Source: Capitulum mitella
Lineage: Eukaryota; Arthropoda; Thecostraca; Pollicipedomorpha; Pollicipedidae
Assembly (NCBI GenBank): GCA_030062745.1
Contig: CP099851.1
Location: 4,089,161-4,153,160, forward strand
Reading direction: 5' to 3'
DNA: 64,000 nt
Shown: positions 1 to 64,000 of the stretch, piece by piece
Layout: each line of letters starts with the position of its first letter
Numbering within the stretch: the first letter of the stretch is position 1
Program-made: the position numbers and the translations under genes
The notes under the pieces: model-generated
Told to the model about the DNA's origin: nothing
What the model saw: the letters and a program-made list of their open reading frames with translations, nothing else
Databases searched by the model: none

Positions 1-776
1 ATAGTCATGTTTTGCTCAAGAAGCACGAGTCGTATTACAATGCTTGTATAATGTTAGCACAGGCGGCGCCAGGGACATGAAAAGGGGGAACTGTCATGGT
101 GACATGTTCTTGAGGTCAGCTTATGACCTTTAGCCTTAAATGACCTCTGATGACCTTAGAGTTGCTTGGAATGATCTTGTGTGCATTTATCTTATCTGAA
201 ATCGTTTCCAGTCATGTTAATTCACTCTTTTTCTAAAATTTCATTTCACGGCTGTTGTTGTATAAGGCATCGACATTCTAGGTCATAGTTCCGAGACCTG
301 ACCTGACATCAAGCTGAAACTTAGTACACAACCATAGAGCACCCTTCTACGTTATATATATTCCGTGTTTGGCATTTAAAACAATGGCGTTAAAATTGTA
401 GTCATAAGACCAAATTTTAACTTTTGACCTTGACCTGACCTCGCGAAGTGGTCCCAGACAAACGAAATTGAATTTGTATGTTGCCCAAGTATTTTCCTAT
501 ACATCCATATAACACGTTTTAAGTTTTATCTTAAAAACTCAGTTTTTGGCAGACGTTTGCCTTTTACCCTCAACAGTGGCAAAATGACCTGAGATGCCTC
601 CCAAAAAACGTTTTCTGGCTCCGTCCGTGAGCAAAATGGAATTACGAAATTTTGTCGCAATACGTAGAAGGAATAGATAGGAAAAGTCACCAAGTTTCGT
701 GAGGCTACGCCAAAAACCCTGGAGTTGGAGAGCAAAAAAAGAGGGGGTGCATTCAGCCCTCCTGCCGGGAATAGGG
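1..776 (-). mobile_element. TTAA element family 1, partial copy cut by window start
   Basis: The last ~776 bp of a non-autonomous, piggyBac-type DNA element. It ends in CCGGGAATAGGG followed by TTAA (777-780), as the complete copies do. The interior matches complete copies in the same order: the AGGTCA/TGACCT-rich block near 110-160, the block around 290-340, a second TGACCT cluster near 425-440, then the pyrimidine-rich segment before the end. The other terminus lies outside the window. There is no transposase frame; the two short open frames here recur as fragments in other copies and are not genes. Orientation is reversed relative to the 14839 and 49858 copies. Confidence 0.85.
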
Positions 777-1770
777 TTAATTAAGAACAATCCATAACGT
801 TGACGTATGCGAATACTGTTCCGAAAACCTACATAGCGGATCAGTTCAGTAACACATTTTAATGTCTGTTTTTATTGAAACATATATATCTAAAAATATG
901 TACCAACATTCTGTGCTCATCAGAAGACCATAAGAAGGTTCGCAACATTTTCTCGGCATTAATCTGAGAAATTCAAGGAATTTGGTGACTAGATATGATG
1001 AAATTTGCACTGCATTTGCTTCGAATATCAGCAGATAGTGTTAAGTTCTTCCGGAAAACTCGAAATCGTCATTCAATGCTCCCGTAGCAAATTGTGAAAT
1101 TTGTCGGACGGATCTGTTACAAATGACAAGTTGTTTTAACCCCTTTCTGTTACAAATGAAAGGGGTGCACGACATTTCAAGTCTGTAACCAAAATCTCTG
1201 TACCCAATCATCCTCTCCAAAGCATATCGGCAGTGCAGAGCCCACAGAGAATCTGTCTAGGTAGGGGTGCTTGAATTTGACCACAGGTGGTCAAACTCAG
1301 GTGAACTCAGTTTATTAGGTCTATTAAAATGAAATAGCTCGCAACGCGAAATTCCAAAGCACGGAGCCATACGCCCTACATCTCCTTTTTGCGATTGCAT
1401 GTATTATGTTGATAAGTTTCGGGCGAAGTCTCTCTCCATATATGTCTCATATGTCTCTCTATATGTCTCAATTTCGCCATATGACAGACTTATTGTGATA
1501 ACCGTAATTTCTCAAACTATGGAGAAACTGGAGTTTGTTTTTACGCATCAGGATCTAGCACTGCTTTAACATGCACTGAGATAAATATTAAACGGCATGG
1601 AAAAACGGCATGATCAGCTGCATCACACGAAAAAACATTCACCTAATTCTCACTGAATCACTGGATATATCCTCACAGACTGCAAAAGCAGCGATGTGAA
1701 AAAATCCCACGTTGTCACTAACCTGTATCCCTAATAAATGTCGGTGATAATGAAGTCCTCTTCGTACTCG
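777..1770. other. Intergenic, nothing recognised
   Basis: AT-rich single-copy-looking sequence without a convincing open frame, RNA gene or terminal repeat. A short direct repeat of the pentanucleotide-like phrase TATGTCTC occurs near 1440-1470. Confidence 0.5.
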
Positions 1771-2015
1771 ACACTTGTGGAGCTGCGGGAGCTCCGGACA
1801 CGTGCCGCTACAGCCGCGGCGCTGGAGCCGGCCCGCGCTCCCGTCGGCCGGTGACCACAGTCGGCGCCGACGGCCGGTGTGCAGCGTCGACGCCGACGGC
1901 CGCGGGCCAGCCGACAGAGTGAAACACACTGATCGCGTCCCCGCGGCGGCCGACGGCGTCGGCCGGACCCTGCGCCGGCGGCGGACTCCGACCCCGAACC
2001 GACCGACAGGGGCGC
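1771..2015. other. GC-rich CpG-dense segment beside a minisatellite
   Basis: A sharp switch to GC-rich, CpG-dense DNA just before the tandem array. Frames are open on both strands, which composition alone explains. It could be a promoter-type CpG-rich segment or a first exon, but I see no TATA box, splice junction or recognisable peptide. Confidence 0.35.
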
Positions 2016-2660
2016 TCTGGTACCGCTCCAGGCTCACGGGGAGAGGGGTACTGGTGCCGCTTCAGGCTGACGGGGAGAGGGGTACTGGTGCCGCTCCAAG
2101 CTGACGGGGAGAGGGGTACTGATACTGCTCGAGGCTGACGGGGAGCGGGGTAATGGTACCGCTCCAGGCTGACGAGGAGAGGAAGCAATGGTGCCGCTCC
2201 AGGCTGACGGGGAGCGGGGTAATGGTACCGTTCCAGGCTGACGAGGAGAGGAAGCAATGGTGCCGCTCCAGGCTGACGGGGAGCGGGGTAATGGTACCGT
2301 TCCAGGCTGACGAGGAGAGGAAGCAATGGTGCCGCTCCAGGCTGACGGGGAGAGGGGTACTGATACTGCTCCAGGCTGACAGGGAGAAGGGTACTGGTAC
2401 TGCTCCAAGCTGACGGGGAGAGGGTACCGTTCCAGGCTGACGGAGAGAGAGAGTACTGGAATCGCCCAGGCTGATGGAGAGAGGAAGCACTGGTCCTGCT
2501 TCAGACTGACGGGGAGAGGGAGTACTGGTAATAGGAAAAGGAATAGTGGCACCGCTCCAGACTGGCGGATGGAGTACTGGTACTGCTCCAGGCTGGCGGA
2601 CAGGGGCGCTCTGGTACCGTTCTTGACTGAAGGGAAGAGGATGCTGTTCCAGACTGACAG
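2016..2660. repeat. Minisatellite, ~34-bp unit with 69-bp higher-order repeat
   Basis: About 18 head-to-tail copies of a 34-35 bp unit with core CTCCAGGCTGACGGGGAGAG. Between about 2151 and 2357 a 34+35 dimer forms three nearly perfect 69-bp higher-order repeats starting at 2151, 2220 and 2289. Units decay toward 2660. Because 69 is divisible by 3, several frames stay open on both strands and give repetitive Pro/Ser/Arg-rich peptides. I treat these as artefacts, since three overlapping frames are open equally and no start, splice site or codon bias distinguishes one. Confidence 0.9.
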
Positions 2661-4420
2661 AGAGAGAGAGAGGGAGCTGTACGTGACCTGACGCTGCTAT
2701 CTCCCGCCTGCAGCCACAGGAATCGTTCACCGGTCCCGCGCTGCTCTGCCAGGCTATACGGAGCTGTGCCGTGGAGCAGGAGCTGTCCCGCCAGCCTCCG
2801 TGAAGTCGAGCTTTCAGCGACGCACCGCCAAACCCCGTCATCGATCATTCAGAGAGTGAAGCAGAATCGGAGCGTAAAGTTTTAAAGTCCTTGACATAAA
2901 GCCGTCAGTGTCAATCGGAAAGAGCCCTAATTAGTTTCCGTCTGTGGCCACAACATCACTTAGCGCATGTATTTTGGGTGACGCCAATTAAACACCACCG
3001 ACACTGGGATTCGTGGAAGTGTTTTTGAGGGTAGTATACTGCTATGCCGTTTGTTTTGTTTTGACCAAATAAACTCCACTAGCTCACGGGCAACAAGGAA
3101 ACAAGAGGATTTCGGCGCAGTGCAAGCCGTAACAAAAGAAAATCGTGAACAGAAGAAGCACTTCCAAAGCTGAGCCCCAGCCCACGTGCAGGTGTCAGGC
3201 GAACGGCGAGGAGAAAAAAGGCAGATCCGAGCCACGGCCAGTTCTGGAGAGGACTGGTGCGTTTTGAAAAAGCTCCCTGCGTTCTCCGCTGGGAGGCAGT
3301 TGGACCTGCAGGGCCAATAGGAATACCTTTTTCTGCTTACTCAAGCTTCCGCCGGGGTATATTAATATGACAGGTATATTAATATGACATTATCATTACA
3401 ACAAACCATTATGTACGCAAAAACAAAAGGCGTTTAGTCAGACCATGTTCACTTCCACAATGTAAAGCTCTCACGCCACATACCACGTCCACGTTTTCTC
3501 ATCTACACACGTCATGGTTGCATGGCAATATACTTCTTACATGTGTTTCCATTAAGCAACGCCTCTCTTGCCTTGCGTCACCGAACTTGCTCACAGTTCT
3601 AGGGGCAGTGGTCCAGTAATGAAAGGCAACCGCCTTACTTCAAATGCATCTAACTTTCCATTTATACGAGCAATGCATCTTCTCATCTCAATTGTTTTAG
3701 TGTTAATATCGCCAAATAGATCCAAAACAGCCGGATTATCCTGAGAGCGTTGATTGACTTTAAACTACTTCGCGTTCAATACGATTAAATTCACGACGTC
3801 ACTAGCTTCCAAACACCCGAGCAAGAGATTTGCATTTGATTAAACATGACTGCACTCTAGTTTAGCATTTACAACGGCAGACGATTCTTCGCAAAATCTT
3901 GCTGCATCCCCGCCCGCTAGGAAGACCTAAGGGAAGATATGCCTTTTTTCTTCTGACCCTTCCCCAAGCACCTGAAGATGGCCGAGGGCCCAGATTTATA
4001 AGTGCTAAACTTCCCCTCGTAATTTTTTTTCGTTCTTCAGCCTGCGCTGCAGCGGGATACAAGGAGGATTGTTTGGGCGACAACAAGACAGTTAATGACA
4101 ATGTAATATAGCATTACGTCTTATGGTGTTGCACAGGTTGCCGCTTAGGGCAATAAAGATTGCAAAAGTGTTCCACGAATTACGGAACGAAAACCGGCGT
4201 TGTGCTTCGTTGGAAATCCATTATACCTGTTCCATTGCCGCCTCAACATCCTCGTATTTTCGCCGTATTACGTCTGCCCTTTGCATCCCCAAACATTGTT
4301 TACGCGCAAGCATTGGATACCACCCTCAAGCAGAGTTTACGGGACCACGGCAATACGGCGCACGACAGCGCCGTGTAATTTAGCATAGCTGAGGATACAT
4401 TCACCGCTTATGTTTTGAGA
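2661..4420. other. Intergenic, nothing recognised
   Basis: No supportable gene. A 17-bp phrase, GGTATATTAATATGACA, is tandemly duplicated at about 3355-3390. Short frames at 2960-3235 (-) and 3862-4111 (both strands) have no recognisable domain. Confidence 0.45.
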
Positions 4421-4830
4421 AAAAGAGTGATTCCAGGTCATCTGTGGTCACCGAGCTATGACATCATTACTGAAGGCCTGCAGACCGAGTTTTGCGCCAA
4501 ATGATTGTTTTTTATGTTTTAGAGCAACAGGTATGCATAAACGGCAGATGATGGGCATGAAATCGGTTCAAAATGATAGTCCACATGCGAACAGGTCATT
4601 TTTAATAGATTTTTTGAAGGTCAAAAGGTCGGTGACATAATATGACCTTTTTGACCTTAGATATTTTCTATACGAATTGTTGCCACTGAATATGAATAAA
4701 GAAGACTCTTTTATATCAATTTTGGCCCTAAATGCATCGTTTTCACCTCCAGAAAATCGATTTATAGTTCAAAAACAGTAAACCTTACCTAACCTAGAAG
4801 GACATTGGTTGACCTAACGGAGGTCGACCG
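4421..4830. repeat. GGTCA-rich interspersed relic
   Basis: Contains several AGGTCA/TGACCT motifs (for example near 4435-4455, 4615-4660 and 4795-4830) and a phrase resembling ACGGAGCTATGACCT of the TTAA elements. It is probably a very old, unbounded relic of that class. No termini are visible. Confidence 0.3.
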
Positions 4831-5793
4831 TAGTATCGTTGGATGCCTGGGCACACAGCCACCGATCGCTCTTTGACCCTAGGCGCTAGCTCAGTTAGGA
4901 GCCAAATGGCGAGGACGGTACCTACCCCTCCTCGTCATCGTTGCGAATGAAAATCCCTCCAGTTCGGCAAGGGCTAAAGCATCGCAGGCTCGCCAGCCTG
5001 TGATGTGGTCGTCGCCGCCTATCGGTTGCCAGCAGCTGCCGCTGACGTGCCTGTTAGCGCCACGCAGCGGCAGGTGGCGGAACTTCCCTGACGGTCGGGA
5101 GGCAGGCTGGCTGGCTGGGCAGTGCAGTGGCTGGCGCGATCGGGGCAGCAGGCTGTGGTCCTGAGCTGCTGTTGCTGTTGCCAACAGCAACAGATTCAGC
5201 GTAGGCAGATGGACCAGCAGCTTTCCCCAGCCTTCCAAAGGACAGAATGAAGCGTACATTATGATTTCTTTCGACTACAGAACAGCGCCGCGAGAATTCA
5301 TCAAAGCGTCCTTTGCAGTCAGTTATTAATATCCATCCCTTTATTTACGCGTTGCGGTGAGCCTGACCATTCTTTCAACTTACGTGTTACACGTTCGTAT
5401 CCTCGTGGAACCGGGGCTGTTACGCACAGGGAAAAGCAACGTGGCGAAAAAATGCACGACAAACTTTGAACACAATGACGGTGGTATAAGAAGTGCGCGT
5501 GGGAATAGAAGATGTAGGTATAACAGCAGGTGTCCAGCCGAGCACAACATTCCATAAGGCATTGCTGTCAGACATGGGTAACCTGCTGAAAGGAAAGCGA
5601 GGACACGGATACGACAAGAAAAACATTTCTGCGATCTAAATAAAGCACATACGAGAGGTTCGTTAATTTACTCTGGAATCTGTCGTAAATCGTACCGCAA
5701 AATGTCCAACCGTCTAGACCAGTCGGATTTGATCTGTGCCTACCTACTCCTGCTTATCACGTGGCCCTCCAGAGAGTATCTGTAATGAATCAC
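4831..5793. other. Intergenic, nothing recognised
   Basis: A GC-rich stretch around 4890-5260 gives a 122-residue minus-strand frame with one hydrophobic stretch, but with no recognisable family, splice context or conserved copy. I see no other feature. Confidence 0.4.
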
Positions 5794-5796
5794 TAA

Positions 5797-6897
5797 CCCT
5801 GTTTACATGGGCAGCCGAAATCCGGATGGACCATGCGGTCGGCTCAGAGTCGCGTTTAGTGTCCCATGTAAACGCATGTAAGCCGTTCGGTAAATTCGAA
5901 TCACGCGCCGACTGAAATCCTCTCCCGAAGAGGGATTATCCCTTCAGGAAGGGATTTTATTTGGACTGAGCTGAGGTAAAAGACTACCTAAAAAGATATG
6001 TATGCATTACTGCATTACTATCATCCTGATATTTTACCATTCCAGGAAAGCATCTTTTTCGATGTTTGAGAGAGTTGCTAATAATGTTTTTCTGTACTGC
6101 TTCCACACCACGTTTTTGCTTTTCTACCTCTTTGTACGGCGCGTTTTCTCGTTTGATCAGCTGTTTGGGGGTGTTGGTACATGCGAGAAGATTGCGGGAA
6201 GTTCAAGGTCAGGGCGGCGGGTGCATATGAAACAAAAAGCGGAATGGAAGCTCAAGACAGACCCACCAAAGAGAAGAATAAAGACTGGGAAGAAGAAGAG
6301 ATAACTACAATGCCCGAGATGATCCAAGACTTGCAGATTTTTAAAGCTCTGGATGGGAAACGCCATAGGAATGCCCACGTGAGTGCAATCTGGAAACAAA
6401 GTATTTTAAGACACATAATTGTGGGAATATGAACCACAGAGTTCATGCACGTCTGTGATATTATGAGCATCGCAAGTTAGGGACCTCTGGATAATTTCAG
6501 CCACGAGCTGAACTTCAACTGCATTGTTCTTTTCAATTAACAGAACTTGAATCAGAAATTGAAATGATGCTTGAGCCCATTCTGGTAAATTGCATCCAAC
6601 TTTGTTTTTACTTGTAACTTTCTAACTACTAACTACTAACTTTCTCCGTCAATCGCCTGAACGCTACATGCGCCGTGGGCTGGGCAATGTATTAGTTTGT
6701 TTCAGGTTTGTCGTAAGTGCGCCATTTTTGCAGATAATTCGTTTCTCGATCCGGATTTCCGAAGCCACGACTCTTCGCGATTAAGCCGACGTCAAACCGC
6801 TTTCGCCCATGTAAACGCACTACGACGGAAGGATTACAGTCGCATTACCCGATCCTTTCATTATTCGGATTTTCTCCGGCTGCCCATGTAAACTGGG
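5797..6897. mobile_element. PIF/Harbinger-like element with TAA target duplication
   Basis: A 1.1-kb element with matching inverted termini: CCCTGTTTACATGGGCAGCC at 5797 and its complement, one mismatch, ending at 6897. It is flanked on both sides by TAA (5794-5796 and 6898-6900), the 3-bp TWA duplication typical of PIF/Harbinger insertions. The phrase CCCATGTAAACGC recurs inside both ends as a subterminal repeat. It encodes no transposase. The interior keeps a degraded frame resembling the Myb/SANT-like protein that accompanies Harbinger transposases, so this is probably a deletion derivative. Confidence 0.8.
6181..6432 (+). pseudogene. Remnant Myb/SANT-like domain of a Harbinger element
   Basis: An 83-codon frame inside the TAA-flanked element. 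Residues ~36-75 contain an acidic WEEEEI segment, then a helix-like stretch, then LDGKRHRNAHV, then IWKQ. This arrangement (W..EE....L....I...LDGKR.RN..V...I) is typical of Myb/SANT-like DNA-binding domains in PIF/Harbinger and related transposon proteins. The partner transposase is missing and the domain is short, so it is likely non-functional. The assignment rests on pattern recognition. Confidence 0.5.
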
Positions 6898-6900
6898 TAA

Positions 6901-7617
6901 ATGTCAGCTCTGCACCAGCCCCTTCCTGCCGTTCGACAACAGCCAGCTGACCTCAGGGCGTTTAAAGGTGGACCCGACCTCGGGCCAAGGCGCCAGCCAC
7001 GCACCCGGCGGCGGGCCTGACCAAACTGTCTCTAGTGTGGGTGCACTTACCACTGCAGAGTCTCTCACCAGTGTATGTCACGGGTAAATTCATGGAAACT
7101 GTGGCTCTAGTCTCTTCCCTAATAAGGCTGGAGGTGCAACATCGCCTTGATGTTATAGGCATGTAACCCGGCTTGTTATGGTGCTCTTGCCCGCACACGT
7201 TATTATAAGGGGAGTTATATTGCTTTGCTAAAATCCTGTAATACAATATTCCTTTGCTAAAATCCAAACGAATGATGATCGTGGACTATAAACGTCACGA
7301 CTGGATAGCATCTTCCATGGTGTTTTGAAAACCGTCCCATTTGGCCATCTTTGCGAGTTACATTTTCGGGCAGGTTATGGAGGATGGATGCTTACAAAAA
7401 AAAAACTTTGAGGACCACCACTTTTTATGTGTTTGGTGGTTTTACGTTCCTTAGAAACTGTAATACGGTTGAAATATTCAGCGTGCGATGGCATGTCAAA
7501 TGAAAGTCACCCGAAAGCTATCTGAAGTCGTGTCAGGTCACGATTTTTGCTGATCGTTCTGTGTCTGCCGAAGGGTGCCGATGAGATGACAACCGGATTT
7601 GTCTGAAGTAACTATGA
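6901..7617. other. Intergenic, nothing recognised
   Basis: No supportable gene. The 101-residue minus-strand frame at 6962-7267 has no recognisable domain. Confidence 0.4.
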
Positions 7618-7632
7618 CCATATATGTATGTA

Positions 7633-7685
<53 letters not shown>

Positions 7686-7700
7686 AAATGTATATATCGG
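7618..7700. repeat. (AT)n microsatellite
   Basis: About 45 bp of uninterrupted TA dinucleotides (7638-7680) flanked by imperfect TATG/TATA repeats. The tyrosine/isoleucine-rich frames crossing it are artefacts. A poly(T) run follows at about 7781-7797. Confidence 0.95.
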
Positions 7701-8139
7701 TATACTTGGACCGGATATTTTCTTTGACGCAGGTTTTTTTAACACTAGGGCATACTTTGCTTTCATTAGTTTTTCATCTGTTTTTTTTTTTTTTTTGATG
7801 GCTCGAACTATACGTTTCAGTTCATCATTCAGTCAGTGTAAAACTGGGCCGAATGTACACGTTTAGCACGACATTACTCTTAATGGGTTTGATTTAACAT
7901 TTCGCATGAAGCATTATCCATTTTCAAAATAACAGTGAGACTGCATCCCGATTTCACCTGGGTTTGAAATAAACCGCAATGCGCGTTCGCTCCTCGGCTA
8001 CCACACTTCCGTTATTTATGTTACATCAACACAGGATCACCCACACAGTTCTGAAGGGCCGAAGAACCCATACCTAATTTTACCCACGCATTCTGCAAAA
8101 TCATTTGAAGAGCTTCAGGGATACTCCCGCGTTTACTTG

Positions 8140-8420
8140 TTTGTTTAGTGTTGGACTGAATCGTCTGGTGTATATAGCTTCGAGGACGTGGAGTTTTCGT
8201 CGGTCGGTTGTAGATGTGATGATTTTTATGTGTCTGTGAGCTGCTGTTCGGTAAAAATGCTTCCGTGGGTGTCCTGCATGTGTGTCTTCGGTGCTCCGCC
8301 TTGCAAGTGCATGGTAAGACGTCTTGAGAGTGCTGTAGTAACACCAACTTAGTCTGAGTTTTGAAGTATACAATCTTGATATGGACAGGTTAACTAGTAG
8401 ACTACTTTGGTGCATTTGAG
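8140..8420 (-). pseudogene. GIY-YIG endonuclease domain of the Penelope-like element
   Basis: This lies downstream of the RT on the same strand. Readable motifs include CTKVVY, TCPYQDC, a VGVTT-like strand, the HAGHPRKHF stretch and KLHVLEAIYTRRFSPTLN. These match the C-terminal nuclease of EN+ Penelope-like elements, which nicks target DNA for insertion. It is split across at least two frames and has an in-frame stop after CTKVVY. Confidence 0.75.
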
Positions 8421-8583
8421 ATGTCCGTGTTTCTTGGTGGTGGTGTTCTGCATGATGAAGTGCGTGGTAATCTTGTTCTTATAGTGGGTTGCGGGCTTTA
8501 ACTAATGGTCTGCGTTGATGCATTTTTTTTTTGTTAGTTTTCAGTATTTGACGGATGACTTTTTCGTCTGTCTTCTGAGTTGA

Positions 8584-9518
8584 TCACATTTGATTGCAGT
8601 AAACCAGTTGGCGGGTCTTCGTCCTCTCTCCTTCGTTTGGTATGTTGTCGCGGTTTTTGCCCAGAAAAGTCCTGATCTCTTGGTCAGTGGTCTTGCTGGA
8701 GAAGCCGTTGTTCACCAGAAGCTGCTTCACTTGTTGAAGTTCTTGATCTACCAGTCTCCGGTTTGAGAAGGTCTTTATTGCTCTTCCGACGTAGGATCTG
8801 ACGACGGATAGTTGGTATCGTTCGGGGCATTCATTGGTTGCGATGAGGCACCGACCCGCGTCCATTGGCTTCCGGAAGACATTGGTTGTAAAGGTCTCAT
8901 TAGCGGCGTCAGTGTCGACGTCCATGAATGGGATCATATTTGTGACGCTCATCTCGGTGGTGAAGTTCATCACAGAGTTGTCTTTTGGAGCTGTTTGAAG
9001 TCGCAGAAGGTGCTGCTCATCTGCTACATCAACAAATATGTCGTCGACGTATCTGCAGTACATCGCTGGTCGCAGTGAGATGTCTTCTAAAGCTGCGTTT
9101 TCCGGGTAACCCATGTAGGTGTTGGCGAAGAGCGGTCCGAGAGGCAAGCCAATCGCCACACCGTTGATCTGGCGGTACAGGTGATCATCAGGACCTGTGA
9201 ACACTGCTTCACTGATACATGCTTGCAACATCTTCTCCAGCAGTGGTTTCGACATCTGGAGCGGCGGAAGCGTAGGATGATGACTGATGTTGTCGATGAT
9301 GATGTTGATTGTTTCTTGCACAGGAACGCTCGTAAATCAACTTTACACGTCTAGTGATGCCATGAGCTCTTTTGGATGGGTGGTTGTCAGAATGTTGACG
9401 AACTGATCCGTCGATTTGATGCTGTAGGTACCCAATGTGTAAGGTGAAAGAAGTTGGTTCAATCGTTTCATCAGTTCGTAAGTCGGTGTGGGGATCTGCG
9501 ATATGGTAGGGCGTAGGG
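8584..9518 (-). pseudogene. Penelope-like reverse transcriptase, disrupted
   Basis: The longest intact piece covers 8584-9321 (245 codons) and includes INGVAIGLPLGPLFAN, the CRYVDDIF catalytic box and a FRKPMDAG motif typical of Penelope-like RT. The reading frame continues upstream to about 9518 (LMKRLNQLLSPYTLGTY, then LMASLDV) but is broken by TAA and TGA codons where the family usually has Glu and Leu just before the FTSVPVQ motif. The catalytic Asp pair is preserved. It is a recently enough dead copy to be readable, but cannot make a full enzyme. Confidence 0.88.
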
Positions 9519-9789
9519 GGTTTGCCGACCTTGTGTATTTTTACACTGCCGTATGCGTATCCAGGTGTGAATTCTCCGGTGATCCTCTCTCACAGACGTA
9601 CGTTTAATTTTTAAAACAGTTCTCAAGAAACACTCTTGAGGCCAATTTTTTCCCCATCCGCCGTCCAAGACAGGACGGTTTAAAGCTTCATTTAGCACAC
9701 TCAAGACGCAAAAAGGGAACGTTTTAGGGTGATGAGGAACACAGTGCCGTACCGGTATGACTGCTTTTGTCACATTCGCTGATGCTTTG

Positions 9790-11712
9790 ACTTGCAGATG
9801 AACGCGTGGGCCGACTGCACCGCTTGTGCTACATCAGAATCACGGTCCAAGCATCATGATTAATGGGCGTGCATTACGACCATGCTTTTTCTGAGTTTCA
9901 AAGTGGCCGAGATCGAACAAAGTCATGATTCTGTGGCGATGTGGCTTCTTCAGGTCCACTTATGTCAGGAATTTCTGAAGAAAAATTATGCGGTGTCATT
10001 CCGCCCGGTCCATCGAGTGTGTATTTGTCTACCTGTCCTTGCTCTCTCTCCCCTCCCCATCCCTCCCTCTCTCTTATTGATGGAGCCTGGTCGTGGAAAA
10101 CCCACTCAGATTTGGCGTCTCCCGGACAGCAGGAGGCCCGGCCCGGCTCGGGAGCGATTGTGATGCGCTATCATGCTCCATGGTGGGTGGCTGGCGGGCT
10201 TCCCGGCAAGGAACGCGCTGCGCGCCGTCGCTGCTCTCTCCCTCTCTCCTTCCGCTCTCTCCTTTGCCCTGAGGAGTGGGGATGTTTAGATATTCGGGGC
10301 TGGTTGACCGTGCTGGTAGTTTGGAGTCAAGAGTATGAGGGCAGGCTCTACCGTCCATGACCTGACTCACCCAGACAACAACACACACGTTGAGATAGCT
10401 TGCCCTTGGGTAGGTATGCTCGTGAGTGAAGCAATTTTGGACTGTTCATGGTGGTTGCAGAAGCAAAACGTTAACGGTAACGATGGAACATCTCGCCTCA
10501 AGCATGATTTCCTTAGTAAGTCAATGTGTGTTTTTTTTTTTTTTAAACAGTGTAGCCAACTGCAGCTTCCGCATTGTGCAAGCCCTGATGCGCATTAAGC
10601 ACCGCAATCATTCTGATCGATGCTTTGTCGCGTTCCAAACCTGTAAATCCCAATATCAATCTTCTGAGATGGCAAGGGACGAACCCTGTCGCCGACAGAC
10701 CCTTGCACTAGCCTTCTGCGGCCTCCTCGCGATTTTCGCATGTCTGCATACGGATATACCTCCACGTCTGCACCCAACGTCACAAGTTAAAACCGATGAC
10801 GTCTTAGGTCTGTGTTATTTTCGCACTTTTTGTAAGCAGTGCCTCGCTGCCACCTTGGTCGCTGTCGCCTCCCCCCCTCCGCTACATACAATGGACGTAA
10901 CGATTTTTAACCACGAACCGGTACATGCGGGTCTGGCAAACTGCATGTCCGCTGTTCAGAATTCAAAAGTAAATTAACTCTGAGCAAGTGACATGCTTCA
11001 CTTCACAGCAACCGTACTCTGTTTGATCATTTAAGACCGGAAATGTCAGAAATGTTTCAGAGTGCCGCTGTATGAGAAAAGTTTATCCAAGACGTTATGT
11101 AAGTGAACGAGACGTCTCTTCAAACCTGATGCATGTTCAACAAGAACCGTAAGCTGTCATCACTCCTCGTCAGACTGTTCAGGCAGAAGCTACGTTGCTG
11201 AGTTCAGGGCTTGTAAAAACCACATTGTATGTCTTTGAAAATGTCATCATTGTTCTTACTGACATGACCTGGGGCTGTTGGTTACGTGTAAAATATGTAA
11301 ATGTTATAACTTAAACGACAGGAAACCTGCTTTTTCGGGCAATTGTTTGTGTAGTCTAAAAGTATTTTGGGTAGAGTGGGAAACATTTAATTCAGCTTAA
11401 CATTTACTTCAAGCTAAAATAATAAAAAGTAAGGAAATGTTCAATTCAGTTTAAAGCTTGCTCGCTTTTTCTGTTAGCGTGAAACGTCATGTTTTCTTAG
11501 AGACTGTGGCATCGGTAAAACGCATCATATGTATGCCCTCGTTACAGCTTGCCACATTAACTGGAATATCTTCGTATATGGTATTTCCTGTATTGGTGCA
11601 TCATTTCGAGACTGCAATGTTCCGCCTTGGTCTAACATTCAGAAACAGATTCGGATAGTCCAAAATATGTCGCTGATCACATTACCGGTACCCAATATTA
11701 GGGTAATACGTA
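9790..11712. other. Intergenic, nothing recognised
   Basis: A pyrimidine-rich stretch (about 10035-10080), a poly(T) tract (about 10528-10544) and several unremarkable short frames, including one of 139 codons at 9941-10360 (+) without a recognisable domain. No terminal repeats or RNA genes were seen. Confidence 0.4.
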
Positions 11713-11714
11713 GC

Positions 11715-12030
11715 AGCAGGGATGCAACGGATCGGGATTGTGATCCGGCCGGATACCGAATATGAGGGATAGGGGTGCCGGATATCCGGCCGGCTACAGG
11801 CCGGATATTATGGTTACCCATTTTTATTCACTTTTTGTTGCTGAAAATGCAACGAAAAAGACTGAGTCGAAAAAATCTGAAAAACTGAAAAATATGAAAT
11901 AAAAAAATATTTACAATTTGTTAATCTTCCCCCTAGCGCTTACAGTTATTTTGAGGTTTCCGCATGTTTTATTGTACTAAAACATACAAAATGAACACGG
12001 CGATCAAAGCGGAGCTCACCGGTCAAGTCT
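11715..12030 (+). mobile_element. hAT-like terminus, truncated
   Basis: The sequence starts with CAGGGATGCAACGGATCGGG and is followed by a cluster of ATCCGGCCGGAT-type palindromic phrases (11749-11810), then an A-rich stretch. CAGGGATGC ends with subterminal CCGGAT arrays are typical of some hAT elements. I found no matching opposite end, and a truncated TTAA element begins about 100 bp downstream, so the right boundary is arbitrary. Confidence 0.35.
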
Positions 12031-12125
12031 TGTGTCTCGTCGGGCGTCAGTCAGTCGTCTGAGCATACATGAGTATCCGCTGGACTGTCTTTTTGGAAAA
12101 ACGAGAAGATTAGACGCACTCCCTT

Positions 12126-12354
12126 TACGAAGTCCAAAAGTACCCCCTATTTTGATATTTTTGCCCCCTGAATCCACCCCTTTCAAAATTTTGAGAACTT
12201 CTTTTTCTAAGTGTAGTTTACGTCATGGCAAATCGATGCCGTTTGTTGCGATGCAATCGGGTCTGCAGTTCTCGAGATCTCGGGGGGGGGGGGGGGCGAA
12301 TCCGCCTCCCCCTGCCGGGAATCAGCCATACCGTCTAGCCCCCGGAGAATAGGT
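12126..12354 (+). mobile_element. TTAA element family 1, 3' fragment
   Basis: The last ~230 bp of a family 1 copy. It starts at the AAGTCCAAAAGTACCCCC phrase and ends with the subterminal CCATACCGTCTAGCC block and a mutated terminus, CCCGGAGAATAGGT, followed by TTAA (12355-12358). The 5' ~980 bp are missing. It contains a G13 run (about 12281-12294). Confidence 0.8.
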
Positions 12355-12584
12355 TTAAGTAATGCACATATGAGCGCTTCATATCTGGCTAATGATCAGC
12401 ATAAACCGGTTTTACGACCCCTTCAGTTTACCGAGTCCTGAGGATTTCTGGATTTCGAGATCTGAGTACCACTTTTATGTCCGAGTCTCCACTGTAACTA
12501 TGGGTTATGGTGCGTCAGTAATGGCCCATTAAGTCAGCAGACTAAAAGAGACACGGTCAGTGACGGGTAAACCGTACACTCAAA

Positions 12585-12720
12585 ACGCCGTGGTGTGGTG
12601 GGCTGCGGGCCGGCCAACCGTTCCGTCTGTCGTAGGTATTGAGTTCGCGTCCCAGGACGGGCTCCTGTATTTGGCCCTATACCGAAAGAGTCCGCTGATC
12701 ACGGGACGGCCTTACCGTGG
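12585..12720 (+). repeat. Possible tRNA-derived SINE head
   Basis: GTGGTGTGGTGGGCTGCGGG (box A-like) is followed about 45 bp later by GAGTTCGCGTCCCAGGACGG, close to a Pol III box B (GTTCRANTC). The region after it looks unlike a mature tRNA. This would fit a tRNA-derived SINE, but no second copy or 3' tail was identified here. It is not a functional tRNA. Confidence 0.3.
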
Positions 12721-14170
12721 CGTTGCGCGGCACGATGCAGATTCTCCAGCGTCATCTGTTTCGGCGCCTGAAGGAGAATTACTGCGTGTCTGAGAATGTC
12801 AAAATGGCGGAATCAGGGCTCGCCCAACAAGCTCGACTCAGCGCAAAGTCTGGTCCCATCGTTACCTTTCCAGCACTTAGTGCTAACTGTATTCTAAAGG
12901 AAATTCAGGAATCCAACAGCGGCGATGAAATCACTACATCCAGTCGACGGTGTGGGAGAATGATTGGCTAGTTCTCTAATCTAGAAGATTCTTCTCACTC
13001 AGAAACATAATAGTTTCCACAGGTGGATGCATGAACGATCTCCGATGCAGCAATACCTTGGAAAACTGCAAAACATCACGTGTCGAAGCAACAAGACAAC
13101 GATCTCGACATTCCCTTGGCATACAGGGATCTGCCGACCCGGAAATAGGTGCGGCATGATCACACCGCACCTCTCGCAGGTCACGTGACTGGGCCGACGA
13201 CCCGGCTGGCCCGAGCCTTTGGGTCACGTGACTGTAGAGTTGCGCGTTGGATTGGTCGACCAGGCTGAAAGCAGAACCCGGTAAAATTCCAAGTCATTTA
13301 AATTATTAAAATGTTAAAATAATGATGGAAAAAATATGCCAAATTATGATTTTTTCTTAGTAGAATGTCAGGGTAACATGTTGTTTTGCGGCCGTTTGAA
13401 TAATGAAAAATTCGAACCGTGACGTTTCACGCATATAAAGTCCCCATCCACGTGGCGTATGCCAAACCCGAAGCCGTGACCACTGTCCGTATCTCGAGTC
13501 CAGTGAGTCGTGAGGAGGTGTAGCATCTCATTAGTTCCCGTCGACGTTGTGTAGGCGGGGCAGGTCCGCGGCCACCAGCAGGGGAGTGCTAAACATGAGG
13601 TAAGCCGACATCGTCGAAATTCCCAGACACCGTGCACTGCAGGGGAAATCCGTCTCAAGTACCCACCGGATTCAGAAAACCGTCTTCGGATTTCCCCTCG
13701 GGCCGTCCCATAGAGGGCATAGAAAGCATGCATTCCATCGACGACTCGCCACGCGATTAGGGGAGGAGTCGCAGCAAGACCTGATGGAGGACAACGTCCG
13801 GCTGCTGTTCCGCCGGCCTTCCCGCCGTCTGCGCGCTGATGCCTGCGATACGGCTGCAGCGTCCCGGGCCGGCCCGAGCCGACGGGGTCGGGAATTTGAC
13901 TGCCCGTCACGACCTCTGAGAGGAGTTCGCCGAGGCGGAACGCCACTAATCTTTATTTTACGCGTCACAAGCGCGTAAAACGATTCATCACCGCCGCCGG
14001 CGCCTCGTGTCTTTAATGTTTTGCCTCTGCACGTATCTTTCTGTCCGCCTTTCGCCTTCAGTCTTGTTTGAATATCTTCGCTCTTTCTTTGGTCTTATTT
14101 CCTTTCGTTTTATTCCCTTTGCCACTGGATCTTAATTTCGTCCTTTTTTGTTTTTACCTCTCGTTTTCTC
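12721..14170. other. Intergenic, GC-rich patch, nothing recognised
   Basis: The GC-rich frames at 13368-13978 are open on both strands and match nothing recognisable. No transcript-like structure was found. Confidence 0.4.
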
Positions 14171-14175
14171 GCCAC

Positions 14176-14834
<659 letters not shown>

Positions 14835-14838
14835 TTAA

Positions 14839-16049
14839 CCCTATTCCCGGCAGGGGGGGCGGAATCCGCCCCCCCTCGGGTTTTTTGCTTGCCAATTCCA
14901 GGCTTTTTAACGCAGCTTCACGAAACTTGGTGACTTTTCCTAGCTATTCCTTCTACGCGCCGTGACAAAATTTCGAAATTCTATTTTGCTCAGGGGCGGA
15001 GCCAGGCAACGTTTTTATGAGGCACCTCAGGTCATTTTTGGCCATGTTGAGGGTAAAAGGAAAATGTCTGCCAAAACCAGAGTTTTTAAGATAGAACTTA
15101 AAACTTTATATGAATATATAGCTAAATAGTTGGGCAATGTGCATATGTAATTTTGTTTATCTGAGGTCACTTTACAAGGTCAGGTCAAGGTCAAAAGTCA
15201 AAATTTGTTTTTTCGCAATAATTTCGGCGCCGTTTTTTCAAATGTCAAACTCAGAATATATATGACGCAGAAAGATGCCCTCTACTTGTGTACCAAGTTT
15301 CAGCTTGATATCAGGTCGGGTCACGGAGCTATGACCTAAAATGTCAGTGCACGTATCCTATATCGCAAAAGCCAAAAAATGAATTTTTTGGAATAGAGTG
15401 AATTTAATCGATTAAAAACGTTTACAGATAATACTGAATGCACACGACATCATTCCAGGTGACCCCAAGGTCACTGGAGGTCATTTAAGGTCAAAAGTCA
15501 CAAGTTGATCTGAGAAACGTGTGACCATGACAGTTCCCCCTTTCTCATGTCCCTGGCACCGCCTATGCTAACATTATACAAACATTGTAATGCGATTTGT
15601 ACTTCTTTAGCATAACATGACTAGCAAAAGCTAAAAAAGTGTTTTTACCTTTTTTGTTCATTCCGTTATTAGAAAACTTATCCCCCTATTTTTGAAACCC
15701 CGTGAACGCCCATGAATTTTCTCAAAATTTCAGATTTGCATACCCATGGTAAAAGCCGTATCTATAATCTCTCGATTGATGCCAGTTTCATCGCAATCGG
15801 TCCATAAACAACGGAGTTATAAGAAGTCAAAAAGTACCCCCCCCATTTTGACATTTTTGCCCCCCTGTATCCACAAATTTCAAAATTTTGAAAATTTCTT
15901 TTTATCAAAATGTATTTCACGTCACGGCAAATCGATTGCCGTTTGTTGCGATGAAATCGGATAAGTAGTTCTCGAGATCTCAGGGGGGGGCCGAATCCGC
16001 CCCCCCCTGCCGGGAATCGGCCATACCGTCTAGCCCTCCGGGAATAGGG
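14839..16049 (+). mobile_element. TTAA element family 1, complete copy (1211 bp)
   Basis: Flanked by TTAA (14835-14838 and 16050-16053). It begins CCCTATTCCCGGCAGGGGGG and ends CCGGGAATAGGG, so the outer ~12 bp are inverted repeats. A palindrome of the form GGGGGGCGGAATCCGCCCCCC lies just inside both ends. The right end has an extra ~28 bp (ATCGGCCATACCGTCTAGCC...) between palindrome and terminus. The interior holds several AGGTCA-type half-sites (15165-15200, 15310-15335, 15465-15495). TTAA target plus CCC start is the piggyBac pattern. There is no transposase, so it is a non-autonomous element. Confidence 0.93.
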
Positions 16050-16200
16050 TTAAGTGCAGGAAGCACTGGGACTGCAGTCTGCAAGCGAACGTTTCAAATG
16101 GCTTTATTGGGCTCGGATGCATTTACGACACAGCGCAATACTTTTACAAAAAATGCAAGACCTCGAAAGGTATCTTGAACACCAGTAAAGCGGTTCGAGG

Positions 16201-18729
16201 CAGTGGCGTGGCCCGGATTTTTTTCTGGGGGGGGAGCCTTGCGAATGAGGGGGCCCCAACACTGAGAGGGCCCTTTGAGAGTTACGAGTGTTCCATGGCT
16301 TTAACACTAGGGGTACTTGGTACTTATATTTCAATGTTATTAAGAATCAGTGTGGTTGAGAGCACTAAAACATATGGGGATTCCATATGTATGACTTCTG
16401 GCCCGCGCTGTGCGAGGTTTCGAACCGTCTCTACCTTATCTACCGGTGCATCACGCATCTCAAAGACTCTGAATACGCTCAGCGCCATTCAAGTTACTTG
16501 CGTTTTACGTCACTGCGACCAAATTTGATTATGTTGTCCAGGGATTTGTCCAGGATCATGAACGTTGTCCCTGAGCATGGCCCTCAGGTAGGTATGCTTG
16601 AATTGAAATTGCACATAAAAACGTCCAGGGCGAAATTCCTTTACGTCTAGTCTACCACATTTCGGCGATACATCGGTTTGATCTGGTTTTCACAGTGCAA
16701 AAATTACATAATGAACATCTTGAAAATACTGTCCTCTTTTTCATACGTATCTCCAACCCGGGGTGTACCTACGCCCAAGCCCGGTTTGTGGTGCGAAGTG
16801 TCAGCAGAGCTGCTGACTCCCTGCGCAGTGCTGATGACCAGCGGAGTTACAGGGCAGGGTGGCGGCGCAGCGTACCGGCGTTACGGTGACATTCATAGAG
16901 TGGTTGTGTCGTTCCACGGCAAGTAGCTGGAGAGTGCGGTCGGCATACTTTTACCTTGTTCACGTTTCGAGGACTTGTCTTGAGGGTGCGACTGCAGTCA
17001 GACACAAGTGCCCTCCTCTCATCGAGAAATCGCTCTTGGGCGCGTCTATATCTGCACCTATCTAAAAGGATGTCCAAAACATCTTTTTGTGTATTTTAGT
17101 GATAATGATTAAGAATTTGGTTGGTTGGGAACTGAGAATTTCTGAAGCTGAGGTGATAAGACCACTAGGGCCCGTGGTTTGGTTTACTTCACTGGTTCCC
17201 TTTCCGACACACCGACACCATACTATGGCAAGAGGATCTTTTCTGGCTGGCGGCTCCTTTGCGGAGGAACTTCCTTAACGGTCCTCGCATGTGCCTTTTT
17301 GTAGATACGCACGTGCCGGGGACAAATATTTGTGGTCAGAGGGCACCCCTTACCCGCCAGAGGGGTCTTTGTGGATTGGAAGCCTTTTGCGGAGGAGCTT
17401 TTGCGAGTTTGCCTTTCGCGGCTAGAAGGGCACCTTTAACCCTATTCCCGGCAGGTGGCTGAATCCACCCCCACTCGGGTTTTTTGCTTGCCAATTCCAG
17501 GCTTTTCAACGCATCTTCACCAAACTTGGTCACGTTTCCTAGCTATTCTTTCTACGTACCGTGACAAAATTTCAAAATTCTATTTTGCTCAGGGGCGGAG
17601 CCAAGCAACGTTTTTGGGAGGCACCTCAGGCCATTTTTGGCCATGTTGAGGATGAAAGGAAAATGTCTCTCAAAAACAGTGTTTTTAGATAGAACTTAAA
17701 ACTTTACATGGATGTATAGCCTAACAGTTGGGCAATGTGCAGATATAATTTTGTTCATCTGAGGTCACTTTACAAGGTCAGGCCGAGGTCAAAAGTCAAA
17801 ATTTGGTTTTATTGTAATTATTTCGGCGCTGTTTTCTCAAATGCCAAACACGGAACATATATGACGTAGAAAGGTGCCTCTCTACTTGTGTATCAAGTTT
17901 CAGCCTGATATCAGGTCAGGTCACGGAGCGATGACCTAAAATGTCAGTGCGCATACCCTATATCGGAATAGCCATAAAATGAAATTCTGGAAATAGAGTG
18001 AATTCAAATGATTAAAAACGTTTACAGAAAATATTTAATGCACACATCATTCCAAGTGACTGAAAGGTCAATGGAGGTCATTTAAGGTCAAAGGTGACAA
18101 GTTGATTTGAAGAACGTGTGACCATGACAGTTCCCCCTTTTTCATGTCCCTGGCACCGCCTATGCTAACATGATACAAACATTGCAATGAGATTTGTATT
18201 TCTTTAGCATAACATGACTAGCAGAAGCCAAAAAAGTGTTTCTGCCTTTTTTGTTCATTGATTTGTTGAAAAACTAGTCCTTCTATTTTTAAAACCCTGT
18301 GAACGCTCATGAATTTTCCCAAAATTTCAAATGTGTGTACCAGTGGTAAAAGTCCTATCCATAGTCTCTCGATTCATGCCAATTTCATCGAAATCGGTTC
18401 ATAAACAACGGAGTTATAAGAAGTCCAAAAATACCCCTGACTTTGACATTTTTGCTCCCTGTATCCACACCTTTCAAAATTTTGAAAACAAATTCTTTCT
18501 TATAAAAATGTAGTTCACGTCATGGCAAATCGATTGCTGTTTGTTGTGATGAAATCGGATTTGTAGCTCTCGAGATCTCAGGGGAGGTGAATCCGCCCCC
18601 TGCCGGGAACCGACCATACCGGCTAGACCTCCGGGAATAGGGTTAAGCAAATGCCAGGGGGCCCTTCGTGTGCCACGAAAATTCAGAGTTGTCAGGGGAC
18701 CGCTGGGGACCTCCCTGGCTACGCTACTG
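16201..18729 (+). mobile_element. hAT-like non-autonomous element interrupted by a TTAA element
   Basis: The left end CAGTGGCGTGGCCCGGA (16201) and right end TCCCTGGCTACGCTACTG (ending 18729) are imperfect inverted repeats of the CAGTGGCGTAGCC type common in hAT elements. The flanks GTTCGAGG (16193-16200) and GTTCAGGC (18730-18737) look like a decayed 8-bp duplication with one base lost. A complete TTAA element (17440-18642) is nested inside. Removing it leaves about 1.32 kb, too small for a hAT transposase, and none is readable. Confidence 0.7.
17440..18642 (+). mobile_element. TTAA element family 1, complete copy nested in the hAT-like element
   Basis: Flanked by TTAA at 17436-17439 and 18643-18646. 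The ends are CCCTATTCCCGGCAGG and CCGGGAATAGGG, in the same orientation as the 14839 copy, 1203 bp long. The terminal palindrome is shorter and less perfect than in the 14839 and 49858 copies, suggesting an older insertion. AGGTCA-type motifs lie at 17760-17800, 17905-17925 and 18060-18100. Confidence 0.92.
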
Positions 18730-18737
18730 GTTCAGGC

Positions 18738-19699
18738 ACTTGTGCACAGAGAGGCATACGGGTACGTACAATCATTAACGAAGCCATCTTATTCTCATTT
18801 TTTTCTAGTCCAGTGCCCGCCTTTCGGTCCCTGCCTTCCTTGGTTCGTCTCTGTTCATCTCTATCTAGAGGCAGTTTTTTTTAACGTTTTTGAAACTTCA
18901 AAGTCGGAGGGTGCCTCAAACTCAGCACCGTCGAATAATGTCATTTCAGCCGTAAACAGAATGAGGTGGTTTGGTTCGTAATCGGCAAAAACACGCAAAT
19001 GTCATGCAGAACTTTTATAGTTTCTCATATGAATCAACCCGAAAGAAATACGACCAAATTATCTTCTAAATTATGTACGGGATTGATCAAGGGACTTAGT
19101 GGCGCAGCAATGAAAGCAGTGACATTCTGAAACTGCGTAACGCCACAATCGTTTCCTATTTCAAGACTCGGCTTCCAAAACCTTGTGCTAGGCACGCAGC
19201 CATGTTTGTGGAGACAAAAAGATATGTTTACCCCATGTCTTTGGACGGGGGGTGCGCTTTTCTCCCGTTGTCCCTGCGCTTCCGCCGCCACTGATGGTAG
19301 GAACAAACTCCTTCTATCCGTTAGCAGCCAGTTTGTGGTCCGGCTGATCGGATGTTTCATCATCGAAGAAGCAAACTATGTCAAAGACTCCGACGCTGCG
19401 TGGCCGTAGGAGTTGGTGGGCGGGCCGCAAAACAAATTCTTTCTAAGGATAACCCAGGGCAAAAAGTTTTTTTGCGTTTTTTTCTCTGCATACCAATGTG
19501 CCTTTTCATCCGGACTATTCCTCATATTTACCAGCAACCTAAATGAGTTCAGTCTTCCGCATGCTCCACGTATTAGGATTAACTTCATAGGTGCAATTCG
19601 TAGGATATGCATGGCCTAAGAGTTGAGTCTATGAAACTTATCAGGTATTTAATTACCGTATTCCTTGTAGTGCTTTATTATCATTGCCAGGATCTCATT
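18738..19699. other. Intergenic, nothing recognised
   Basis: Unique-looking sequence up to the outer edge of the left palindrome arm. No gene or repeat terminus was found. Confidence 0.45.
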
Positions 19700-19910
19700 T
19701 ACGGGTTTCTCAAAAAGGTAGCAGAAACCCCGGAAATTTCTCATTATCATGATCTACCAAATGTTTTCTACAAAGATATCCCGGAGAGTAGAAACACCAC
19801 CGAAGTACCGTTCCGTATCATCCCACCCCCAGCGTTTCACATACCCCTGCCTTACTCCAAAAAGGTGTTGGAGCAACGGAGTGGAAGAAAGTGTACGCCA
19901 TACAATTTAA

Positions 19911-21116
19911 CCCGTCCCAGACTGGGGGGCAGTTGACTGCCCCCCTGAGGTTTTTCTGGGATTTGCAAGAGAACCAACAAAAACAGAGTCATGAAACGTC
20001 GTGTACCTTTTGCTCCATCAATTTTACATCTCGTGTCGAAATTTTGACTTCAGGTCAGGTCAGGTACCTGACCTAGGTCAGGTCAAACAGACCTATGTCC
20101 AGAAAAGTTTAGCGTCCTCTAACTTTTTCGCAAAATAAGATATCTCAATAATACTTTCAGGGATTAGTGATAGTGATGGATGCAACAAAGTTGCCATCTC
20201 AGATTTTTGGGAAATTTCCGGATCATTGACCTAAGGTCAAGACCATTTTTAAAACATGTCGCCGTTGTTTCGGAAAGTGACTGAATATTTCTTAGCATCT
20301 TTAGTGTGGAGTGAAGCAGACATTTAGTTACCGTCATTGGGCAAAGTATCAATGACTTCCAGCCATTAACTTGAGGTCAGGTCACGAATAACTGTAGTGA
20401 TCCGAAATGTACCACCGTCAAAATCGGCGATGAATTACTAAGAATGGGTAGAAAATGGCAGAACTAGCTTGCACAGACGTAAGTAATACCAGGAACCTCA
20501 AAAAGTTTGAAAAAGCAGCATGTTTTGAAAATAAAAAGGCTCTCGCGAATAAAGCTCCGCCAATTTTGTAGATTAGTAACTAATGAATTTTTCCAAAATT
20601 TAAACATGAGAAACCATCACAAGAACCACAAAGATGAATAAAATATGCATAGATTGTCTTTTTCGCGAAAATAAAGGAACGCTGAAACCAGTTCCCGTCA
20701 ATTTGGTACCGCATACGGCAGCGGCGCACTCCGACAGCTGGCGGGAGAATTACCTTGTCTTTAACTCAACGTTTCGACGTATGTGTTGAACAAATCTGGG
20801 GAAATTAGACGTGTATCGGCATCCGCGGACCTTTACTTGTGCGCTGGTGCCTTTACCTATGCGTTATTAGTCATAGCCCTTGAGATTCAGGCCGTTTCTC
20901 GGTCTCATGCAGTCGGCTATGAGAAAAAATATATACAGCGTAAATTGGCTTACATATTATCTAAAACTAAAAATGAGATCAGTTTCGTCACAAGCTTTCC
21001 AACGGTGTGCTTATTTTTATCGTGCGACCAACCGTTGGTGAGTTAGGGGGGGGGGCAGTCAACTGCCCCCCCCCCCAGTCGCCGATGTTCGAAACGGACC
21101 GACGGTCGTGCGCGGG
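19911..21116 (+). mobile_element. TTAA element family 2, complete copy (1206 bp)
   Basis: Flanked by TTAA (19907-19910 and 21117-21120). It begins CCCGTCCCAGACTGGGGGGC and ends CGTGCGCGGG. Like family 1 it has a G-run palindrome inside each end (GGGGGGCAGTTGACTGCCCC at left; a longer G9/C13 version at 21043-21076), but the sequence is different. The interior has AGGTCA/TGACCT clusters at 20050-20090 (partly palindromic around GGTACC), 20225-20245 and 20370-20385. No transposase. The matching site in the other palindrome arm (41883-41886) is empty, so this copy is private to the left arm. It ends about 575 bp before the GRP1 TATA box. Confidence 0.9.
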
Positions 21117-21690
21117 TTAATGTACAGAGATTAGAAGCGAACTGGCCTCCTTCTTTTCCGACTAGATATAAACTGTATTAGCAAAATTGCTATGTGCCAT
21201 TGTCCATTCCTACGAGCATGAATATGTAACAGACTAAGGCATCACTTTCATCGTGAATGCTTGCGGTACATGCCAGTTCTCTCTGTCGATGAATTACCAG
21301 CTCGGTCGCGGCAAACGGCATCAAATATTCAGCCAACGCACTTACATCGTGGTATCATCAAAAATTACTCAAACGCCCCGAAGCCTGGTGCAGGCTGCGG
21401 ATTTCCGCGCTGAACCCATTCACGAGCAGAAGCATGCCCACAACCAACGCCGGGCCCTCCTATGGCACCTGCGCCAAGAGCGAACAACGTCAGCGGCCGT
21501 GCCAGCAGCCAGCAGGCCGGCCGCGGCCCGCCTGGCCGTCTCCGGCCAGCGGCTACGCTGGGAAGCCCCAGCCGCCGGCGACGTGCCGCCAACCCGGAGC
21601 CGCCGGCGGCGGTGCTGCAGCGCCGAGCATCGCTTCATTCAGAGGTCGTGACGGGACGCAGGTGGCGGGAAGGCCGGCGGGTCAGCTCCG

Positions 21691-21799
21691 TATAAAGTGG
21701 CCCGCCGCACGGGGCAGGTGCATCCGACCGGCGGCAGCTGCAGCAGGAGCCAGGCGCGGTCTCTCGACAGCAGCGGCAGCAGCAGCGGCAGAGCGACAG
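21691..21799 (+). promoter_or_regulatory. GRP1 core promoter and 5' UTR exon
   Basis: A TATAAA box at 21691-21696 lies in a GC-rich promoter. A GCATCC initiator follows at 21720-21725, 29 bp downstream; the same hexamer occurs at the equivalent place in GRP3. The untranslated exon 1 would run from about 21722 to 21799, ending CGACAG before the donor GTGGGT. Intron 1 (21800-24521, ~2.7 kb) leads to the acceptor just before the ATG. The same arrangement is conserved in the other arm at 41313-41205. Confidence 0.65.
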
Positions 21800-24521
21800 G
21801 TGGGTGGTGACTGAAGAGACGGCAGCGCAGTGGACGACCTACTGTCGCTTCAGATCTGGGGCTGCGATAAATTTTAGCGGTTGAGCCATTCAGCGGCACA
21901 TTCATCTCACACGCAGCCTGTGTGATTAACGGCACTGATTGAAACCTCTCGCGGTGCGTTTAATAGGGAGCCTATGACGTGGTGGAATATGAAATTCATG
22001 CGGTAAGCGTTTAAATATTTGACGTTGCTTGGTTTAGCGTTTAATTTGCTATTGATTTTCTCCTCTTTTATAACCAGTAGTGTTGGAAGGGTTTGCCATG
22101 GAGTAAATATTCTTCAACTTTGTTTGATGTTTTTGAAGACAGAAACCTTTTGTCAGGAGATACCACAAATGTTAAATGTTAAAGAGAATAGCTCACCTTG
22201 GTGGTAATCCAAGAGATAATGTGCAATGACTAAACAGAGTACACAGATAACGACTCCGTTATGTTTATGTCATGAAACCCGATGAAAGTAAAAATGTTGA
22301 TAAAGAAACTATTCTACACCATGACACCATTCTCAGGAGAGACGTCTGACATAAAATGATGTGACATCATGATGCCAACTTTTACGGCAAACCAAGCATA
22401 TGCAAACAATGCGCTACAATGCGCTACAAAGGCAAATCGTACAACACCACATTTACAACGGCATCTGCATTGCACTGACATTTGCAACATTGCACTGACA
22501 AATACTCACGAAAAACGGTCCCCGTGGCATCACACACGTAACATTGCAGCTGCATAACTCGGGACTCAGTCCACCATTACTCCCACGAGGGGCAACCGTT
22601 TGCAACCGCAACGAAGTCAACACTCTTGTTCGAGGTTAGCCAAGGTCACCATTAGTACTGTGACGTCACCGTGCATCTGGCACTCACCCAAATCTGGCGC
22701 TTCCCTTCAGAATCGTGCACTTTATCTGTTCAAGCATCGTAAAGGAAGAGTTTTGAGGCAAACGAACTTTGGACCATATGATTTCTACATCTAAGCTACA
22801 CCCTGCTATCTCAGTTCATAACCCCATACAAGTGTGAACAGTTCCTTTAAAAGTGTGCTCGTTTATGCACTACTCGGGCAGCCACCGCGTTTTTCAACCA
22901 TTCCAAAAGGGGTCTGAAATCCCATAAAGCGCTCCTCGCATAAAAATTAGAGCCAAGACGAAATCAATGACTGGAAATCCTACGTGTTTCATCGGAAGCG
23001 AAACCGTTTTCGTCGTTTCTGTTGCGTGAGGATTTGTCATCCAGCATAAGCTTTCATCCTCGACGCTAACCGCGCCGAGGCCAGTCCCCGCTTACATGCG
23101 CACCACTTGGGACCAATGCAGGCTAACGCAGGACATCGATCTGGGGTCTCTCGGTCACGGACGCGAACTAGCCTTTGCGCGAAAGCCAATCCGTTTCCGT
23201 TCGGTACGGCAAGCTTTGCGCCCCTCGGCAGGCATCGGAAGCTGGCTTAAACTCCAAGTGCGGAGGGCTACCAGATGAGTTTTTGCCGCGAACCGAACGC
23301 TGGGGCTTCCATATGAACTGAGCTTAACTAGTGGCCAATTCATGTCAGTTTTTACTGGTCTTTCGCCAAATTAGGAAGAAGTGTTTAATTTCTTACTGCC
23401 ATCGCCCGACATTTGGTCCTTCCTTATGGCCATGGCCGACTATTTATGAGAATGGTGATTCGAGGGCTTACGAAACCCAGAAAATGTTTGCATATCATTA
23501 TGAGGTTTATGGTGGTTGAGTCTTCGATAAAAGGAAATGAAAGATCATTAATTATTCAAACGAGGGGTAATTCTAGACGTCATTCGCTCAACATCAGGCC
23601 ATAAACAATGTTTTTTTTCTTCCTTGGCCAGATATCAGCCGCTTTATGTTTCATCCCTCGTAAATAGCTAGCAGTCTGTCATCATTACGTCATATTTGAA
23701 CGTGGAGGATAACCTACACATACCAACACATACCACGGATACATGCTTCCTTTTGCAGTCGCCTTAAACCGATCTTTTTTCTGCGTAAGCCAGTGGCCGA
23801 TGATCAGAGAAGTCCAGGGTGACATCCTGTGCAGTGGCGTTATCAGAAGCCGATGAAAAGGCCAGATAGACTCGTCATTGTTAACACCAGCGTTGCGCCA
23901 GCTGTTGGCCAGTCCTCGGTTGATGTTATGCGCGGACCCGGAGTTGTAGTCTCCCAGGCCTTCACATGAGGCCCCAGGGACGAATGCAACTTTCATTTCA
24001 GTATTATTTTCGGCGCTGTCCCAGCATTTTTCTAGATCCACGCTGATGGTTGCGGCAGCACACAGCAATACAGACGGCATCTTACGGCATTGGGATGGCC
24101 AAGGTTGTCACCATTAGCAAAGACGAGAGGTTGGGGACGACGAAAGGTATCTTCCAAATGAGAAACGTTTGCGTTTTTTCACGCGTTTAAAGTTTTAAAC
24201 GGTTTGCTCCGGCTTGAAAAACAAAATCTGGAAAATTCGGATGCATGTTTTTACGAATGTAACACTGAAAGAATACAGCAACAAGTGAAAGTGGTGATGC
24301 AGATGCACAAAGAACATCCTCTGACGTCTAAATAACACCCTCCCTCCAGCCAACGGCGTTGCCATCCGCGCCAGAGGTGGCACTGCCGCCCGCTACAAGC
24401 CGGCCAGTTATGAATCTTGAGCGTCTGCAAACGACGGCTCACCACGCGGTTGCGCCACTGCGGCCGATTACCGGATCCCACGCCGTCCCCATTGACCGCT
24501 GGGCATTCCCCGCGCCCCCAG
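21800..24521 (+). other. GRP1 intron 1
   Basis: Begins GTGGGT and ends in a pyrimidine-rich tract with CCCCCAG directly before GCAGCCATG. The minus-strand 131-codon frame at 23685-24080 inside it is broken by indels in the duplicate arm (38955-39200), so it is not treated as a gene. No other feature is recognised. It is inferred from splice consensus and conservation in both arms. Confidence 0.6.
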
Positions 24522-24527
24522 GCAGCC

Positions 24528-26046
24528 ATGTTGCGGCTTCTCCTGCTCCTTGGCGTGGTCGCGTTGGTCAGCTGCGGCGGAGGGAATTACGGCGGCCGTC
24601 GGGCGGGACGATTCTCTGGAGGCCGGCGCCGCGGCCACTTTGGCGGCAACAGTGGCGGCTTCGGCGGAGGCGGCGGCGGCGGCGGTGGCTTCGGCTACGG
24701 CGGTGGCGGCGGCGGCGGAGGCGGCGGTGGCGGCGGCGGAGGATTCGGCTACGGCGGCGGCGGCGGCGGCGGCGGTTTCGGCATTGGAGGTGGAGGCAGC
24801 AGGGTCGTCGGCGGATTCGTGAGTGCGCTGCTCCCGTTGTACGATTTTTGTCTTGAGCCACGGGTTGGCGCAACGCTTGAAAGTGCTTGGATAAAAACTG
24901 CACTGGAACTGAAGCAAGACCTGCATGCTCCATCTTTGCACTTTACCGTAACCCTTCCCAGAATTTAACGCGGCACAAAACCTCCCTAGTTTTTGCATTG
25001 GACAGAAAAAGCGCCATGACCTGCCGATGGCCCAAAGTACATCGAAACGTTGACATGTATTTTCAATGATTTGGACGTCAACGTAAGGTCCTTAGTATGC
25101 TGTGCAGGAAAGGGATTCTCCTCCTGAGCGCCGAAGGGAGAAAAAGCCCTGCGTTTCACTCGAATCAGCTCCCGCTCCGCGAGCTCGTTTCAACGTCGGC
25201 ATCGCACTTCCGACAGGGAGGTCACCGAGGAGGGAGCCGGCGCGGCGGCGGCTACGGCGGCGGCTTCCAGCAGGCCGGCGGCCAAAGTACACTGATCGGC
25301 TCCGGTTTCATCGGTGGCGGATCGCACGGCGGCCAGGGCGGCTACGGCGGCGGGTCCCACGGCGGCGGGTTCTTCGGAGGTGGTGTTCTCGGCGGCGGAG
25401 GTGGTGGTGGTTTCGGCTACGGAGGCGGCGGCAAGGCCACCGGCAACGCCCAGGGCAACGTCATCTCGGCCCAGAACTCGAACGGACACGACGGCCTGAG
25501 CTCCATCAAGGTGGTCAGCGCATCGGCAGGGGTAAGCAGCGCGCTCTGCTGTGGTCTCGCACTGCTGTGGCCCCTGTTCCTGCCAGTGGCACATGTTGCG
25601 GGGAAGTCATTTGACTGTATCTGGCGATGGATAATCCCAAACCCACGTGCACTGGGCCTGAGGAGAGACCAGATATGCTCTCAGTCTCCGTCTTTTAACC
25701 TCCGCCCTGTAGTGTCTACTATCCGAGAGTTTTTTTTTTTTTACTTTAGAGCATCATCGTCTACATTTTTAGGTTGTTATTCCATTTTTCATTGTCATGT
25801 AGTGAGAATGACTACGCAAAATACTCACTTTTCTGTTCCGCGTGCTTTTTGACAACGAACTTCAGAGATGACGTCAGGGCGACAGCGCCACGTCACAGGC
25901 TGCGTCGTTTACAGGGCTCCGCGTCCAACGGCGGCTCCAGCTTCAACAACGCGCACGCCACCAACGCCGAGCTGGGCGGCCTGTTCGGCTCCGGGTCGTT
26001 CTCCAACTCCGGCGCGACCTCCAACCAGTACGGCGGCCACCACTAG
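24528..26046 (+). CDS. GRP1: secreted glycine-rich protein, three coding exons
   Basis: A predicted 245-residue protein. Coding pieces are 24528-24818 (97 codons), 25217-25531 (105) and 25915-26046 (43 plus TAG). Donors are GTGAGT at 24819 and GTAAGC at 25532; acceptors are CGACAG before 25217 and TTTACAG before 25915. All introns are phase 0. The ATG sits in GCAGCCATG six bases after an acceptor. The signal peptide is MLRLLLLLGVVALVSCG, with the only early cysteine at its end. The rest is mostly Gly with Phe/Tyr in GGFGYGG repeats, then a conserved block (GNVISAQNSNGHDGLSSIKV) and a last exon starting Gly-Ser-Ala-Ser. The composition suggests an extracellular structural protein (cuticle, cement or silk-like). 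That role is inference, and no named family is recognised. No AATAAA is obvious downstream; AATACA near 26187 is a possible weak signal. Confidence 0.85.
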
Positions 26047-27438
26047 CACGGCTGAGGCCGATAGCGGGCCGGCCGGCGGCAGGCCCATCTAATCGGTGCC
26101 CCGCGGACGGGCAGGCCGGTCCTGTCGTGCCGCCGAGGCCGCGGCTCCACCGCAAAGTCCTCCGCGAGTGACCGGATTCCATGAATACAATCAAACCGTT
26201 CACATCGCCCGCTTATGCATGCATGACAACGTCGAATGTTTGGTACATGAAATATACATGAACTTACGTGATCAAATTGTCCGACGACCAAACCCCAGGG
26301 GACCAACTAAAGTAGTCTGGGTACTTTCTTTTATGCTAGCCTTGATGCGTTCCATCTGGTTTACGACATGATGACATTAAGCACGAGAGACTCGTTCGTA
26401 AAGCAATTTGAAAGCATCGAGGCAAAATTGTTATGTAGCGTGCAGTGCAGTCTTCATGTCCCAATGCAAGAACAGCGGCCGCTCATTAGAGTTCAACAGA
26501 CAGAATGTGTAATTTGAGCGTTCCGTTGTTTCATCTGCCATCTTTGTTCCCTGCAGCAGCATTCTTATTTATCGGAGCGGCAAACTTGTCCGCGCTTTCA
26601 GCCAACCACAACAATATCGCAGAAGCTTAATTAAATTGCCCGGAGTAATTTTAAAACAATCTGAACACTGTCCACCAGATAAAGTTCTCAGTGATAATCT
26701 ACAATTTCGAAACCAAAGCATGGATTCGCTGATACAAGAAAATTTCCAACGACATGGTGCAGAATTAACCCCAGCCAGGCGGGCATACGGACTGTTTGTT
26801 CTCAGCCATGAATTCATCCGATTCGTTCTCCTAAGATCTTTGAGAACCAAAGGTGCCGCAAAAAACTGGAAAAACACCGACGGAAAGATTTTGGTAACGC
26901 CAGCAGAAAGCATGATATTTTGTAAGCAAGCCAATATTGAGGTCATCAGGGATTATCTTAGATCATATTATATGCGGAGAACTTTGGCGGATACCTTGTC
27001 AAGTTTAAAAGGTCAATGGTTTTTTCAAGGTAAGTAAGGTCACTCACTTTATATGGAATGAAATCGTTTTCAGTAATGGAAACTATTTCACGCTTCTCGA
27101 TGATCACTTCTCTATTCCGTGATAATAAGGCATATTTTGGGGAAGTAACAGCGTTGCAAGATTGCAATAATATTTCGCCCTTCATTTATCTGACCTTGAA
27201 CCAGAGGAAACGACAATTATTGGCTTCGACGAGTGAACAATTTGAAAACAAATTCCGTATGAGAACGTAGTTTGAAGGACGTTTTGCCGTGAATCTGCTA
27301 CGCTGACGGCGGAGACTTCAAACGATGAACAGCATCTTTCGCTGTGAACAGAGTGTGCTTACCAGGTGCCGTGAAGGAGGAAAGCAGGCAACATTCTCAT
27401 CAGAAAAAACGTACGGCCCTTTCGTTTTTGCTTCATTG

Positions 27439-27480
<42 letters not shown>

Positions 27481-28017
27481 CTCTCCCTCTCTCTCTCTCT
27501 CTCTGTCTATCTATCTACCTATCTCGTATGGGGCTGCGGCGGACATCCAGCCGGCCGGCCGTTTGCTGGGGCAGCGACTCCGGCGAGCCGGCCGCTCCGG
27601 GCTGTCATGTTAACCCTATGGGCGCGTTTATTTCTCATGCAAAAAAGTCACGTTCGGGATGGTCTTGTTCATTTCTTTCTTAACATTTGGTTTTGCCCAT
27701 GCCCTCAGTTTGTTGCCTGATTCATGGCCTTTTATTTCAGTCAGCAAATATTGTCATCCCTATGTTGCATTTCGGTGGGATTTGGCGATTTATGAGTTGC
27801 GAACAAGGTATTTTACTATACCTTCAACATGGGGAAATTTCTGCTTCGTCTTTCAGGTTGTCTGATGCGACACGTAACCATGAGAAGCCTTAGCCCATGG
27901 ATGGAGCTTGTAGCTCGGTTATTTTTCTACCAAATAGATGGGATTTGTCGCCGATTTGACGTTGGGAATTGGCAAAATGCATTGCCATACCTTGCACCGT
28001 GCACGAGAAGGTTCATT
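26047..28017. other. Left arm downstream of GRP1
   Basis: The GRP1 3' flank, then non-coding sequence mirrored in the right arm. It includes the empty TTAA site at 27005-27008, which is filled in the other arm, and a (CT)n tract. The 133-codon frame at 26636-27037 is shifted and interrupted in the other arm and is not called. Confidence 0.5.
27440..27525. repeat. (CT)n microsatellite in left arm
   Basis: CT dinucleotides with CTTT and CTAT interruptions. The mirror tract in the right arm (34256-34322) is shorter and more degenerate, as expected for independently drifting copies. Confidence 0.9.
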
Positions 28018-29133
28018 GTTTCGTCGCCAGGCGTCGCTAGCTGTACGGTTCGGCCGATGTTATGTCAGGTGATCATGGGCGCGTTCAGAGAGTATTATGT
28101 GCGGCGGGATGCGTCCAGTCTGATATTCTGAACTCGTTAGAAGGTGCACAATTCCTCAACCTTTTCGTTGCGATGACAGGCATCGTCAATGGGAAGTGGA
28201 GCCCGGAGGACCACGACCCATGCCTGGACCCTTTCGTCCCCTCCCCCTGGCGGCAGCGGCGACCTCCATCACTTGCTATGCGTTTGGACCTGTTGCATGT
28301 GGTCCACTCCAAGCCAGCCCCTTGCCCACCCGTTCCTTTCTCAGTCGCTGCTTTCCCCTTGTATTTATATTTATATTTCAACAGAATAAATCAAATTATA
28401 ATAGTGCGATCAGCTGCTGTTTAGGCCTCCAAGAAACAGAAGGGACAGACACGCGACCTATTTTTTTTAATAACATGCCAACATTTCCATTCCATTTAAC
28501 TGAGTATGTACACTCCTGGTTGGGTGGGCTTTCTCAAAGCTTGTGTCTGTTATACGGGCGACGACTCAGAAATGGTTGCCTGGGCCAAAACATCTGAGGA
28601 GCCACGGGTCCTGTTTCTATGTCACTCTGACACCCTACGCATACACAACAGTGACTGATTCTTAATCGTGGCTCAGGTGCCACGCTGGCTGGTTCGGCGT
28701 CCCTGGTTCCGGAAGAGGAGGAAGAGGGGGCTGGAGGCGACGCGCGTTTTTGTACGTACGGTGATTAATGACCGACTAGGTATGTGGGAGGGGCCACCCC
28801 GCGGAGAGCGGGGAAACTCGGAAGAGGACTTGGAGTGGACCACATGCAACAGGTCCGAACGCATGGCAAGTGATGGAGGTCGCCGCTGCCGCCAGGGGGG
28901 AGGGGGCGAAAGGGTCCAGGCATGGGTCGTGGTCCTCCGGACCCCACTTCCCATTGACGATGCCTGTCATCGCAACGAAAAGGTTGAGGAATTGTGCACC
29001 TGATAACGAGCTCAGAATATCAAATTGGACGCACCCCGCCGCACGTAATACTCCCTGAACGCGCCCATGATAACCTGACATGACCTGAGCTGAACCGTAC
29101 AGCTAGCGACGCCTGGCGACGAAAAAAGCTCTG
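28018..29133. mobile_element. Foldback-like element with ~300-bp inverted termini (left arm)
   Basis: The segment 28018-28312 reappears inverted at 28829-29133. Both start from the outer end TTTCGTCGCCAGGCGTCGCT and are about 95% identical by eye. The unique middle (~515 bp) contains an A/T-rich stretch with AATAAA near 28384. Long inverted termini without coding capacity fit a foldback-type transposon. No target-site duplication is obvious. The large palindrome gives a second copy at 32637-33751, so four copies of the terminus lie in the window. Confidence 0.65.
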
Positions 29134-29545
29134 TCCGCAGAAACACGCACATCAGTGCACGAAAGGTGATTGGTTACGAGCGAAACGTTAGCACGAACGC
29201 ACGAGTACAAGCAACCAGCCGATGTGACCGCAAGAGGCGTTAGCAGGCGCGGCGCTATTATAGCCGGAGCGCGAGTCATGGCGCAGCCGGAACGCAGTCA
29301 CACCCCGCGCAGAGGCAGGCACAGAGGGTTGGCAAATGAAGCAGCCGCCAGAGCCGCAGCCGCAACGGAAGCAACAGGAACAGCACACTCCCGTCCGCCC
29401 AGACGGAGCAGCAGAGGAGACAGGGCAGGCCGCGGCAGGGAAGCAGCAGGTGCAGCGGCCGTCGCGACCGCAGGAGCAGCGGTTGCCGGCCAGCAGAGCC
29501 GCGCCGGTCGCCACTCGTCCGCCGACGAGGGTCATCCTGCCACCG
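29134..29545. other. Innermost left arm, GC-rich
   Basis: About 410 bp mirrored at 32225-32640. It is open in several frames because of its composition. In one frame it runs into the Ty3/gypsy pol fragment, but its inverted copy on the other side shows that it belongs to the palindrome arm rather than to the retroelement. Confidence 0.55.
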
Positions 29546-32224
29546 AGTCATCCTGTCATGCGTAAAGAGGAAGGATGGTACTCTCCGCTGCTGCGTCGAT
29601 TACCGGGCCCTCGATCTTGCCACTGTTAAGGACTCATACCCTCTGCCTCGCACTGACGACACTTTGGATGGACTATCTGGAGCTCGCTGGTTCTCCACGC
29701 TAAATCTTAAGTCTGGCTACCATCAGATCAGAGTGGCCAAGGAAGATCGTCCTAAAGCAGCGTTCTATGCCGGTAACGGGCTCTGGCAGTTTCGTGTTCC
29801 GTTCTTTGGACTGTGCAACGCGCCTGCAACGTTTGAACGTCCCATGGAAGCTGTGCTGTCTGGTCAACACTGGAAATCTCTCCTCGTCTGTCTGGATGAC
29901 GTCATAGTGTTCGGTCGCGCGTTCGAGGTGGAGATGCGTCATATGGAGGAGGTTTTCTTACGGTTCCGTTCCTCAAATCTCAAACTTAATCCCAAGAAGT
30001 GTCATCTCTTTTGCAAAGAAGTCTGCTATCTCGGCCACATCGTTTGGCACGGAGGCGTCAGGACAGATCCGACCAAGGTCGCAGCCATCTTGGATGGGCC
30101 CACTCCGATGTGCAAAATGCAGCTGCAAAGTTTTTTAGGCCTCTGCACCTATTACCGGAAGTTTGTAAGGAGTTCTGCTTCGATTGCTGCCTCACTCCAC
30201 GCTCTGACGAAAAAGGACTGCAAGTTCATGTGGGACCAGAGCTGTGAGGAATCGTTCCAGCATCTGAAGCAGACCATTGCGTCTTCGACTGTTCTTCTCT
30301 TCCCGGACACGTCAAATCCTCGACATTGACGCTAGTCGGTGCGGCATCGGCGCTGTCCTCTCTCAAGAAATGGATGATACGGAGCGCGTCGTCGCATTCT
30401 ACAGCAGGTCCCTCTCCCACCCAAAAAGGAACTATTGCACTATCCGACGAGAACTACTGGCCATCGATGGTTCCGTCAGGCACTTCCATCACTTTCTTTA
30501 CGGCTCGAAGTTCACAATCCGCACGGATCATGCCGCTTTGCCGCGGCTGAAGCACCCTAAGGATCCTGAAGGGCAGTTAGCACGGTGGTTGGCAAGATTG
30601 GAACAGCATGACTATACTATCCTGTACAGACCTGGTGGACGGCGCCAGAACGCAGACGGGCTGTGTCGGCGTCCTTGTCGACTTGACTGCCCACTCTGCT
30701 GCCGGAAAGAAGAAGCAGCAGGACGTTGTTGTATGGCCACAACCAGAACTCAGGCTAGGGCGATCAAGGATTCTCCTCCTCCGCCCGCTGAGCAAGAGGA
30801 ATCGGCTGAGCAGATACCGCAGCCATCTTCGTTGCTGTCAGGCCCAGGTAAAACGTTCTCATCTGCAGATTTGTTGAGCGACCAGCTGCCGATGTCTCTT
30901 CGAGTGGCGCAACTACAGGACCCTGATATGTCCACTCTGTTGTCTTTTTTGCAGGAAACCGGTGGAAGACCTGGATGGGACGGGGTGAGGGGTTTCAGCC
31001 TTGTGTTGAAACAGTACTGGGCACAGTGGGATGCATTACGCTTTCATCATGAAACCCTCCAGCGTCGTTGGGAATCTGCTGATGGTTCATCTGAGAGGTG
31101 GCTGACGGTGGTGCCTCGTGGCTTGAGGAAAGCCGTGCTGGCTGGATGTCGTGGATCTGTCACGAGTGGGCACTGGTACCAAGAAAACCCTGCAGCGCAT
31201 CCGGCAGCGTTTTTACTGGATCGGCATGCGGAATGACATGAAGGAGTGGTGCCGAACATGCGATACCTGCTCAGTGAAGAAGGACCCAGCGTCAAAGCCG
31301 TGTGTCCTTCTGCAGATCTGCGCCGTTGGGGCGCGAATGGAGCGCGTCGCTGTGTATGTTGCGGGTCCTTTGCCGTTGTCGTCGTCCGGCAACAGGTATA
31401 TAGTGGTGGCCATGGACTACTTCACTAAATGGTCGGAGGCGTATGCTGTTCCAAACCAGGAAGCCTTCACCATTGCGAAAGTTCTTGTCGACAACTTCTT
31501 TTCCCGTTTTGCGTCCCAAACGAATTGCACTCAGATCAGGGCCGCAATTTCGAGAGCCACGTGTTCAAGGAATGTTGCCTGCTCTTAGGTATCCGTAAGA
31601 CTCGAACAATGCCACTACACCCTGAGTCCGACGGTATGGTGGAAAGATTTAACCGGGCTCTCAGCCAGGAGCTGGCGAAACTTTGCAGGCATGGTCAGGA
31701 GGACTAGGATCAGAAACTGTCGACTGTTCTCATGGCGTATCGCTCGGCGGAGCACGAGACAACCGGGTACACCCCAGCCATGCTTATGCTGGGACGGGAA
31801 CTCCGACTACCGGTCTGGACCGGCCTTCTGAAGAAGCGCCTCGTCACTTTACGACTGGGTATGCCATGGCTCTCCGAGACCGCCTGACTGATGTTCAACA
31901 CAGAGTGCGTGACCGCTTGGCGGCGTCTTCCCAAACGATGAAGCTGAGAATGGACGTCAAGCCTTCCCTCACTGTTTTCGAACCAAGCGACGAAGTGTGG
32001 CTGTACAATCCACGAAGAAAGAAGGGTCAGAGCCCGAAGCTCATGTCTCGCTGGGAGGGGCCACACATGATCAAAAAGCGACTCTCTGGTGTCACGTACC
32101 GCATCAGTCGGAACAGTAGATCTGACGCAAAAGTGGTCCATTAACCGCTTATGGAAAGTTACTGGTCTGCCTCGTTTCATCTGGTCCACTTCACCCTGCG
32201 GATCGGACCCTGCTTCCGTGGCAG
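29546..32224 (+). mobile_element. Ty3/gypsy pol fragment forming the palindrome spacer
   Basis: Reverse transcriptase, RNase H and integrase segments in the canonical Ty3/gypsy order on the + strand. There is no gag, protease, primer-binding site or LTR. The fragment starts near the N-terminal edge of RT and stops after the integrase C-terminal (GPY/F-like) region, where the inverted arm sequence begins. It is the only part of 19.7-42.1 kb with no inverted partner, so it is either the spacer captured when the palindrome formed or a later insertion at its centre. Confidence 0.9.
29560..32190 (+). pseudogene. Ty3/gypsy pol remnant (RT, RNase H, integrase)
   Basis: RT: a KDSYPLPRTDDTLDGL block (~29630), FSTLNLKSGYHQI, FGLCNAPATFER and the catalytic LVCLDDVIVFG; longest piece 29664-30329. 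RNase H (~30317-30700): DIDASRCGIGAVLSQ, RRELLAI and RTDHAAL supply the acidic residues. Integrase (31150-32190): RFYWIGMRNDMKEWCRTCDTC carries the zinc-finger cysteines, LHSDQGRNFES and MVERFNR the second and third acidic residues, and a WEGPHMIKKRLSGVTY tail. The first catalytic Asp of integrase is absent (the segment reads VAVYVAGPL). Frameshifts occur near 29590, 30320, 31180 and 31530, with stops near 31706 and 31888. It is non-functional. Confidence 0.9.
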
Positions 32225-32636
32225 GATGACCGTCGGCGGACGACGACGACTGGCGACCTGCGCGGCTCTGCTGGCCGGCACCCGCTGCTCTGCCATCGCG
32301 ACGGCCGCTGCACCTGCTGCTACCCTGCCGCGGCCTGCCCTGTCTCCTCTGCTGCTCCGTCTGGACGGACGGGAGTGTGCTGTTCCTATTGCTTCCGTTG
32401 CGGCTGCGGCTCCGGCGGCTGCTTCATTTGCCAACCCGCTGTGCCTGCCTCTGCGCGGGGTTGGACTGCGTTCCGGCTGCGCCATGACTCGCGCTCCGGC
32501 TACAATGACGCCGCACCCGCTAACGCCTCCTGCGGTCGCATCGGCTGGCTGCTTGTACTCGTGCGTTCGTGCTAACGTTTTGCTCGTAACTAGTCACCGT
32601 TCGTGCACTGATGTACGTGTTTCTGCGGACAGAGTT

Positions 32637-33751
32637 TTTTTCGTCGCCAGGCGTCGCTAGCTGTACGGTTCGGCCCATGTTATGTCAGGTGGTCATGGGC
32701 GCGTTCAGGGAGTATTATGTGTGGCGGGATGCGTCCAATCTGACATTCTGAACTCGTTATCAGGTGCGCAATGTCTGAACCTTTTCGTTGCCATGACGGG
32801 CATCGCCAATGGGAAGTGGGGTCCGGAGGGCCATGACCCATGCCTGGACCCTTTCGTCCCCTCCCCCTGGCGGCAGCGGCGACCTCCATCACTTGCCATG
32901 CGTTCGGACCCGTTGCATGTGGTCCACTCCAAGTCCTCTTCCGAGTTTCCCCGCTCTCCGCGGGGTGCCCCCTCCCACATACCTAGTCGGTCATTAATCA
33001 CCGTACGTACAAAAACGCGCGTCGCCTCCAGCCCCTCTTCCTCCTCTTCCGGAACCAGGGATGCCGAACCAGCCAGCGTGGCACCTGAGCCACGATTAAG
33101 AATCAGTCAATGTTGTATATGCGTAGGGTGTCACAGTGACATAGAAACAACACCCATGGGGCCTCAGGTGTTTTGGCCCAGGCAACCATTTCTGAGTCGT
33201 CGCCCGTATAATCGACGCAAGCTTTGAGAAAACCCACCCAACCAGAAGTTTACGTACACAGTTGAATGGAAGGGAGATGCTGGCATGTTATTAAAAAAAA
33301 AGAAATTAAGTCGCGTGTCTGTCCCTTCTGTTTCTTGGAGGCCTAAACAGCAGCTGATCTCACCATTATAATTTGATTTATTCTGTTAAAATATAAATAT
33401 AAATATAAGGGGAAAGCGGCGACTAAGAAAGGAACGGGTGGGCAAGGGGCTGACCTGGAGTGAACCACATGCAACAGGTCCGAACGCATGGCAAGTGATG
33501 GAGGTCCCCGATGCCGCCAGGGGGAGGGGGCCAAACGGTCCAGGCATGGGTCGTGGTCCTCCGGACCCCACTTTCCATTGACGATGCCCGTCATGGCAAC
33601 GAAAAGGTTCAGACATTGCGCACCTGCTAACGAGTTCAGAATATCAGATTGGACGCATCCCGCCGCACATAATACTCCCTGAACGCGCCCATGATCACCT
33701 GACATAACATGGGCCGAACCGTACAGCTAGCGACGCCTGGCGACGAAACGA
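32637..33751. mobile_element. Foldback-like element with ~300-bp inverted termini (right arm)
   Basis: The mirror copy of 28018-29133. Its termini, 32637-32945 and ~33455-33751, are inverted copies of each other. The outer ends read TTTCGTCGCCAGGCGTCG and its complement. The middle contains the same AATAAA-like A/T-rich stretch, inverted (~33375-33410). Confidence 0.65.
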
Positions 33752-34255
33752 TGAACCTTCTCGGGCATGATGCAAGGTGTGGCTATGCATCTTGCCAATT
33801 CCCACCGGGATGCCAATGTCAAATCGGCGACAAATCCCACCTATTCGGTAGAAAAATAACCGAGCTACAAGCTCCACCCATGGGCAAAGGCTTCCGATGG
33901 GTACGTGTCGCATCAGACAACCTGAAAGACGAAGCAGAAATTTGCCCCTGTTGAAGGTATAGGAAAATATCTTCTTCGCAACTCATAAATCGCCAAATCC
34001 CACCGAGATGCAACATAGGGATGACAATATTTGCTGACCGAAGTAAAAGGCCATGAATCAGGCAACAAACTGAGGGCATGGGCAAAATGAAATGTTAAGA
34101 AAAAAATGAACAAGACCCGAACGTGACTTTTTTACATGAGAAATAAACGTGCCCGCAGGGTTAACATGACGACCCGGAGCGGCCGGCCCGCCGGAGTCTC
34201 TGCCCCTGCGAGCGGCCGGCCGGCTGGATGTCCGCCGCAGCCCCATACGAGATAG

Positions 34256-34322
34256 ACGAATAGATAGATGGGTAGATACATAGGTAGAGAGAGGGAGAGA
34301 AGGAAAGAGAGGGAGAGAGAGC
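34256..34322. repeat. Degenerate (GA)n tract in right arm
   Basis: AGAGAGAGGGAGAGA-type purine repeat plus TAGATAGATGGGTAGATA, the inverted counterpart of the (CT)n tract at 27440. Confidence 0.85.
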
Positions 34323-34756
34323 AATGAAACAAAAACGAAAGGGTCGTACGTTTTTTCTGATCAGAATGATGCCTGCTTTCCTCCTTCATGGCACCTGATA
34401 AGCACACTTTGTTCACACCAAAAGATGCTGTTTACTATTTGACGTCTCCGCCGTCAGCGTAGTAGATTTACGGAAAAACGTCCTTCAAACTACGCTTTTA
34501 TGTAGAATTTACTTCCAAATTCTTCACCCGTCGAAGCCAATAATTGCCTTTTCCTCTGGTTCCAGGTCAGGTAAATGAAGGGCGAAATATTATTGCAAAC
34601 TTACAACGCTGTAGCTTCACCAAAATATGCCTTATTATCACGCAATAGAGTAGTGATCATCGAGAAGCGTGAAATAGTTTCCATTACCGAAAACGATTTC
34701 AGGCCATATAAGGTGAGTGACCTCACTTGACTTTGAAAAGACCATTCATCTTTTAA

Positions 34757-35957
34757 CCCTATTCCCGGAGGGCTAGACGGTATGGTCGATTCCCGGCAGG
34801 GGGGACGGATTCGCCCCTCCCCTGCATCTCGAGAACTACACATCCGATTTCATCGCAACAAACAGCAATCGATTTCACACGAAGAGAGCTACATTTTGAT
34901 AAAAAAGATCAAAATTTTGAAAGGTGTGGATACAGGGCGCGAAAATCTCAAAATCGGGGGTATCTTTGGACTTTTTATAACTCCGTTGTTCATGGACCGA
35001 TTTCGATGAAACTGGCATGAATCGAGAGATTATGGATAGGACTTTTATCACTGATACACATATCTGAAATTTTGAGAAAATTCATGGGCGTTCTCAGGGT
35101 TTTAAAAATAGGAGGATTAGTCTTCTAACAACTGAATAAACAAAAGGGCCAAAAACATTTTTTTGGCTTCTGTTAGTCATGTTATGCTAAAGGAGTACAA
35201 ATCGCATTACAATGTTTGTATAATGTTAGCCTAGGCGATGCCAGGGACATGAAAAAGGAGAAACTGTCATGGTCATACGTCCTTAAGATCAACTCGTTAC
35301 CTTTGACCTTAAATGACCTCCAGTGACCTTGGAGTCACTTGGAATGATCTCATGTGCATTTAATATTATCTGTAAACGTTTTCGATCATTTGAATTTACT
35401 CTATTTCAAAAATTTCATTTTATTGCTATTACGATGTAGGGTACGCACACTAACGTTTTAGGTGATATCTCCGTGACCCGACCTGATATTAAGCTGAAAC
35501 TTGATACGCAAGTAGAGGGCACCGTTCTACGTCATATGTATTCCGGGTTGGGCATTTGAAAAAACGGCGCCGAAATTATTGAAAAAAATAAATTCTGGCT
35601 TTTGGCCTTGATCTGACCTTGTAAAGTGACCTCAGACTAACAAAATTACATCTGCACATTGCCCAACTCTTTAGCTAGACATCCATATAAAGTTTTAAGT
35701 TCTATCTTAAAAACTCTGTTTTTGGCAGACATTTTCCTTTTACCCTCAACATGGCCAAAAGTGGTCTGAGGTGTCTTCGAAAAACGTTGCCTGGGTCCGC
35801 CCCTGAACAAAATAGAATTTTGAAATTTTCTCACTCCACGCAGAAGGAATAGCTAGGAAAAGTCACCAAGTTTCGTGAAGCTGCGTTAAAAAGCATGGAA
35901 TTGGCAAGCAAAAAAAACCGGAGGGGGGCGGATTCAGCCCCCCTGCCGGGAATAGGG
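34757..35957 (-). mobile_element. TTAA element family 1, complete copy private to the right arm (1201 bp)
   Basis: Flanked by TTAA (34753-34756 and 35958-35961). Removing the element and one TTAA restores a sequence matching the left arm at 26990-27030, where a single TTAA (27005-27008) marks the empty site. This directly proves the 4-bp TTAA duplication and shows the element inserted after, or was lost since, the arms duplicated. Its orientation is opposite to the 14839 copy. Confidence 0.95.
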
Positions 35958-36947
35958 TTAAGCTTGACAAGGTTTCCGCCCAAGTTCTCCGCATACAATA
36001 TGATCTAACATAATCCCTTGTGACCTCAATACTGACTTGCTTACGAAGTATCGTGCTTTCTGCTAGCGTTACCAAAGTCTTTCCGTCGGTGTTTTTCCCT
36101 CTTTTTTGCGGCACCTTTGGTTCTCAAAGATCTTAAGAGAGGGGATCGGATGAATTCATGGCTTAGAACAATCCTTAGGCCCGTCCGGCTGGGGTTCAAT
36201 CTGCACCACGTCGTTGGAAATTCTCTTGTATTAACGAATCCATGCTTTCGTTTCAAAACTGTAGATAATAACTGGGAACTTTATCTGGTGAACAGTCTTC
36301 AGATTGTTTTAAAATTACTCCGACCAATGTAATTTAACCACTGCGATACTGTTGTGGTTTGCTGAAAGCGCGGACGAGTTTGCTGCTCCGATAAATGAGA
36401 CAATGCTGCTGTAGAGAACAAAGGTGGTGTGCGTACCTAACAATGGCTGAAAAATTTGCAGATACATCCTTCTTAGCAGATTAAAAACAACGGAACGTGC
36501 AAAATACGCATTCTGTCTGTTGAACCCTAATGAACCGCTTTTCTTGCATTGGAACATGAAGATTGCACTGCACGCTACATAACAATTTTGCCTCGATGCT
36601 TTCAAATTGCTTTACGAAGGAGTCTCTCGGGCTTAATGTCATCATGTCATAAACCAGATGGAACGCATCAAGGCTAGCATAAAAGAAAGTACCCAGACTA
36701 CTTTAGTTGGTCCCCTGGGTTTGGTCGTCGGACAATTTGATCACGTAAGTTCATGTATATTTCATGTACCAAACATTCGACGTTGTCATGCATGCATAAG
36801 CGGGCGATGTGAACGGTTTGATTGTATTCATGGAATCCGGTCTTGCGCGGAGGACTTTGCGGTGAAGCCGCGGCCTCGGCGGCACGACAGGAGCGGCCTG
36901 CCCGTCCGCGGGGCAGCGATCAGATGGGCCTGCCGCCGGCCGGCCCG

Positions 36948-38507
36948 CTATCGGCCTCCGCCGCCCCAGTGGTGGCCGCCGTACTGGTTGGAGGTCGCGC
37001 CGGAGTTGGAGAACGACCCGGAGCCGAGCAGGCCGCCCAGCTCGGCGTTGGTGGCGTGCGCGCTGTTGGAGCTGGAGCCGCCGTTGGACGCGGAGCCCTG
37101 TAAACGACGCGGCCTGTGACGTGGCGCTGTGGCTCTGACGTCATCTCTGAAGTTCGTTGTCAAAAAGCTCGGGGGGACAGAAAAGTGAGTATTTTGCATA
37201 GTCATTCTCACTAAATGACTACAAAAAATAGAATAAAAACCTGAAAATGTCGACGATGGTGCTTTAAAGAAGTAAAAAAAGAAAACTCTCGGATAGTAGA
37301 CACTAGAGGGCGAAGGTTAAAAGACGGGGACTGCGAGCATATTTGGTCCCCCCTCAGGCTCAGTGCACGTGGGTTTGGGATTATCCATCGCCAAATGCAG
37401 TCAAATGGCTCCTCCGCAAAATGTGTCATTAGCAGGAGCAGGGACCGCGTCTGAGACCGCAGCAGGGCGCGCTGCTTACCCCTGCCGAGGCGCTGACCAC
37501 CTTGATGGAGCTCAGGCCGCCGTGTCCATTCGAGTTCTGGGCCGAGATGACGTTGCCCTGGGCGTTGCCGGTGGCCTTGCCGCCGCCTCCGTAGCCGAAA
37601 CCACCACCACCTCCGCCGCCAAGGAGACCACCTCCGAAGAACCCGCCGCCGTGGGACCCGCCGCCGTAGCCGCCCTGGCCGCCGTGCGATCCGCCACCGA
37701 TGAAACCGGAGCCGATTAATGTACTTTGGCCGCCGGCCTGCTGGAAGCCGCCGCCGTAGCCGCCGCCGCGCCGGCTTCCTCCTCGGTGACCTCCCTGTCG
37801 GAAGTGCGATGCCGACGTTGAAACGAGCTCGCGGAGCGGGAGCTGATTCGAGTGAAGTGCAGGGCTTTTTCTCCCTCCGGCACTGAAGAGGATGTGAACA
37901 GGAGAATCCCTTACCTCCTCAGCACACACAGGACCTTACGTTGATGTCTGAATCATTGAAAATACGCGCACCGTAGCGATGTACTTTGGGCCATCGGCAT
38001 GTCATAACATTTTTTCCGCCCGATGCAAAAACTAAGGTTTGTACCACGTTAAATTCTGAAGAGGACTAGGTTAAAGTGCGAAGATTGTGCATACAGGCCT
38101 GGCTTTAATTTCAGTGCGGTTTTTACCCAAGCACTTTCAAGCGTTGCGCCATCCCGCGGCTCAGGACAAAAATCATACAGCGGGAGCAGCGCACTCACGA
38201 ATCCGCCGACGATCCTGCTGCCTCCACCTCCAATGCCGAAACCGCCGCCGCCGCCGCCGTAGCCGAATCCTCCGCCGCCGCCACCGCCATAACCGAGGCC
38301 TCCGCCACCGCCGCCTCCGCCGCCGCCGCCACCGCCGTAGCCGAAGCCACCGCCGCCGCCGCCGCCTCCGCCGAAGCCGCCACTGTTGCCGCCAAAGTGG
38401 CCGCGGCGCCGGCCTCCGGAGAATCGTCCCCTCCGGCGGCCGCCGTAATTCCCTCCGCCGCAGCTGACCAAAGCGACCACGCCCAGGAGCAGGAGAAGCC
38501 GCAACAT
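36948..38507 (-). CDS. GRP2: secreted glycine-rich protein, inverted duplicate of GRP1
   Basis: A predicted 257-residue protein. Coding pieces, descending, are 38507-38199 (103 codons), 37794-37480 (105) and 37097-36948 (49 plus TAG). The splice sites match GRP1 (GTGAGT, GTAAGC; CGACAG, TTTACAG) and introns are phase 0. The signal peptide MLRLLLLLGVVALVSCG is identical to GRP1. Differences from GRP1: six more residues in the Gly/Tyr repeats of the first coding exon, a few substitutions (Asp to Gly in the GH.GL block, Val to Leu before the second Gly run), and loss of the GRP1 stop, because the TAG after His-His reads TGG here, so translation adds six residues (WGGGGR) before the next TAG. All exons are open, so the copy may be functional. 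The role is inferred only from composition. Confidence 0.83.
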
Positions 38508-38513
38508 GGCTGC

Positions 38514-41204
38514 CTGGGGGCGCGGGGAGTGCCCATCGGTCAATGGGGACGGCGTGGGATCCGGTAATCGGCCGCAGTGGCGCGACCGCGTGGTGAGCCG
38601 TCGTTTGCGACGCTCAAGACTCATAATTGGCCGGCGTCTAGAGGGCGGTAGTGCCACCTTCTGGCGCGGATGGCAAAGCCGTTGGCTGGAGGGAGGGTGT
38701 TGTTTAGACGTCAGAGGATGTTCTTTGTGCATTTGCATCATCACTTTCACTTGTTGCTGTATTCGTTGAGCGTTACATTCGTTAAAATGTGCATCTGAAT
38801 CTTCCACAATTAATTTTCAGGCCGGAGCAAACCGTTTAAAACTGTAAAACGCGTGAAAAAAACGCAAACGTTTCTCATTTGGAAGATATATTTTCAACCT
38901 TTCAACCTCTCGTCTTTGCTAATGATGACAATCCCGGCCATCCCACTGCTGTAAGATGCCGTCTGCGTTGCTGTGTGCTGCCGCAACCATCACGCATGGA
39001 TCTAGAAAAATGCTGGACAGCGCCGAAAATAATACCGAAATAAAAGTTGCGTTCCTCCACGGGGACGTCATGTCAAAGCCTGGGAGACTACAACTCCTGG
39101 ACGGCGCATAACATCAACCGAGGACTGGCCAACAGCTGGCGCAACGCTGGTGTTAAACATGACAACGAATGTGACTAGCGTTTTCGTCGGCATTCGATAA
39201 CGCCACAACACAAGATGTCTCTCTACGCTTCTCTGATCATCGGCCACTGGCTTACGCAGAGAAAGATCGGTTCAAGGCGACTGCACAAGGAGCATGTATC
39301 CGTGGTGTGTGTTGGTGTGTAGGTTATCTTGCACATGCACGTATGACGTAATGATAACAGACTGCTAGCTATTTACTAGTGATGAAACATAAAGCGGCCT
39401 GATATCTGGCCAAGTTAGAAAGAAAAACATTGTTTATGGCCTGATGTTGAGCGAATGACGTCTAGAATTACCTCTCGTTTGAATAACTAATGATCTTTCA
39501 TTTCCTTTTATCGAAGACTCAAACATCACAGAACTCATAACGATATGCAAACATTTTCCGGGTTTCGTAAGTCCTCGAGTAAGTTCTAATAAACACTGGG
39601 CCATGGCCATAAGGGAAGACTAAATGTCGGGCGATGACAGTAAGAAATTGAACACTCCTTCCTAATCTGGCGAAAGACCAGTAAACACTGACATGAATTG
39701 GCCACTAGTTAAGCTCAGTTCATATGGAAGCCCCAGCGTTCGGTTCGCGGCAGAAACTCATCTGGTAGCCCTCCGCACTTGGAGCTTAAACCAGCTTCCG
39801 ATGCCTGCCGAGGCGCGCTAAGCTTGCCGTGCCGAACGGAAATGGATCGACTGCAACGGAAACGTCAGTTTACGTCCCTGACTAAGAGACCCCTGAATCA
39901 ATGTCCTGCGTTAGCCTGTACTGGTCCCAAGTGGTCCGCATGTGAAGCGGGGACTGGCCGCGGCGCGGTTAGAGTCGAGAATGAACGCTTATGCTGGATG
40001 ACAAATCCTCACGCAACAGAAACGACGAAAACGGTTTCGCTTCCGATGAAACACGCAGGATTTCCAGTCATTGATTTTGTCGTGGTTGTAATTTATACGC
40101 GAGGAGCGCTTTATGGGATTTAAGACCTCTTAGGATGGCTGATATACGCGTAGTGCTGCCCGAGTGGTGCATAAACGAGCACACTTTTAAAGGAACTGTT
40201 CACGCTTGTATGGTGTTATGAACTGAGATAGCAGTGTTGTAGCTTAGGTGTAGAAATCATATGGTCCAAAGTTCGTTTGCCTCAAAACTCTTCCTTTACA
40301 ATGCTGAGACAGATTAAGTGAACGATTCTGAAGGGAAGCGCCAGATTTGGGTGAGTGCCAGATGCACGGTGACGTCACAGTACTAATGGTGACCTTGGCT
40401 AACCTCGAACAAGAGTGTTGACTTCGTTGCGGTTGCAAGCGGTTGCCCCTCGTGGGAGTAATGGTGGCCTGAGTCCCGAGTCATGCGGTTGCAATGTTAC
40501 GTGTGTGATGCCACGGGGACTGTTTTTCGTATTTGTCAGTGCAATGCAGATGCCGTTGTCAATGTAATGCTGCACGATTTGCCTTTGTAGCGCATCGTTC
40601 GCCTATACTTGGTTCACCGTAAATGCTGGCGGCGTGATGTCACATCATTTTATGAGTGGCGTCTCTCCTAAAAATGGTGTCATGGTGTTGAATAGTTTCA
40701 TTATCAACATTTTTACATTTGTCGGGTTTCATGACAAAAACATAACGGAATCGTTATCTGTATACTCTGTTTAGTCATTGCACATTATCTCTTGGATTAC
40801 CACCAAGGTGAACTATCCCCTTTAACATTTAACATTTGTGGTATCGCTTCACAAAAGGTTCCTGTCCTCAGAAACATCGAACAAAGCTGCAGAATATTTA
40901 CGCCGTGGCAAACTGCTCCAGCACTGCTGGTTATGAAGGAGGATAAAATCAATAGCAAATTAAACGCTAAACCAAGCAACGTCAAATATTTAAACGCTCA
41001 CCGCATGAATTTCATATTCCACCACGTCATAGGATCCCTATTAAACGCACCGCGAGAGGTTTCAATCAGTGCCGTTAATCACACAGGCTGCGTGTGAGAT
41101 GAATGTGCCGCTGAATGGCCCAACCGCTAAAATTTATCCCAGCCCCAGATCTGAATCGACAGCAGGTCGTCCACTGCGCTGCCGTCTCCTCTGTCGCCAC
41201 CCAC
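38514..41204 (-). other. GRP2 intron 1
   Basis: Counterpart of GRP1 intron 1. The donor GTGGGT (41204-41199) and CCCCCAG acceptor (38515-38514) are conserved. No gene is recognised inside; frames present here differ from those in the other arm by indels. Confidence 0.6.
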
Positions 41205-41313
41205 CTGTCGCTCTGTCGCTGCTGCTGCCGCTGCTGTCGAGAGACCGCGCCTGGCTCCTGCTGCAGCTGCCGCCGGTCGGATGCACCTGTCCCGTGCGGC
41301 GGGCCACTTTATA
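41205..41313 (-). promoter_or_regulatory. GRP2 core promoter and 5' UTR exon
   Basis: TATAAA on the minus strand at 41313-41308, GCATCC initiator at 41284-41279 (29 bp), and an untranslated exon about 41282-41205 ending CGACAG before the GTGGGT donor. This is the same layout as GRP1. The family 2 TTAA element upstream of GRP1 is absent here. Confidence 0.63.
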
Positions 41314-42099
41314 CGGAGCTGACCCGCCGGCCTTCCCGCCACCTGCGTCCCGTCACGACTTCTGAATGAAGCAGCGCTTGGCGCTGCAGCACCGCCGCCG
41401 GCGGCTCCGGGTTGGCGGCACGTCGCCGGCGGCTGGGGCTTCCCAGCGTAGCCGCTGGCCGGAGACGGCCAGGCGGGCCGCGGCCGGCCTGCTGGCTGCT
41501 GGCACGGCCGCTGACGTTGTTCGCTCTTGGCGCAGGTGCCAAAGGAGGGCCCGGCGTTCGTTGTGGGCGTTCTTCTGCTCGTGAATAGGTTCAGCGTGAA
41601 CATCCGCAGCCTACACCAGGCTTCGCGCGTTGCAGTAATTTTTGATGACAGCACGATGTAAGTGCGTTGGCTGAATATTGGATGCTGTTTGCCGCGACCG
41701 AGCTGGTAATTCATCGACAGAGAGAACTGGCTTGTACCGCAAGCATTCGCGATGAACGTGATGCCTTAGTCTGTTATATATTCATGCTGGTAAGAACGGA
41801 CAATGGCACATAGCAATTTTGTTAATGCAGTTTATATCTAGTAGGAGAAGAACGGGGCCAATTCGCTTCTAGTCTCTGTTTGTCAAATTGTATGGCGTGC
41901 ACTTCCGTCGTTCCAACACCTTTCCGGAGTTAGGCAGGTGCATGCAAAACGGTGGGGATGGGATGAGATGGAGCGGTACTTCGATGGTATTTCTAGTCTC
42001 CGGGATATTTTCGGAGAAAATATTTTGTAGATCATGATAATGAGAAATATCCGGGAATATCTGCTACATTGTCGGGAAACCCCGGACACGAAGCTTGAA

Positions 42100-42290
42100 G
42101 AAAGCGCGATGCACAAGAGAACACGCGCTTTGGCGACTTCGACGTGGCTGGGCAGAAGACTGGGTGCTGTTTGCAGTCACGGCTGTTATATATACCCGGC
42201 CTGTGTTGCCGACGGCCCATGGGGCTTGGCCTTTCCACTCATCTACCAGTCATGTCTGCACGTGTCCAACGGGAAAACGGGTCCAACAGG
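42100..42290 (-). promoter_or_regulatory. Orphan promoter and first-exon segment related to GRP3
   Basis: Minus strand: a TATATATAA box at 42194-42186, then GCACCC at 42167-42162 (27 bp, where GRP3 has GCATCC), then CTGCCCAGCCACGTCGAAG. That phrase is also present in GRP3 exon 1 at 62655-62635. Similarity continues upstream to about 42290 against 62790. The expected donor (GTGAGT in GRP3) has become GTGTTC. It lies just outside the right palindrome arm and points toward GRP2, so it could be a second, distal GRP2 promoter or the leftover front of a lost paralogue. Confidence 0.6.
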
Positions 42291-43212
42291 TCCGCCGGAC
42301 CAGCACGCGGGCCAGGATCACGGAACGGGCCATCTGGGCTGTGAACTCTGGCCGCCACCCTGGTGACTACTACCGCACTGGCAAAGAAATCTGGCGATAA
42401 ATGCATCATCGGGCACAGTGAGCTACGCGGCGCGCGGGGTGCAACGGCCATGGCATCCTGCAGCGGGGAGTACCATGAGTCATTGCCTGTGCAACTCCGG
42501 TTTAAACAACGGCACAGTCAATGAGCATCACAACTGATCAGCTGGCAGCAGTGATCAATCGGCTGTTGATGTAACGCGTCCCGGTATATCGTGTATGTCA
42601 TTTGTCATAAGCCCTGATGACTGCACGTTAGCGGCTCTCCGCCGCGGACAGCCGCCATTCGCTGCCGCAGTCATCAGCGATATGTTCCAAAAGAGATGTG
42701 TAGTAGCGGTACCACGTAAATCACGAAATAAGGTTCTGACACTAGCGCGGCTGGGCTGCCTACTCCGCGCTCGTCGCCGGCCTCATCCGAGCTCACTTTC
42801 ATTGCTTACGGAATAACATGAGTGTCAAGGGCAAATCCGCATGGATCTGCATTACGCGGTTTGACGCGGTGCATGAGGTAAATCATAGGTGTAACCATCG
42901 GGAGGGGCGCTAGGGCAGACATGCCTACTTCAGTCCTCCTAAAATGTGCTTTGGCGCTGCTCCCGCCCCCTCCCCCCAAAAAATATGTCGAAAAGTGAAA
43001 CAACGTGTTTTTTCAGTTCCCCATTAAGAAAAAGACTTCGGGTCTGACCGTCCACCCAGATTCTGGTTTGCTTCCACAGCCTCGCAATTTCTAGGACGTA
43101 GATACACTCACTGGTAAACAGTAAAAGTTAGACAAAAACGACCTTTGGCTCTTATGTTAACGAAGGGTTATGCTGTCATTTGGTCCTTTTCAAATCACAT
43201 CATCTCTCTTTG
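42291..43212. other. Intergenic, nothing recognised
   Basis: No supportable gene. The last ~90 bp (about 43120-43212) resemble 48550-48640 beyond the nested transposon stack, including CATCTCTCTTTGTT and GACAAAAACG phrases. Confidence 0.4.
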
Positions 43213-43922
43213 TTAACCCTATTCCCGACAGGGGGACTGAATCCGCCCCCCTCTAGTTTTTTTGCTTGCCAATTCCAGGGTTTTGGACGCAGCTTCACGA
43301 AACTTGGTAACTTTTCCTGGCTATTCTTTCTACATGCGTTGAAAAAATTTCAAAATTTTATTTTGATTGATTGACTGATATTGGGTTTTGAGGCGTGCCT
43401 CGACCTTTTGGTCATTATGCGCCGCCTGTTAAGTCTGTGTGAGCTACGTTACGTTAGAGTGTATGTGGCGATTTTAAAGATAGCGCAAGTGGTTCATGTA
43501 ACGTTACAGGTTGAAAGAGTGATACAAGAGATACAAGTGCTTTTTACGTCAAGTTGTGTGTTTGAGAAAAATTTAGATGCCGCTGATAATATCGGCATGA
43601 TGGGCCTCCGTCAAGCGGGGGCAAGACGCGCAGGGGAAAGAGGAAGGGAATCGTTGCCTTTACTTATGCCAGTTACGTTATTATTTAGCCCTCCTGAAAA
43701 GCAAGGAATTTAGGTTATGTTTTACGTTTGATTTTGCCAAGGTGCCGGCACGTGGCCTACTCCTCACGAAAAGCACCGAGGAGTCTTTATCGTGCAGGCT
43801 AGGAGGAGACTGCCCACACCGCCTCTCACGCTGGCTAAGCGTTCACCCTCTCACGCCGGGTGTTGCGGAAGAAAGGAAGGACGGTGAGAAAGATTTGCAG
43901 TGTTGTGTAGTGTGGTGTGGCG

Positions 43923-46064
43923 TTAGAGTTCTCCTGCTAGGTGTGTGTCATTTAGATATCTGAATAGCAGCTGGAGTAGGTCTGGGTGCTGATTACCCAG
44001 TAGAGTACTCAGGGTAAGCTGAATTTTCTTTTTTTGGCAGAAGGCCTTAATGGGTCGTCTTTGTGTTTCAAAATCCCTACATTCCAGCAGGAGGTGACTT
44101 ACGTTAAGTGGTGCGTTGCATGTGTGGCATTGTGGTACTTGATAAGAGCCGTCCTCTAAGAGTGGTTGTGTGTATTTTGTGCGACCCGTTCTAAGTCTGG
44201 TGAGGACGACTTCTTGACGCCTGCCTTTTTGATTTGATGTGTCCCAGGCGCCAAGTGTGGGTTTGATATGGTACAAGTGTGCGTGGTGATTTTGTGTCCA
44301 GGTTTTCTGTTGGTGTTTACGGATGTGTTGTTGCAGGGCGGCCTTGCAGTCGTCTAGTGAAAATTTGGTATCAAAGCATGTGTCGAATGCTAGTGATTGT
44401 TTCGCAATCTGGTCTGCTCGCTCGTTGCCTCTGATGTTAGCGTGTCCCGGTATCCAAAGGAATGAAATGTTGTTTACGTTAGGGGACACTTGCTGTTGTA
44501 TGCAATCAATGATGTGGTGTGATGGGTCGGCCGTATTGCTGATGGCTTGTAGGACCGATTTTGAGTCGGAGCAGACAACTACGTTAACTTGTTGTGTCTG
44601 ATTGCCATGCGAATGGCTATCAGTATGGCCATGGCCTCTGCAGTGAAGATCGATGTTTGGTCTGGGAGGCGGTTGCCGAGCTCGAAGCCAGGCGATGTGA
44701 GTCCAAATCCGACTTTGTCGTCGATTTTGGACCCGTCTGGGTATATGAATGATTTGTGGTTGTTGACAGTGGCGTATTCGAGGAATTTGGCGAGCATCTC
44801 TGTTTGAGTTATGTCTGTTTTACGTTCTGTGAGAAGATATTCGATAGTGGGTGGTTTGTGAATCCAGAATGGCCTGAGGAGCGGTCTGGATGTAGTGGAT
44901 GGTACGGCAAACTGAAGGTCTGCCAGAGCCGTGCTTATCTGAACGTGAAAAGGTGGGCGTTTGCGTGCTGCACGGCTCTTGTCTAGTCTGTCGTGTTTGA
45001 AGCAAGACTGTGCCGGATGGTTTTCTGTAGTCTGGACTGTCATGTAGTACCGACACAGTTGTTGTGTTCGTCTGATCTGTAGGGATGGCATGTCCGCGTC
45101 GGCCAGAAGGCTGACAGTCGGGGTGCTGTGTAATGCTCCAGTGGCTGCTCGAAAGCTGTGATTTTGTATGGCTTCTAGTTTTTGTGCTAGGGACGGAGAG
45201 ATGCTGTTGAAAATGAAACTGTTGTATTCTAAAATGGGTCGAATGATGGCCTTGTAGAGTTTGAGCAGGGTTTGTCTGTCTCCGCCCCAGTCTGTTCCTG
45301 AGAGGCAGCGGAGGATGTTGGTGCGTTTTGCGCATCGTTTCGTGATGTCTTTGATGTGTTGTTGGAATGTAAGTGTTTCGTCGAGGTGGCTTCCGAGAAA
45401 TTTGAAACTTTTAACTTGCTCTATGGCTTCGCCATGGATATTCAGGTTGAGAGTGAGTGGTCCGGTGGCGCGAGCGTATGCAGCTACTGCGGATTTTTTC
45501 TGCGGACAGGGTGAAGCCCCATTTGTTACACCATTTTGCAATGGGGTCTAGTCCGGCGTGAACGGCGTTTTCGGCTTTGAAGAAGCAGTGGTTAGTGGCC
45601 CAAATGGCCACGTCGTCCGCAAAAAGTGAATAGTGTAGTGCTCTGCAATGAAAATCGTCAAACATGTCGTTAATCATGATGAGAAAGAGTGCTGGTGAAA
45701 TGACGCTTCCTTGTGGAAGGTCCTGATCCTGCGCTCCATAGCTGGAGGTGGTGTTGCCGCATCTGACCTGTACTGTTCTATCCCGGAGGAAGTTTAGTAG
45801 AAAATGTGCTAGGTGTCCGCGTAGACCTAGCTTGTAGAGTTTGTGTACAAGTGCGTACTTGTGGACTCGGTCGAATGCGGCCGTGATGTCTAAATATGCT
45901 GCTACTGTGGTGCGTTTGTAATTCATGCCGTGTTTGATGTCGTGTACTATGCGTATGAGATTGTCTGCGGTGGACTTGTGTTTTCTGAAACCGTTTTGGT
46001 GTTCGTCGAGCAGTTTTTTGTTTTCCAAAAAGTGTCGGAGGCGTGTGTTTACCATGCGCTCGAT
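43923..46064 (-). pseudogene. LINE reverse transcriptase and RNase H, frameshifted
   Basis: RT (46055-45411 frame): NGFRKHKSTADNL, YLDITAAFDRV, LPQGSVISP and the catalytic FADDVAIW. After a shift near 45480 the frame 45541-44579 continues with FKFLGSHLDETL, the thumb region and the first RNase H parts (YPDGSKIDDKVGFG, FTAEAMAI). A second shift near 44579 leads to CSDSKSV and then PGHANIRGNERADQIAKQS (44489-43923). All four RNase H acidic positions remain readable. The RT start is truncated at ALIERMVNTRL. Two frameshifts in ~2.1 kb suggest fairly recent death. Confidence 0.88.
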
Positions 46065-47261
46065 GAGGGCTAGACGGTATGGTCCATTCCCGGCAGGGGG
46101 GCGGGTTCGGCCCCCCCTGAGATCTCGAGAACTACTAGTCCGATTTCATCGCAACGAACGTCAATCGATTTGCCGTGACGTGAACTACATTTTTATAAAG
46201 GGAAATTTTGAAAATTTTGAAATTTGTGAATACAGAGGGGGAAAAATGTCAAAATGGGGGGGGTACTTTTGGACTTCTTATAACTCCGTTGTTTATCGAC
46301 CGATTTCAATGAAACTGACATGAATCGAGAGATTATGGATAGGGCTTTTACCATGGGTCCACAAATCTGAAATTTTGAGAAAATTCATTGGCCTTCACAG
46401 GGTTTCAAAAATAGGAGGATTGGTTTTTTAACAAATGAATGAACAAAAAAGGTAAAAACACTTTTTTGGCTTCTGCTAGTCATGCTATGCTAAAGAAGTA
46501 CAAATCGCATTACAATGTTTGTATAATGTTAGCATAGGCGGTGCCAGGGACATGAAAAAGGGGGAACTGTCATGGTCACACGTTCTTCAGATCAACTTGT
46601 GACTTTTCACCTTAAATGACCTCCAGTGACCTTGGGGTCACTTGGAATGATCTCGTGTGCATTTGCTATTATCCATAAACGTTTTCAATCATTTGAATTC
46701 ACTCTATCCCAAAAATTCATTTTTTGGCTATTGCGATATAGTGTACGCGCACTGACATTTTAGGTCATAGCTCCACGACCCGACCTGATATCAAGCTGAA
46801 ACTTGGTACAGAAGTAGAGGACACCCCTCTACGTCACATATATTCCGGGTTAGGCATTTGAAAAAACAGCGCCGAAATTATTGCAAAAAAACAAATTTTG
46901 ATTTTGACCTTGACCTGACCTTGAAAAGTGACCTCAGATAAACAAAATTTTGTGTGAACATTGCCCAGCTACTTAGCTATACATCGATATAAAGTTTTAT
47001 GTTCTATCTTAAAAACTCTGTTTTTGACAGACATTTTTCTTTTACCCTCAAAATGGCCAAAAATCGCATGAGGTGCCTCCCAAAAACGTTGTCTGGCTGC
47101 GCTCCTGAGCAAAGCAGAATTGTGAAATTTTGTCACAGCGCGTAGAAAGAATAGTTAGGAAAAGTGACCAAGTTTCGTGAAGCTGCGTCAAAAAGCCTGG
47201 AATTCGCAAGCAGAAAACCCGAGGGGGGGCGGACTCCGCCCCCCCCCCCTGCCGGGAATAG
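46065..47261 (-). mobile_element. TTAA element family 1, inserted into the LINE
   Basis: The right end CCGGGAATAGGG is followed by TTAA (47262-47265) that belongs to the LINE endonuclease sequence (CACATTAA on the LINE strand). The left end lacks the outer ~11 bp and its TTAA, starting directly at GAGGGCTAGACGG beside LINE RT sequence. A deletion therefore removed that terminus together with part of the LINE. Confidence 0.85.
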
Positions 47262-48406
47262 GGTTAATGTGAATTGGGTAGTGGTCGCTCAGTCCGGGGT
47301 CGTCCTCTACCGACCATTCAAAAAGGTGACTAATTCGCGAGGTGCAGCTTTCTACGTGCCGTGACAAAATTTCAAAATTCTATTTTGTTCAGGGGCGGAG
47401 CAACGCAACGTTTTTCGGAGGCACCTCAGGCCATTTTTGGCCATGTTGAGGGTAAAAGGAAAATGTTTGCCACAAACAGCGTTTTTAAGATAAAACTTTA
47501 CATGAATGTATAGCTAAATAGCTGAGCAATGTGCAGATATAATTTTGTTCACCTGAGGCCACTTTACAAGGTCAGGTCAAAGTCAACAGTCAAAATAAGT
47601 TTTTTTGCAATAATTTCGGAGCCGTTTTTTTAAATGTCCAACCCGGAATCTACATGACGTAGAACGGTGCCCTGTACTTGTGTATCAAGTTTCAGCTTGA
47701 TATCAGATCGGGTCACGGAGCTATGACCTAAAATGTCCGTGCGCGTATCCTATATCACAATAGCCATAAAATGAATTTTTTTAAATAGCGTGAATTCAAA
47801 TGATTAGAAACGTTTACAGCTCATTTTAAATGCACACGAGGTCATTCTAAGTGACTCCAGGGTCACTGGAGGTCATTTAAGGTCAAAGGTCACAAGTTGA
47901 TCTGAAGAACGCGTGACTAGGACAGTTCTCCCTTTCTCATGTCCCTGGCACCGTCTATGCTAACATTATGCAAATGTTGTAATGCGATTTGTACTTCTTT
48001 AGCACAAAATGACTAGCAGAAGCAAAAAAGTGCTTTTGCCTTTTTTGTTCATTCGGTTGTTGAAAAACTAATCCTTTTATTTTGGAAGCCCTGTGAACGC
48101 CCATGAACTTTCTCAAAATTTCAGATGTGTGTACCAATGGTAAGAGGCCTATCCATAATCGCTCGATTCATACCAGCTGCATCGAAATCGTTCGATAAAC
48201 AACAGAGTTACAGAAAGTCCAAAAATGCCCCTAATTTTGATATTTTTGCCCCCTCTCTGTATCCACACTTCTCAAAAATTCGAAAATTTCTTTTCATAAA
48301 AATGTCCTTCACGTCATGGCAAATTGTTTGCCGTTTGTTCCGATGATATCGGATGTGTAGTTCTCGAGATCCCAGTGGGGGGGCGAATCCGCCCCCTGAC
48401 GGGAAT

Positions 48407-48446
48407 CGACCACACCGTCTAGCCCTCCGGCTAGACGGTGTGGTCG
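48407..48446. repeat. Perfect hairpin at a transposon terminus
   Basis: A 16-bp perfect inverted repeat (CGACCACACCGTCTAG / its complement) around an 8-nt loop CCCTCCGG. It replaces the normal family 1 end and is followed by CCTACAGGG and TTAA. It looks like a terminal foldback duplication formed during an aberrant excision or repair. Confidence 0.85.
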
Positions 48447-48459
48447 CCTACAGGGTTAA

Positions 48460-49853
48460 GAAAAAATACGGCGACATTTCGATTGCCTGTCATCACTAAG
48501 CGCAATGAATCTGCACGACGCGATACCACACGATGTATGGTGTAAATGGCGAAAGGCAGACAAAAACGGCCCATAACTTTTTGTTAACCAAAGGTTGCTC
48601 TATCACATGGCCGTTGTTAAATCGTTTCATCTCTCTTTGTTCAGAAAATATGACGAGATTTTAATCGTATTTTTACCACTAAACGCAATGGCAGTTTGGG
48701 TCCGTTAATACCAGTGTCGTCACGCGCAACGTCACGGAATGGCCAAATCTCCCGATCACTGTGTCTGGTATGTAGGGCCTTGTACATGATGTATTTCATG
48801 GAAGCGGCTCATTTCGGTCGGTTTTGGATGAGTCGAACAGTAATAATTTTACTTTATCATTATTTGAATGCGGTCTGGCAAAAACAATGCTAACAAAAGT
48901 CGCTATGGAGATGGTTGGAATGTGAGGCCTGCTTAGGTTATCGGATACTGCGATTGATGTGCCATGTTTCGATAAGTGCAACTTTTGTGCACTGTATTGT
49001 CGTTACCACGATTTTTCCGGTTCATCCAGAACAAAGTAAAAGTGTTCAGGCACAATAGTAATATATTTCATGAATGGCATACGAAGCCCACCAAAGATCA
49101 GGCAAGCACGAACAACGTAGTGTACGCATACTTACACGCGCACACATATTCATATGTATACCAGTTACATCGAACAGCTGCAAACGCGCTAGATGCCCCC
49201 ACCAACAGCATGGGCACTCAGCCATAGTGACAGCCGAATATTCGAGCTGGATTTGACTCTTTGATCTAGCATGACCTTGACATAGATTGAGTTAAATGAC
49301 CTTGCATGATCTTTGCATTTACATGTATACCATTACATGTAAGATAGGCAGCGTTCACTATCAACATAAAGACAGCACTTAGAAATATTCTCAGGGTGCT
49401 CCATCGTCGATTTGAACGCGTTTTTTTCGCTCGGTGCTTTTGGCTTAACCAGCGCTCAACCGGCCCCCTGTAGTGGGTGGCCGGAGTCGGGGGAGGGTGC
49501 CTCCTCCGCGAACGAAGTGTCGGACAAAAATGGAACCTATATCAACAGAAAGCTCGCCATGAATGCGTTTTAAAACGCGTACAATTCCAGAAATATTTTT
49601 TAAGATAATGTATATATATCATCTGATCTACATATGTCAAAAATAGGACTTAACAACGGAAACTCTAACTCATCCTTTAATAAACCTAGAGCAATTCTGA
49701 GCACGTTAATAGAAAACTAACAGAACGTAAATTACGGTGACTTAAAATTTATAGCGCGCATACACTCGTATGTCGCATCAGGCGACCTGATACAATGCCA
49801 TTTTTCATTTTATTTTAGTTGTGAAATTTTTCAATACTCTTGGTGAATCGTTG
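48460..49853. other. Intergenic, nothing recognised
   Basis: No gene supported. A short GGTCA cluster lies near 49265-49310. The remainder is AT-rich without termini or RNA genes. Confidence 0.45.
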
Positions 49854-49857
49854 TTAA

Positions 49858-51068
49858 CCCTATTCCCGGCAGGGGGGGGCGGAATCCGCCCCCCCCTCGG
49901 GTTTTTTGCTTGCCAATTCCAGGCTTTTTGACGCAGCTTCACGAAACTTGGTGACTTTTCCTAGCTATTCCTTCTACGCGCCGTGACAAAATTTCGAAAT
50001 TCTATTTTGCTCAGGGGCGGAGCCAGGCAACGTTTTTGGGAGGCACCTCAGGTCATTTTTGGCCATGTTGAGGGTAAAAGGAAAATGTCTGCCAAAAACA
50101 GAGTTTTTAAGATAGAACTTAAAACTTTATATGAATATATAGCTAAATAGTTGGGCAATGTGCATGTGTAATTTTGTTTATCTGAGGTCACTTTACAAGG
50201 TCAGGTCAAGGTCAAAAGTCAAAATTTGTTTTTTCGCAATAATTTCGGCGCCGTTTTTTCAAATGCCAAACCCGGAATATATATGACGTAGAAACATGCC
50301 CTCTACTTGTGTACCAAGTTTCAGCTTGATATCAGGTCAGGTCACGGAGCTATGACCTAAAATGTCAGTGCACGTACCCTATATCGCAAAAGCCAAAAAA
50401 TGATTTTTTTGAAATAGAGTGAATTCAAACGATTGAAAACGTTTACAGACAATATTGAATGCACACGACATCATTCCAGGTGACCCCAAGGTCACTGGAG
50501 GTCATTTAAGGTCAAAGGTCACAAGTTGATCTGAGAAACGTGTGACCATGACAGTTCCCCCTTTTTTATGTCCCTGGCACCGCCTATGCTAACATTATAC
50601 AAACATTGTAATGCGATTTGTACTTCTTTAGCATAACATGACTAGCAGAAGCTAAAAAAGTGTTTTGGCCTCTTTTGTTCATTTCGTTATTGGAAAACTA
50701 ATCCCCCTATTTTTGAAACCCTGTGAACGCCCATGAATTTTCTCAAAATTTCAAATTTGCATACCCATGGTAAAAGCCCTATCTATAATCTCTCGATTGA
50801 TGCCAGTTTCATCGAAATCGGTCCATAAACAACGGAGTTATAAGAAGTCAAAAAGTACCCCCCATTTTGACATTTTTGCCCCCCTGTATCCACAAATTTC
50901 AAACTTTTGAAAATTTCTTTTTATAAAAATGTAGTTCACGTCATGGCAAATCGATTGCCGTTTGTTGCGATGAAATCGGATAAGTAGTTCTCGAGATCTC
51001 AGGGGGGGGCCGAATCCGCCCCCCCCTGCCGGGAATCGGCCATACCGTCTAGCCCTCCGGGAATAGGG
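49858..51068 (+). mobile_element. TTAA element family 1, complete copy (1211 bp), youngest-looking
   Basis: TTAA at 49854-49857 and 51069-51072. It has the same length as the 14839-16049 copy and is nearly identical by eye, with perfect terminal GGGGGGCGGAATCCGCCCCCC-type palindromes. It contains at least ten AGGTCA/TGACCT half-sites, including a perfect direct repeat AGGTCAAAGGTCA (50509-50521, DR1) and TCAAGGTCA (50206-50214). No transposase. Confidence 0.95.
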
Positions 51069-51072
51069 TTAA

Positions 51073-52150
51073 TATATGATTCCGAAACGCTGAAGATGAT
51101 TTGCACGAATATTTTATTCAAATGCCGCCAGGCTAGAACGTCATTGATCCAACCTGACCTGATCTAACATTCAGTAGTTTTCTTTGCTATGTTTCGCGTC
51201 TTGTCCACGATCAATAACAATGGAAAAAAATCGTAAAGAGGATGTTTGGATTGGGACTCCTTGGGTTTCACAACCGTAACTAAGAGGGTGTTAAATAAAG
51301 TCACTCAAATCAACCTGACCTGACGTGGGACCATAAAAAGTTTTGAAACACGCTTGGGTTTCATCTTTCAGATCTACATATGCCATTGATTCATAAAAAG
51401 ACCCGACAGATAAAGATGGACACTTGGATATGAACTTACCTTCTGCTACAATGGGCTCATATGAACTCAGGTGACATAAGGTCATTTCACGGTTCGGAAG
51501 CGTCTTGGTGCAATTTTGAACTGGAAATTCGACTTTAGGGCCTAATGTTACAGCTGGGATCATCAAAACGGGGTTTGAGACTCTTTTTGTTAGTTTGCCC
51601 CAAATGTGATCTGACCTGACCTCATTACCCTTCATGAGGGTCAACGTTATTTGTCATGGTTAGTGACTTCCTTGACCCAGGAATGCATTTCAGGCGCAAA
51701 GGAACCTACGAAGCGTTTCAAAACCGTTAGAAATAAGGAAATATGGCGGAAGCTGACCAAATCTTTGGCTATTGACCTTGACCTTGGGAAAAGTTCGAGA
51801 TAGCACAATTGTTAGGTACGTCCTGTATCACCATTCCTGAGAGTTTGAAGCCGATCAATTGCAAGGCGTGGTTCGTAGAAGACGTTTTGAAAAAAACGGG
51901 GGGTTGACCAGTTCTACGTCACATAGGTCATTGACCTGACATAACTGGAAGTTCAGAATGCCACAGAATATGTGCGAAGGATGTAATAAAAGGTAATGAA
52001 ATTTTCCCCGAACCATTTCCTTACTATTATCAAAAGTCCCCAGCGTGGGGGCGCGAAACACCCTCCAGGGAAAAATTGCTGGCCATTTTTTTTTAACAAC
52101 GCGCTTCTCATTTATCGCATGATAGGCAAAAAGCCGTCCAGTAGGTGTTT
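51073..52150. other. GGTCA-rich intergenic sequence
   Basis: Several CCTGACCTGA-type clusters (51155-51170, 51315-51325, 51610-51625, 51775-51790, 51930-51945). A 117-codon minus-strand frame (51291-51644) has no recognisable domain and runs through these motifs. It is probably an old GGTCA-rich transposon relic without visible ends. Confidence 0.4.
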
Positions 52151-52159
52151 TCGTTTGCA

Positions 52160-52582
52160 AGTCATTGACAGAAAACGGAGAAAGGGACGGACTTCGCCCA
52201 TCCCCTTTTATTGCGTGTGAAGAAGGGTGAGGCCGTTGCACACGTACATGTTCTCGGCCTTAAAAGCTGCTGCAAAGCATCGCTGACACGGTCATGTTTT
52301 CTTCCGGCTGGAGATAACTCTGGCAGCAAAACGCAGAAGCTTCTCAAGCCGGCCTAACTGCCTGTTGTGGCTTGCGCCATTGACGACAACATAGTCTCGT
52401 GTCCGCGGTGTTACCCATCCCACTACTGGCGTGACCAAAGTGGACTGGTAGGCTGTGCTTGCCGTGACTAAGAGCACAGAGCATACCGGTACACCGCCGT
52501 GCAATGTCGTCATTGAGTGCCGAAAAGATGATGCACTGATCAAACACGACATGCAGGTTCCGCACAGTGGGAGAATCGGCAA
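52160..52582 (-). pseudogene. LINE reverse transcriptase C-terminal fragment
   Basis: Minus strand, in two or three frames: a VVFDQCIIF-like strand, CTGMLCALSHGKHSLP, then TLVTPVVGWVTPRTRDYVVV, RLEKLLRFAARVIS and RKHDRVSDALQQLL. This succession matches the RT thumb to post-RT region of CR1/Rex-like LINEs. It is a different family from the 43-47 kb LINE, since no RNase H follows. Several frameshifts; dead. Confidence 0.65.
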
Positions 52583-53170
52583 AATTATACCAGGTGACGT
52601 TAGTTGGCTATGTGGAGCGCATTTTTGCGATTTTCAGTTGTCGATGTCACTCAAGGTCGCTTGCATTGGCTGACTTCAAACGACCTTGGCTTTTTGTGGT
52701 GGAAATTTGACGTGTAGTGTATTCTGAGTGCGATATTTTAACTGAGCGTCAGAATTTACCCTCAGACGCCATAAACAACGCAGATAACATTTCGTGAAAT
52801 GATAGCCAATCGCGTCAACTAAGTTAAATACTAATACTGATAGTAGTTTAAGCATAAATACTGAATCAAGCGCAACAAATTATTCGTTTTCCGTTATGCT
52901 GTTTTGTTGTTCTGTGGCCTACAAAAACGGCGTTATGCATTTTAGTGCTGTGACCAACGGCTCCCGCAAAAAAGCGAAAGTTTGCCGAGTCGCACCGGCC
53001 ATAGACCTGTTCTCATTTTACCGAAGAGCACAATCTAGAAGTTAACATCAGACTTCTGCAGGAGAAAGCTCCTCTAGCTTGCAGTTGCTGGGGTGGGGTA
53101 GATGAGGTTAAACACCCACACTCCTTTGCCGCGCTGTAGCTTTGTTTTGTGGCGGCGCAGCTGCACCATA
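52583..53170. other. Intergenic, nothing recognised
   Basis: No gene, repeat terminus or RNA gene was seen. Confidence 0.45.
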
Positions 53171-53179
53171 CTTTCAATA

Positions 53180-53870
53180 GCAATCGGTACATTAGTCCTG
53201 CACATTTTGGTGAAATTTTTTCACGACGTCGTCCAAGGTCATATAAAAATTACGTCACAATAAAAACCATGTTTTACGACTTTGCCGTCCCTTCCATTTT
53301 GTTTAAACTTAGTCGCTGGTCTTCGACAACAAGATGCCTGCAATTTGAAGTACAGATCAAATTGCCAGGACAGATCAATGTCGACTACCCATAGCATCAC
53401 CCAAGGTCACCTTGGGTCAGTTTTTACAAGCACGATTTCTTCAAATACCTTGTCAATGTGCGCGTTGTCGCAGCCATTGGAAAACTTTCTGGTGCGCGTA
53501 TGAATATTTATCTACACGTTGGTGTGATCACAGTGTCACGACGGGTCAAAGTAGATTACCGATAACCTCGCCCAAGGTCGTTATAGGTTAAATGTTACAA
53601 TCACCATTTTACAAAACGCGATGACAATATGCACGTTGTAGCAACCGTTTAAGGGCTTTCTGGTGCACGTAGGAATATTCAGTGGCACGTTAGTGTGGTC
53701 ACAGTGTCACGAGAGAACAATTCAGGCAGCCTAGGAACTCATCAAAGGTCATCATATGTCAGATTTTACAGTCACGATTTGCATTTTCAAATATGCTGTC
53801 AATGTTCGCATTGTGCCAACCATTTGAAGGCTTTCTGATACCGGTATCAGTATTTGAACGCGTCTCATGG
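53180..53870. repeat. Diverged tandem repeat, ~171-bp period
   Basis: Three to four head-to-tail copies aligned on recurring landmarks: (C)CAAGGTCA at about 53235 and 53402, with degenerate forms AAGGTCG near 53575 and AAAGGTCA near 53742; GCAGCC/GCAACC/GCCAACC at about 53471, 53641 and 53815; and ATCACAGTGTCACGA-like phrases at 53526 and 53698. The period is 170-175 bp and identity is moderate. It is satellite-like but short. Confidence 0.6.
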
Positions 53871-55540
53871 AGTTCTCAGCCAAAATTGACCCAGAATATA
53901 TGCATCGTGGAACTTCACATTAAAAAACAAATTCTACTTTGACCTTGACCTTGACCTTGGATATCCGTTGGTATTGCTTCGTCTAAACAAAAACTATAGA
54001 CTACCTCCAACATGCAAACAGGCGTAGCTGGCACTCCGGTGACTTTTGCAGTTGCAATTAAGCGAGATCGATTTTTTTTTCGATATTTGGGGATTCACCT
54101 TGACCTATGGCCTCATTTGCGACCCCAATCTCAACAATGTCGCATTTACCAAGGTCATGCAATCGCAAACTACCGATTGCCGTTTAGATCAGCGCAGTCA
54201 GTTGATTGGTTCTGAAGTTATGGGGTGGGAACGTTTTGCCCCCCACAAGTCGAAGTTGGCGCCCCATCCAGCAAGTGCCGGGCATATGAACTGCATTTAC
54301 CAAGTAAACATCGTGTCTCTAGCCTTGTTAATTTCCGAGATCTTAGGAAGCGGGGTCAGACTGGCCCCACCCCCACCCCAGCGAGTTACATTTCACCGGC
54401 CTTGAGTGCGCCATTTACTGTGTCATTTCTCCACTGTCCATCACTGACTGGAAGAGGGGGTGGGTGCATGTGAGTGGGTGTTTAACTCTCGGCCACCTCT
54501 GTCTCGAGAACTAACTGCCCTGATTTGGCTGAATCAAACGGCAATCGATAGCGCCTAACCGCGGTGTTTGATGACTCATGCCTTTTTCATTTTTTAGTAA
54601 GTGATAAGCTCGCAAACTACGTTAAACCCCCAAACGCAAACCTTTGCTTCAGAGTCGCATATTCACAACGGAAGGTAGCCTCATACTGAGATTAGCATGC
54701 CAATATGCATTAGAAAGTTTGGCATCATAGTATTAGTATCACTTGGTCCAAGGTCATTAAAACCCATAGTCACAGGTACTAGTCACAGGTAAGTAATATT
54801 AAAAGTTTGTGCTATCGGTTCATGCCATGCATTTTTCCTTGTTCCTTTGACAAGGATATGCCGAAATGACGTCGTGAGAGAGCTTTGTACACAAATACAG
54901 ACTTGAAGTAACTCTGATTACCATGCACATGTCTTGCGGCGTTCTCCAGCTTCATGTTCGAAATATCGTGAGCAAGCTAGTGGGGTCCCTCTCTGTCTGG
55001 TCCACTCTGCACATTTTCTCTCAATGCTGTACAGCGATACAGTAACCGGCATATCTGCACTGCTAATTCGGATCGTGAACTATAACTTATAGACTTACGT
55101 CTATAAGTCACCATTACGACGTCACCATTACGCTTGCAAAACTGAAACGCACATTAAGCAGCCAAAGGTCAAAACAGCAAAAATTGTTGTAGTGTGTAAG
55201 AATGAGCTGTGGAAGTTGTATGTGCCTTTTCTCGCAAGAAGATTAGTCCGTCCATCCTGCAATGTTCGAAAATCAGCTCATCCGGCCACATGCTTTTTCC
55301 TTTTCTTTCTTTTCAGAAGAAAATTTCATGGGACCGGTAAAGCAGAAACCTCTTATGATCTAAGATAACCTAACGTGAGATAAGGGGTATTCTGTATGGA
55401 ACTCTCAGGTCATACTTATGTGAAATACACACCAACGACATCATGCGGTATAAGAACATGCACAAAAAAAAACTAACTAAAACTGAACACCAAGTCGCAA
55501 ACAAACCTACCAGTTTAATGGTGGAGTTAAACGCCCTCAA
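53871..55540. other. Intergenic with GGTCA-type relics
   Basis: A GACCTTGACCTTGACCTTGG triplet lies at 53939-53958. Around 54480-54560 a CTCGAGAACTA...GGCAATCGAT phrase resembles the family 1 interior, probably another decayed copy. No gene is supported. Confidence 0.4.
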
Positions 55541-56594
55541 GTTAACGCCGGGTCAACCCTGCTGCCGTACCCATAACGTAAGGACGCATTCCTGCATGTG
55601 GGGCTTAATTGGCCCTCCCCTTGAGATCTCGAAAACTATCCGTCCGATCTGATTGCATGAAACGGCAATCGATTCGCCATGACGTAAACAACGTGTTTAT
55701 GTTTTTTTTTTAAGGGGTGGATATAGGGCAAACAGATAAAAAAGGGTATTTTTCATCTGAACTCCGATGTTCATTGACCGATTTGATGAAGTTGGGATGA
55801 ATCAAGAACTAATCGAGGGAACTTTCCTCCTCCGCCCACAAATTAAGAATATTGGAAAAATCCATGGGCCTGCACAACGGTTGGTAAATGGAAGGGAAAA
55901 CTGAAGTAACACGAAAGTTAAACACGTTTTTTAGCTTCTTTTATTTCTATTATATTCATTTCATATTCTATTATATATTCATTTTATGCTTCAGAAGTGC
56001 AGCTTGTTTTGCATTGTTTCTATTATGTTGGCATAGGCGGTGACAGGTAGTTAAAAAGGGGAACTGTCGTGGTCCCATCTCCGTCAGGTCAGATTATGAC
56101 CTTTGGCACCTTAAATGACCTCAGTTGCATAAAAATTGCCATGGGTTTATTTCGCTGAGTTTGAAAAGGATTTCATTCACCTGAATCGACTATATTCCTA
56201 AATCCAGTAATTCACGTGTACACTTATACCAAGTTTTAAGCTTGATCTTAAAAACGTAAAAATCTATCTTAAAAGTTTTTGGTTTTTAGCCATCATCTTT
56301 TGCGTTCTTCATGCAACAAGGTCGAAAAGGCTTCATTTACCTCCCAAAATCGATTTTTTGTAATTGCGTGGGCAAAATAATTATAACTCATGTACCTCCC
56401 AAAATCGTTTTCCCCTCAATAAGTGACCTTCCACCTTCCTGGACAAAATAAGATTGTGAAAAGTTGACAGAATATGTAGAAAAAATGGATAGGAACTAAG
56501 TTTCACAGAGCTTTTTCTAAAAATCGTGGAAATGGCGAGCAAAAGTCTGGAGCGGGAGACTTCTAAAACATCCCAGTGATGCAAGAACAGAGTT
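55541..56594 (-). mobile_element. TTAA element family 1, ancient degraded copy
   Basis: Recognisable landmarks in family order: GAGATCTCGAAAACTATC, GGCAATCGATTCGCCATGACGT, a GGGTGGATATAGGGCA segment, CCGATTTGATGAAG, the TAGGCGGTGACAGG segment, TTATGACCTTTGGCACCTTAA and, near the end, AGTTTCACAGAGC. Possible flanking TTAA occur at 55541-55544 and about 56593-56596. It is much more diverged than the other copies. Confidence 0.6.
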
Positions 56595-56599
56595 AATAA

Positions 56600-58030
56600 G
56601 AACAAAGACAAAGGTCACAAGTATTGGGGTTGTACGGAAGCTGTCGGTGAAAAAAAACTCAGAAAGCATATCATTGGCTGGCATGTGTAACTTGTCAATA
56701 GTCGGAAAACAATATAGCACGATTTACAGACCGAGGGTGGACATGACGTCACGCACTTTTTCTTCTGCGCAACTCCTAAACCCAAAGGCGCAGCGTTGTC
56801 AGATTTTGAGGAGTTATCAATACCGTAGTTTTCCGTGTTTTCGGCTGTCTCCGTTGATCGCACAGCCAAGTTCTCTACCGCATACCCTTATGGCTAATTT
56901 ACAGAATGCTACATTTTCAGAATCTGATTTTGGCTGACCTCAATTAAGCCATCTAGGTCTTTTATGTTCTGGGGTACGTACACTGTTTCCATAAACTAAT
57001 TCAACACAAAGTGTTCATGAAACTGGATGAATAGCGATAAAGAAAAAATGCGTACATGTACATGACGTAATGTTGACTGACCTCGATTGGCCTACCCTAC
57101 GCAGTCTCTGCCTCAGGAGTGTAAGTTTATCAGACAGGCTAACTCCCAACAAAGTTTTGTAGATGTCTCTCCGGCACAAACTATTCCACATACCTCATGG
57201 TGCCGGTACTACGGTTTGACACGCGTGCGGCCGTCCACCAACGACGATGGATGTACAGAGCAATTTCTCAGTGTGAGTGTGCTAGTTTTGTGTAGTGGTT
57301 AGTTTTCTACAAATGATTTAAAAGATTAAAGAAAAAGATTTAGGCCGGTCATGGACATTCAAGGCGAAACGTGGCCTGACCCTTGCGTGATCTGATCATG
57401 CCTGGTGATAGTTCTGATGATGATAATGACTGAAAGTATGGTGTGAGAGTTCTCGTGAATTCCGCGAAAGGCGGGGGCAACCCATACTCCTGGTTGTACG
57501 CTGGTGGAAAATCTAGGTTCTGGGCTGAAAACTCGTGATCTCCGCAACTGGGGCGGAATTTGTTTACGCGCACACGACACCCTCTTCCCGGTGTAGCCCG
57601 TTACGTCAAAACCGGATTCACAGGAATCGCGCGCACCGCTTGCAGTTCATAAAAAATATGACGTAACCGGATCCAGTTTTCCAGAGGTGCAGACGCGACC
57701 GTTACGGTGGACTTGCAGCTCTAGTCATAACGGCCAGAAGCCTGAAAAGACCACCGGGACTGATGCACATTAGCTTTGCATGCATGCGCATTGTATTAGC
57801 AAGTCCACAAGATTCCGATGCATTGACGTTTCCACGAGTCAACGGGACACCAGGTTCGTTCACCCATCGGGTTGAGCTGAGACTGCCGCCCGTTGCTGAG
57901 CAAAGCTGCCGCATATCTGGATGTGCCAGGTGGTCATGAGATGAAACCAGTAGCTATGGGATATTTATTTTTCTATCTTGTGACGCTCGTACTGGATTGC
58001 CACTAGATGATGAATCATTCACAGCATTGT
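56600..58030. other. Intergenic, nothing recognised
   Basis: Scattered TGACCT motifs (56935, 57080). No gene or RNA gene was seen. A promoter for the pseudogene downstream was not identified. Confidence 0.4.
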
Positions 58031-58056
58031 GACTTTTGTTGTACAGTTATAAAACA

Positions 58057-58430
58057 ATGAATACCCTCGCCATTGTCCTCAGCATTACTGCTATGGTCAG
58101 CTGTGGCAGGCACTACGGCAACTGAGGAACCAACGGCTGCGGCAAAGACCACGGAGGTTCCATTGGTGGTGTCGAGGTCACCACAGGTTCCATTGGTAGT
58201 GGCTTGGTTACTGGAGGGCCCATTGGTGGTGGCCTTGTCACCGAAAGTACCATCGGCGTTGATTAGTTCCATGGAGGATCCATCGTTGGCAATGAGTAGG
58301 GTCGGTCAGCTGGGTGGTGTCGGTCAGTTGGGTGGTTCCAGTGGCGGTCGCCACAATGCTCCTGCAGGACGTGACAGTGGCAACTCCTTCTCGTATCCCC
58401 TGAATTGTCAAAGGCGGCCCATAAGGCGAG
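58057..58430 (+). pseudogene. GRP pseudogene
   Basis: Starts with a good signal peptide, MNTLAIVLSITAMVSCG, followed by RHYGN. This parallels the GRP3 start (MKRFVVLLSVFTVASCG then LSYGN) residue for residue in layout. A TGA at 58123-58125 ends the frame after 22 codons. Beyond it the Gly-rich coding pattern (GGSIGG, SGLVTGGPIGGGLV) remains readable, with further stops and a frame change near 58290 (VGQLGG repeats). A plausible acceptor, TTTTGTTGTACAG, lies at 58035-58046, just upstream of the ATG. No conserved last exon was found. It is a decayed fourth member of the family. Confidence 0.72.
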
Positions 58431-60020
58431 TACTGACGACTTTTATCAAGTCATTGATTGGGCCATTCCGTCACTTTACACTCACTGGAAAGGGGAAAGG
58501 AGCGTTGAACACCCTCCTACCCTTTCTATCTCGGTAACCAGTCCCCGATTTCGTTTATTTTAACGTCGTTCGGTCTGCGCAGTCCAGTAACATATAATTT
58601 TGTTGAGTTTGCTGAACGCTCATGATGTCACAGGTAAGGCAAAACCACCCAAAACTAACCTTATCTCAAACTGACTTTGCCACAATGGAGACCAGACCGA
58701 GACTGAAGTTGTTTTGCGATGTGTCTGTCAGAGCTCTTGATATCATATTCTGAGTGCCACCTAAGCGGGCCGACGTTACAGAACTTTCTAAGACATAACT
58801 ATCGCAATTTCCAGCCAGTCGAGAACTTCTGACATGTATTTTTTCTGTGTGTTCGACTCGTAGAACTTAGTTGTGAAACAACTTAATAAGAACTAAGTGT
58901 GAAACAGTTGTTGCCGGTCAGTCAACTGCGAAACATATGGAGTACGTCTGTGTGATAAATTTACAACCCATAGGCACACGTTGCCTTGGTCAGTCTTGTC
59001 CATTGAAGTCAGCCAACATGAAATGATGAACATAAGGCACTCTGCCCTTTTTCCTGCAGATCTATTCAAGCTATCTCAAAGAACCTATGTGAGGAATTAG
59101 TCTACAAGGTGAATATACGTGACATAAAACACAAATAACCCAGGTCAGGTCAGCAGAGGCTGACTTAGGTCAGATATTGATAATTCGGTATGTTGTAAAG
59201 GAGATGCGAGACTTTGATGGGGACTTTGACTGCATGACGAGCTCAAATCCCTCTAGGTACAGGAAAACTAGGCAAGGTCACCTGAGGTCATCCTAGGTCA
59301 AGTAGTAAAAATGTAGCAGTCGTCCTTTTTCATCTAGATCTACCCAAATGATCTCAACGATACCTAGCCAGGATGCGTCTGGTTGACTCACTTACTGGCT
59401 TACTTATTGATGAAAACTTTTCCACATGCTTTGTGGATATATGAGATATTGTATGATATAAGTGTTTATCTAGATAAATACTCAATATAAATAATAAATA
59501 GATATGTATATTATAACATGATACAAGTGTTTCCTGCTTAATAATAAGCCACCTGGTTGCGCCACTGTCCAATTTGTTAAAAAACATTTTCATATACTGA
59601 CCTGACTTGACCTCGAATCACTTGTCTTAAATCAATTTCGCATTGCTGCGCGAAAATTTAGGAATCTCAAAAACGTTTTCGGCCTTGGTGGTGATAAGTC
59701 TAGTAGATATGGAGATAGAAAAGAATACTATTTGTTCCACGTTGCGCCTTGTCTGACCTCGATGACTTCTCTTAGATCATTCAGTTTCTGAGAATTGCAA
59801 GATCGCTATCAAGGTTGCCTCCACATCACGTTTCTTTGCCGTCCGTTCAACAGATTAGGAGAAAGAGGGGCAACATAATCCCCATCAGTGGATGTAATTT
59901 TCAGCTGGCCGCCAGGGCACGTGTCATTCCCACAAAAATAACATTGGCTTATTTTTCTGTCAATCATTGACTTGGCACGCTATTGGAACACTTACAGGAA
60001 AATAGAACACATTTTTTTCC
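58431..60020. other. Intergenic with GGTCA clusters
   Basis: AGGTCA clusters at 59142-59175 and 59274-59300. An AT-rich stretch at 59400-59540. No gene is supported. Confidence 0.45.
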
Positions 60021-60028
60021 TGCAGCTG

Positions 60029-60034
60029 TTTATT
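60029..60034 (-). terminator. GRP3 poly(A) signal
   Basis: AATAAA on the minus strand, about 72 nt after the GRP3 stop codon and within GAAAATAAACAG. This is a suitable position for 3' end formation. Confidence 0.65.
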
Positions 60035-60105
60035 TTCATTCCGCGATGTCCACTCATCACAATAGCGTAATTAGCCGTCTTCTCAGCCGCTACCGGTGTC
60101 TGCGG

Positions 60106-61475
60106 CTAGTAGTACCCTCCTCCTCGGCCGCCGGTGAACTGGTTAGAGACGCTACCAGTCGACGAATGGGAGGTTTGTCCCAGGAGTCCACTGGACTGGG
60201 AGTGGCTGGCCTGTCCAGCGCTGGTATTGATACCACCGCCAGAGGCAGATCCCTAAAACGTAGCACGAGAAAGCATGAGGCACTGTCCCACGTTCTGTAA
60301 CGACTCGTTTAATGATATTCGCGAGGCGATGTAATGGGGGTCAATGCTGTCAGAGGATGTTGGAAATCATGGCAGTCGGTCATTGTGTACAACATTACAC
60401 ATTTGTTATAGTCCAGTCTTATATCATTGTAGAAAGCCTGATGTGAGCCTGGTCGAAGTCCTGATGAACATGAAAACAACGCAATGAATTGAAGCATACC
60501 TTCAAGAACCCAATAACCATGTGAACATCTAGCTTAAATCTCACCACGACATGTTGCACTTTGTCCCTAATACAACTATCACTAAATGCTTAGGCTTCGT
60601 AGCGAATTCGCGATTTTTTCAAACACGTTTGAGCTGCACTCACCTTTGCATTCGAGCTGACGGCAGTGATCGAGGTAAGAGTGCCATGACCCTGTGACTG
60701 GCCAGTAGCGACGTTGCCTCCAGCGCTTCCCTGGGCAGATCCGCCAAATCCCAAGCCTCCGAACTGCGAGCTGAAACCTCCAGCTCCTCCGAGTCCACCA
60801 CCAAGTCCACCACCGTGTCCACCAGCTCCACCAACGAGACCGACACCGTGTCCACCTGCTCCACCGGCAAGTCCACTGCCGTGACTCCCGACTCCGCCGA
60901 AGCCACTTCCTCCGACGAGGGAACCACCGTGGCCTCCACCTACAAGGCCCACCTCCTAGGCCTGACCCTCCTCCAACAATTCCACCTCCTATGCCTGAAC
61001 CTCCTCCAACAAGGCCGCTGCCTCCCACAAATGCTCCACCGTGGGCTCCTCCAACAGCACCACCTCCTCCCACAAGGGAACCACTGTGGCCTCCCCCAAC
61101 AAGGCCACCTCCTAGACCTGACCCTCCTCCAACAAGTCCACCTCCTCCCACGCCTGACCCTCCTCCAACAAGTCCACCTCCTCCCACCACTGGTCCGCCG
61201 ACGTGTCCGCCTCCAACAGCCCCGCCAAGATGGCTACCGCCGCCACCTCCACCCCCGCCGCCGCCGCCGCCGCCACTGCCGCTGCCAAATCCGAAACCAG
61301 ACCCGCTTCCTCCTCCACCGCCGCCTCCGCCGCCGCCGCCACCACCACTGCCGAATCCACCTCCGCCTCCTCCACCTCCGCCTCCGCCTCCGCTGCCGGT
61401 GTGGCCGCGGTTGCCGTACGACAGGCCGCAGCTGGCCACGGTGAACACGCTCAGGAGAACGACGAACCTCTTCAT
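60106..61475 (-). CDS. GRP3: secreted glycine-rich protein with a one-base frameshift
   Basis: Coding pieces, descending, are 61475-60644 and 60252-60106 (48 codons plus TAG). Donor GTGAGT (60643-60638), acceptor CGTTTTAG before 60252, phase 0 once the frame is accounted for. The ATG is in ACCACCATG six bases after the CTCGCAG acceptor. The signal peptide is MKRFVVLLSVFTVASCG. Long Gly runs with Ser/Phe are followed by GGGLVGGGSG-type repeats, then GNVATGQSQGHGTLTSI, matching the GRP1/GRP2 C-terminal block, and a last exon starting GSASGGG. An extra G in a G-run near 60952 shifts the frame; without it the protein would be about 325 residues. It could be a sequencing error in a homopolymer or a true disabling change. 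Exons 2 and 3 of GRP1 correspond to a single exon here. The structural role is inferred from composition. Confidence 0.8.
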
Positions 61476-61481
61476 GGTGGT

Positions 61482-62623
61482 CTGCGAGGAGCCAGCATTT
61501 AGTGTCAAACTTCCGGCATGAATTAGCGATGAGTAGTCCAGTGGCCTGTTTTCTGGTCTACCTTACATGCGTTATTTGTCCGTTCATGTTTGTGAAGCAA
61601 TAAAAGAAACATGAAGCAACCGATAAACGATGAATAAAGCATTTCATAAAGCAATAAATTTAGCATTTCTTCTTACCAACTAAAATAGGTCTGACGGGTA
61701 GTTTTGCCCCTTGCAATGTTGCACGGTTCCTGGGACGCTACCTGTGCCTCAGTTGGCAACAGGCAAACGTCTGGCGTCAGACATAGGATAGTCTCGGAAA
61801 ATGTCTCTCTTATGTGTATTTTGAAGAAATCTATGCAATAGTGTTAGCAAGGAATATCACGTAATAGCGTAACTGTAACCAACCATCGTTGTTGGTAAAA
61901 TATCTCTTTTTTACGTCACTGCAACAAAAACAGAAAGTATTGACACAATCACCAAAATATCTTTTCGACTAGGAACGTTAAAAAGAGCAGGAGCTAAAAA
62001 CGCAATTGTTTCTTCCTAATTTGGGAAATGTAGCTTTGGTCTGGTAGCGTTGTGTGGAAAAAATGGGTTTGCAATATTTTTGCGGCTAATTCTGAAAAAT
62101 TTCGGCACTAAATGCTTGAGATTAAAACGCGCTTTGTGACGAGACCCGGCTCGTAGTATTCGTAAATGCATGCCGTTTCCGGCAGTCAGTCGTACTTCGT
62201 ATACGGTAGATCAACCTCCGTGACTAAAATAACATTTACGGCGGCAGATGAACAGCCAGAACCCGATTATTTCAGCAGACAATGACTGCATTTCCCAACG
62301 TTCATTTCACTGCAATCAGGAGCTCAAAAGCTACAAGAAGTATCTAGCGGTTGTTCCGAGTCCATGTTGTGTTATGATCACTGATATGATCATGATGTTA
62401 TGATCATGATGTTATGATAAATGTTGTGCTAGTGATCGCTTTTTATCAGTTTCTTCATAAGATCATCACATACTACGTTTTCGGCAGTAATGATCCAGCA
62501 CTTTTCACCATAACATCCACATCGCGGTTATGAACATTTACAAACATAAACTATTGCTATCGGCATAGCCATCGACTACTACTATTAAAGTTTGGAGAAA
62601 GCAAGAGGCGCAAGAGAACTCAC
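61482..62623 (-). other. GRP3 intron 1
   Basis: About 1.14 kb between donor GTGAGT (62623-62618) and the CGCAG acceptor (AG at 61483-61482). It contains only a short ATGATCATGATGTT tandem duplication (about 62385-62420); no gene is recognised. Confidence 0.6.
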
Positions 62624-62693
62624 CCGCTTTGGTAGCTTCGACGTGGCTGGGCAGATGACTGGATGCTTTTTGCAGCCACGACTGTGTTATATA
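62624..62693 (-). promoter_or_regulatory. GRP3 core promoter and 5' UTR exon
   Basis: TATATAA on the minus strand at 62693-62687, the GCATCC initiator at 62666-62661 (27 bp away), and an untranslated exon from about 62664 to 62624 ending CAAAGCGG before GTGAGT. The layout (TATA, GCATCC, short 5' UTR exon, intron ending just before the ATG) repeats that of GRP1 and GRP2. The whole segment is paralogous to the orphan promoter at 42100-42290. Confidence 0.7.
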
Positions 62694-62799
62694 CCCGCCC
62701 ATTGTTGCTGGAAGCTCCTAGGGCTTGGTCTTTCCACTCATCACGAAGTCACGCCCGCACAGGATTAACGGGAGCGAACTGTCGGAGACTCTCCGCCCC

Positions 62800-63630
62800 C
62801 AAGTCGCAGCACAAAAGGTGTGGGGCTTTCCGTGAGCACACTTAAGGAAAGATGAAGGGACGTTTCGAACCGTTTTAAATCGAACCGTGAGATGGCAAAT
62901 TGACACAATCATGGTTCACATTTCGATGTAATATCAGAAATAAGGAGATGATAGATAAAAATACATAATAATAATCATCATCATCATCTTCATAATAACA
63001 CATGAAAATAAATGTCCAAGGTGTGTCGCAATCTCCGAATCCATCTGTGAAGTTCTGAGTCCGTTCCGGACAACACTCACCTAGCTATATGCCCGGAAGT
63101 GTTTGGGTGGTCACGCTTGAAGGCCCCGTTTGGTGGCCTCGACCTGAAGTAAAACAACTGCAGTGGTGTTATTTACATCGTGTCCTCTCCATCCCCAGCC
63201 GTGAAACTTGGCTCGACACGAGGACAACAAAAATGCGAAAGCATGCCCTCTTGAAAGCAGTTCTTATAGAGTAACTTTTTATGGCACCTTAATTATGGCA
63301 CGTGCATTTTTTTCAGAAGCATGATATTACGGAATCAAAGCAATTACTTTCTTGCTATTTTCACGCAAAATCCCCACTCATCTATGAAGCACTAACACAC
63401 GGTCTAGTGAGAAGTGGGTATGCTGTCAACTTGATCCCCTCATGAAGTTTTTGCCAAAATAGGTCTCTTACGGTTCTGCGCGGTCAGCCACATTTAACAC
63501 ACTTATACAAATACTGTCCAGGAGATCTTTTGCTGTTACCGGTCGTCAAGGCCGTTTATGACTATAAAGACAGACTGGATCACAGCTCATGGTTTTAAGA
63601 AATAGCCATTTGATTGTAAACTTCAAACTA
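62800..63630. other. Intergenic, nothing recognised
   Basis: A short ATAATAATCATCATCATC microsatellite at about 62967-62990. No gene is supported. Confidence 0.45.
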
Positions 63631-63639
63631 CTGGCACAA

Positions 63640-64000
63640 ATTGAGTTCAAACCATACTCCCGTAGGAAGAAAGGACTTCAGAAGCCTCCTACGGTTCTCT
63701 GCTCCCCATCTGCAGGGTTTTTGGAGCAACTTCACGGAACTGCATGACTTTCCCTCCGTTTTATACCATATTTCCGTAGTTTGAATTTGGCCGGCAGAGC
63801 CAACCAACGTTTTTGGGAGGTGCCTAAGGCCTTTTTGGCACTGCTGAAAGTAGTAGAAATGACTGCCAAAAGCAGAACTTTTCAGATAGAACTCCCAGCT
63901 TGAAATAGATATAGCCATCCAGTTTGATATAGTTCAGACCACTATCATCCCCATCTTATGACGGCTAAATTCAAACACATAATATCTTGTTTCCAAACAA
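63640..64000 (+). mobile_element. TTAA element family 1, ancient partial copy running off the window
   Basis: Diverged but ordered matches to the 5' part of family 1: GGAGCAACTTCACGGAACTG, GACTTTCCCTCC, CCAACGTTTTTGGGAGG(T)GCCT, ACTGCCAAAAGCAGA and AGATAGAACTCCCAGCTTG. No clear terminus; it continues past the window end. Confidence 0.55.

Follow-up and report, generated by a model that had tools for sequence, protein, structure and literature searches.

In human and ape Y-chromosome palindromes, frequent conversion keeps the two arms similar. Palindromic collinear blocks have also been reported from the springtail Folsomia candida and the rotifer Adineta vaga (PMC5490193, PMC7953838), the authors in one case noting that misassembly had put some false positives on their list of palindromes (PMC7953838). 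Inverted duplications have been described as products of fold-back, template switching or MMBIR (PMC2621351, PMC11724301), and spacing and divergence are each described as reducing inverted-repeat instability in double-stranded DNA (PMC10164571).

The locus described here lies in a 64,000-nucleotide stretch of the Capitulum mitella genome (the window) and seems to be an ordinary duplication of a gene in inverted orientation rather than an unusually stable palindrome. We consider it likely that a segmental duplication in inverted, tail-to-tail orientation arose here long ago, close to a related glycine-rich gene, and that its arms have diverged mostly independently since. A preliminary description had proposed an imperfect palindrome of ~8.6-kb inverted arms, each with a gene, around a 2.7-kb spacer that has no inverted partner; comparison of the window with itself confirmed both points, giving four collinear inverted blocks, arms of ~8.6 and ~8.7 kb once insertions are subtracted, and a spacer of 2,668 bp (Table 1).

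Table 1 Features of the inverted duplication and related sequences, in window positions.
Feature	Position	Strand	Details
Arm A	19703..29546	+	~8.6 kb without private insertion; self-BLAST and alignment
Arm B, inverted copy of arm A	32215..42082	-	~8.7 kb without private insertion; self-BLAST and alignment
Inverted block 1	19703-19883/42082-41900		83.1%; window self-comparison
Inverted block 2	21124-26531/41879-36485		90.4% over 5,460 columns, E 0
Inverted block 3	26538-27008/36427-35958		87.1%; window self-comparison
Inverted block 4	27005-29546/34756-32215		90.5% over 2,563 columns, E 0
Private insertion, arm A	19907..21120	.	TTAA at both ends, TTAACCCG...CGGGTTAA; arm B site single, unoccupied, reads TTGA
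Private insertion, arm B	34753..35961	.	TTAA at both ends, TTAACCCT...AGGGTTAA; single TTAA in arm A
GRP1 TATAAA	21691..21696	+	Alignment; identical in arm B
GRP1 5'-UTR exon	21720..21799	+	Putative, approximate start; GT donor after 21799
GRP1 coding exon 1	24528..24818	+	Signal-peptide-like start; glycine-rich block
GRP1 coding exon 2	25217..25531	+	
GRP1 coding exon 3	25915..26046	+	Includes stop
GRP2 TATAAA	41308..41313	-	
GRP2 coding exon 1	38199..38507	-	18 bp longer than in GRP1
GRP2 coding exon 2	37480..37794	-	
GRP2 coding exon 3	36948..37097	-	Lacks GRP1's stop codon; six more residues to next stop
Identical run between arms	26170-26363		193 bp
Identical run between arms	21463-21624		162 bp
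Identical run between arms	22600-22716		117 bp; inside intron
Outer X, arm A	28016..28313	+	~297-bp inverted repeat; partner 28829-29124
Inner X, arm A	28829..29124	-	~297-bp inverted repeat
Spacer	29547..32214	+	Broken retroelement pol, frame changes and stops
Arm A/pol joint	29531..29555	+	GTCATCCTG twice, 16 bp apart, across joint
Inner X, arm B	32639..32935	+	
Outer X, arm B	33452..33748	-	
Orphan promoter-like stretch with TATA	42091..42243	-	80.6% to GRP3 promoter (62588-62742)
Possible decayed paralogue	58057..58400	+	Early stop; weak match, E 1.4e-4, low-complexity filter off
GRP3, third paralogue	60106..62742	-	Promoter to stop, by-eye model; one-base frame change in first coding exon

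The arms are ~90% identical, differing at 705 of 8,327 aligned sites. They thus agree with an inverted segmental duplication (reverse-complementary copies longer than 1 kb, at ~90% identity, in one sequence) and, with so large a spacer, are not a near-perfect palindrome; nor do they have the near-identity that concerted evolution gives Y-type palindromes. The arms cease to match at 19703 and 42082, with 19.7 and 21.9 kb of the window lying beyond, and the flank-versus-flank matches listed (at least 80 columns) are pieces of a 1.2-kb repeat family. That palindromes of this size are rarely kept stable, as had been suggested, does not fit this locus, where spacing and divergence, the two factors described in PMC10164571, are both large; given the divergence and the spacer, strong hairpin instability would not be expected, and no special mechanism for stabilising large palindromes is called for.

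Two large breaks separate the blocks because each arm has one private insertion of ~1.2 kb, unoccupied in the opposite arm. Both have TTAA ends and inverted CCC/GGG ends, and opposite each of them the other arm has one unfilled site (TTGA in the case of arm B); in these ends they resemble piggyBac-type non-autonomous elements. The arm B insertion belongs to the 1.2-kb family, of which the window holds further copies. Together with the ending of homology inside the window on both sides, the private insertions point to separate histories of the two arms.

Each arm carries the same gene model, consisting of a TATA, a 5'-UTR exon and three coding exons with intact GT/AG sites, and the two genes, GRP1 and GRP2, converge tail-to-tail. 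The aligned models, read by eye from the sequence alone as was the signal peptide, bear out the earlier suggestion of an intact-looking glycine-rich gene with its own TATA in each arm. GRP1 and GRP2 differ by an in-frame 18-bp indel, and neither gene has lost its reading frame or its splice sites. The protein is glycine-rich and probably secreted. It could not be placed in a named glycine-rich family by curated models, as the whole GRP1 protein had no Pfam match at E 0.5 and its tail no PDB match at E 1. Both genes probably function, supplying extra dose or slightly different versions of a single structural protein. A third paralogue, GRP3, lies in the same window, and its tail matches that of GRP1 (BLASTP E 2e-10, 29/66 identical), a score reached in none of 5,000 shuffles; an orphan promoter-like stretch resembling the GRP3 promoter is separated by 8 bp from arm B's outer end.

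The order of domains in the spacer is reverse transcriptase (RT), RNase H and integrase (Pfam RVT_1 1.1e-22, RT_RNaseH 2.2e-29, Integrase_H2C2 7.9e-13 and Integrase_p58_C 2.5e-6). This order is of Ty3/Gypsy type and is common also to BEL/Pao elements and retroviruses; the spacer agrees with it, while the Pfam names themselves do not say Gypsy. A whole pol between direct LTRs was not found: the self-comparison of the window gave no flanking direct repeats, and the RT is cut at the arm A joint, its Pfam match starting just beyond it at 29565. Across this joint lies a 9-bp repeat; within the window, 9-mers repeated within 25 bp occur at 311 of 63,900 start positions. On the other side, the frame following the integrase end stops at 32227, 13 bp into arm B, so that of the two joints the one at arm B may be native. 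Against this, a stop-to-stop frame of 110 codons spans the outer edge of arm A, and either arm may be the copy. The inner arm ends (28016-29546; 32215-33748) might be LTR sequence belonging to the spacer element; inspection by eye recognised neither a polypurine tract nor a primer site there, and the ORFs 28041-28421, 29170-29562, 29191-29547 and 32145-32657 had no Pfam match at E 0.5.

The coding parts are more alike between arms than the introns, as had been noted: 30/738 coding sites differ, compared with 15/462 in promoter and UTR stretches and 660/7,127 (~9%) at other non-coding sites. With the glycine-repeat block around the indel dropped (18 codons of GRP1, 24 of GRP2), dS was 0.061 and dN 0.016, giving a dN/dS of ~0.27 with a bootstrap range of 0.08-0.76, the upper limit of which is no proof of constraint on both copies; with the block included, dS was 0.081, dN 0.025 and fourfold differences 11/169. 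Fourfold sites without the block differ at 7/155, fewer than non-coding sites (p = 0.047) and than introns 1 and 2 (p = 0.003). This deficit lies at glycine codons (1/97, compared with 6/58 at non-glycine fourfold sites, p = 0.011), and the non-glycine sites differ as freely as non-coding DNA (p = 0.65). In glycine-poor surroundings the counts are 1/49 for glycine and 5/56 for non-glycine, a split chosen after the data were seen, and constraint on the glycine wobble position is a lead only.

The preliminary description had left it between selection and local conversion acting on the coding parts. Selection, to which the dN/dS points, suffices for the coding similarity, and arm-to-arm conversion is not needed because the non-glycine fourfold sites have diverged as far as non-coding DNA. 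That the palindrome evolves partly in concert, with exons, promoter and 3' end as patches converted between arms, we regard as improbable. Low fourfold divergence overall would agree with it, as would the patchiness of non-coding divergence beyond chance (dispersion 2.58, reached in none of 2,000 permutations) and the long identical runs, one of them intronic; on that account the non-glycine sites should not be so free nor the arms so far from identical, and of the three longest runs, two fall within or next to the promoter and 3' end, for which selection is an equally good explanation. Short arm-to-arm tracts may exist, given the low fourfold divergence and the patchy identity, although homogenised tracts are not distinguishable here from the effect of selection; one conversion tract within a single arm is supported. 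It is quite doubtful that exchange of short tracts persists at the promoter, exons and 3' end and nowhere else, such that the working parts co-evolve while introns drift.

Retroelements are usual places for assembly misjoins, and the spacer is a retroelement fragment, so that two paralogous loci or two haplotypes might have been joined tail-to-tail through a multi-copy element. A misjoin at the spacer is possible, and as an explanation of the whole arrangement we think it unlikely. A fold-back or a haplotype join should extend homology outwards, whereas here it is lost within the window at either end, and ~9% divergence with private insertions argues against a chimera produced by amplification or a missing adapter. 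An artefact of the fold-back or haplotype kind seems unlikely from the sequence. The earlier worry about an assembly artefact is thus weakened, yet not removed. Long inverted arms around integrase domains could also recall a single large mobile element whose terminal inverted repeats measure 8.6 kb, an idea that is scarcely credible, as the pol is a truncated, broken fragment, the arms carry a host-like gene with introns, and no target-site duplication was seen by eye at 19703/42082.

In the inverted segmental duplication that we favour, ~8.6 kb with one complete gene would have been copied in reverse beside a retroelement fragment, now the 2.7-kb spacer. There may have been a single copying event, probably break-induced replication or template switching, of which the short homology where arm A meets pol would be a trace. 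The arms would afterwards have diverged mostly separately, with purifying selection keeping the coding parts and probably the promoter and 3' end. The locus is a tidy case of inverted duplication of a structural-protein gene, in which the private insertions and the separate divergence of the arms speak against an artefact of the sort often suspected for such palindromes, and the codon-level comparison helps to separate selection from conversion.

As in the fold-back, template-switching and MMBIR duplications described in PMC2621351 and PMC11724301, the reverse copy adjoins the original with short homology at the joint, although the mechanism here is inferred from a single old joint. The arrangement resembles the blocks of F. 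candida and A. vaga in being a gene-carrying inverted duplication in an animal genome; those blocks were originally counted from five genes upwards (PMC7953838), whereas each arm here has one gene model. It shares inverted gene-bearing arms and a spacer with the human and ape Y-chromosome palindromes (as cited in PMC5490193 and PMC7953838), and is unlike them in that its arms differ at 705 of 8,327 aligned sites.

Comparison of the window with itself aligned 19703–29546 (arm A) with 42082–32215 (arm B) as collinear inverted matches of 83–91% identity by block; the two large inverted blocks gave E values of 0, and a chance origin of these matches is out. Two large breaks in collinearity are insertions, one private to each arm, and subtracting them leaves about 8.6 kb for arm A and about 8.7 kb for arm B, in line with the ~8.6 kb of the preliminary description. 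Near its inner end each arm carries an inverted pair of ~297-bp repeats, about 515 bp apart, which possibly triggered the duplication.

Each arm also holds one gene for a glycine-rich protein, GRP1 in arm A and GRP2 in arm B, and the two are convergent, as originally described, with about 10.9 kb between their coding ends. TATA boxes, exons and GT/AG splice sites are kept in both, and the predicted gene models look sound. GRP2 differs from GRP1 by an 18-bp in-frame indel and by the loss of GRP1’s stop, giving six extra residues. The GRP1 protein matched no Pfam family at E 0.5; the signal peptide was judged by eye. A third predicted gene, GRP3, is akin to GRP1, a likeness first seen by eye that held when tested: the tails share 29 of 66 residues (BLASTP E 2e-10), a score reached by 0 of 5,000 shuffles. 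A one-base frame change in a glycine-rich run of its first coding exon (about 60943, −) possibly marks a pseudogene or a sequencing error. At 58057–58400 a weak match may represent a decayed copy, and a promoter-like stretch comes within 8 bp of arm B’s outer end.

Features of the inverted arms and related sequences in the window
Feature	Position	Strand	Remark
GRP1 TATAAA	21691	+	
GRP1 5'-UTR exon	end at 21799	+	
GRP1 coding exons	24528–24818, 25217–25531, 25915–26046	+	
GRP2 coding part	38507–36948	−	mirror image of GRP1
Third glycine-rich gene (GRP3)	62742–60106	−	own TATA
Promoter-like stretch	42091–42243		80.6% like third gene’s promoter
~297-bp inverted repeat pair, arm A	28016–29127		
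~297-bp inverted repeat pair, arm B	32639–33748		
Arm A private insertion	19907–21120		TTAA at both ends, inverted CCC/GGG ends
Arm B private insertion	34753–35961		TTAA at both ends, inverted CCC/GGG ends
~1.2-kb repeat family, long copies	14833–16054, 17434–18647, 34753–35961, 46065–47268, 47348–48430, 49854–51079		
~1.2-kb repeat family, partial copies	1–780, 12126–12365, 43207–43365		

Between the arms, 30 of 738 coding and 15 of 462 promoter/UTR sites differed, compared with 660 of the 7,127 remaining non-coding sites; introns diverged by 9.3, 13.7 and 11.3%. For GRP1 versus GRP2, dS was 0.061 and dN 0.016 without the repeat block (dN/dS 0.27, bootstrap 0.08–0.76), and 0.081 and 0.025 with it. 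Exons are closer than introns, as first noted, for which selection or local conversion was then suggested. Fourfold sites as a whole (7/155) diverged less than non-coding DNA (p = 0.047) and than introns 1 and 2 (p = 0.003), a deficit that sits in glycine codons (1/97; p = 0.002 versus non-coding), whereas other fourfold sites (6/58) matched non-coding DNA (p = 0.65); whole-exon conversion would have cleaned both. Because glycine-poor surroundings give 1/49 glycine against 5/56 other fourfold differences, and glycine-rich stretches offer just two fourfold sites outside glycine codons, the deficit may reflect either constraint on glycine or an effect of tracts.

Non-coding divergence was patchy: in 100-site bins its dispersion was 2.58, a value that 0 of 2,000 permutations attained, and the longest identical non-coding runs, of 162 and 117 sites, exceeded the permutation 95% point (96). 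Either constraint on regulatory DNA or short conversion tracts would explain this. One conversion tract, within an arm, is supported among the four ~297-bp repeats, where the six sites that unite the copies of each arm cluster in 31 bp (matched by 2 of 200,000 permutations). Outside this patch all six pairwise distances are alike (16–19 differences), which makes the inverted pair and the arms of about equal age.

Opposite each private insertion lies a single unoccupied site, TTAA in arm A and TTGA in arm B. Self-comparison placed the arm B insertion in a 1.2-kb family with other copies elsewhere in the window; the six long copies are 84–97% alike (96.6% for those at 14835 and 49854), and four have TTAACCCTATTCCCGG inverted ends on both sides. 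The open frame of a reverse transcriptase at 45414–46145 (−; RVT_1 8.7e-28), which we take to be of non-LTR type, enters the end of the repeat at 46065, where the repeat lacks TTAA. A weaker match at 8587–9336 (−; RVT_1 3.4e-5, under the Pfam cut-off) may be Penelope-like, and direct repeats in ~34-bp steps at 2017–2670 have open frames in either direction, up to 260 codons long (on −).

The spacer (29547–32214) contains a pol fragment, broken by frame changes and stops, with Pfam matches to RT, then RNase H, then integrase, an arrangement shared by Ty3/Gypsy elements, BEL/Pao elements and retroviruses. The RT match starts at 29565, directly past the arm A joint, and the frame following the integrase end meets a stop at 32227, 13 bp into arm B. 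Evidence on which arm is the copy points both ways. GTCATCCTG occurs twice at the arm A joint, at a distance of 16 bp (311 of 63,900 window positions begin a 9-mer that recurs within 25 bp), and this joint may be the new one, made through a template switch. Pointing the other way, a 110-codon stop-to-stop frame (19604–19936, +), possibly with a signal peptide, runs across arm A’s outer edge and terminates within that arm’s private insertion. Its arm B counterpart, mostly open, does not have this start and contains a frame change of one base, which suggests that arm A is older.

As to assembly artefacts, a chimera from amplification or a missing adapter should have almost identical arms, which these are not, and a haplotype fold-back would show homology persisting outward, which is not seen. 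Two true paralogous loci might still have been misjoined through the retroelement; palindrome lists include false positives of this kind, according to their authors’ warning (PMC7953838).

The preliminary view that such palindromes are rarely kept stable does not fit here: with 9% divergence and a 2.7-kb spacer, special protection is unnecessary in ordinary double-stranded DNA. One account (PMC10164571) describes inverted-repeat instability in double-stranded DNA as lowered by distance and divergence, and repeats 30 kb apart or with as little as 75% likeness as still rearranging in long single-stranded DNA. Gene-carrying inverted duplications are already described from animals (PMC5490193), in a source whose discussion of F. 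candida sets concerted evolution aside on account of a wide Ks range; the duplication in the window is thus another case of a known type.
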